Origin: a virus | IMG/VR virus record: IMGVR_UViG_3300032296_002723 | Location: 1-24,498 of that record | DNA length: 24,498 nucleotides | Reading direction: 5' to 3' (one strand) | Shown: in pieces, positions 1 to 24,498 of the stretch | How the letters are laid out: the number at the start of each line of letters is the position of its first letter | How positions within the stretch are numbered: position 1 is the stretch's first letter | Position numbers and translations under genes: made by a program | The notes under the pieces: generated by a model | Seen by the model: only the letters and a program-made list of their open reading frames with translations | Told to the model about the DNA's origin: nothing | Database searches by the model: none

Positions 1-1782
1 ATAGGAGCAACCGCTTATATGTTTGCAGCTTCAGATGCTTTGGGAATTCAATATTCTCTAAACCCAGGAGGAACCGGAGCAACATCAGCAGTAGCTCCAA
101 CTGGATATGCAAGAGCTCTAACTGGACAGCTAACCACTTCTTTTTACCAGAACGTTCTTTATGATGAACTTCAAAACGGAGACCTGATTTATACAAACTC
201 TGGCTTAACTTCAGAAGTTTATTTAACCTATTCTTTGGGAGTTGATAGAGATCAATATTCTATTTATTACTCTTTCGCTTACACCAACCCTGCTAGAAAT
301 GCAACGACCTTAACAAACGTACCTAATTTTGGAGCAACTTATGCTTCTAATACCACCGGACAGATTGCAGGTTATCCAGCTAACTATAAACTTGATATTG
401 TTTCTTCAACAGGAAGCATCAATGAATTTATAGAAGTATATGCGGGATTAAGTGGAAAACTTGGGGTTACTTCCTTCAAGATGGACAGTAATTTGTTTAC
501 CGTATCTGTTGGAGATCTTCTAGTTTCAACTGACCAAGATCTATGTCAAATTGAAAATACCAATAGACAACAAAGATTGACAAAAGTTACCTCTGTAGCT
601 ACAACTTCAATCTCCGGAATTGTAACTGTAACTACTGCAAGACCAATTTACTTCTATTCAGGAGGAAATACTGGTCTTCAAGTTCAAAAGTTCCAATCTA
701 TCCCTCAGTTCACCACATCTTTTGACTTCACATATCTACAAGGATTCCAACTTTCTGACTACCACAGACCAAATGGAACAGATGCTAGAGTTACGGAGAT
801 TCTAGATGTGATGTACAACACTAACATCGCAGCAACTCTTGCAACCAAGGACGTTATCTCTTTCAGATACATTGTTGATACATTTAGCGGAGTAATTCTT
901 CCGAACTCTAAGTACCAGTTGAGTAAATTGGCAATGATGAGACAGCAAGCTCTTGCTCTTATTAACGCTCCTTCAATGGCTCAGTTCCAGGCTTCAGTAG
1001 ATCCTAGATTTACTGCAGCTCCAACCGCAGCTGATCCATATCCGGTTCTACAAACCCAGTATATCGCAGACGGAGGTAATCTATCTCTAAATCCTACATA
1101 TACTTTCTCCCTTCCAACTCAAGCTCTTGGAGCTTCTTACGCAGCATTCTACGCTCCTTATATCACTCTAAGGGAGAATAACAGAAACGTGAATGTTCCA
1201 CCGGCAGCTTTTGTTTCCAATAACTTTGTTGCTAAATTTGCAAATGGAGAGCCTTATGCTATCGTAGCAGGTCAAAAGAGAGGAACAATAGCAGGTACTA
1301 ACCTAACAGGCCTTGAGTATGACTTTACTCTAGAAGACAGAGGATGGTTAGAACCATTTGGAATCAATCCTATTATTAAAAAGAGAGGTCTTGGAGTTGT
1401 TATCTTCGGTAACCAAACTGCATATCAGACTGTTAATTCTGCATTTAGCTTGGTTCACGTAAGAGATCTTCTCATCAGCGTAGAAAACGATGTTGAACAA
1501 ATCCTTTCCAACTACCTGTTTGACTTTAACGAGGATTCAATTAGACTTGAAATCAAGACTCTGGTTGACAACTACCTAGATGGAGTTAGATCTGGTGGAG
1601 GAATCTATGCTTACCAAGTAATCATGGATGCTTCAAATAACCCTCCTTCAGTGATCGACCAAAATATCGGTATCATCGATGTTATTCTCGAACCTGCAAG
1701 AGGTATCCAGAAATTTATTAACAGAATTACTGTTACTAGAACTGGAGGTATTGCAGCTGGAGGATTTATTCAGTTTGTTTAA
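1..1782 (+). CDS. Tail sheath protein, T4 gp18 type (5' end outside the window)
   Basis: Contractile tail sheath subunit; many copies surround the tail tube and contract at infection. The reading frame is open from base 1 with no stop before the first ATG at 19, so the true start probably lies upstream and the gene is partial; about 593 codons are visible against roughly 660 in T4 gp18. The C-terminal 150 residues carry the conserved sheath domain: RGLGVVIFGNQTAY, then VHVRDLLISVENDV, a FNED segment, NNPPSVIDQNIG and ILEPARGIQKFINRITV, which is the usual order in gp18-like sheaths. The middle is Ala/Thr/Ser-rich and variable, as expected of the outward domains. The two tail tube genes follow directly, the classical sheath-tube order. 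The family assignment is sure; the exact N-terminus is unknown. Confidence 0.93.
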   Translation: MGATAYMFAASDALGIQYSLNPGGTGATSAVAPTGYARALTGQLTTSFYQNVLYDELQNGDLIYTNSGLTSEVYLTYSLGVDRDQYSIYYSFAYTNPARNATTLTNVPNFGATYASNTTGQIAGYPANYKLDIVSSTGSINEFIEVYAGLSGKLGVTSFKMDSNLFTVSVGDLLVSTDQDLCQIENTNRQQRLTKVTSVATTSISGIVTVTTARPIYFYSGGNTGLQVQKFQSIPQFTTSFDFTYLQGFQLSDYHRPNGTDARVTEILDVMYNTNIAATLATKDVISFRYIVDTFSGVILPNSKYQLSKLAMMRQQALALINAPSMAQFQASVDPRFTAAPTAADPYPVLQTQYIADGGNLSLNPTYTFSLPTQALGASYAAFYAPYITLRENNRNVNVPPAAFVSNNFVAKFANGEPYAIVAGQKRGTIAGTNLTGLEYDFTLEDRGWLEPFGINPIIKKRGLGVVIFGNQTAYQTVNSAFSLVHVRDLLISVENDVEQILSNYLFDFNEDSIRLEIKTLVDNYLDGVRSGGGIYAYQVIMDASNNPPSVIDQNIGIIDVILEPARGIQKFINRITVTRTGGIAAGGFIQFV

Positions 1783-1841
1783 TCTAAAAATTAGACAGGA
1801 AAATAAATTCTAGATAAATAGAAGGAAAATAAGAATAAAGA

Positions 1842-2393
1842 ATGGCAGGATTACCACACTATCAGAATTCACTGTTTGGGATAAACAAATACGAACCTGT
1901 ATATCTCAACCAGTTTGAAGTACTTATTACCCCTCCGGGTCCAGTTGCAGGAGGTCCTATTCTGGTCGAGCAGGTAACAAGTATTTCTGGACTAGGAGTG
2001 GATAAAACACCAAAAGAAACCACCCAAAAGTATAAATTTGCTACCAGAAACTACGCTGGAGCAAAACCAGACAGCACAGTATTTGACTTGACTGTTAACT
2101 TTACAGTTAACTTAAACGATGCAAATTCTATGTACGTCTTCAGAACACTCAGACAATGGACAGATCTAATCTACAACCCACTGACTGGTGCGATGGGAGT
2201 TAAGAGAGACTACACCGGAACTATTGTAATTTCAGTTTTCAATAAACAGGGTGATGTTTTTAGAAGAATAACATGTAGAGACTGCTTCCCTATCAGTCCA
2301 ATAGACGCGATGGAATTGGACTATGGAGGAACAGAACTATATGAAATTGGATTAACTTGGGCAGTAGACTACTGGGATGATCAGTTCCTATAA
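1842..2393 (+). CDS. Tail tube protein, T4 gp19 type (copy A)
   Basis: Tail tube subunit, 183 aa (T4 gp19 is about 163). It forms the inner tube under the sheath through which DNA passes. The sequence has the gp19 look: an N-terminal MAGLPH start, NQFEVLITPP, then a beta-rich body with FTVNLNDANSMYVFRTLRQW and LIYNPLTGAMGVKRDYTG, and a C-terminal TWAVDYWDDQFL. It is a clear paralogue of the next gene: both start MAGLPH, share EPVYLNQFEV, LIYNPLTGAMG and FNKQGDVFRRIT, and end DYW-DQFL. The start context is A-rich without a Shine-Dalgarno at normal spacing. A TAGATAAATA sequence at 1811-1820 could be a weak late promoter. Confidence 0.92.
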   Translation: MAGLPHYQNSLFGINKYEPVYLNQFEVLITPPGPVAGGPILVEQVTSISGLGVDKTPKETTQKYKFATRNYAGAKPDSTVFDLTVNFTVNLNDANSMYVFRTLRQWTDLIYNPLTGAMGVKRDYTGTIVISVFNKQGDVFRRITCRDCFPISPIDAMELDYGGTELYEIGLTWAVDYWDDQFL

Positions 2394-2406
2394 AAAACTA
2401 GAATAA

Positions 2407-2985
2407 ATGGCAGGATTACCACATTTTACAAACTCACAGGCTGGAATAAAGCTCTACGAACCGGTTTATCTAAACCAGTTTGAAGTTATCATTACGCCCC
2501 CAGCTGCTGTAACTTTAAACAATACCAGATTTAAAGGAGAAAGCATTTTAACCCAGCAGGTTAAAAAAATCTCCGGGCTGGCAGTAGATATCCAACCGGC
2601 AGGAGCATCAAGTCAGTTTTACAAATTTGCTGAAAGAAGATATGCAGGAGGAGCTCCGTCAGATACTTCTGTTACTTTTACGATGGATTTTGAAGTTAAC
2701 TTAAACGAGCAAAACTCGATGATAGTTTACAAAATTATGAGACAATGGGCGGATCTAATCTACAATCCTTTAACAGGAGCAATGGGTCTTAAAAAAGATT
2801 ACGTTGGATCTATGGTAGTTTCCATCTTCAATAAACAGGGGGATGTTTTTAGAAGAATCACTCTTAATAACTGCTTCCTAAATGCTGACTTGAATGCAAT
2901 GGATTTGAGATATGATGCGGGAGAAGCTTTATACGTTCTTTCTACAAGCTGGAAGTCAGACTACTGGCAAGATCAATTCCTATAA
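2407..2985 (+). CDS. Tail tube protein, T4 gp19 type (copy B)
   Basis: Second gp19-like tail tube protein, 192 aa, 13 nt behind copy A. It keeps the core blocks of copy A (EPVYLNQFEV, MRQWADLIYNPLTGAMG, FNKQGDVFRRIT, DYWQDQFL) but has a short insertion near residues 36-46 (NNTRFKGES region) and a different loop around residues 60-72. Tandem duplication and divergence is the simplest origin. One copy may form the bulk tube and the other a specialised ring at the baseplate or tail end, but which is which cannot be read from the sequence. Both frames are intact, so both are probably expressed. Confidence 0.9.
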   Translation: MAGLPHFTNSQAGIKLYEPVYLNQFEVIITPPAAVTLNNTRFKGESILTQQVKKISGLAVDIQPAGASSQFYKFAERRYAGGAPSDTSVTFTMDFEVNLNEQNSMIVYKIMRQWADLIYNPLTGAMGLKKDYVGSMVVSIFNKQGDVFRRITLNNCFLNADLNAMDLRYDAGEALYVLSTSWKSDYWQDQFL

Positions 2986-2995
2986 AAAATTAATC

Positions 2996-3484
2996 ATGAG
3001 AAACTTATTTAATTTTAATTCTTTTGTTGGATTTTTGAACGAATCGGAGGAACAATCTAAATCTCTAGATAAGATATTGAAGTCTAGAGGTGGAAAAGGA
3101 GAAGATGAAAAAATCCCAGGATATCATTTTGATAATATCAAGAAGATTTTTGGAAACTCTGAATATGTTACCAGATTTAAAATAGCCCAAGCTCTAAAGG
3201 CAATGGACATGGATTTTTTCCCCACTAATTCTAAATTTCCAAATCCAGAAGTTAATAGAAATTTATCACAGAAAGACGGGATGATTTTGACTTTCTATAT
3301 AGGTGATCCAGAACAGAATAAGAAAATGGATCAAATTGGAGAAGACATTCTTTCTATAGTAAAACCGGTGGTTGATTTAATGGATAAAGACCCAGAAGGA
3401 GTTTACGGATTTTCTACCCTTATGTCCTTCCAAAGACCTGAAATTAAGAAGGCTAAAGCTCTAGCTTCTAATCTAAAGAAATAG
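2996..3484 (+). CDS. Small protein with capsid-targeting-like N-terminus; function unknown
   Basis: A 162-aa protein of unrecognised family. The frame is open further upstream (an ATG at 2912), but that region overlaps tube copy B; the start at 2996, 10 nt after the tube stop, is preferred because it gives an N-terminus (MRNLFNFNSFVGFLNES) matching those of the genes at 15163, 15500 and 15966. That N-terminus resembles the T4 capsid targeting sequence MKTYQEFIAE, and its FLNE fits the (L/I)xE prohead protease site. The rest is charged and globular with no known motif that I can see. It ends in TAG, rare in this window, and is followed by a strong terminator. A head-packaged internal protein is inferred, not shown. 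Confidence 0.75.
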   Translation: MRNLFNFNSFVGFLNESEEQSKSLDKILKSRGGKGEDEKIPGYHFDNIKKIFGNSEYVTRFKIAQALKAMDMDFFPTNSKFPNPEVNRNLSQKDGMILTFYIGDPEQNKKMDQIGEDILSIVKPVVDLMDKDPEGVYGFSTLMSFQRPEIKKAKALASNLKK

Positions 3485-3503
3485 ACTTTCGAGAAACTTT
3501 TTG

Positions 3504-3541
3504 AAGGAGAGTATTCTATAATGGAAATACTCTCCTTTTTT
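3504..3541 (+). terminator. Rho-independent terminator after the sheath/tube block
   Basis: A perfect 12-bp inverted repeat, AAGGAGAGTATT (3504-3515) and AATACTCTCCTT (3526-3537), with a 10-nt loop and a run of T to 3541. It lies 20 nt after the stop of the 2996 gene and ends the structural block. Confidence 0.88.
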
Positions 3542-3551
3542 GTGTGATGGG

Positions 3552-3559
3552 TATATAAA
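3552..3559 (+). promoter_or_regulatory. Candidate late promoter box TATATAAA
   Basis: TATATAAA lies between the upstream terminator and the gp26-like gene, 17 nt before its ATG. It resembles the T4 late promoter TATAAATA recognised by gp55, and a gp55-like factor is encoded at 16697. The same core recurs before other genes (4925, 9018, 12077, 15150). AT-rich background makes a single hit weak; position after a terminator is the main support. Confidence 0.5.
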
Positions 3560-3576
3560 ATAAAGAAGATAAAATT

Positions 3577-4740
3577 ATGGATTTTGAAAACAAAGGAATT
3601 TTAGGAGGTATTTCTCCGGAGGAGATATTAGCAAGAAAAGAAGCACAAGGAGGAGTCGTTTATGATGATCCCTTTGTTCCGGAATTACTCCCAGATCCTT
3701 CCCTTAAACCGGAAGGAATGATGGATGCAAAACCCCCAGTAGCAGAAGAAATAAAATCCTTACCCAAACAAAATTTAGGTAATTTGTACGAAGATCCAGA
3801 GGATCTTACTATCCCTAAACCCCCTCAACAAGAGATACCTGTTCTGGAATCATTAGGAAGAGTAGAAACTAAAAGCACTGCACCTTCTCCAGAATTTAGT
3901 GCTGGACTAGAGATGGGATGGAAAAATCTCCCCCTTCATTTACTACCCTCCAAGGGACTTTTTTATCCAGCTGGAACTAAGATAGCAATCAGACCTGCAG
4001 ACGTAAGAGAAATTAAACATTTTTCTGGGATTGATGAGGACGATCTTTTGGACTTGAATGAAAAATTAAACTACATCATTAGTAAGTGTAGCACAATGAA
4101 CTTTCCCGATCAAGGGGTAGTTTCATATAAAGATTTGAAAAACGAAGATAGGTTTTTCTTGGTCATGGCAATCAGAGACTTAACTTTTGTTCAGGGTGAA
4201 AACAGAATCATCATTACTCCTGAAACTAAGTGCGAAGATAAAAATGCTTGTCCTGTTAACCAGGGAATAGAACTTCGAACCGGAGTGTTATCTTCTTATG
4301 AAATAGATTCTAGAGTGATGAAATATTACTCTCCAACTACTAGAAATTTTGTTTTCCCCGTTAGAAAGCTAGGAAAAGAAATTACAATGACAGTTCCTTC
4401 TATCGGAGTAATGGATGTAATTTCGGAGTTTATTATTCGATCAGAAAAGAAAGGAATTGAAATAGATGAGAGTTTTATTAAAATATCCCCTTTTATCTTT
4501 CCTGAGTGGAGGGGACTAGACGACAGAAAAATACTTCAAAGGATGAGGGAATCTGATGATTGGTCCAAAGAGGAATTTTCTCTCTATTTTGAACTCTGTG
4601 AAACTATAAAAATTGGGACAGAACTAGATATTAATTTGAAGTGTCCTACCTGCGGTGCCGAGGTCACCGCCCCTATAACCTTTCCCAGCGGGTTCAAATC
4701 TCTTTTCGTTATTTCAGATATCTTTAGAGAACTTCTATGA
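3577..4740 (+). CDS. Baseplate hub protein, T4 gp26 type
   Basis: Baseplate hub distal protein of the T4 gp26 / T4_baseplate type, 387 aa, longer than T4 gp26 (about 208) because of a Pro/Glu-rich N-terminal extension of about 110 residues. The conserved part starts near residue 125 with LPSKGLFYPAGTKIAIRPAD, then DLNEKLNYIISKCS, and NEDRFFLVMAIRDLTF, the pattern seen in gp26-like and tail-chaperone-like proteins. Cys219, Cys225, Cys356 and Cys359 (the last pair in CPTCG) could bind zinc. It ends in TGA, the only TGA stop of the window, and a +1 reading frame carrying a plausible C-terminal tail continues directly behind it (see 4754-4912). A programmed frameshift or a broken C-terminus is therefore possible. 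Confidence 0.78.
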   Translation: MDFENKGILGGISPEEILARKEAQGGVVYDDPFVPELLPDPSLKPEGMMDAKPPVAEEIKSLPKQNLGNLYEDPEDLTIPKPPQQEIPVLESLGRVETKSTAPSPEFSAGLEMGWKNLPLHLLPSKGLFYPAGTKIAIRPADVREIKHFSGIDEDDLLDLNEKLNYIISKCSTMNFPDQGVVSYKDLKNEDRFFLVMAIRDLTFVQGENRIIITPETKCEDKNACPVNQGIELRTGVLSSYEIDSRVMKYYSPTTRNFVFPVRKLGKEITMTVPSIGVMDVISEFIIRSEKKGIEIDESFIKISPFIFPEWRGLDDRKILQRMRESDDWSKEEFSLYFELCETIKIGTELDINLKCPTCGAEVTAPITFPSGFKSLFVISDIFRELL

Positions 4741-4753
4741 TCTGAAGTTTAGA

Positions 4754-4912
4754 ATGTGGAAGGAACACGGTCTAGATCCAGAATGGATAGAAAGTATTCC
4801 TTACTACGAATATCAAATTTGGATAGACAAGCTTAACAAAGCAGTAGATAAAGAGAATAAAGAATCTCTAGAGAAATCTGGAAAGATTGAGCTATTTAAT
4901 TTCTCTAAATAG
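4754..4912 (+). CDS. Small +1-frame reading frame behind gp26-like gene; possible frameshift extension
   Basis: A 52-codon frame from ATG 4754 to TAG 4910-4912, in +1 relative to the gp26-like gene. The frame is open back to 4679, overlapping the end of that gene, and reads ENFYDLKFRMWKEHG, then LDPEWIESIPYYEYQIWIDK and a charged tail. Density of Trp/Tyr and absence of stops look like real protein. The pattern of a short helical segment with a P-x-W-I-x-x-x-P-Y-Y-E motif resembles the C-terminal parts of phage tail assembly chaperones, many of which are made by ribosomal frameshifting. Options are an independent small gene starting at 4754, a frameshift product of the gp26-like gene, or a sequencing or mutational frameshift. 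No Shine-Dalgarno precedes ATG 4754. Confidence 0.55.
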   Translation: MWKEHGLDPEWIESIPYYEYQIWIDKLNKAVDKENKESLEKSGKIELFNFSK

Positions 4913-4924
4913 GGATCCCTCTGA

Positions 4925-4932
4925 TATATAAA
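4925..4932 (+). promoter_or_regulatory. Candidate late promoter box (GATATATAAAG)
   Basis: TATATAAA inside GATATATAAAG (4923-4933), the same 11-mer found at 15148-15158. It ends 14 nt before the ATG at 4947. If it works like a T4 late promoter the leader would be only about 9 nt, compatible with SD-less initiation. Confidence 0.55.
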
Positions 4933-4946
4933 GAAAAAATTTACTA

Positions 4947-6449
4947 ATGATAGATTCTCAAAAAATATTAAAAGAGCTGTCAGATCTCACTAGAAACTTA
5001 GATGTTCTCGTTAAGGAACTAAGAGAAAATAATAAGTCTTCTGAGAAAGTACAGGAGGTCGTTAAAAAGGCAGCCGAAGAAGCTATCAAAAGAGACGAGT
5101 CTGCTGTTAAGAGGGATGAAACAGTAATAAAAAACGAGGAATCTACAAAAAAAGAGGAGAAACCGACCAAACCTGAAAATTCGGAAAAACAAGAAAATCC
5201 TGCTACTGAGGTCATCAAGGAGATGCAAAAATCCTCAGAAGAAGCTCAGAAAGATAGGGAGGGGATGTTTTCCAAGCTTCTGGGTAGCATTAAAGAAGGG
5301 TCCGACGAGTCCAATCAAGCTCTTAAACAAGCAGGACTACAAGCAGTGGGAGCTACTACTAATGCTCTCTTAAAAGGAGGTAGTCTAAAAGATGCTGCTA
5401 AACAGGGAGTTAGTGGCGGATTGTCTTCTTTAGCCGGCCAGGCTGCTTTCGGTCTTGGTGGATTTGCAATCAAAAAAGGAGCAGAAGGAATATCTAAGCT
5501 TTTCTCTAAAAAAGTTAGCACCAAAGACGAGCTAAAAGAAAAGGAAGAAGTAGAACCTGCTGAAAAGGAGGGGGAAGAGAAAAAGGAAAAGGGAAAGAAA
5601 AGGGACATAAAAGCGGACCTTAAATTTTTAGAGTCTCTACAAAAGAAGAAAGAAGGGGAAACTCCAGAAGGAGAAGACAAGAAAGGACTTTTATCCAAAC
5701 TCGGTGAATTTTTCTCCGCAAAAAAAGACAAAGAAGAACTTCCTACCGGAATAGTTGAATCAAAGACAACACTTCAAGATAGAGTTAAAGAAATTTTTAG
5801 CAGTCAGAAGGAAAGTACATCCTCTTCCAAAGAAGTTAAAGAAACTTCTGTTCTTTCTAAAATTATGGATCTAGCAGGTGGAAAAGGAGGATCTGAATCG
5901 GGAGAAAGCTCCGGCAAAGAGGGGACAGGAGGATTAGTCAGCAGTGTTGTAAAAGGAGCAGTTCTATCTAAAGGAGGTGGAGGAGAAGGGGGAGTTTTAG
6001 CCAATGAAGGGGTAAAAGAAGAAATTTTATCCAAAGGGGCAGCTCTTGCGGAATCTATTGCTCCAAAATTGGGATTTTCTGCAGAGGACATATCTTCTGG
6101 AAAAGAAGCACTAGCAGATTTTAAGAAGGAAGAACCAAAACTTCAGTCTCCTGCGGGTAAATCAAAAACCACCGAAAAGGATAAAGAGGAAGAAGATGAC
6201 GAGGGGGAAAGTTCCTCTACTGATACCAGTCAGTCTTCTAGTTCTTCTAGCCAGTCTAGCCAGACTACTTCAGCGGGAGCTCCCCCGGCAGAAGCAGGAA
6301 AATCTGCAGCAGGGGGTTCGGATTCTATCACAGCTCAAGATTTAAAAGACATAAAAGCACTTCTGTCTGCTATTAACACATCTCTAAATTCACCTCTACA
6401 CATCAAAGACAATAAGCCATTTAGGCCAACTTCTAATATGTTAGAATAA
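4947..6449 (+). CDS. Low-complexity coiled-coil protein, probably structural; function unknown
   Basis: A 500-aa protein I do not recognise. Residues 1-55 are a predicted coiled coil (ILKELSDLTRNLDVLVKELR), followed by a Lys/Glu-rich linker with repeated KRDE/KKEE patterns. Around residues 110-185 is an Ala/Gly-rich amphipathic or weakly hydrophobic stretch (LKGGSLKDAAKQGVSGGLSS and AGQAAFGLGGFAIKKG). Two further charged or Gly-rich sections and a Ser/Gln/Thr-rich linker (about residues 415-445) lead to an ordered C-terminal helix (DLKDIKALLSAINTSLNS). The Lys/Glu and Ser bias explains the long spurious open frames on the other strand. Between a gp26-like hub gene and dCMP deaminase, and behind its own promoter-like box, it may be a virion or assembly protein such as a hub-associated or scaffold-like component, but this is only context. 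Confidence 0.8.
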   Translation: MIDSQKILKELSDLTRNLDVLVKELRENNKSSEKVQEVVKKAAEEAIKRDESAVKRDETVIKNEESTKKEEKPTKPENSEKQENPATEVIKEMQKSSEEAQKDREGMFSKLLGSIKEGSDESNQALKQAGLQAVGATTNALLKGGSLKDAAKQGVSGGLSSLAGQAAFGLGGFAIKKGAEGISKLFSKKVSTKDELKEKEEVEPAEKEGEEKKEKGKKRDIKADLKFLESLQKKKEGETPEGEDKKGLLSKLGEFFSAKKDKEELPTGIVESKTTLQDRVKEIFSSQKESTSSSKEVKETSVLSKIMDLAGGKGGSESGESSGKEGTGGLVSSVVKGAVLSKGGGGEGGVLANEGVKEEILSKGAALAESIAPKLGFSAEDISSGKEALADFKKEEPKLQSPAGKSKTTEKDKEEEDDEGESSSTDTSQSSSSSSQSSQTTSAGAPPAEAGKSAAGGSDSITAQDLKDIKALLSAINTSLNSPLHIKDNKPFRPTSNMLE

Positions 6450-6485
6450 TTTTTTGAGATTTCTCGGAAAAATTAAAAACCAGTT

Positions 6486-6494
6486 CGTATATTT
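6486..6494 (+). promoter_or_regulatory. Candidate promoter element CGTATATTT
   Basis: CGTATATTT occurs here, 28 nt before the dCMP deaminase start, and again at 21418-21426 before the DNA ligase gene. Both genes belong to DNA metabolism, unlike the TATATAAA-preceded structural genes. It is followed by the imperfect palindrome TTTCATTATAAGTGAAA. Only two examples, so weak. Confidence 0.35.
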
Positions 6495-6522
6495 CATTAT
6501 AAGTGAAATAGAAAGATAAAGG

Positions 6523-7083
6523 ATGATTCAAACCAACCAGAAAAATATGGAGTTTTTCCAAATGACTTTTGGAGACCCCGAAAAATTAGCATCGAATTTT
6601 TGGAAAGCTTCCCCCGAAGATATGAGCTTTAAATATGGAACTTCCATTGGATCTCTCGATCTAGACGAAAAGACACAAAAGACTGATTTAGTTTATCTTA
6701 AGATGGCAGAAGTCTGGGGGACAAATTCTCATTGCAAGAGAATGCAGGTAGGATGTTTAATGGTTAAAAATAAATCCATCATTTCGGATGGATATAATGG
6801 GAGTCCCTCGGGGTTCCCAAATAAGTGTGAAGATGAAGGAAATACTACTCTACCGTATGTTCTTCATGCAGAAGCAAATGCAATTACTAAATTGGCAAAG
6901 AGCACAAACAGTTCAGACGGATCCACAGTCTATATTACAGCTTCCCCCTGCTTTGAGTGTTCTAAACTCATCATTCAGTCAGGAATTAAAAGAGTGGTAT
7001 TTAAAGATCTTTATAGGAAAACAGAATCCCTTAGCTTCCTGTTTCAAGCAGGAATTGAAGTGGTTAGAATTGGAGAATTATAA
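6523..7083 (+). CDS. cd: dCMP deaminase (ComEB / T4 Cd type)
   Basis: Zinc-dependent deoxycytidylate deaminase converting dCMP to dUMP, feeding dTMP synthesis during phage replication. 186 aa, typical of the family. The zinc site is complete: His115-Ala-Glu117 in HAEANA and Cys143-Phe-Glu-Cys146 in SPCFEC. The segment around residues 68-95 (CKRMQVGCLMVKNKSIISDG then YNGSPSGFPNKC) matches the substrate-binding region of dCMP deaminases. The first 50 or so residues form a non-conserved extension (PEKLASNFWKASPEDMSF); the ATG at 6523 is retained because the frame is continuous and there is room after the previous stop, though a later start is possible. The sigma gene follows after 30 nt. Function is well supported. 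Confidence 0.92.
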   Translation: MIQTNQKNMEFFQMTFGDPEKLASNFWKASPEDMSFKYGTSIGSLDLDEKTQKTDLVYLKMAEVWGTNSHCKRMQVGCLMVKNKSIISDGYNGSPSGFPNKCEDEGNTTLPYVLHAEANAITKLAKSTNSSDGSTVYITASPCFECSKLIIQSGIKRVVFKDLYRKTESLSFLFQAGIEVVRIGEL

Positions 7084-7113
7084 ATTATAAACTAAGAAAA
7101 TATACAAAGAGAA

Positions 7114-7725
7114 ATGCAGAAAGAAATTAAGAAAGAGAAGAACATTCAGGTACTTGCAAACGATTTTATTAAGACAAGAGACGAAAGAAGCTTTAAATAC
7201 CTTTATGAAAGAGTCAAGCCCGGAGTATTAAATCATTGTTACGGAATTTTAAAAGACACAGAGCTAGCAGAGGATGCCTTCCTGAATGCGATGGCTAAAG
7301 TCTGGCAAAAGATAGATCAATATGACTCATCTAGAGGTAATTTTTCTACGTGGTGTTATAATATTGCCAGAAATGAATCACTCTTACTTCTAAAAACTAG
7401 AAAGAAATATGTCCATCTATCTTTAGAAGATCTGGATTATTCTTCCTCCAAGAATGAGGAGAAGAATCCTTCTTATTCTATAGAAGAGGACCCACTATGG
7501 AGGTTTGCTAATGAGGGTGAGACTATAGATGACATGTACGAAACTGCCATCGAGGAAATAAGATCCCTTCCTGTCTTATACCGAGACATTATGATCGATA
7601 GAGAAATTAATGGAATGAAGTACAAAGACATTGCGGAGAAATACGGGATCAAAAAAAGATCAATTGCCACAAGAATTAGAAGAGCAAGAAATAAAATTCG
7701 TCAAAATATGGAGGAAAACAAGTAA
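7114..7725 (+). CDS. ECF-like sigma-70 family factor
   Basis: RNA polymerase sigma subunit of the small (sigma2 plus sigma4) type, 203 aa. Residues about 24-95 form sigma region 2: RSFKYLYERVKPGVLNHCYG, DTELAEDAFLNAMAKVWQK, then IDQYDSSRGNFSTWCYNIAR. A linker rich in Ser/Glu follows, and residues about 144-200 form region 4 with a helix-turn-helix, SLPVLYRDIMIDREINGMKY then DIAEKYGIKKRSIATRIRRA. It would direct host core polymerase to a phage promoter class. It is distinct from the gp55-like factor at 16697, so the phage encodes at least two sigma factors. The start is fixed by the ATG 30 nt behind the deaminase stop; the next gene starts 27 nt downstream. Confidence 0.9.
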   Translation: MQKEIKKEKNIQVLANDFIKTRDERSFKYLYERVKPGVLNHCYGILKDTELAEDAFLNAMAKVWQKIDQYDSSRGNFSTWCYNIARNESLLLLKTRKKYVHLSLEDLDYSSSKNEEKNPSYSIEEDPLWRFANEGETIDDMYETAIEEIRSLPVLYRDIMIDREINGMKYKDIAEKYGIKKRSIATRIRRARNKIRQNMEENK

Positions 7726-7752
7726 TTTCTTCTATAATGAATAAAAAGATAT

Positions 7753-8196
7753 ATGATTGCAATATTTAGATTTTTTAAAGTTTTAAAGGAAATTTCCTTA
7801 TATCGAGAATATCTCAAAATAATCAAAAGGGAGTCTCTAGATTCTCCCGAATGGGCTAGACTTAGACTCAGAAAGGATTGGATAGGTAGAATTTATACGG
7901 TTTTCAATCTTCCTCTAGAAGTAACCAAGTCTCCAGACTTTCCGAAAGTCTCTAGACCTGCATTTGTGTTTGATCAGATAAAACCCATAAACGACTATTT
8001 AACTAAATTAAATCTTCAAGAACTAATATCTCCTCTCATAAAACCAATCGAGGGAACTGACGAAGAATCTTTCCTAGTACTATATTACTTTATGTTCCGT
8101 CAGATTTCTATATTATGGATTCTTAGATTCTTTGCGGAGATTTCTGCTATAGTTTTCATTTTCCTAAAGTGGGACTGGATCATTTCTTTGTTCTAA
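7753..8196 (+). CDS. Small protein with C-terminal membrane segment(s); function unknown
   Basis: A 147-aa protein with no family I recognise. The N-terminal two thirds is basic and soluble-looking (YREYLKIIKRESLDSPEWAR), with a motif FVFDQIKPINDYLTKLNLQE. Residues about 105-147 are strongly hydrophobic and aromatic (FLVLYYFMFRQISILWILRF, then ISAIVFIFLKWDWIISLF), consistent with one or two membrane passes. The start codon overlaps a GATATATG sequence. It sits between the sigma factor and the nuclease, seven nt before the latter, so the three are likely co-transcribed. Confidence 0.75.
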   Translation: MIAIFRFFKVLKEISLYREYLKIIKRESLDSPEWARLRLRKDWIGRIYTVFNLPLEVTKSPDFPKVSRPAFVFDQIKPINDYLTKLNLQELISPLIKPIEGTDEESFLVLYYFMFRQISILWILRFFAEISAIVFIFLKWDWIISLF

Positions 8197-8202
8197 TTTA
8201 TT

Positions 8203-9006
8203 ATGATTTCTGAAGATTTTAAAAAATCCATAGAAAAAAAGCTGTCGGTTTTTAAGGATCCCCACTTTATATTCGAAGAGGAAGCTCACACGTATCACTA
8301 CAGTGATGTAAAGTATGATTCCGTAACTTCCTATATCAAGAGATTTAAAACTCCATTTGACAAAGAATATTGGTCTAAAAAGAAAGCAGCAGAAAGAGGA
8401 GTTGATGTTTCAGTTGTTTTAGGAGAATGGCAAGGGAAGGCGGACGTTGCAAACGATCTTGGAACTAGAGTCCATAAGTGGATAGAAGACTTTTGGAGTG
8501 GAAATGCTAGAGAACTAACCAAGGAAGATGATGAAGATTTTATTGAAAGGATTGGAAAGTTCATGGATCTCTACGAGAAAAAATTTAAAAATTTAGTCCC
8601 ACTAACCTCCGAGCTTAAGATCTTTTGTAGAAAATGGAGACTTGCCGGAACTATCGACCAACCTTTTTTAATGTGGGACGAAAAACAAAACAAGGTTCTT
8701 TTCTTAATAGGAGACTGGAAAACGAACAAGGAATTTCGATTTGACGAACACCCCAAGGGTAGATATAAAAAACTACTGCATCCATTTTCCCATCTTTGGG
8801 AAAATCATCTAAATGAATATTCTATTCAGGTGAGTTTATATCGACTAATGCTAGAGGAAGAGATAGGGATAGAATCTCACGGGGGATTTCTCTGTCATAT
8901 TGGACCAGAAGGACCTGCGAAAATCCACCCTATTAAAGACTTAAGGGAACCCCTTAAAGTTTATCTAACCCATAATAGAGAAGAATTTGATATATTCGAT
9001 GTTTAA
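8203..9006 (+). CDS. Cas4/RecB-like PD-(D/E)XK exonuclease
   Basis: Predicted DNA nuclease of the PD-(D/E)XK superfamily, 267 aa, closest in motif layout to Cas4/AddB/RecB-type exonucleases. Visible motifs in order: GTRVHKW (Gly87, His91), SELKIF (Glu137), AGTIDQ (Asp152), GDWKTNK (Asp171, Lys173) and the C-terminal QVSLY (Gln209, Tyr213), which together give the full metal-binding set plus the RecB-type Q-x-x-x-Y motif. I see no four-cysteine iron-sulphur cluster as in true Cas4, so it is more like stand-alone phage RecB-like nucleases. A role in recombination, replication or DNA end processing is likely; the DNA substrate cannot be told. Confidence 0.85.
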   Translation: MISEDFKKSIEKKLSVFKDPHFIFEEEAHTYHYSDVKYDSVTSYIKRFKTPFDKEYWSKKKAAERGVDVSVVLGEWQGKADVANDLGTRVHKWIEDFWSGNARELTKEDDEDFIERIGKFMDLYEKKFKNLVPLTSELKIFCRKWRLAGTIDQPFLMWDEKQNKVLFLIGDWKTNKEFRFDEHPKGRYKKLLHPFSHLWENHLNEYSIQVSLYRLMLEEEIGIESHGGFLCHIGPEGPAKIHPIKDLREPLKVYLTHNREEFDIFDV

Positions 9007-9017
9007 TTGAAACTTTT

Positions 9018-9025
9018 TATAAATA
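9018..9025 (+). promoter_or_regulatory. Candidate late promoter, exact TATAAATA
   Basis: An exact match to the T4 late promoter core TATAAATA, 26 nt before the ATG at 9052 and just after the nuclease stop. With the terminator at 9599 it would frame a single-gene transcript. Confidence 0.6.
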
Positions 9026-9051
9026 TAGACCTAAAATAAAATAAAAAAATA

Positions 9052-9579
9052 ATGACTAAATCATCTAAAACTGCCCCGCTAGCTTCTAGTGAAATTCCAG
9101 CTCCTTTTTTGACTCCTGCTGGAGGAGATTATGCTGACACCTTCATCAATAAGATTGACCACGATAAGGTTAAAAGCATCGAAGATCAGATTAAAAATCT
9201 GAAAGAGAACAATTCTAAAAAAGTTTATGCAGTAAAAATGACAGCAGAACTTTTAGGAAATTTGATTAATTTTATTGAAAAAGATGCAGAGTGGAACCAA
9301 GCCGAAGCTTTGGGAATTATTGAAATTCATAAAGTATTAGTTAAGGTTAAAAAAGGAGGAGTGAAAGACGGTACCATTTTTATGGAAGGACTTCCTTTAG
9401 AAGCAACTCACTACTTCATCTCTAAATCTAAGGGAAAAGGTCTCAGAGAAGCTGAAAAATTCTTGGATCTTTATAAGCCTCTCTCTATCGCTTTAGAAGA
9501 GGTTAAAAAAGATGCGGAAGCAATTAAGTCTTTAGAAAAAGACTTGGTAGCAGTTCAACAGGGACTTGAAGTAGCTTAA
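9052..9579 (+). CDS. Conserved-looking soluble protein, monocistronic; function unknown
   Basis: A 175-aa protein I do not recognise. The N-terminus is Pro/Ser-rich and flexible (TAPLASSEIPAPFLTPAGGD), followed by helical segments (KVKSIEDQIKNLKENNSKKV), a mixed alpha/beta centre (LGIIEIHKVLVKVKKGG) and a helical C-terminus (IALEEVKKDAEAIKSLEKDL). There is no catalytic motif. The gene stands alone between an exact TATAAATA box and a strong terminator, which suggests abundant late expression, for instance of a virion or assembly protein. That is inference from context. Confidence 0.78.
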   Translation: MTKSSKTAPLASSEIPAPFLTPAGGDYADTFINKIDHDKVKSIEDQIKNLKENNSKKVYAVKMTAELLGNLINFIEKDAEWNQAEALGIIEIHKVLVKVKKGGVKDGTIFMEGLPLEATHYFISKSKGKGLREAEKFLDLYKPLSIALEEVKKDAEAIKSLEKDLVAVQQGLEVA

Positions 9580-9598
9580 TATCTAAAATAAATTACTC

Positions 9599-9627
9599 AA
9601 AAGAGCACATTTATAGTGCTCTTTTTT
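9599..9627 (+). terminator. Rho-independent terminator
   Basis: AAAAGAGCAC (9599-9608) pairs with GTGCTCTTTT (9616-9625) around the loop ATTTATA, with T's to 9627. It follows the 9052 gene by 19 nt and precedes the promoter-like box of the next operon. Confidence 0.9.
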
Positions 9628-9657
9628 GTGTTTGTAGGTAATTCCCCGAAAGAAAGA

Positions 9658-9664
9658 TATATAG
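9658..9664 (+). promoter_or_regulatory. Candidate promoter box (GATATATAG)
   Basis: GATATATAG at 9656-9664, just downstream of the terminator and 24 nt before the ATG at 9689. Same GATATATA core as at 4923, 12075 and 15148. Position between terminator and a new operon supports it. Confidence 0.45.
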
Positions 9665-9688
9665 TAAATCTAATTAAAAATTAAAAAT

Positions 9689-9976
9689 ATGAATAAACTA
9701 GACAATTTTTTATCAAAACATGGAAGTAAATTAATTATAGTTCTTCTAATTTTGACCTATTTTAAATCTTGCGGAACTTCATCTGAGGTTAATAAGATCA
9801 AAAAAGAGTTTAAAGCTCAACAAGAAATAATCCAATCACTACCTACCAGAAAAGATCTTCAGATTGAAGGTTTAAAGGCAGAAAAGAGGATGATCCAGTC
9901 GGTAGACAGAAAAATTTTAGATGTTAACAGACAATCTGAAATCGATAAAGAAATAGAATCTCTACAAAAGAAATAA
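9689..9976 (+). CDS. Small membrane-anchored coiled-coil protein; function unknown
   Basis: A 95-aa protein. Residues about 13-25 (SKLIIVLLILTYF) form one membrane anchor, followed by KSCGTSSE and a charged coiled coil to the end (NKIKKEFKAQQEIIQSLPTR and the following residues). The Cys after the membrane segment has Phe-Lys-Ser before it, which is a poor lipobox, so lipidation is not claimed. Size and layout (one anchor plus a coiled coil) are compatible with a spanin-like or membrane-accessory protein, but no lysis gene is seen nearby. It is the first gene of a four-gene operon. Confidence 0.75.
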   Translation: MNKLDNFLSKHGSKLIIVLLILTYFKSCGTSSEVNKIKKEFKAQQEIIQSLPTRKDLQIEGLKAEKRMIQSVDRKILDVNRQSEIDKEIESLQKK

Positions 9977-9980
9977 TTTG

Positions 9981-10787
9981 ATGAAGAATAAAATTGTACA
10001 TAGGTTCATTATAGGAACTTTTGTATCTCTATACCTTTTGGTTAGTGTTATCTCTACCATACACGTTATAGATTTCTTTAAGCTTTCAAATCCTTATTGG
10101 TTGGCAGTTTCTCTTGCAGTTGCTTTCGAACTTGGAGCTGCTGCTTCTCTGGCTTCTCTGATTATCCTGGATAAAATGAATAAGACTCTAGTTTGGGTTC
10201 TTTTTTCCGCAATTACTCTAATGCAGATGCAGGGAAACATGTATTATGCTTTTGTGAATATGCAGAACTTCCAAGGTTGGTCTGAACTTTTTGGACTAAT
10301 AGAGGAAGATATAATTTATCAAAAGAGAGTACTAGCAGCAGTTTCTGGAGCTATTCTTCCGCTAGTTGCATTGGGATTCATTAAATCTCTAGTTGACTAC
10401 ATTAAGCCAGAAAATAATCCTTCCCCTTCTATTATAGTGGAGGAAGATCCCAAGAAGGAAGAAGAAATTGTTACAGAAGAAATCCCCGCAGAGGAAGAAA
10501 AAATTGAGGAGACACAATCCGAGTCCTCTTCTCCAGAGGAGGAAATTCCTTCTAATGAAACGGAGGAAGAGACTCAATCGATTACAGAAGATCCTCAAAT
10601 AGCAATAGAAGAAACACAAACAACCCCATCTGATCCAGTTGTCCCTGGATATTATGGAGACATTGTAATTGATGGTAATGGAGTAGTAGAAACTCAGGAA
10701 TCCCAAATATTACCTGTCAATGCCAACAAAAAAGGGAGTTTTATAGACGAATCAAGCAAGGTTTCTATAAATCCCACAAGACTTTAA
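9981..10787 (+). CDS. Four-pass membrane protein with long acidic tail; function unknown
   Basis: A 268-aa protein from ATG 9981; a TTG in frame one codon earlier (9978) is less likely. Four hydrophobic segments lie at about residues 8-28, 38-62, 68-92 and 118-137. The rest, from about 139, is a low-complexity acidic tail with repeated EE/EET/EETQ blocks (KKEEEIVTEEIPAEEEKIEE) ending in a basic, less acidic tip. Motifs such as VAFELGAAASLASLIIL in the second segment are unusual for a simple anchor. I know no matching family. It starts 4 nt after the previous stop and its stop abuts the next ATG, so the four genes 9689-12013 are translated together. Confidence 0.8.
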   Translation: MKNKIVHRFIIGTFVSLYLLVSVISTIHVIDFFKLSNPYWLAVSLAVAFELGAAASLASLIILDKMNKTLVWVLFSAITLMQMQGNMYYAFVNMQNFQGWSELFGLIEEDIIYQKRVLAAVSGAILPLVALGFIKSLVDYIKPENNPSPSIIVEEDPKKEEEIVTEEIPAEEEKIEETQSESSSPEEEIPSNETEEETQSITEDPQIAIEETQTTPSDPVVPGYYGDIVIDGNGVVETQESQILPVNANKKGSFIDESSKVSINPTRL

Positions 10788-11468
10788 ATGACTACAAATA
10801 GCCCTACATATCTTCCTGGAGCAACTGGATTTAACTACGATGGAGGAAATTCTACCGTTGGCCAGCCTTTTTTGCCACTTGAAGACGGAAATAGCACCAA
10901 CGTTTTAGCCCCAGGTGGAACTGCTCCCTTTCTGGTAGATTATGCTATTATTGCAATCAATAAAACTGCTCTTAGAAGGATAAATTTAACATTTGCTGAT
11001 TTTAACGACCCAACTAATGTTAGATTCTATAATACTGCATTAAATGTTTCTTGGCAGAAGTACACAGAGGAGACCTTAAACTTAGTCAGTTTCTTCCATC
11101 CTTTACAGTCTTTCTCTAATTATCAGAAGCAAACCTTTAATATCCCAGCAAGATCTTCCATTAACTTCGACACAGGAAACTTTGATGAGACCTTTGGAGA
11201 AGTTAGCCTTTTGATGGCACAGGCGGAATATCTTCCCCACTTTGCTGACGATCCCTTTAATATTCTTTATTGGAACTACAAAAATTCTCCTAGATATGTG
11301 ATGGGGGAATTTATGGTTTTAACCGGGGCAGTTAAAACTACTGGTCCTTGGGAGGGTTGGCAGGTTGATCCTACTCAAGACCCAGACTATGACGGAATAA
11401 CCCCAGGTTTTGTCTTTACTAACCCAACAGACTACACTGTTAGACTTTCAATTTTAACTGCTAACTAA
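10788..11468 (+). CDS. Beta-rich virion-like protein, paralogue 1; function unknown
   Basis: A 226-aa protein, Asn/Thr/Pro/aromatic-rich and poor in Lys clusters, with the composition of an extracellular or virion beta-sandwich protein. Its last 60 residues (GEFMVLTGAVKTTGPWEGW, PGFVFTNPTDYTVRLSIL) match the end of the next gene (GELMILTG, GW, GGGITITNPHDATNVKLEII), so the two are paralogues or share a domain. The ATG follows the TAA of the membrane protein with no gap. There is no signal peptide. It could be a head or baseplate decoration, a fibre base or a membrane-associated factor of the operon; I cannot decide. Confidence 0.8.
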   Translation: MTTNSPTYLPGATGFNYDGGNSTVGQPFLPLEDGNSTNVLAPGGTAPFLVDYAIIAINKTALRRINLTFADFNDPTNVRFYNTALNVSWQKYTEETLNLVSFFHPLQSFSNYQKQTFNIPARSSINFDTGNFDETFGEVSLLMAQAEYLPHFADDPFNILYWNYKNSPRYVMGEFMVLTGAVKTTGPWEGWQVDPTQDPDYDGITPGFVFTNPTDYTVRLSILTAN

Positions 11469-12013
11469 TGGCTACTAGACCTATTATATGTCCACCATAC
11501 CCAGTACCAGGATTTATTTTCTTTAAAGATAAATTCGTTCTGGAAGAAGGTAGCGTCAAAACAACTTTTTTTGATCTTTCCTCTATTCTCTCTGGGGTTA
11601 CTTCATATGCTAGATTGAAAATCAGTCTAAAAGCTAATAACTCAGTTCTTCTTAGCCAATCAGATATTGTAGACGATAAGGGATTTGCTAGATGGATTGC
11701 AATTAAAGTAGTTTATCCTGGCCCAGTCAGTCCTATTTTATATAATTCTGAACTTCCCTTCGTCCCAGGATATCCAAGGCCTACTAACGGAACCCCACAA
11801 AACCAAAAATACTTAACGTGGACTTACGAAGGAAAAACTTATCCTCTGGGGGAACTAATGATTCTAACTGGAAATCCAGCAGGATCTATAGATGCAGAGG
11901 AAATTGGATGGAATTTGTCTAGCCAAGACATTGCTTTTCCTGGGGGAGGAATTACTATCACTAACCCACACGATGCTACTAACGTTAAACTTGAAATTAT
12001 AGTAGCTAGATAA
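11468..12013 (+). CDS. Beta-rich virion-like protein, paralogue 2; function unknown
   Basis: A 181-aa protein overlapping the previous stop by one base (TAATG), typical of translational coupling. It is beta-rich with a Pro-rich start (RPIICPPYPVPGFIF). The C-terminal domain, GELMILTG to the end, resembles that of the preceding gene: GE(F/L)M(V/I)LTG, a GW about 10-15 residues later, then (T)NPxDxTxV(R/K)LxI. The N-terminal halves are much less alike. Function unknown; see the preceding gene for possible roles. Confidence 0.8.
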   Translation: MATRPIICPPYPVPGFIFFKDKFVLEEGSVKTTFFDLSSILSGVTSYARLKISLKANNSVLLSQSDIVDDKGFARWIAIKVVYPGPVSPILYNSELPFVPGYPRPTNGTPQNQKYLTWTYEGKTYPLGELMILTGNPAGSIDAEEIGWNLSSQDIAFPGGGITITNPHDATNVKLEIIVAR

Positions 12014-12029
12014 AAATTAGCAATTTTTA
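12011..12029 (+). terminator. AT-only hairpin after the 9689-12013 operon; possible terminator
   Basis: TAAAAATT (12011-12018, includes the stop codon) pairs with AATTTTTA (12022-12029) around AGC. No GC pairs and no T-run beyond the stem, so termination is uncertain; the place, between an operon end and a promoter-like box, fits. Confidence 0.3.
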
Positions 12030-12076
12030 AAAAAAGATTGAATATATAAGAGAAAATTTCCTCACCTCAAGGAAGA

Positions 12077-12084
12077 TATATAAT
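12077..12084 (+). promoter_or_regulatory. Candidate promoter box (GATATATAAT)
   Basis: TATATAAT within GATATATAAT, 22 nt before ATG 12107. A second similar box, TATATAAG, lies at 12043-12050. Together they suggest the large gene has its own transcript. Confidence 0.5.
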
Positions 12085-12106
12085 CTGTAAAAAAACAAAC
12101 GGAAAA

Positions 12107-14962
12107 ATGGATTTAATAACCAAACTACAAAATCTTAAAGAAACTACTCAATCCAGAGAAGTTAGAGATTTGTGTGAAACTTACATTTCTGAACTAAAGA
12201 GTGGAAGCTCTAACATTTCAGAGTCTCAAGTAAACCAAATCGTTGAATCTTCTAATAGTGAATCTACTATTTCTCCTCTAGAAGCTATGAGAAATGAGGA
12301 ACTAGAAAGATCCAAGTCCAGAGCTAGAATGATAGCAGAATCTTGGGGAGGAATTAACACCTTCAAGACCTCTAAAAATGCTGGTTCTTATGTGGACGGA
12401 TCTAAAGAAGAAACCCCTATAGCATCTGAAGTTCAGTCTAAGCTAAATGAAGCTCTAGAAGAAATGTCTAAATTTGACAAATCTGCTGCTTCTTTTGTTA
12501 AGACAAACAGGGTGGAAAATCTAGGAATCATGGAGTCTATCCTTTCTCTTACTAAAAAAGGAATCTATGATCACTCGGACTTTAAAATCCTGTGTGAGAA
12601 ATATGCTAATATTCTCAAGAACAAAAATGTTCCCGAATATCTAGTAATTGAAGGATTCATTAACGACTTTTCCAACTTCGGATGGGATAGCAGCGTTAAG
12701 AATACCGTTAACTCTATTATAGAGTCTTACAATGACCTAAGAACAGAAATAGAAGTTTCTAAAGCTCTTTACCAGATTTCTAACTCCGGAAGTGCTAGCT
12801 TCTACTCTCCAGTTAAAGAATCTATCTCTAAGTGGTTAGTTTCTGAGTCTAAATCTATTCCTGCTCTTTCTAGAGATCTTGGAGTTTGGTCTTTCAATCC
12901 TGTAGTTAGAAATTTGATTAACACCCTTTCCGTTTTAGAGTCAAACAATTCTAAATTGAATATTCCTACTGTTAATGGAAATTCAGAGATCAGAAAAATC
13001 TATTCTCCTGTTTTAGTAGAAGGTGGCAGAACTATCTTTGCAGTTGGAAAAACTCTTTTTGAAGGAGATGAGTACGGTGTTAGAAAACTTAGTAACAGAG
13101 ATATCTCTACTATGAATAAAGATTTCCTAGGATTACTAGAGTCTTTCTATTCTGAAGGAGTTAAAGTTGACGACAAAGGAATTTCAGTTTATGTAGGTGA
13201 TACTAAAATCTCTATCATAGAAGAAAAAGAAGAAACTAAGATTTATCTAAACAAAGATCAAGTTAATTTTAGCGACTATAATCAACTTGCTAAAGTAATT
13301 TCTCTTAGAATCTCTAAAGGTCTTGGAGTTAACGAGAGCAAAGTTATTTACGACGTAATTAAACTTTATGAAAACTTCAACAGTATAGTTGAGCTAGACT
13401 TTGCTAAAACTATCACTTCTAAAGTTTACGAAGGAGCTTCTGTTAGCTTAATCAAGTGGAACGGAAAAATGTATCTTCAGAGAGTTAACGAAGCAATGAG
13501 AGAAAATTCTCTTTTTGAAGTTAATGGATCACAAGCTGCTAACATAGTAAAAGATTTCTTGAAATATGACATTTCAGAAGGATTGACTGAATTCCTAGAC
13601 GGAGAGAAGAAGATCAAGTCTATTATGTTAAATGATAGAAAGAAAGTTATTGATAACATAGCTATAGTAGAATCAGAAATGAAGAAGATTGAGGCTTTGG
13701 TTGCTACCAACCCTCTTTATAAAGGATCTAGACAACTTTCTGAAGCTTATTCTCTTTTAGAGAAAGAACTTCAGACTTTGAAGTCTAAATGGTCTACAAT
13801 CAATGCAGAGTTGGATTCTATAGAGAATAATCCTATAGAAATCTCAGGAGATCTAATGGAGGATTCTAAATTTGCAGTAGGAGACTACGTGAAAGTTAAA
13901 GAAAACGGAAATACCGGTAAGATCATTTCGGTAGATACTACTTCTGGATCTTATACAGTTCTTCTGGACAGCGGAAAAACTGGAGACTTTGGAGTTGAAG
14001 ATATTGTAGATCTTGAAGACGCTTTCCAAAAATCTTCAGACGAGAATTCAGAAGAGGGTGAAGGTGTTAAAGAATCTACCCAGCCTTTGGCTAAAGCTCC
14101 ATCTGCAGGAAAAAACCCACAGGGAAAAACTCCTGCTCAAGTTTTAAAATCTAGCATTTCAATTGCACCTAGCTCAAAAGATCAAGAGAAGGAAGGAAAG
14201 AAAGACGTAGAAAATTTGAAGGATGCTAACCTAGAAGAAGCTCCTAAAAGCAAGAACAAATCTACAGAATATGAGGTAAACGACGAGATTGGATACAATC
14301 TAGAAGAATCTCAAGATTCTCTGGTTGTTGCTCCAGGTGGAAAATCTAATGCAGATATGTCAACCGAATTTGAAAGATCTGGTCTTAAAGCTGCTAATTT
14401 AGCTAAAGCTCCTGGTAAAGAAGAAGGAGATGCTGATTATGAAATTCACTACCCAGAGCCAAAGGGATCTAAAAAGGCTGAGATAATGGGAAATTCTAAT
14501 CTAGCTTCTGCTCCTGGAATGGGAAAATCTAAAATGGATGAGTCTGATTTATCTAAGCTAAGCTCAGATATGTCTACTGCACCAGGTTCACCAGTAGGAG
14601 ATTCTGGATATAAAGTTAAGATCAATATCCCTAAAGCTTCTAGTCCAGAAATCGATAACTTGGACACGATGAACTTAGCAAATGCTCCAGAAGAAGGTTC
14701 TAAAGTTCCTACCAAAGACACAACAAATCCTAATTTTGCTACTTCTCCAGGTAACGTAGAAGGAGATGCAGGATATGAAGTTGAGTATATCGAAACTGAC
14801 GGATCTAATAAAGCAGAAATTGATAACTTAGATACAATGAATTTAGCAGATGCTCCAGCAGCTGGAACTGAAGCTGAAACAGGTCTAGAGATTAATTCTG
14901 AAATGGGTTACAACTTGACTGAAGGTTTCGAGAGACCTAGTCCCGAACTAAAAAAAAATTAA
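12107..14962 (+). CDS. Large protein with KOW/SH3-like domain and C-terminal AP-motif repeats; function unknown
   Basis: A 951-aa protein. Residues 1-585 are mostly helical with a Ser/Asn/Glu-rich surface, including a coiled-coil-like stretch near 525-580 (RKKVIDNIAIVESEMKKIEA). Residues about 588-638 (KFAVGDYVKVKENGNTGKI, then a beta-rich ISVDTTSGSYTVLLDSG) look like a KOW/SH3-type barrel. From about 660 on, a linker-like region repeats a short motif, NLAxAPG and variants, about every 20-45 residues. The frame ends TAA just after a run of nine A's, while the -1 frame continues the same repeat style to 15141; a frameshifted product of about 1011 aa is likely or intended. It precedes genes with capsid-targeting-like N-termini, so a head core or virion role is conceivable but not shown. 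Confidence 0.82.
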   Translation: MDLITKLQNLKETTQSREVRDLCETYISELKSGSSNISESQVNQIVESSNSESTISPLEAMRNEELERSKSRARMIAESWGGINTFKTSKNAGSYVDGSKEETPIASEVQSKLNEALEEMSKFDKSAASFVKTNRVENLGIMESILSLTKKGIYDHSDFKILCEKYANILKNKNVPEYLVIEGFINDFSNFGWDSSVKNTVNSIIESYNDLRTEIEVSKALYQISNSGSASFYSPVKESISKWLVSESKSIPALSRDLGVWSFNPVVRNLINTLSVLESNNSKLNIPTVNGNSEIRKIYSPVLVEGGRTIFAVGKTLFEGDEYGVRKLSNRDISTMNKDFLGLLESFYSEGVKVDDKGISVYVGDTKISIIEEKEETKIYLNKDQVNFSDYNQLAKVISLRISKGLGVNESKVIYDVIKLYENFNSIVELDFAKTITSKVYEGASVSLIKWNGKMYLQRVNEAMRENSLFEVNGSQAANIVKDFLKYDISEGLTEFLDGEKKIKSIMLNDRKKVIDNIAIVESEMKKIEALVATNPLYKGSRQLSEAYSLLEKELQTLKSKWSTINAELDSIENNPIEISGDLMEDSKFAVGDYVKVKENGNTGKIISVDTTSGSYTVLLDSGKTGDFGVEDIVDLEDAFQKSSDENSEEGEGVKESTQPLAKAPSAGKNPQGKTPAQVLKSSISIAPSSKDQEKEGKKDVENLKDANLEEAPKSKNKSTEYEVNDEIGYNLEESQDSLVVAPGGKSNADMSTEFERSGLKAANLAKAPGKEEGDADYEIHYPEPKGSKKAEIMGNSNLASAPGMGKSKMDESDLSKLSSDMSTAPGSPVGDSGYKVKINIPKASSPEIDNLDTMNLANAPEEGSKVPTKDTTNPNFATSPGNVEGDAGYEVEYIETDGSNKAEIDNLDTMNLADAPAAGTEAETGLEINSEMGYNLTEGFERPSPELKKN

Positions 14963-15080
14963 AATCGGCTCTTAGCAAGGTTTGGGCTTTTGCTCCCGAG
15001 AACGAGGAGACAGAAGGTAAAAAACCAAAACCCGAAGTAGAAAGTCTTGAAGGGAAAATGAGTGTAGCTCCAGACGGAAA
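14085..15080 (+). repeat. Degenerate protein-level repeat with an (L/M)xxAPG core
   Basis: Twelve or so copies of an AP-centred motif: LAKAPSAG, ISIAPSS, LEEAPKS, LVVAPGG, LAKAPGK, LASAPGM, MSTAPGS, LANAPEE, FATSPGN, LADAPAA, then after the frameshift WAFAPEN and MSVAPDG. Some copies sit in a longer unit, EGDAGYEVEYxExxGSxKAE and IDNLDTMNLA(N/D)AP, repeated twice near residues 845-855 and 900-915. The DNA is not identical between copies. Likely flexible binding or cleavage linkers. Confidence 0.7.
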
Positions 15081-15141
15081 AACTAAAAAGTCTGAAGGTA
15101 CACTCATTTCTCGTGAAGAAGAAGGAGAAGAAAAAGAATAA
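14950..15141 (+). CDS. -1 frame extension of the 12107 gene (probable frameshift product)
   Basis: The -1 frame is open from 14941 to TAA 15139-15141 and has no ATG near its start. It reads KKKLKSALSKVWAFAPENEE, later SLEGKMSVAPDGKTKKSEG, ending in a Glu-rich tail, so it carries two further copies of the AP motif of the upstream protein. The junction is an A9 run (14950-14958) containing A AAA AAA in the zero frame, the classical slippery heptamer, four bases before the zero-frame TAA. Six nt later, TCGG 14965-14968 can pair with CCGA 14996-14999, and AGCAA 14974-14978 with TTGCT 14990-14994, a possible stimulator. A homopolymer sequencing error would explain the same data. Confidence 0.7.
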   Translation, partial: KKKLKSALSKVWAFAPENEETEGKKPKPEVESLEGKMSVAPDGKTKKSEGTLISREEEGEEKE

Positions 15142-15149
15142 ATTTTCGA

Positions 15150-15157
15150 TATATAAA
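15150..15157 (+). promoter_or_regulatory. Candidate late promoter box (GATATATAAAG)
   Basis: The 11-mer GATATATAAAG at 15148-15158 also occurs at 4923-4933. It ends only 5 nt before ATG 15163; with T4-like spacing transcription would begin at or next to the start codon, giving a leaderless or nearly leaderless message. Confidence 0.5.
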
Positions 15158-15162
15158 GCACT

Positions 15163-15498
15163 ATGAAAAACTTAATGACTTTTGGAGAACTCAACGAGTC
15201 TCAAATATTTGAAGCTTTCGGAAAAGGAGCAGGTAAAGGATTAAATCCCCTCTTTAAGAAAAACTTCATGGATATGGCTACTAAAGCCTATGGATACAAG
15301 GAAAGTGGAGAAACCCTTTCTAGAGAAATTGACGGAGTTAAATCTACCATCACGGTAAAAGATTCTGGAATTAAATCTAGTTTAATTGGAGATTATCCCC
15401 TAACCAAAACCAAATCGGTTGACTATGTAAAGTTCTTGAATAAAATTGGGGACGAAGCGAGAAAACAAGCTAAGAAAATAGCTAAAGAAAAAAAGTAA
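15163..15498 (+). CDS. Small protein with capsid-targeting-like N-terminus; function unknown
   Basis: A 111-aa basic protein of unknown family. It begins MKNLMTFGELNESQIF, matching the N-terminal pattern M(K/R)xxxx(F/Y)...(L/I)xE shared with the genes at 2996, 15500 and 15966 and with the T4 capsid targeting sequence; ELNE fits the prohead protease site. The body has a Gly/Lys-rich stretch (GKGAGKGLNPLFKKNF) and a C-terminal Lys/Ala/Glu helix (EARKQAKKIAKEKK). Its small size, basic charge and N-terminus recall T4 internal proteins packaged with DNA. Only 1 nt separates its stop from the TTG of the next gene. Confidence 0.78.
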   Translation: MKNLMTFGELNESQIFEAFGKGAGKGLNPLFKKNFMDMATKAYGYKESGETLSREIDGVKSTITVKDSGIKSSLIGDYPLTKTKSVDYVKFLNKIGDEARKQAKKIAKEKK

Positions 15499-15499
15499 T

Positions 15500-15961
15500 T
15501 TGAAAATCCTGGATAACTATACAGAATGGCTAAAAGAATCTAGAGAATTAACTAGAAGTTCTGGTTATGAGATTACTTTAAACCCATGGATAGTAAGACC
15601 ACTTGGCATGAATTCTACGATATGCCCAGGAGGAGGAGAAATGAGATCTTATACCGTTTATTTGAACGGGGAAGAAATCATAGGACGTAACAAATTTGGT
15701 ATGGTGGGATCTAAAGAAGGAGGTATTTTACAGGCAATTTTGCCTAATAATAATCCTGATATAGCTTTTGTTGAGAATATCAACATCCCTGAAGGATTGA
15801 GGGGAAAAGGAATTGGAGCTAAAATATATCAAGCTTTAGCCAACGAAATAAAAAGAACTATCGTCAGCTCGTCTGATAGCAGAGCAGCAGGTCCTGTTGC
15901 ATCCCAAACATCTTCATCTGAAGCTTTTTGGGCAAAACATAAAGAATTTAAACCACAATAA
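15500..15961 (+). CDS. GNAT-like acetyltransferase with capsid-targeting-like N-terminus
   Basis: A 153-aa protein starting at TTG 15500. The TTG is chosen because it restores MKILDNYTEWLKES, which matches the N-termini of its neighbours, and because the next ATG is 36 codons on. The C-terminal half has a GNAT acetyl-CoA motif: FVENINIPEGL followed by R101-G-K-G104-I-G106 (R-x-x-G-x-G) and the helix AKIYQALANEI, then a second block ending EAFWAKHKEF, the usual beta5-alpha4 end of the fold. N-terminal to that, the sheet has a plausible SYTVYLNGEEIIGRNKF stretch. An acetyltransferase of unknown target is predicted. If the N-terminus is a real head-targeting tag, the enzyme would be packaged and injected, by analogy with T4 Alt. 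The tag reading is inference. Confidence 0.72.
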   Translation: MKILDNYTEWLKESRELTRSSGYEITLNPWIVRPLGMNSTICPGGGEMRSYTVYLNGEEIIGRNKFGMVGSKEGGILQAILPNNNPDIAFVENINIPEGLRGKGIGAKIYQALANEIKRTIVSSSDSRAAGPVASQTSSSEAFWAKHKEFKPQ

Positions 15962-15965
15962 AAAA

Positions 15966-16613
15966 ATGAAAAATATTCAAACCTTTGGGGACTTTATTTT
16001 AGAGAAGAATCTCTTTTTGGGAGAAACTATATTTATAGATTCCCAGCCAGATAACTATTTTGAAGGCGTTCTATTAGAAGCCAAAAAATTTATCGATCAA
16101 AAAGAACTTGCCGACGAGGTTAAAAAATCTCTAGAGGAAGGAGAAACTGTTTATATTAAGGTTTTGGGAAATCCTCGTAGACCTGTTAAAACGGTAACAC
16201 ATAAACTTGCAAAGATGCTTGTTGAACTGATCAATTCTGTTGCATATGGCGAGTTTAGAAGAAGATGGTCTAATCTAAGTGAGGAACAATTTGATGAGGT
16301 AATTGCTACAACTTTAAAGGATGTTCTACAGGATTGGCATAAGAGTGTAGATAAACCAAACTTAACTGACGGTCAAATCTATGGAAATTTGAGAACATTG
16401 ATTAAAACTAGATTACTTGGAGCCAATAATCAATTAATGAGAAAGGTAACTAAAGAGCCTTCTGGATCTCAGCAAGTGGATTACGATGCAATAGATAGAA
16501 CTATTAATAAAATCTTAACTGGAACTACAGATAGACCTTATAGACCAGCAGTAAAAGCACCAGAGCCTGGTGAAAAGAGCTGGTTTGATTACGATCCTAA
16601 CGTTCAGGATTAA
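15966..16613 (+). CDS. Protein with capsid-targeting-like N-terminus; function unknown
   Basis: A 215-aa protein. The frame is open upstream to an ATG at 15897, but that overlaps the GNAT gene; ATG 15966, 4 nt after that gene's stop, gives MKNIQTFGDFILEKN, again the shared pattern with ILE as the (L/I)xE site. The body is mostly helical with a basic middle (YGEFRRRWSNLSEEQFDEV) and a C-terminus with Pro and aromatic residues (YRPAVKAPEPGEKSWFDYD). No motif is recognised. It ends the 15163-16613 group and a strong terminator follows. Confidence 0.78.
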   Translation: MKNIQTFGDFILEKNLFLGETIFIDSQPDNYFEGVLLEAKKFIDQKELADEVKKSLEEGETVYIKVLGNPRRPVKTVTHKLAKMLVELINSVAYGEFRRRWSNLSEEQFDEVIATTLKDVLQDWHKSVDKPNLTDGQIYGNLRTLIKTRLLGANNQLMRKVTKEPSGSQQVDYDAIDRTINKILTGTTDRPYRPAVKAPEPGEKSWFDYDPNVQD

Positions 16614-16632
16614 TTAAAATAATCCCGAAACC

Positions 16633-16679
16633 AAATCCGCACTAGTTGATATAAACAATTAAGTGCGGATTTATTTTTT
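16633..16679 (+). terminator. Rho-independent terminator
   Basis: AAATCCGCACT (16633-16643) pairs perfectly over 11 bp with AGTGCGGATTT (16662-16672), followed by a short A and a T-run to 16679. The 18-nt loop can form a small inner stem. It separates the head-targeted candidates from the sigma gene. Confidence 0.85.
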
Positions 16680-16696
16680 ACGCTAAAATATTATTA

Positions 16697-17053
16697 ATGG
16701 CAGATTACGTTAAAAACTCGGACCTCATGAGGGCAATTTTAGAGTCTAAAGAGAAGGGATCTCTAACCCCTGAGACAGTTAGTATGTTTTATTTAATGGT
16801 TCAGGGAATATCCAAAAAAATGGCCTATAAAGATCCGGACGATAAGGATGATTGCATGGCATTTGCAATGGAGGACTTATGTAAATACTGGAACAGATTT
16901 GACCCTGCAAAATCAAATAATCCATTTGCATATTATACACAAATTGCTAAGAATGGATTTGCAAAGGGCTGGAAGAAAATTCATCCCCCTAAGGCACCTA
17001 AAACCATTCCTTTTTCCCATATTACGGGGGAAGATAACTCTTACAACATTTAA
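16697..17053 (+). CDS. Late sigma factor, T4 gp55 type
   Basis: Phage late-gene sigma factor that lets host RNA polymerase recognise late promoters. At 118 aa it is shorter than T4 gp55 (185 aa). The diagnostic core is DDCMAFAMEDLCKYWNRFDP followed by AKS73NNPFAYYTQIAKNG, very close to the gp55 block ...DNFDPEKSNNPFAYFTQI; YVKNSDLMRAILESKEKG at the start matches the gp55 N-terminus. I see no clear C-terminal sliding-clamp binding peptide, and the C-terminus is short. The gene follows a terminator with no obvious TATATAAA box before it. It is followed after 5 nt by the gp4-like gene. Assignment is firm. Confidence 0.88.
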   Translation: MADYVKNSDLMRAILESKEKGSLTPETVSMFYLMVQGISKKMAYKDPDDKDDCMAFAMEDLCKYWNRFDPAKSNNPFAYYTQIAKNGFAKGWKKIHPPKAPKTIPFSHITGEDNSYNI

Positions 17054-17058
17054 TTTGT

Positions 17059-17541
17059 ATGTCGATCAAAAAAGTAAAGCCCAATGGAAATTATAGGTCG
17101 GGACTTTACGAGCCGATCAATCCCGACAAATATATTGGGGATCCACACAATATAATTTGTAGATCTTCTTGGGAATTTAGATTCTGCAAATATTGTGACA
17201 CGAACGAGAGAATTCTAAAATGGTCGTCAGAACCACTTCAAATTCCTTATTATAATCCCCTTGATAAAAAAGAACACATCTACAATGTAGATTTCTATAT
17301 GAAAGTTCTAAAAGATGACGGAGAGGAATCTGAATGGATAGTAGAGATAAAACCCGAGTCCCAGTACAAAAAGCCAGAATTAACTCAGCCCCACACTCTC
17401 CCGAAGTTAAAAGCATACAACCATAGAATGCAACTTTGGATCACAAATCAATCCAAATTTAAAGCAGCTAGAGAATGGGCTCTCAAAAGAAATTATAATT
17501 TTGGAGTAGTGGATGAAAATTTCCTTTTTAAAAGTCCTTAA
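17059..17541 (+). CDS. Head completion nuclease-like protein, T4 gp4 type
   Basis: T4 gp4 (gp50) head completion protein, 160 aa, needed to finish DNA-filled heads before tail joining. N-terminal GNYRSGLYEPINPDKYIGDP matches the start of T4 gp4 (Y-R-x-x-x-P-x-N-P-x-K-Y-x-G-D-P). A restriction-endonuclease-like core is visible: Glu39 in SSWEFRFCKYCDTN, Asp78 in VDFYMK, Glu96 and Lys98 in VEIKP, the PD-(D/E)XK spacing. It lies between the late sigma gene and the 17545 gene, close to the portals. Whether the nuclease centre is active cannot be told from sequence. Confidence 0.88.
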   Translation: MSIKKVKPNGNYRSGLYEPINPDKYIGDPHNIICRSSWEFRFCKYCDTNERILKWSSEPLQIPYYNPLDKKEHIYNVDFYMKVLKDDGEESEWIVEIKPESQYKKPELTQPHTLPKLKAYNHRMQLWITNQSKFKAAREWALKRNYNFGVVDENFLFKSP

Positions 17542-17544
17542 AAA

Positions 17545-18153
17545 ATGAACATCAAAGAACAAATCGTACAATATAGAGATGAGGCTCCTTCTATTTCTTC
17601 TTTAGCCACAAAGACAGACATGCATTTTCTGGGAAAATATGGAGCTAGAGGAGAAGGGTCCTCCTACAAGTATAATGGTACTCTATTCCCAGGTAACCTT
17701 TATTTTTTCTCATACCAAACAGATTCTAAACTTTCTGATAAAGTCCAATTTATTAACAGAAACCCCTTAATATTTTACATCTCTGCTGACAGGGTAGGTC
17801 AAGAAACTATAGTTAAAGGGATAGATTTAACTATTACTCCCCCGGAGCAAAGAGTAGAAATCATTCAAAGAATAGCTGAGAAGTTCCAAGGAGAGATTGG
17901 AGAAGGGGAAAAGAGCACACAGAAAGGGGGTTCCCCAGTTCAAATTAGATTGGATTCAAAGGATCTTTCCGGACTACTGTCAGGAACTGGATATAATTTT
18001 TCGGTTACTGGTTTTAAGATGAAGTTTATGAGTGATATCAAATGGATTGATTATTCAGATTGGTCCAAGATTCCTTTCTTGAAATACTCTCTTGTGCAGG
18101 GGATATCTATTAACGAGATATATAGTAACTACAGGTCGAAATTAAAAGGATAA
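17545..18153 (+). CDS. Probable virion protein of a T4-like family; function unknown
   Basis: A 202-aa protein. It has PGNLYFFSYQTDSK, NRNPLIFYI and, at the end, FKMKFMSDIKWIDYSDWSKI then a SLVQGISINEIYSNYRSK close. This order (PG-x-x-Y-x-F-x-Y, PL-I, DWS-I, EIY--Y) recalls ~200-aa uncharacterised proteins common in T4-like marine phages, as far as I remember, but I cannot check it. It lies directly behind the gp4-like gene (3 nt) where T4 has gp53, but it does not show the gp53 pattern. A structural or head-tail junction role is inferred from place only. Confidence 0.78.
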   Translation: MNIKEQIVQYRDEAPSISSLATKTDMHFLGKYGARGEGSSYKYNGTLFPGNLYFFSYQTDSKLSDKVQFINRNPLIFYISADRVGQETIVKGIDLTITPPEQRVEIIQRIAEKFQGEIGEGEKSTQKGGSPVQIRLDSKDLSGLLSGTGYNFSVTGFKMKFMSDIKWIDYSDWSKIPFLKYSLVQGISINEIYSNYRSKLKG

Positions 18154-18160
18154 TTTCATC

Positions 18161-18168
18161 TATAAATT
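18161..18168 (+). promoter_or_regulatory. Weak promoter-like box TATAAATT
   Basis: TATAAATT, one base from TATAAATA, 16 nt before the first portal start. It could be a late promoter for the portals; AT-rich background makes it uncertain. Confidence 0.35.
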
Positions 18169-18184
18169 AAATACTTCAATATAG

Positions 18185-18787
18185 ATGGCAGGTTTTATAG
18201 AAAATCCACAAGGCAGTCCAATCTTTCAAAGGATTAGAGATTCTATTAAGAATCTAAGTAATTTTGGGCTGAATTATGGGGACATGGTGGTTAAAAACTC
18301 CCAAGCCATAGGACAGACCGAAGCAGCTTTTCTAAAGAAGGGTTTAATTGAGGACGAAACGATGCTTTACGCTCTTGCTAGACAAGATACCACTTCCAAG
18401 CAGTACGTTTCTTATTTTGATAAAGACTACAAAGGAAAGAGAGACTATCTCAGAAAGTTTTCACTTAACCCCGAGATTGAATTTATTCTGGATGTAGTAA
18501 ACGACGAGTCAATTTCCTACGACAGCCATAATTTTTTTGCATACCCAGCTTTTTTAAATCTAACGGGGCTAAAGGAAAAAGTTGTTGATAAGATCAACGA
18601 GAACTACAAGAAGCTCTACGATATGTTTGGATTTACTGACAGCATTAGTGCTTGGCAGTACTTCAGACAATTTTTGATAGATGGATATGTTGCCTTTGAA
18701 ATTATTTACGATGACAAGGGAAAAAACATTATTGGGTTTAAAGAAATAGACGCTATGACCTTAATGCCATCTGTGGAAAAACAGTAG
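18185..18787 (+). CDS. Portal protein paralogue 1, N-terminal part (gp20 type), ends at in-frame TAG
   Basis: N-terminal 200 residues of a T4 gp20-type portal, the dodecameric ring through which DNA enters and leaves the head. It matches the second portal from the first residue: MAGFIE, NSQAIGQTE, YFDKDYKGKRDYLRKFSLNP, QFLIDGYVAFEIIYDDKGK, then LMPSVEK. At 18785-18787 a TAG replaces the residue aligned with Pro in TEKAPDGS of the other copy, and the same frame then continues with DGTYLNVWWQYFKD into the next listed part. So this is one gene of 539 codons cut by an amber codon, not two genes. It is either readthrough, a recent mutation or an error. Confidence 0.88.
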   Translation: MAGFIENPQGSPIFQRIRDSIKNLSNFGLNYGDMVVKNSQAIGQTEAAFLKKGLIEDETMLYALARQDTTSKQYVSYFDKDYKGKRDYLRKFSLNPEIEFILDVVNDESISYDSHNFFAYPAFLNLTGLKEKVVDKINENYKKLYDMFGFTDSISAWQYFRQFLIDGYVAFEIIYDDKGKNIIGFKEIDAMTLMPSVEKQ

Positions 18788-18844
18788 GACGGGACATATT
18801 TAAATGTTTGGTGGCAGTACTTTAAGGATCCTAGAAGAAAAAGA

Positions 18845-19801
18845 ATGCTCTATGATTCCCAGATAATTTATATCTCATATGCTAAAGGAAATACTGTTTC
18901 TCGAGTTAGTTACGTTGAGAGATTAATTAGACCATATAACATTTTAAGAATTATAGAATATACCAGAGTAATCTGGTCTGTAATGAATGCTTCTTTCAGA
19001 ATGAAGATGACTGTTCCCATTGGAACTAGATCTCAACAGAAGGGAATGCAGACTCTGGGAGAATTAATGAGTATCTACAAGGAAGATGTTAGTTTGAATG
19101 ACCAGAGCGGAGAACTTTTCGTTAACGGGGCACCAAAGATTCAATTCTTTAAAAATTACTTGATGCCTTCTGGTGTTAATGGAACTCCTACAATTGAACC
19201 ACTAAATAACGTTGGTCCGAATTTGAACGATCCTGCTCCATTGGCTTATTTCTTCGATAAATTGATCAACGAGTCGAAAGTTCCAAACTCCAGATTTACT
19301 GGTCCAGACGGAGGAACAATGGGGAAATATGCAAACGCTGCAGAGGGACTAGATAAGCAAGAAATTAGATTTGCTAAATTCATCGACAGATTAAGAACTT
19401 CTTTTCAGGATATCTTAATTAAACCACTTTGGATCCAGATGTGTAAGGACTTCCCAGAATTGGAGAAAGACTACATGTTCAAGAGTCAATTGGGACTGGA
19501 TTATATTTCAGACAATCCATTCAAAAGAAACCAAGAGATGGAGATCATTCTTAAAAAGAAGGAATCTGTCGATAAACTAATTGCTTTGACTGATGATAGC
19601 GGGGGAGGATTCTTTTCAGTTCCTTATTTGATTGAAAATTATTTGGGACTTACTGAGGACGACATTAAGGCCAATGCAGAGGCTAGGAAAAAAGCAGAAG
19701 AAGAGAAGAAAGAAGGCGGAAAAGAGGGGGAAGCACCAGCAACTGGATCAGCTCCAGCAGCTCCGGCGGCTCCATCAGCTCCGGCCGCACCAGCAACTTA
19801 A
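18845..19801 (+). CDS. Portal protein paralogue 1, C-terminal part (same frame as 18185)
   Basis: Continuation of the amber-cut portal: the frame is open from the codon after TAG (18788) and the first ATG is at 18845. It carries YISYAKGNTVSRVSYVERLI, RVIWSVMNASFRMKM, the KVPNSRFTGPDGG block, then EIRFAKFIDRLRTSFQDILI and the DFPELEKDYMFKSQLGLDY end, all aligned with the second portal. The C-terminal tail is Ala/Pro-rich (APATGSAPAAPAAPSAPAAP), unlike the Lys/Glu tail of the other copy. If no readthrough occurs, ATG 18845 is a possible but unproven restart; the fragment alone would lack half the portal fold. Confidence 0.86.
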   Translation: MLYDSQIIYISYAKGNTVSRVSYVERLIRPYNILRIIEYTRVIWSVMNASFRMKMTVPIGTRSQQKGMQTLGELMSIYKEDVSLNDQSGELFVNGAPKIQFFKNYLMPSGVNGTPTIEPLNNVGPNLNDPAPLAYFFDKLINESKVPNSRFTGPDGGTMGKYANAAEGLDKQEIRFAKFIDRLRTSFQDILIKPLWIQMCKDFPELEKDYMFKSQLGLDYISDNPFKRNQEMEIILKKKESVDKLIALTDDSGGGFFSVPYLIENYLGLTEDDIKANAEARKKAEEEKKEGGKEGEAPATGSAPAAPAAPSAPAAPAT

Positions 19802-19812
19802 AAAGAAATTAA

Positions 19813-21411
19813 ATGGCAGGGTTTATAGAAGGAGCACCACAGAATAGATTTTTAACTCAGGTTTACAAAAACTTGAGTAGAATAGGAAAATTTGGGATGC
19901 AGTACGAAGACATGGTCATTCGTAACTCCCAGGCTATTGGTCAAACCGAGTCTCAGATGTTTTCTGAGGAAGGTAATGGATTTACGAACGATAGTGCATT
20001 CTACTGGACACTAGGCTATCAAGACACTAGAATAAGGAAGTATATTGCCTATTTTGATAAAGATTATCTTGGCAAGAGAGACTTTCTAAGAAAATTTGCT
20101 CTAAATGGAGAGATTGATTTCATTTTAGAGACTGTTTCGGATGAAGGAATTAACTATGATGATAAGAACTTCTTCTGTTATCCTGCTCTAAACAATCTAG
20201 ATTTTAAAGATAAGATTCTAGATAAAGTACAAGAGAACTTCAAAACCATCTACATGCTTTATGCTTTCCAACAAAACAATTTAGCATGGCAATTATTCAA
20301 ACAGTTCTTAATAGATGGATTTTTAGCTTTTGAAATTGTTTACTCTACGGACGGTAAAAAAATTGTTGGTTTTAAAGAACTAGATCCAACTTCACTTCAG
20401 CCCCATACAGAGAAAGCTCCGGATGGATCTTTCGAACAAATTTGGATCCAGTACCCAAAAGATTCTCAGCTTTCTAGAAAATTGAAGTCTGAACAGATTA
20501 TCTATATCTCTTATGCTAAAGGTAATTCTATTTCTAGAGTTAGTTATGTTGAGAGATTAATTAGATCTTACAATATTTTAAGAGTTATGGAGAACACGAG
20601 AGTTATTTGGAACGTGATGAACGCTTCATATCGACTTAAGTTCGTAATCCCAATCGGAACCCAATCCCAACAAAAGGGAATGCAAACTCTAGGACAGTTA
20701 ATGTCTTCTTATAAGGAAGAGATAACAATGAACGACACCTCAGGTGAACTTCTAGTAAACGGAACCCCTAAAATTCAGTTCTATAAAAACTATCTTTTCC
20801 CGGAAAAAGATGGTCAGTCTCCTCAGATTGATGTTTTAAATGCAAACGGTCCAGACTTTAATGTAATGGACAATGTCATCTACTTCTATAACAAATTGAA
20901 GATGGATTCTAAGATTCCTTATGCTAGATTTGCCGGAAGAGGAGCAACCCCAGCTAACTATCAAATTTCCATCGACCAGCTGGAAAGAGATGAGATTAGG
21001 TTCGAAAAGTTCTTAACTAGACTTAGATCTATATTCCAAGAAATTATCATTAAGCCTCTATACATTCAGATGTGTTTAGACTTCCCTGAGCTTTCTAAAG
21101 ACAGAAGTTTCAAAACCAATTTAGGTCTAGATTACTATAATGACAATCAGTTTTCAAAACTTTTAGATCTTGCCCACCTAACTAAGGCATCTGATTTTGT
21201 AACTGCTCTAGGTGATATGAAAATGAAGGTAGGGGAGGAAGAAAAACCCTACTTTGATAAGAATTTCCTGATTAAAAGATTCCTTCCAATTTCCAGAGAC
21301 GAGTTCAAAAAGAACGAAAAGTATAAGGAAAAAGAAGCTAAAGAAGCAGAAAAAGCTAAGAAGGAAAAACCGGAAGGCAAGGAAGGTGAGGGAGAATCCT
21401 TTAGTTTATAA
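19813..21411 (+). CDS. Portal protein paralogue 2, complete (T4 gp20 type)
   Basis: Full-length portal, 532 aa (T4 gp20 is 524). Family blocks in order: N-terminal MAGFIEGAPQNRF and NSQAIGQTESQ; AYFDKDYLGKRDFLRKFAL; KQFLIDGFLAFEIVYSTDGK; QIIYISYAKGN and RVSYVERLIRSYNILRVMEN; SSYKEEITMNDTSGELLVNG; SKIPYARFAGRG; EIRFEKFLTRLRSIFQEIII; then IQMCLDFPEL and a Lys/Glu-rich tail. It starts 11 nt after the first copy ends. Being uninterrupted it is the best candidate for the working portal. The start context ATGGCAGG is shared with both tubes and the other portal. Confidence 0.92.
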   Translation: MAGFIEGAPQNRFLTQVYKNLSRIGKFGMQYEDMVIRNSQAIGQTESQMFSEEGNGFTNDSAFYWTLGYQDTRIRKYIAYFDKDYLGKRDFLRKFALNGEIDFILETVSDEGINYDDKNFFCYPALNNLDFKDKILDKVQENFKTIYMLYAFQQNNLAWQLFKQFLIDGFLAFEIVYSTDGKKIVGFKELDPTSLQPHTEKAPDGSFEQIWIQYPKDSQLSRKLKSEQIIYISYAKGNSISRVSYVERLIRSYNILRVMENTRVIWNVMNASYRLKFVIPIGTQSQQKGMQTLGQLMSSYKEEITMNDTSGELLVNGTPKIQFYKNYLFPEKDGQSPQIDVLNANGPDFNVMDNVIYFYNKLKMDSKIPYARFAGRGATPANYQISIDQLERDEIRFEKFLTRLRSIFQEIIIKPLYIQMCLDFPELSKDRSFKTNLGLDYYNDNQFSKLLDLAHLTKASDFVTALGDMKMKVGEEEKPYFDKNFLIKRFLPISRDEFKKNEKYKEKEAKEAEKAKKEKPEGKEGEGESFSL

Positions 21412-21417
21412 TTAGAC

Positions 21418-21426
21418 CGTATATTT
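21418..21426 (+). promoter_or_regulatory. Candidate promoter element CGTATATTT
   Basis: Second copy of the CGTATATTT element also seen at 6486-6494 before dCMP deaminase. It lies 21 nt before the ligase start, just after the portal stop, and would separate replication genes from the late block. Confidence 0.35.
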
Positions 21427-21449
21427 ATGTAGATAATCAAAGTCTACAT
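21427..21449 (+). promoter_or_regulatory. Hairpin over the ligase start codon
   Basis: ATGTAGA (21427-21433) and TCTACAT (21443-21449) form a perfect 7-bp stem with a 9-nt loop; the right arm includes the first two bases of the ligase ATG (21448-21450). In the message it would hide the start codon. T4-like phages control some early genes by such start-site hairpins, so translational control is plausible. Confidence 0.5.
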
Positions 21450-22788
21450 GAAGAAAGAACTCAGAGTCCTATTAGCCGTAGAATCCTTAGAAGGAAACGG
21501 ATCCCAGAAAGAAAAACAAAGGTTGATCTCCGAAAACTTGTCGGAAGAAATGCTTTACATCTTAGATGTTTGCTTTAACCCTTTTATTACAACCAAACTT
21601 CATAAATTAGATTTACATCAGTCGTTGGATGTTCCCAAATTTCCAGGATTTGATACATTTAAAAGTCTAGTTGAAGATCTAAAAAAAGCACCAGCTGCCA
21701 ACGATTCCCTCAGATCTAGGGCTAATTCATTAATTAATTCAATAATTAATGAAGAAGATTTGTCTGAAGACATGGGTCTTAGAGTTATTCTAATGAAGAT
21801 CCTAACAAAAAGAATGAACATCGGGATTGGAGCTAAGTTAATCAATAAAGCAGTAGGAAGGGAGCTAATACCTGACCCTTCGGTAATGTTAGCTTCTGAC
21901 GACCAGAAGGAAGTGGCAGGATGGAAAAAAATCTACTGCGAAGAAAAATATGACGGGGTTCGAGTAATTGCAGTCGGAAACAGAGAATCTGGATTTCAAT
22001 TTTACACAAGAGCTTTTAACGAACTAGACAAAAATAAGCTTTCTAGAATCGAGTCTGAGCTAGTTAAGATGCTCCACTCTGCCAACGTGGTTTCGGACGT
22101 CTTCTTTGATGGGGAACTTACGGATCTAAACCGGAAATCCGTCTCCGGAAAAGTAACTCAAATCCTAAAAGGAACTGCTCCAAACGACATCGATAAAGGG
22201 TTTATTTTCAATGTTTTTGATATTGAAAAATCTGAAGTTTTAAAGACAGGAAAAGGAAATATCCCTTTTATTAAAAGAAGGCAAGAACTCCAGTTTTTAA
22301 CTTCATTCCTCCTCGATGAAAGTCCTGTAAAATTAGCTCGTCAATGGGTTGTAGAATCAATGGAGGAAACTCAAGGCATTTATGGGTTGATAGTTTCCAT
22401 GGGAGGTGAAGGGGTAATTTTGAAGCCAGAAGATCACGTTTATGAGTGCAAGAGAAGTAGAAACTGGGTGAAGTTAAAACAGGTCCAAGACTGCGATCTA
22501 GAAATTACTGGCTGGTTTCCCGGAGAGGGAAAGAGAGAAGGATTCATCGGAGGATTTATTTGTAAAGACTCTAGCGGAACTTTGGAGGTTAGAATTGGAT
22601 CTGGATTTACCGATAAAGACCTCCATGAGCTAAGTCAGAATCCAGAATCCTTGATTGGAAAAATTGCAGCTATTCAATATAACGAACCAATCACAGATAA
22701 ATTTGGAGGACGCAGCTTGTTTCTACCTCGGTTCATAGAAGTACGAAGCGATAAGACATCAGCAGATGATATGTCTAAGATGTTTTAA
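21448..22788 (+). CDS. ATP-dependent DNA ligase (T4 gp30 type)
   Basis: ATP-dependent ligase that seals nicks in phage DNA replication and recombination; 446 aa (T4 gp30 is 487). The N-terminal 150 residues are the helical DNA-binding part (LSEDMGLRVILMKILTKRMN, IGIGAKLINKA). The nucleotidyltransferase centre is intact: motif I EEK167YDGVR, FYTRAFNE, motif IV D221-G-E223-L, motif V E321GVILK326 and WVKLK344. A C-terminal OB domain follows (EITGWFPGEGKREGFIGGF then VRIGSGFTDKDLHEL). It heads a replication group with the clamp loader gene 40 nt downstream. Confidence 0.93.
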   Translation: MKKELRVLLAVESLEGNGSQKEKQRLISENLSEEMLYILDVCFNPFITTKLHKLDLHQSLDVPKFPGFDTFKSLVEDLKKAPAANDSLRSRANSLINSIINEEDLSEDMGLRVILMKILTKRMNIGIGAKLINKAVGRELIPDPSVMLASDDQKEVAGWKKIYCEEKYDGVRVIAVGNRESGFQFYTRAFNELDKNKLSRIESELVKMLHSANVVSDVFFDGELTDLNRKSVSGKVTQILKGTAPNDIDKGFIFNVFDIEKSEVLKTGKGNIPFIKRRQELQFLTSFLLDESPVKLARQWVVESMEETQGIYGLIVSMGGEGVILKPEDHVYECKRSRNWVKLKQVQDCDLEITGWFPGEGKREGFIGGFICKDSSGTLEVRIGSGFTDKDLHELSQNPESLIGKIAAIQYNEPITDKFGGRSLFLPRFIEVRSDKTSADDMSKMF

Positions 22789-22828
22789 TCAGAAACTAAA
22801 GGACCCCAGACCACTATAATCATCATCT

Positions 22829-23776
22829 ATGATCCAAGATCTATTAACTGAAAAATTAAGACCCAAAGAAATAAGACACATGATTCTCCCCCAGAGAATT
22901 CGTGTCCTGTTTGAAAATAAAGGGATAAACCACAACGTCCTTTTAGCAGGTTCTCCAGGATGTGGAAAGACAACTCTTGCTAAGATTTTAGCTAAAGACC
23001 TTCCCCATCTTTTTATCAACGTGTCTGACGAGAGCTCGGTTGACACAATCCGTAATAAAATTAATGACTTTTGTTCTAATATTTCTGTATTGGATGGAAA
23101 ATCTTCTAAGAAGGTAGTCATTTTAGACGAGTTTGACGGAGCTTCGGATCAGTTCTATAAAGCACTAAGGGGAACGATCGAAAAGTTCGCAGGCAACACG
23201 AGATTCGTTGCTACGTGCAATTACATCAACAAGGTTCCGGATGCAATCCAAAGTAGATTTGAAGTTATTAACTTTGATCCTTCTACTTCAGAAGAAGAGG
23301 AACTGATCAAGGAAGAATGGAGATCTAGAGTAAGACTAATTCTAGGTAAGTTGGGAATCACTATCGATGATGATTCTTTGACTGCATTTGAAAAGTCTTA
23401 TTTTCCAGACTTTAGATCTGCTTTGAATAGAATTCAGTCCTGGTCTATTGAAGGGGTAACTCAGCTGGACCTTGCTAAGGTTAAAGAAGCAAACTGGTCT
23501 TATGAAGACCTTTACAAGATGATTATGACCTCCAAAGATCCAGTAAACAACTACCAAGTTCTTGTTGGACAGTATTCTACTAAAGTAGATGACGTTATGA
23601 CTTCTCTAGGAGGTGAATTTATCGACTGGATAGTAAAGAATCACCCCGACAAGGCTAAGATTATTCCAGCTACCATTGTATTGGTTGCTTCACATCAAGC
23701 CCAGAGAACTGCAGTAATTGACCCTGTGGTCTCCCTGCTTTCTCTATTTTTCCAAATTCAAAAACTAGTCGACTAA
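22829..23776 (+). CDS. Clamp loader AAA+ ATPase (T4 gp44 type)
   Basis: Sliding-clamp loader large subunit, 315 aa (T4 gp44 is 319), which uses ATP to open and load the DNA polymerase clamp. Walker A is G41-S-P-G-C-G-K47-T-T, Walker B ILD100-E-F-D, sensor 1 ATCN131, and the arginine finger SR143F follows in QSRFEVINF. The C-terminal collar region is helical. The N-terminal LTEKLRPKEIRHMILP is typical of gp44/RFC-like loaders. Its partner subunit (gp62) is not recognised here; the next gene overlaps its stop by one base but does not resemble gp62. Confidence 0.9.
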   Translation: MIQDLLTEKLRPKEIRHMILPQRIRVLFENKGINHNVLLAGSPGCGKTTLAKILAKDLPHLFINVSDESSVDTIRNKINDFCSNISVLDGKSSKKVVILDEFDGASDQFYKALRGTIEKFAGNTRFVATCNYINKVPDAIQSRFEVINFDPSTSEEEELIKEEWRSRVRLILGKLGITIDDDSLTAFEKSYFPDFRSALNRIQSWSIEGVTQLDLAKVKEANWSYEDLYKMIMTSKDPVNNYQVLVGQYSTKVDDVMTSLGGEFIDWIVKNHPDKAKIIPATIVLVASHQAQRTAVIDPVVSLLSLFFQIQKLVD

Positions 23777-24117
23777 TGGAACTACTACCGGAAAGAATCA
23801 GAAGAAAAGGATTTTTCTATGATCTAGAAAAAAGAGGAACTAAAGCTCTTATTTACAAACAAACTGATGCAGAAGATGGATTTGTGGCTGCATATGAGGT
23901 TTTTAAGATCAAAGTAGATCAACCCAAAGTGGTATTTGGAATTCAGTTAAACGAGAGGGAAGTATTTCCTGCTAACGAAGACTTTGGTAAATGGGCTTGG
24001 ACTCTTCCTTCACGAGAAAGAGCGGAGAAAAAATTCCAATATCTTGAGAATCTAGTTGAGGAAGGACCAAGTGAAGAAGTTTTTGAAGAGACTTCAGAAG
24101 GAGAAGATGATGAATAA
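23776..24117 (+). CDS. Small acidic-tailed protein; function unknown
   Basis: A 113-aa protein starting in the stop codon of the clamp loader gene (TAATG). The ordered part (residues 1-90) reads RIRRKGFFYDLEKRGTKALI, YEVFKIKVDQ and ANEDFGKWAWTLPSRERAEK, a beta-beta-helix feel with conserved-looking aromatic residues; the last 25 residues are strongly acidic. I know no function. The tight overlap suggests a job linked with replication or host take-over. Confidence 0.75.
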   Translation: MELLPERIRRKGFFYDLEKRGTKALIYKQTDAEDGFVAAYEVFKIKVDQPKVVFGIQLNEREVFPANEDFGKWAWTLPSRERAEKKFQYLENLVEEGPSEEVFEETSEGEDDE

Positions 24118-24454
24118 GACAGCAATTCTGTCTGTCATTTTAATCGTTTTAGGACAAGCCGGAGCTTGGTTCCAGCAGTTTGCACAGGCTAGGTTCGAAT
24201 GGATGAGAAATAATCTTTGGGTTAATATTCTAATCTTTGGTTCTTTCGTCTCTTTTGCATTTGTCTTCGCAGCAAAATACGGAATTGATTCTTTTGGCAG
24301 CGCTTGGTCGTATCGTCTAATTCAGTTCTCCGTTGGTATATTTGTTTTCACCTATCTGACCCACGTCTTCTTAGGAGAAACTATTTCGGTCAAAAATGGA
24401 ATTTGTATAGGGCTTTCCGTTTTGATCATTTTAATTCAAGCCCTTTGGAAATAA
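24107..24454 (+). CDS. Small four-pass membrane protein, SMR/DMT-like layout
   Basis: About 115 aa with four hydrophobic segments: ILSVILIVLGQAGAW, NLWVNILIFGSFVSFAFVFA, RLIQFSVGIFVFTYLTHVFL and NGICIGLSVLIILIQALW. The frame is open further upstream to an ATG at 24056, but that would overlap the previous gene by 62 nt; ATG 24107 (or 24110) gives a natural membrane-protein start and an 11-nt overlap. Length and pattern (last segment after LGETISVKNG) resemble small multidrug-resistance/DMT-type proteins, but no key Glu of the EmrE site is seen in the first segment, so transport is not claimed. Confidence 0.75.
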   Translation: MMNKTAILSVILIVLGQAGAWFQQFAQARFEWMRNNLWVNILIFGSFVSFAFVFAAKYGIDSFGSAWSYRLIQFSVGIFVFTYLTHVFLGETISVKNGICIGLSVLIILIQALWK

Positions 24455-24457
24455 GAA

Positions 24458-24498
24458 ATGAAAAAAAGATTAATTATAGTAGGAAAAGGTGGATCTGG
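24458..24498 (+). CDS. Start of a P-loop protein, cut by the window end
   Basis: ATG 24458 begins MKKRLIIVGKGGSG, 3 nt after the previous stop. A beta-strand followed by GKGGSG fits a Walker A P-loop, as in nucleoside monophosphate kinases or other ATPases. Only 13 full codons are visible. Confidence 0.6.
   Translation, partial: MKKRLIIVGKGGS

Follow-up and report, generated by a model that had tools for sequence, protein, structure and literature searches.

A removable T4-type head-targeting tag predicted on four accessory proteins of an uncultivated far-T4 phage

Do four otherwise unrelated small phage proteins that begin alike carry an address for the phage head? The question is raised by a fragment of an uncultivated phage, IMG/VR record IMGVR_UViG_3300032296_002723, positions 1 to 24,498 (24,498 nt, one strand), which was analysed as a whole and is called the window below. 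According to the original prediction, the four proteins share a capsid-targeting N-terminus of T4 type and are packaged into the head, cleaved and injected into the host. All four N-termini were found in the sequence (Table 1), and this reading was supported in part, namely for the T4-type tag and the protease. The four proteins are most probably accessory head cargo with a removable targeting tag of T4 type (probability about 0.78).

Judged by its genes, the window comes from a far-T4 phage, kin of the huge, Lak and PAU phages. It encodes a tail sheath, two copies of the tail tube, head closure gp4, the DNA end protector gp2, a gp55-like late sigma factor, portal genes and a DNA ligase; the ORF at 22829-23776 was read by us as a clamp-loader-like ATPase. 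The nearest sequenced portal proteins were those of the 462-kb huge phage LR756500 (44%) and of other huge and Lak phages, followed by Sphingomonas phage PAU and Tenacibaculum phage PTm1. Many IMG/VR contigs are closer than the sequenced phages, and one of them, G002, is collinear with the window and has a 93% identical portal. None of the 17 records searched contained the protein bS21, which marks some freshwater Bacteroidota phages, so the host question is not settled by bS21.

Table 1. Positions of the tagged genes, their predicted tags and the slot borders in the window (arrow, predicted cut).
Feature	Position	Strand	Details	Basis
Tagged protein 1, 162 aa	2996..3484	+	N-terminus MRNLFNFNSFVGFLNES, ATG start; tag MRNLFNFNSFVGFLNE	
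Putative targeting tag of protein 1	2996..3043	+	ends LNE↓S, predicted cut after residue 16	sequence; L14, N15, E16 invariant
Backbone gene, 951 aa	12107..14962	+	upstream border of putative cargo slot	conserved in all relatives
Tagged protein 2, 111 aa	15163..15498	+	N-terminus MKNLMTFGELNES, ATG; tag MKNLMTFGELNE↓S, second site IFE↓A at residue 17	
Putative targeting tag of protein 2	15163..15213	+	up to invariant Glu17	alignment of 13 orthologues
Tagged protein 3, 153 aa	15500..15961	+	candidate GNAT acetyltransferase; N-terminus MKILDNYTEWLKES; tag MKILDNYTEWLKE↓S	
Putative targeting tag of protein 3	15500..15538	+	ends LKE↓S	sequence
Tagged protein 4, 215 aa	15966..16613	+	N-terminus MKNIQTFGDFILEK, ATG	13 orthologues aligned
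Putative targeting tag of protein 4	15966..16025	+	up to Glu20, predicted cut after LGE↓T	orthologue alignment and sequence
gp55-like late sigma factor	16697..17053	+	downstream border of putative cargo slot	PHROG late sigma factor, E=1.3e-14

The shared N-terminus and the controls for chance

The pattern common to the four unrelated proteins consists of M(K/R), an aromatic residue at position 7 (usually also at 10), (L/I)xE and a small residue. The originally predicted form, an aromatic residue at 6-8 followed by (L/I)xE, was confirmed as a pattern, and aromatics three residues apart turned out to describe the tag better. The motif is short and degenerate. The originally predicted pattern was matched by 4 of the 31 ORFs and by none of the 191 internal start codons of the window; from the pooled internal-start rate, 0.12 matches were expected in the 31 ORFs (P ~7e-6). 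Among the real N-termini of the A/T-rich Bacillus phage G, a control genome in which no S77 (gp21-type) protease was found, the same pattern occurred in 2 of 533 ORFs compared with 4 of 31 (P=1e-4). Since the pattern was derived from the same four proteins on which it is counted, independent tests carry more weight. A pattern derived solely from the T4 sequence was matched by 20 N-termini in LR756500 (462 kb), with 0.14 expected, and once or twice in the window. The T4 internal proteins themselves were recovered by the patterns used, and stricter patterns gave no excess in the relatives G014 and G016.

The similarity might also be due to chance or compositional bias, that is, to short A/T-rich N-termini looking alike. 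The pattern is indeed short and was chosen after viewing these proteins, and AT-rich starts are prone to encode Lys, Asn and Phe. On the other side stand the two controls (internal starts and the N-termini of phage G), by which a chance origin of the tag was rejected, as well as the 20 matches to the T4-derived pattern in LR756500 and the synonymous codon changes at invariant residues, detected in protein 4 at K2, N3 and F10. An origin by chance is considered exceedingly improbable.

Predicted cut sites, bodies and genomic slots of the four genes

In protein 1 and its three relatives, M1, N3, L4, F7, S9, F10, L14, N15 and E16 are invariant, whereas the whole protein or body is only about 40% identical (tag versus body conservation, Fisher P=0.002). 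The ORF of protein 1 is nested in a longer ORF that opens at 2912 inside the tube gene. The alignment of 13 orthologues of protein 2 revealed an invariant (I/L)(F/Y)E↓AFGKG with the cut site at residue 17; the (L/I)xE↓S site at residue 12 persists in every long-tag orthologue, and in four relatives the tag is shortened to MxNLxLYE↓A, similar to that of PAU. In the 13 orthologues of protein 4, M1, K2, N3, F7, F10 and E20 never vary. The mean pairwise identity of these relatives was 59% in the tag region versus 88% in the body. The invariant site of protein 4 is (L/V)xE↓(N/T/S) at residue 20, and the Glu of the ILE site at residue 13, the cut proposed originally, is kept in 10 of 13.

Two of the four originally proposed cut sites, those of the proteins at 15163 and 15966, are accordingly probably not the conserved ones, as the orthologues keep the Glu17 and Glu20 sites. 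The (L/I)xE at the end of the tag is invariant in proteins 1 and 2, (L/V)xE is present in protein 4 (13 of 13), and LKE↓S is found in the single sequence of protein 3. The identity of the tag and its predicted cleavage are considered highly probable. Two orthologue groups of protein 4 have no (L/I)xE anywhere and carry VxE instead, which was counted as an adverse point.

The four proteins had no match above the cut-offs in Pfam, PHROGs and NCBIfam. Protein 3 carries RGKGIG, comparable with the acetyl-CoA motif (R/Q)xxGxG/A of GNATs. Its Pfam GNAT match was weak and below the cut-off (E 0.017), its PDB profile matches were mainly GNATs (best E 0.0013), and in a direct comparison its body resembled a tagged protein of LR756500 which also scores as a GNAT. 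Protein 3 is a candidate GNAT acetyltransferase; its predicted structure was unusable (pLDDT 34). No relatives of protein 3 were found in the other IMG/VR loci examined, in the viral-contig scan or, by tblastn, in phage records. The protein depends on a TTG start, located one base past the preceding stop codon, and this dependence was also counted against. The predicted structure of protein 4 was of low confidence (pLDDT 54).

The N-terminus could alternatively be another kind of address: a signal for tail or baseplate assembly, a membrane anchor, or a signal for the phage compartment in the infected cell. Protein 4 does have a weak match to the T4_baseplate family (E=0.006, below the cut-off), and protein 1 is encoded within the tail gene cluster. 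The tags are, however, too weakly hydrophobic for a signal peptide and end in prohead-protease sites, and the tags of PAU cluster around the portal, protease and capsid genes. Such an address is judged very improbable.

Twenty-nine genes of the window were compared with the gene content of five relatives having a second portal of 66-74% identity. For 24 of the 25 untagged genes, one or more of the five encoded a homologue, and mostly all five did; for the four tagged genes there was none. Five genes thus had no counterpart in any of these relatives, four of them tagged (probability 2e-4). The gene of protein 1 is missing in these distant relatives, where the tube gene and the gene at 3577 are adjacent, with about 75-100 bp from the tube gene to the aligned start of the latter. 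The gene of protein 2 is likewise absent from the five, and the sigma gene directly follows the 951-aa gene there, the two being separated by about 240-320 bp. No ORFs of at least 60 aa were listed within the closed slots of the five relatives. In close relatives the content of the slot varies: in G002 a different tagged gene, MRIKSYLEFINEAE, precedes protein 2, and protein 3 is present in none of them. The four tagged genes are accessory insertions that are rapidly exchanged. Assembly evidently does without them in the five relatives, which lack these genes but have the same structural backbone.

Protease, scaffold-like repeats and capsid protein

The lack of a gp21-like protease had been named as a finding that would refute the original prediction. 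No such protease is encoded in the 24.5-kb window itself; in 19 of 24 related records an S77 domain was detected above the Pfam cut-off, with T4 His85 and Ser140 conserved. In the collinear G002, the S77 gene begins some 9 kb after the counterpart of the window's last gene, and by synteny the S77 gene of the present phage should be located about 9 kb beyond the window end. The Pfam S77 domain was found also in T4, PAU, pT24, Lak-A1, LR756500, P-SSM2 and Melnitz. In the alignment of T4, P-SSM2, PAU, Lak, LR756500 and three clade members, the positions of His85 and Ser140 of T4 gp21, which we take to be the catalytic residues, were invariant.

The protease domain of the clade forms the head of a 660-690-aa protein and is fused to a scaffold-like region. 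The middle of this fusion contains 13-15 matches to aromatic-xx-aromatic-(L/I/V)xE, for example YSEYLAE, and most of them belong to tandem repeats of about 14 residues (YSEYLAENLDKGI). Four such matches were found in the protease of LR756500 and none in the short, stand-alone proteases of PAU, P-SSM2 and Melnitz. The YSEYLAE modules resemble the core of the T4 targeting sequence, YQEFIAE, and the cargo tags are akin to a single module of the fusion (YEEFLLE in LR756500, YQEFIAE in T4). Such fusion genes have been annotated as prohead core scaffolding and protease (PMC9723584), and the pT24 counterpart is annotated as prohead core scaffold, therefore the fusion as such is already known by annotation.

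Given the likeness of the tag to a single unit of the scaffold-like repeat, we infer that docking may occur by mimicry. It is tentatively proposed that the tag duplicates the repeat of the scaffold itself, so that cargo would join through helix mimicry and come free once the protease had cut scaffold and tags at identical sites. In that case dozens of different effectors could be delivered by huge phages under one mobile label. The repeats also offer a possible explanation of how the prohead core is recognised by the targeting sequence of T4.

The capsid protein of the clade has SLNE↓SAGAY at the cleavage position of T4 gp23 (FLTE↓AEIGG). The mature capsid protein of PAU was determined by N-terminal sequencing to comprise 520 of 585 residues (PMC5646251). 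Its start is one residue past L62-M63-E64↓N65 (LME↓N); the proximity to such a site was counted in favour of the cargo reading, the offset of one residue from the motif against it.

The cargo reading and comparison with known systems

Tagged proteins are not restricted to the window. In LR756500 about 29 proteins start with MKYIxxYxxF(L/I)xE, like MKYIKEYEEFLLEA, and in PAU 17 proteins start with MK(T/S)(L/I)xxL(Y/F)E, which had no internal match. Many of the tagged PAU proteins are encoded near the portal, protease and capsid genes, and two of them, gp142 and gp154, bear the annotation internal capsid protein. The cyanophage P-SSM2 has a few tagged proteins (MKSFKQFLEEA). The remark that such sets are little known outside T4-type coliphages calls for correction, as tags of this kind occur also in PAU, the huge phages and P-SSM2. 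The 54 tagged proteins compiled from the clade and LR756500 have 39 unrelated bodies and the common start MKxIxxYxxFLxE, which is partly so by construction since the proteins were chosen largely by pattern. The domains among tagged bodies include leucine-rich repeats (6), RimK-like ATP-grasp, CHAP, peptidoglycan-binding, DUF2201 metallopeptidase-like and GNAT-like domains. Diverse, accessory bodies fit the expectation for cargo.

The tagged proteins might instead be parts of the head core, like T4 gp67 and gp68, which would be packaged and cut and then shredded or retained rather than act as effectors. The tag at the start of PAU gp152, annotated as scaffolding, is in line with this, as is the conservation of some tagged families across the clade, one of them just upstream of the protease region. 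The diversity of the bodies with their enzyme-like domains, and the lack of the four window genes in five relatives with the same structural backbone, argue against core parts and make this explanation unlikely.

For accessory head cargo, the following route may be envisaged. The short and probably helical tag, with its aromatics three residues apart, would dock on the scaffold inside the prohead. Cleavage after (L/I/V)xE by a gp21-type (S77) protease would free the mature protein within the head, and the mature cargo would stay with the DNA and enter the host together with it. There it would exert a host-directed function, which for protein 3 could be acetylation. The injection of the proteins as effectors is regarded as rather likely. 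Tagged cargo looks like a widespread phage route for the delivery of proteins into bacteria alongside DNA. If so, the injected proteins of many uncultivated jumbo and huge phages could be predicted from an N-terminal pattern readable from sequence, and one genome would contain about 30 of them. The three internal proteins of T4 specifically inhibit type IV restriction enzymes of the host (PMC12373910), and each tagged set would consequently be a shortlist of candidates for counter-defence or takeover.

The closest parallel is T4, where IPI, IPII, IPIII and Alt likewise have a short N-terminal propeptide common to unrelated accessory proteins. The similarity extends to an aromatic-xx-aromatic followed by (L/I)xE, an S77 protease with the same His and Ser, and an LxE-processed capsid protein. 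In contrast to T4, the tag sequences of the present system differ from those of T4 and vary within one genome, the cut sites are up to about 20 residues in, and the protease of the clade is fused to a repeat-bearing region. The cargo sets, known here from sequence alone, can also be far larger (about 29 in LR756500); in T-even phages at least 10 internal proteins have been recorded (PMC12373910). The tagged set of PAU (gp131-133, gp142-146, gp149-150, gp152-154 and others) is similar in that unrelated proteins carry a common N-terminal tag with an LxE site at its end, with an S77 protease adjoining; its tag has the different form given above, and the protease and scaffold are separate genes. 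In the phiKZ-like SPN3US, N-terminal propeptides of head proteins are removed by the prohead protease and the proteins are ejected into the host (PMC5694885), as proposed here, but the propeptides are mostly longer than 100 residues and only one is of the length of the capsid targeting sequence (CTS). In the literature searched, the CTS was discussed for T4, for T-evens and by analogy for SPN3US, and not for PAU, Lak or huge-phage relatives, in which no tag families of this size were found described; a likeness of the tag to the repeats of the protease fusion was not found either. The principle of the tag is that of T4 and has long been known; the present system is set apart by its scale and by the repeat-bearing protease fusion.

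Tagged proteins of related records

The CHAP and PG_binding_1 domains were found in two tagged proteins, i.e. proteins with an N-terminus resembling the T4 capsid targeting sequence, of the related records G002 and G011, which suggests, as judged from the domain content, that wall-degrading enzymes may be packaged in the head. The tagged protein located upstream of the protease region in G002 was kept across the clade, with relatives in G008, G011, G014, G016 and G022. To the eye alone, the motif GSxxNYNWTDLSDLDVHIL of the G002 copy looks like that of a nucleotidyltransferase; the G011 copy had no match in Pfam. The three tandem paralogues of G011 shared the GTG start codon and the common N-terminus MKHLQSFSLFEARKTS, and the trio is possibly a local expansion of tagged genes.

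Coordinates of the described features
Feature	Record	Position	Strand
Three tandem tagged paralogues	G011	L117 7039-9936	minus
Tagged protein, cell-wall-related domain	G002	L124:6239-7033	
Tagged protein, cell-wall-related domain	G011	L116:9650-10993	
Tagged protein just upstream of protease region	G002	L123:14170-14964	
Prohead protease fusion gene	G002 (also loci L091-L104)	L123 17530-19608	
gp55-like sigma factor	window	16697-17053	
Longer relative of RNA polymerase sigma factor	window	7114-7725	
T4 gp61.1, listed as hypothetical	AF158101	18966-19130	

Portal and sigma factor genes of the window

Two sigma-like factors were encoded in the window. The first of two neighbouring portal genes (18185-19801) was broken at 18785 by a TAG codon in frame; at this site the relatives, which also carry the side-by-side portal pair, have Lys or Asn. 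The TAG stems either from a nonsense mutation or from a mistake in the assembly.

Prohead protease fusion and T4 gp61.1

The prohead protease of the clade was part of a fusion protein, in which it was joined to a long stretch holding 13-15 modules of the YSEYLAE type; the fusion also had a conserved C-terminal domain. In T4, the N-terminus of gp61.1, MKTFKEFIKE, matches the targeting pattern.

Follow-up and report, generated by a model that had tools for sequence, protein, structure and literature searches.

We describe a late phage gene that ends at a run of nine adenines (A9), beyond which a second reading frame continues into a conserved C-terminal segment. The gene lies in the window, by which we mean the whole 24,498-nucleotide stretch analysed here (IMG/VR virus record IMGVR_UViG_3300032296_002723, positions 1 to 24,498), and its surroundings are listed in Table 1. 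In the 0 frame the 3' end of this parent gene reads ...CTA AAA AAA AAT TAA. The -1 frame is open from 14941, following a TAG at 14938-14940, and encodes KLKSALSKVWAFAPENEE...KMSVAPDGK...EEGEEKE up to the TAA at 15139-15141. The run at 14950-14958 is the only one of at least eight A in the 24.5-kb window. The initial annotation had placed the end of the 0 frame at 14960-14962 and the open -1 frame at 14941-15141, and these frames and coordinates are correct on the sequence, as is its in-phase A AAA AAA in the overlap (14950-14956); the two further copies of the AP motif that it noted in the -1 frame are FAPE and VAPD, and the predicted products of 951 and about 1011 aa come to 951 and 950 + 61 = 1011 aa. 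Standard decoding of the gene would yield the 951-aa protein, while an additional A at the run in the mRNA, or a ribosome stepping back one base there, would add an acidic tail of 61 aa; a -1 slip at the run and an added mRNA A specify the same 1011-aa product.

Table 1. Coordinates of the parent gene, the candidate slippage site and neighbouring features in the window
Feature	Position	Strand	Basis or remark
Parent gene, 0 frame, 951 aa	12107..14962	+	ORF translation
Putative A9 slippage site, including in-phase heptamer A_AAA_AAA (14950-14956)	14950..14958	+	Sequence; A9/A10 in 132/132 tail-bearing loci and 39/39 non-redundant lineages
0-frame stop TAA, end of short product	14960..14962	+	Sequence; TAA, TAG or TGA here in relatives
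-1 frame C-terminal tail, 61 codons after the putative slip, stop 15139-15141, acidic end	14956..15141	+	
Stem of the initial annotation, unsupported as a stimulator	14965..14999	+	
ORF with N-terminus like the T4 capsid targeting sequence (MKNIQTFGDFILE)	15966..16613	+	Context only
Late-transcription sigma factor homologue	16697..17053	+	phrog_234
Head-closure protein, gp4-like	17059..17541	+	phrog_218
DNA end protector, gp2-like	17545..18153	+	phrog_429
Portal protein gp20	19813..21411	+	phrog_213

The parent protein consists of a conserved domain (about residues 1-650) and a disordered C-terminus (about 650-951) with AP repeats in varying number, and its length across the family is about 720-990 aa. 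Searches of PHROGs, Pfam and the PDB with the parent matched no named family. An AlphaFold2 model of residues 1-651 built on a 35-sequence alignment reached a mean pLDDT of 74 (42 for a 10-sequence model). Compared with BFVD, the 35-sequence model mainly resembles uncharacterised phage proteins, including one of Tenacibaculum phage PTm1, and its PDB matches suggest a KOW/Tudor-like barrel at about 585-640 and a coiled coil. As to a major capsid protein, the parent belongs to no PHROGs, Pfam or PDB family, and the model offers no fold for most of its length. Most likely the parent is a virion-assembly or head-associated protein, some copies of which would be tailed to bind another part; that it is head-associated or ejected is our guess from the model matches, its neighbours and the PG_binding_1 inserts described below.

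The order parent, late sigma factor, gp4, gp2 and portal is conserved in relatives. Among named records, the portal protein best matches those of huge uncultured phages, Lak megaphages of Prevotella, Sphingomonas phage PAU, and Tenacibaculum and Chryseobacterium phages, and on the basis of these matches the hosts are probably Bacteroidota; the phages themselves are T4-like jumbo phages. The portal gene has a tandem paralogue in front of it (18185-19801), which carries one in-frame TAG at 18785-18787, a position at which nine relatives encode Lys, Met or Asn; this TAG would represent window-specific nonsense, suppression or an error. Besides the portal pair, the window holds two tandem tail-tube paralogues (1842-2393 and 2407-2985; phrog_32623). 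The T4 capsid targeting sequence is MKTYQEFIAE, and similar N-termini are found in the window at 2996-3484 (MRNLFNFNSFVGFLNE), 15163-15498 (MKNLMTFGELNE), 15500-15961 (MKILDNYTEWLKE) and 15966-16613 (MKNIQTFGDFILE), as well as at L005:9033 (MRIKSYLEFINE) and in the separate tail ORF of lineage L124. Scanning 176 ORFs for the motif gave five N-terminal matches against one internal match, so that the resemblance is weak.

To avoid presupposing the result that was sought, the run was left out of the search for relatives: five tail sequences were compared by tblastn with all collected IMG/VR loci, with no condition set on the A run. Across the 132 tail-bearing loci, the longest adjoining A run was A9 in 119 and A10 in 13, and in none was it shorter; six parent loci that do not have a tail are all truncated by the contig end. 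Because the 132 loci include overlapping extracts from the same contig, their 62 distinct contexts are the better count. Dereplication at 85% nucleotide identity leaves 39 lineages, with A9 in 36 and A10 in three. Of the 39 lineages, 37 carry the tail in the -1 frame, and in most lineages the 0-frame stop lies at most one codon from the run. In the first six sequences only 4-19 nt separate the opening of the -1 frame from the run, and in the others the opening is also near it, so close that a shift is needed to reach the tail. Comparing the run in related phages, as the initial annotation had advised, thus returned A9 or A10 in every tail-bearing relative: no run of eight turned up, nor any relative with the tail and no run. 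Because the run is never shorter in 132 related sequences, it is a real signal of gene expression and no artefact of sequencing.

Close IMG/VR relatives are 69-75% identical (best segment) and many more 39-65%, part of these percentages being computed against a distant member and not against the window protein. Parents bearing the site are 39-80% identical and span both deep clades, and in the parent-domain tree lineages with an A9/A10 run and a tail lie on either side of the deepest split, which indicates that the site is ancestral to the group. We hold it near certain that the A9 marks a real, ancient and selected two-product site. Further afield, the homologue in LR756500.1 (27.7% identity) shares the N-terminal domain; it lacks the AP repeat, and its gene does not end in an A run. 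The homologues in Lak megaphages have the N-terminal domain in common as well, and the two Lak loci hold no run of at least eight A. The tail consensus matched none of 50,697 named phage records, and a scan of genome contigs for relatives found none. In several genomes (L089, G002, G003 and G005-G007) a second same-strand A9 is present about 2.2-2.6 kb 5' of the slippage site; that of L089 (about 4985) is located about 16 nt ahead of the parent start codon, perhaps as part of an A-rich initiation region.

Substitution patterns in the aligned sequences show purifying selection on the tail as a protein. In 15 close sequences, dN/dS of the tail is 0.095 in the -1 frame, 1.4 in the 0 frame and 3.3 in the +1 frame, and most variable columns are third codon positions (35, against 12 first and 6 second positions). 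The tail is 76-84% identical among close relatives, and over the 39 lineages FAP and the second AP are near-invariant as amino acids while their codons vary freely.

Four variant lineages form one sub-clade of the parent tree. In L114 the run is A10 and the 0-frame stop is shifted one codon later, and in L106 the A9 is present and the 0 frame extends about 12 codons beyond it to a TAG. The tail of the L121 group (L121, L122 and L129) lies in the 0 frame as a constitutive fusion, where a slip would yield the short form. In the L124 group (L124-L126) the A9 is retained and the parent ends without the tail, which is instead encoded in a separate ORF that begins with an ATG of its own and gives the tail a new N-terminus (MSSNKILDFFSYINEENADVKKNLSR). 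That two lineages have rewired the tail, one as a constitutive fusion and the other as a separate ORF, argues that the tail itself is needed; where the A9 is retained and the tail needs no shift, the rewiring may be recent. The peptidoglycan-binding domain PG_binding_1 is inserted in the parent protein once in L121:5001-7628 (E 3.9e-13) and twice in L124:5001-7793 (E 2.1e-26). The parent gene of L123 has an in-frame TAG at L123:3707-3709 (codon 255), where aligned relatives mostly encode Trp.

Collectively, these comparisons strongly support programmed slippage at the A run that leads into the -1 frame; the level at which it occurs, RNA or ribosome, is a matter that we infer, as are the proportions of the two forms and their role. 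In the initial annotation the locus had the architecture of programmed -1 frameshifting, of which the in-phase heptamer and the -1 shift at the run hold and the 3' stem does not. Although a stem can be drawn at 14965-14999, its support is not above chance: one pair cannot form in 4 of 15 close relatives, covariation in the close clade shows no excess over shuffles, and the region folds no more stably than shuffled sequence (z = 0.35). RNAalifold predicted no pair in the 16 sequences of the other clade, and an Rfam search of the window gave no match. By eye, no SD-like element about 10-14 nt 5' of the run is common to the 39 upstream contexts; Bacteroidia rarely use SD (PMC8710568).

Slippage of RNA polymerase, mentioned in the initial annotation as an alternative, has emerged as somewhat better supported than a ribosomal shift. 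The balance of evidence leans towards the polymerase because neither a 3' structure nor an SD-like element proved to be conserved, the nine A are fixed, such runs are avoided elsewhere and the published slippage lengths agree. Judged from these features, transcriptional slippage on the A9 is probably the main mechanism, and the stuttering enzyme would probably be that of the host with the phage late sigma factor. The ninth A is invariant and lies outside the A_AAA_AAA heptamer, which in this phase needs only seven A. Changing it to G would keep Lys in the tail, where AAG accounts for 33 of 128 Lys codons (26%), and yet the Lys codons of the run and the ninth A underwent no AAA/AAG change over the 35 leaves of the tree, compared with 2-7 changes in each Lys column of the tail. 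In 428 other genes of these phages (321 kb), coding runs of at least nine A number three, against 29.7 +- 4.5 expected from synonymous shuffles, a ten-fold depletion; the corresponding values are 29 against 51.6 for A8 and 132 against 138 for A7. Nine A is the slippage length in Thermus thermophilus dnaX and in IS elements (PMC1088944), and bacterial RNA polymerase requires more than seven A to slip (PMC6260861). Features taken as criteria of slippage are also found here, namely the same ORF organisation with a conserved run in non-identical homologues (PMC1088944) and at least nine A within the overlap of two frames.

Several observations weigh on the other side. The shift is always -1 where one is needed, which is equally expected from -1 ribosomal frameshifting, and the avoidance of long A runs, being independent of phase, could also be explained by replication slippage. 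The ninth A is slightly constrained by its 0-frame codon (AAT/AAC/AAG), and the A9 is kept in L121, with its tail in the 0 frame, and in L124, with its tail in a separate ORF. Classical programmed -1 ribosomal frameshifting, in which tandem tRNA-Lys would slip on A_AAA_AAA (14950-14956) with no strong stimulator, is a rival that we consider less probable. A variant of it would have the ribosome slip on A_AAA_AAT just 5' of the stop, to give 1011 aa with Asn replacing one Lys. The in-phase A_AAA_AAA is present in all lineages, in most of them with the stop within one codon, and every shift that is required goes in the -1 direction; the heptamer is nevertheless weak evidence between polymerase and ribosome, since any A9 necessarily includes it. 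Many such heptamers shift above background in E. coli at a low rate and with no stimulator (PMC4066793). However, seven A would suffice for the ribosome in this phase and the A9 is invariant, no 3' structure or SD-like element is conserved, and in-phase A_AAA_AAA is not specially avoided in other genes, where A heptamers are depleted about equally in the three phases (0.58, 0.50 and 0.62).

It is very improbable that the tail is a separate small protein made by internal initiation or by termination-reinitiation at the 0-frame stop. The own-ATG tail ORF of L124-L126 does suggest that the tail is able to work detached, but the -1 frame of canonical lineages becomes open immediately 5' of the run, inspection of their alignments revealed no common start codon upstream of FAP, and where the window clade has an internal ATG (GKMSVAP), much of the other clade encodes Leu or Phe; neither kind of initiation would account for the invariant A9. 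Homopolymers are generally error-prone, but a true run of 8 or 10 A in a single frame, or a decayed gene with a dead tail, is so improbable as to be negligible when the A9 and the frame relation are the same in nearly all 39 lineages from many metagenomes and the tail has a dN/dS of 0.095; sequencing error is ruled out by the 132 loci.

Transcriptional slippage, the reading we prefer, has well-described bacterial counterparts on A9/T9 runs in Thermus thermophilus dnaX, Shigella mxiE and spa13, IS elements and Staphylococcus mapW. In these systems, as here, the run lies in a short ORF overlap that is conserved in homologues and runs of at least nine A are avoided elsewhere (PMC1088944; PMC5009743), and in the mxiE and IS cases the shifted product likewise gains a C-terminal extension. 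Our case differs in that the gene belongs to a phage and lies among virion-assembly genes, that the run is kept in 39 lineages and that slippage is read from sequence alone. The -1 frameshifting of E. coli dnaX and the IS3 family shares with it an in-phase X_XXY_YYZ heptamer of A, the -1 direction and the proximity of a stop; unlike those systems, the present site lacks both a conserved 3' stem and an SD-like stimulator, and its run exceeds what a heptamer needs.

Parallels also exist among phages. The lambda-type G/GT tail assembly chaperones are, like the parent, products of a phage assembly gene of which part is extended C-terminally by frameshifting. In contrast to these, the parent, at 951 aa (about 720-990 in the family), is no small chaperone before a tape-measure gene, its neighbours being the late sigma factor, gp4, gp2 and portal genes. 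The T7 10A/10B, Listeria PSA cps and Lactobacillus A2 capsid proteins similarly come in two forms that differ by a C-terminal extension. However, the parent is not recognisably a capsid protein, and its tail is short, acidic and AP-containing rather than an Ig-like domain. Frameshifted phage extensions and bacterial slippage on A9 are thus known already, and what is new is the gene family; the literature searched contained no earlier description of a tailed-phage structural gene with slippage on a run of this kind.

It is tempting to propose, as a tentative reading that could as easily fail as hold, that a whole group of giant phages relies on RNA-polymerase stutter on A9, an ancient switch free of stimulators, to fix the proportion of long to short copies of a virion-assembly protein. 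With 39 lineages, a fixed run length and no stimulator, the site offers an unusually clear case for distinguishing polymerase from ribosome on the basis of sequence. In these giant phages, a late protein has a conserved C-terminal segment that standard annotation would overlook. The rewired lineages make the function of the tail testable and, if the proposal is true, their rewiring would reveal what the tail is for.

Follow-up and report, generated by a model that had tools for sequence, protein, structure and literature searches.

A predicted GNAT-like protein with a capsid-targeting-like start in a T4-like phage, and the likeness of its tag to a scaffold repeat of related phages

The internal proteins IPII and IPIII of T4 carry the N-terminal tag MKTYQEFIAE, in which positions 4, 7, 8 and 10 are Y, F, I and E, respectively. 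According to passages of a review covering the T4 capsid-targeting sequence (CTS), both proteins are cut by gp21 and their cargo is injected, the first 10 residues of IPIII are enough, with positions 4 and 7 mattering for targeting and positions 8 and 10 for processing, and the CTS was suggested to let T4-like phages carry various proteins (PMC9026906). For phage P1, the first 30 residues of DarB, a 250-kDa protein, bring a reporter into the head (PMC9024508, passages on DarB). GNAT domains of polyvalent proteins, which are defined by several domains (2-15) per polypeptide, and GNATs of mycobacteriophage late genes were predicted to be injected or deployed in the capsid, as stated in sections of PMC5512222. 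Rac of phiKMV-like phages is likewise a phage GNAT and acetylates host RNA polymerase (PMC7824862, in the part concerned).

The protein described here was compared with each of these systems. As in IPII and IPIII, an N-terminal tag with the core Y-x-x-[FW]-[IL]-x-E is present, whereas the tag has 13 residues instead of 10 and the cargo is a GNAT-like domain. The likeness proposed to T4 Alt is that of a packaged modifying enzyme active at the start of infection; Alt differs in chemistry and fold, and its 7-residue propeptide, as given in a passage of PMC9026906, was missed by our tag expression. Unlike the tag studied here, the Dar proteins had no common N-terminal consensus in the passages of PMC9024508. 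The product is a single domain of 153 aa, whereas polyvalent proteins have 2-15 domains; the GNATs of PMC5512222 are domains of large proteins or belong to other solo families, with no removable T4-type tag described in its sections on them, and for Rac packaging was not stated in the relevant part of PMC7824862. Since injected or capsid-borne phage GNATs have been proposed before (parts of PMC5512222 and PMC7824862) and a review has suggested carriage of various proteins by way of the CTS (PMC9026906, in part), the kind of protein is already known. New are the likeness of the tag to the scaffold repeat, the presence of tagged enzymes in a huge phage and the swap of the leader, and in the open-licence literature no report was found of N-terminal tags that mimic the repeats of a scaffold, or of tags of this type from huge phages. 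The original observation on the GNAT stands, on grounds stronger than those of the preliminary description.

The gene, its start codon and its neighbours

The window, that is, the whole stretch of 24,498 bases analysed (a virus record, G000), belongs to a T4-like phage. The second of its portal genes shares 44% identity with the LR756500 counterpart and 35-36% with the counterparts in Lak phages, which were recorded from Prevotella, and from such relatives we infer that the phage is probably huge and infects Bacteroidota. The genes first needed here are as follows.

15500-15961, + strand: GNAT-like protein, 153 aa, TTG start (from the ORF translation and the predicted structure)
15163-15498, + strand: conserved gene upstream of the GNAT, with a start similar to the tag (MKNLMTFGELNE followed by S); tag in 10 of 15 orthologues, absent from L010-L014
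15966-16613, + strand: conserved downstream gene with the tag MKNIQTFGDFILE; 12 of 15 orthologues have [LIV]xE at 11-13, the exceptions being L008, L015 and L016
2996-3484, + strand: further ORF with a tag-like start (MRNLFNFNSFVGFLNE followed by S), assigned from the sequence of the start

The ORF had been described as a TTG-started frame of 153 aa lying one base behind the previous gene, and its coordinates, length and spacing are as claimed: the stop codon of 15163-15498 ends at 15498, one base ahead of the TTG at 15500, and four bases separate the end of the GNAT ORF from the start of 15966-16613. The reading frame opens at 15482, and the TTG at 15500 is the sole ATG, GTG or TTG ahead of the ATG at 15608 (codon 37), a start at which would delete the tag and the first predicted strand of the GNAT. 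The tag was said to need the TTG start, and TTG 15500 is indeed the only common start codon that retains it. Among nine tagged genes of related phages for which a GTG or TTG start was suspected, eight had no other ATG, GTG or TTG in frame before the tag, the one exception being L124 with an ATG ahead of it. Such GTG and TTG starts on related tagged genes make TTG 15500 less odd, and they say nothing of the low dosing at which the start had been taken to hint.

Besides the GNAT ORF, tag-type starts in the window were found at 15163-15498, 15966-16613 and 2996-3484, and the tag of the conserved neighbours of the GNAT was lost in some sisters. Fifteen relatives of 15966-16613 were found, and a Pfam match of this protein to a T4 baseplate protein (E 0.006, below the cut-off) was rejected as too weak.

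The GNAT gene is accessory. It was missing at the junction in all 14 sister loci spanning it (L003-L016), in which both flanking genes were present, and some of these loci are near-identical (L010 and L012 give the same identities), so that the 14 loci amount to fewer than 14 independent cases. The flanking genes overlapped by one base or lay at most 14 bases apart in the 13 sister loci that were parsed (L011 was left out, and the gene is there). The GNAT query gave no match at E ≤ 1 in 15 sister contigs, which are fragments, and the same query matched the window itself. In L008, a different tagged extra gene of 263 aa, with the start MRIKSYLEFINE followed by AETV, was found just upstream of the orthologue of 15163-15498; no clear Pfam family was found for its protein.

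The tag and the scaffold repeat of related phages

Two features of the N-terminus of the GNAT ORF were considered.

15500-15538, + strand: capsid-targeting-like tag, residues 1-13 (MKILDNYTEWLKE), with a predicted protease cut after E13 (from a profile test and the four T4 CTS positions)
15518-15538, + strand: tag core YTEWLKE, residues 7-13, like the scaffold repeat of the sister contig G007 (best of the 7,472 heptapeptides of the window)

The tag sits at the very N-terminus, ahead of the GNAT domain. At the same spacing as positions 4, 7, 8 and 10 of the T4 tag it has Y7, W10, L11 and E13, so that both targeting positions are aromatic (Y7 and W10) and both processing positions ([LI]xE, with L11 and E13) are retained.

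Tags of this type were searched for in LR756500 (462 kb), in which the tag expression matched 23 of the 632 ORFs, the shuffles giving an expectation of 3.0; of 1,766 internal Met positions, 3 matched. An initial expression had failed to find the T4 sequence and was relaxed once; the relaxed form still misses IPI and Alt, and in T4 it gave four distinct matches among 247 ORFs (IPII, IPIII, MobB and Alt.-3). The tighter form MK[YF][IL]xxYxxFxxE was found in 18 LR756500 proteins, the bodies of which had only short matches in common, the leucine-rich-repeat (LRR) group excepted. Pfam scans of eight of these 18 assigned one to the DUF2201 metallopeptidases, with a VWA-like domain besides (E 9e-34), one to the PNK3P phosphatases (E 2e-21) and one to the LRR proteins; the other five gave no family above the cut-off. 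A C-terminal motif near NADDFGFFDN was noted by eye in 9 of the 18 (LR756500 loci L035, L037, L038 and L041), perhaps as a second sorting signal.

A 13-residue profile was trained on 16 LR756500 tags, which were picked by the tighter expression after the matches had been seen. On this profile the GNAT start scored 6.3 bits and ranked second of the 378 possible starts in the window. Six of 11,971 start-codon 13-mers from the window, four sister contigs, T4, G019 and G001 scored at least 6.3 bits (a few T4 starts are counted twice owing to an overlap of about 500 bases between the T4 pieces), namely four orthologues of 15966-16613 (that of the window included), the GNAT ORF and one internal start in G001. 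When the residues of the GNAT tag were themselves shuffled, 22 of 20,000 shuffles attained 6.3 bits. The tag is more than a product of chance.

A gp21-type protease was found above the Pfam cut-off in G007, within a 688-aa protein in which a 14-residue repeat also occurs in 14 copies, the core of the repeat being Y-x-x-Y-[LVI]-[AG]-E. In the G007 ORFs of at least 100 aa this core expression, which was composed after the likeness had been noticed, occurred 17 times: 14 times in the protease-scaffold protein, twice in N-terminal tags and once elsewhere. For the count over relatives the expression was loosened again, slightly, and all 70 protease-scaffold ORFs recognised in the 80 loci fetched, out of 186 relatives, had 8-15 core motifs; starts lying within the scaffold repeats of incomplete scaffold ORFs were left out of the tag count. 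The gp21-type protease was found in G007, in LR756500 and in the 99-kb contig of the GNAT homologue L002. The gene was not found on the sister contigs G004 and G011, both being fragments, and the protease-scaffold gene was not in the 24,498-base window, likewise a fragment; the scaffold evidence stems from relatives. As side observations in G007, the tag MSRILNFNEFLSE stands on a protein that looks CHAP-like by eye (L030:6239-7033), and the GTG-started MEIVKSFQDYFLFE on one that looks nucleotidyltransferase-like by eye (L029:14170-14964).

A scaffold profile was then built from the 14 G007 repeats, with no tag included, and run over heptapeptides. In the window, YTEWLKE of the GNAT was first of the 7,472 heptapeptides with 11.2 bits, and the next scored 7.7. 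In T4, read as six-frame ORFs of at least 80 aa from all five pieces, YQEFIAE of IPII and IPIII was first of 49,453 heptapeptides with 12.8 bits, the next scoring 12.2, and the first rank was the same without the piece 66,501-80,000; five of the 49,453 scored above the GNAT core, three of which are no known tags. The tag of 15966-16613 ranked only 24th in the window and those of 15163-15498 and 2996-3484 far lower, and the scaffold likeness, strong in the GNAT, is thus weak in its neighbours. A tandem repeat resembling the tag was found in the scaffold of relatives of the window, whereas the T4 scaffold gp22 was not among the ten best T4 matches of the profile (run without the piece 66,501-80,000). 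The core expression gave 9 distinct matches in T4, among them the gp21-cut head proteins IPII, IPIII and gp23, and in gp23 the match FGSFLTE (residues 59-65) is the end of the 65-residue propeptide given in a passage of PMC9026906. The capsid-targeting-like start that had been proposed for ORF 15500-15961 is thereby well supported at the level of sequence, by the four T4 CTS positions, by the likeness to the scaffold repeat of a sister and by the gp21-type protease that this sister encodes.

The GNAT-like domain, its homologue and the proposed role

The remainder of the ORF has the following features.

15563-15958, + strand: GNAT-like domain, residues 22-153 (from the predicted structure, structure comparison and the homologue)
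15800-15817, + strand: acetyl-CoA loop motif R101-G-K-G-I-G106 (from the sequence; it begins the helix 105-117 of the predicted structure)

The acetyl-CoA loop motif of GNATs is [RQ]xxGx[GA]. The loop R101-G-K-G-I-G106, which the preliminary description had pointed out, is present in the ORF as RGKGIG, fits this motif and is retained in L002, a homologue on the 99-kb contig of another phage, 52% identical to the GNAT in the best segment. By sequence, the GNAT scored 15.8 bits and L002 14.6 bits on PF00583 (Acetyltransf_1), against a curated cut-off of 20.7, and were thus not filed there. In the other searches with the GNAT protein, NCBIfam gave only EctA, far below the cut-off, PADLOC and PHROGs gave nothing, and PDB gave weak matches only, the best being YjdJ (E 0.012).

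The predicted structure had a pLDDT of 66.7, with residues 1-21 below 50. With this model Foldseek gave nothing at E ≤ 0.001, its best match being a GNAT (E 1.8e-3, TM-score 0.38), and the structure comparison (VIA) gave 2k5t (PanM/YhhK), a bacterial protein without such a tag, as the best match, with Z 7.6 and 3.0 Å over 95 residues at 13% identity. Among the best 50 VIA rows, with Z below 8, none outside the GNAT fold was recognised, 4cry, 4crz, 1z4e, 5l7l and RibT being taken by us as GNAT-fold proteins. The L002 model (pLDDT 63.9) gave the same picture, again with 2k5t as the best match (Z 7.3, 10% identity). Because two models and the loop motif agree, the GNAT fold proposed earlier for this product, here for residues 22-153, is supported as a prediction, by models of moderate quality with Z values that prove little singly and with a Pfam score below the cut-off. 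Many GNATs have a catalytic Tyr, near the place of which, as we take it, Trp144 of the window GNAT stands; the Trp of this FW..HK segment is present in both homologues, and the enzymatic activity of the GNAT is therefore only putative.

L002 was the only GNAT homologue found in viral contigs, and none was found in phage records, plasmids and species genomes at the sensitivity used; L024, the sole genome match of a pattern search, was rejected for a stop codon inside the pattern. The leader of L002, MGRFIISENEKKRILGLYLVE followed by S, differs from the tag of the window, and in the alignment WLKES of the window GNAT stands opposite YLVES of L002. Both leaders end in LxE before the GNAT, so the same domain lies behind two leaders with possible protease sites. 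A DNA pattern for the L002 leader gave 38 matches in viral contigs, the L002 gene included, all 38 of them lying 4-8 residues after an ATG. After removal by eye of 13 near-duplicate class-2 N-termini, [LI]xE was found within 20 residues after the leader in 19 of the 25 distinct sequences used, and in 3/25, 1/25, 4/25, 5/24 and 2/20, respectively, for the next five 20-residue blocks. Within its own 99-kb contig this leader was on the GNAT alone (1 of 89 ORFs). This second recurrent N-terminal leader, in the form [IL][ST]ExEKxRILGL[HY] followed by LxE(Q), was noted in L045-L082 and in G019 (L097, L102 and L103); its carriers are diverse proteins, and some of their phages encode a gp21-type protease.

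The most likely mechanism is that the protein is loaded via the scaffold, loses its tag and is injected. The tag would imitate one unit of the tandem repeat of the protease-scaffold protein of the lineage, by which the GNAT would co-assemble with the scaffold core of the prohead; a gp21-type protease would cut after E13, between WLKE and S, as at the scaffold repeats; and the mature protein of about 140 aa would remain in the head and enter the host with the DNA. There it would most likely acetylate a host protein, in the manner of T4 Alt, which ADP-ribosylates RNA polymerase. Taken as a whole, from the loading to the acetylation, this course of events is in our judgement probable.

Retention of the tag-borne route with loss of the enzymatic function, so that the injected GNAT acts by binding a host protein and blocking or remodelling it, is improbable. 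It would accord with 2k5t as the best structural match of both models, PanM/YhhK acting mainly as a partner in PanD maturation, and with the Trp of the FW..HK segment in both homologues, where many GNATs have the catalytic Tyr; yet the acetyl-CoA loop is fully retained in both, and the PanM match is not specific, as the top rows lie within under about 1 Z. An ordinary intracellular GNAT with a late defence or metabolic role, the tag-like start of which is due to chance or has another role, would fit an accessory gene, and intracellular GNATs are common in phages, the phiKMV-type Rac acetylating host RNA polymerase (PMC7824862, in the part concerned). Against such a GNAT, which we regard as unlikely, the start was singled out by two independent profiles, the gene lies between two genes bearing tag-type starts, and L002 also has a recurrent leader with LxE. 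Finally, the tag would put the GNAT in the core ahead of maturation, where it might act within the prohead by acetylating phage head proteins before DNA packaging; but the gene is missing at the junction in all 14 sister loci and from the 15 contigs searched (fragments), which means that these relatives, as far as seen, do not require the GNAT for assembly, and such a role is very improbable.

Beyond the single protein, packaging behind a scaffold-like tag could be of wider extent. We tentatively propose, at somewhat less than an even chance, that the T4-type capsid-targeting sequence is a copy of the tandem repeat of the scaffold (in this huge-phage lineage 8-15 units, with a possible protease site at the end of each), such that a gene gaining one unit at its front becomes head cargo. 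The GNAT would then be one item of a swappable injected arsenal, with the metallopeptidase, PNK3P phosphatase and LRR proteins of LR756500 as further items, and a different phage would have taken up the same GNAT behind a second leader, unrelated in sequence and likewise with LxE at its end. If this is true, sequences would reveal the head cargo of uncultured huge phages, since the tag borne by the injected proteins of a phage could be predicted from its scaffold repeat; many unknown proteins would become testable effectors of the first minutes, the form of the T4 capsid-targeting sequence would be explained, and acetylation would be a further chemistry brought in behind a removable T4-type tag.

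Other features of the window

Downstream of the tagged genes, family profile searches gave the following.

16697, + strand: gp55-like sigma factor, adjoining the GNAT region
17059, + strand: gp4-like head closure protein
17545, + strand: gp2-like end protector
18185-19801 and 19813-21411, + strand: two portal genes (gp20) in tandem

In the first portal gene, a TAG codon interrupts the frame at 18785-18787 of the window, and all 15 sister loci are without a stop there. For late promoters, TATATAAA was found 4 times in the window against 2.0 expected, 17 of 100 shuffles reaching 4, and TATAWATA was not enriched. Upstream, within 14938-15141, a gene for a 951-aa protein (12107-14962) ends in a nine-A run and is followed by a conserved frame without its own ATG. 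This frame was present in all 14 sister loci L003-L016, and the nine-A run, by exact pattern, in 8 of the 14; the run could be the site of a programmed frameshift. Residues 591-624 of the 951-aa protein matched a MutS2/Smr-associated SH3 domain just below the cut-off (E 4e-5).
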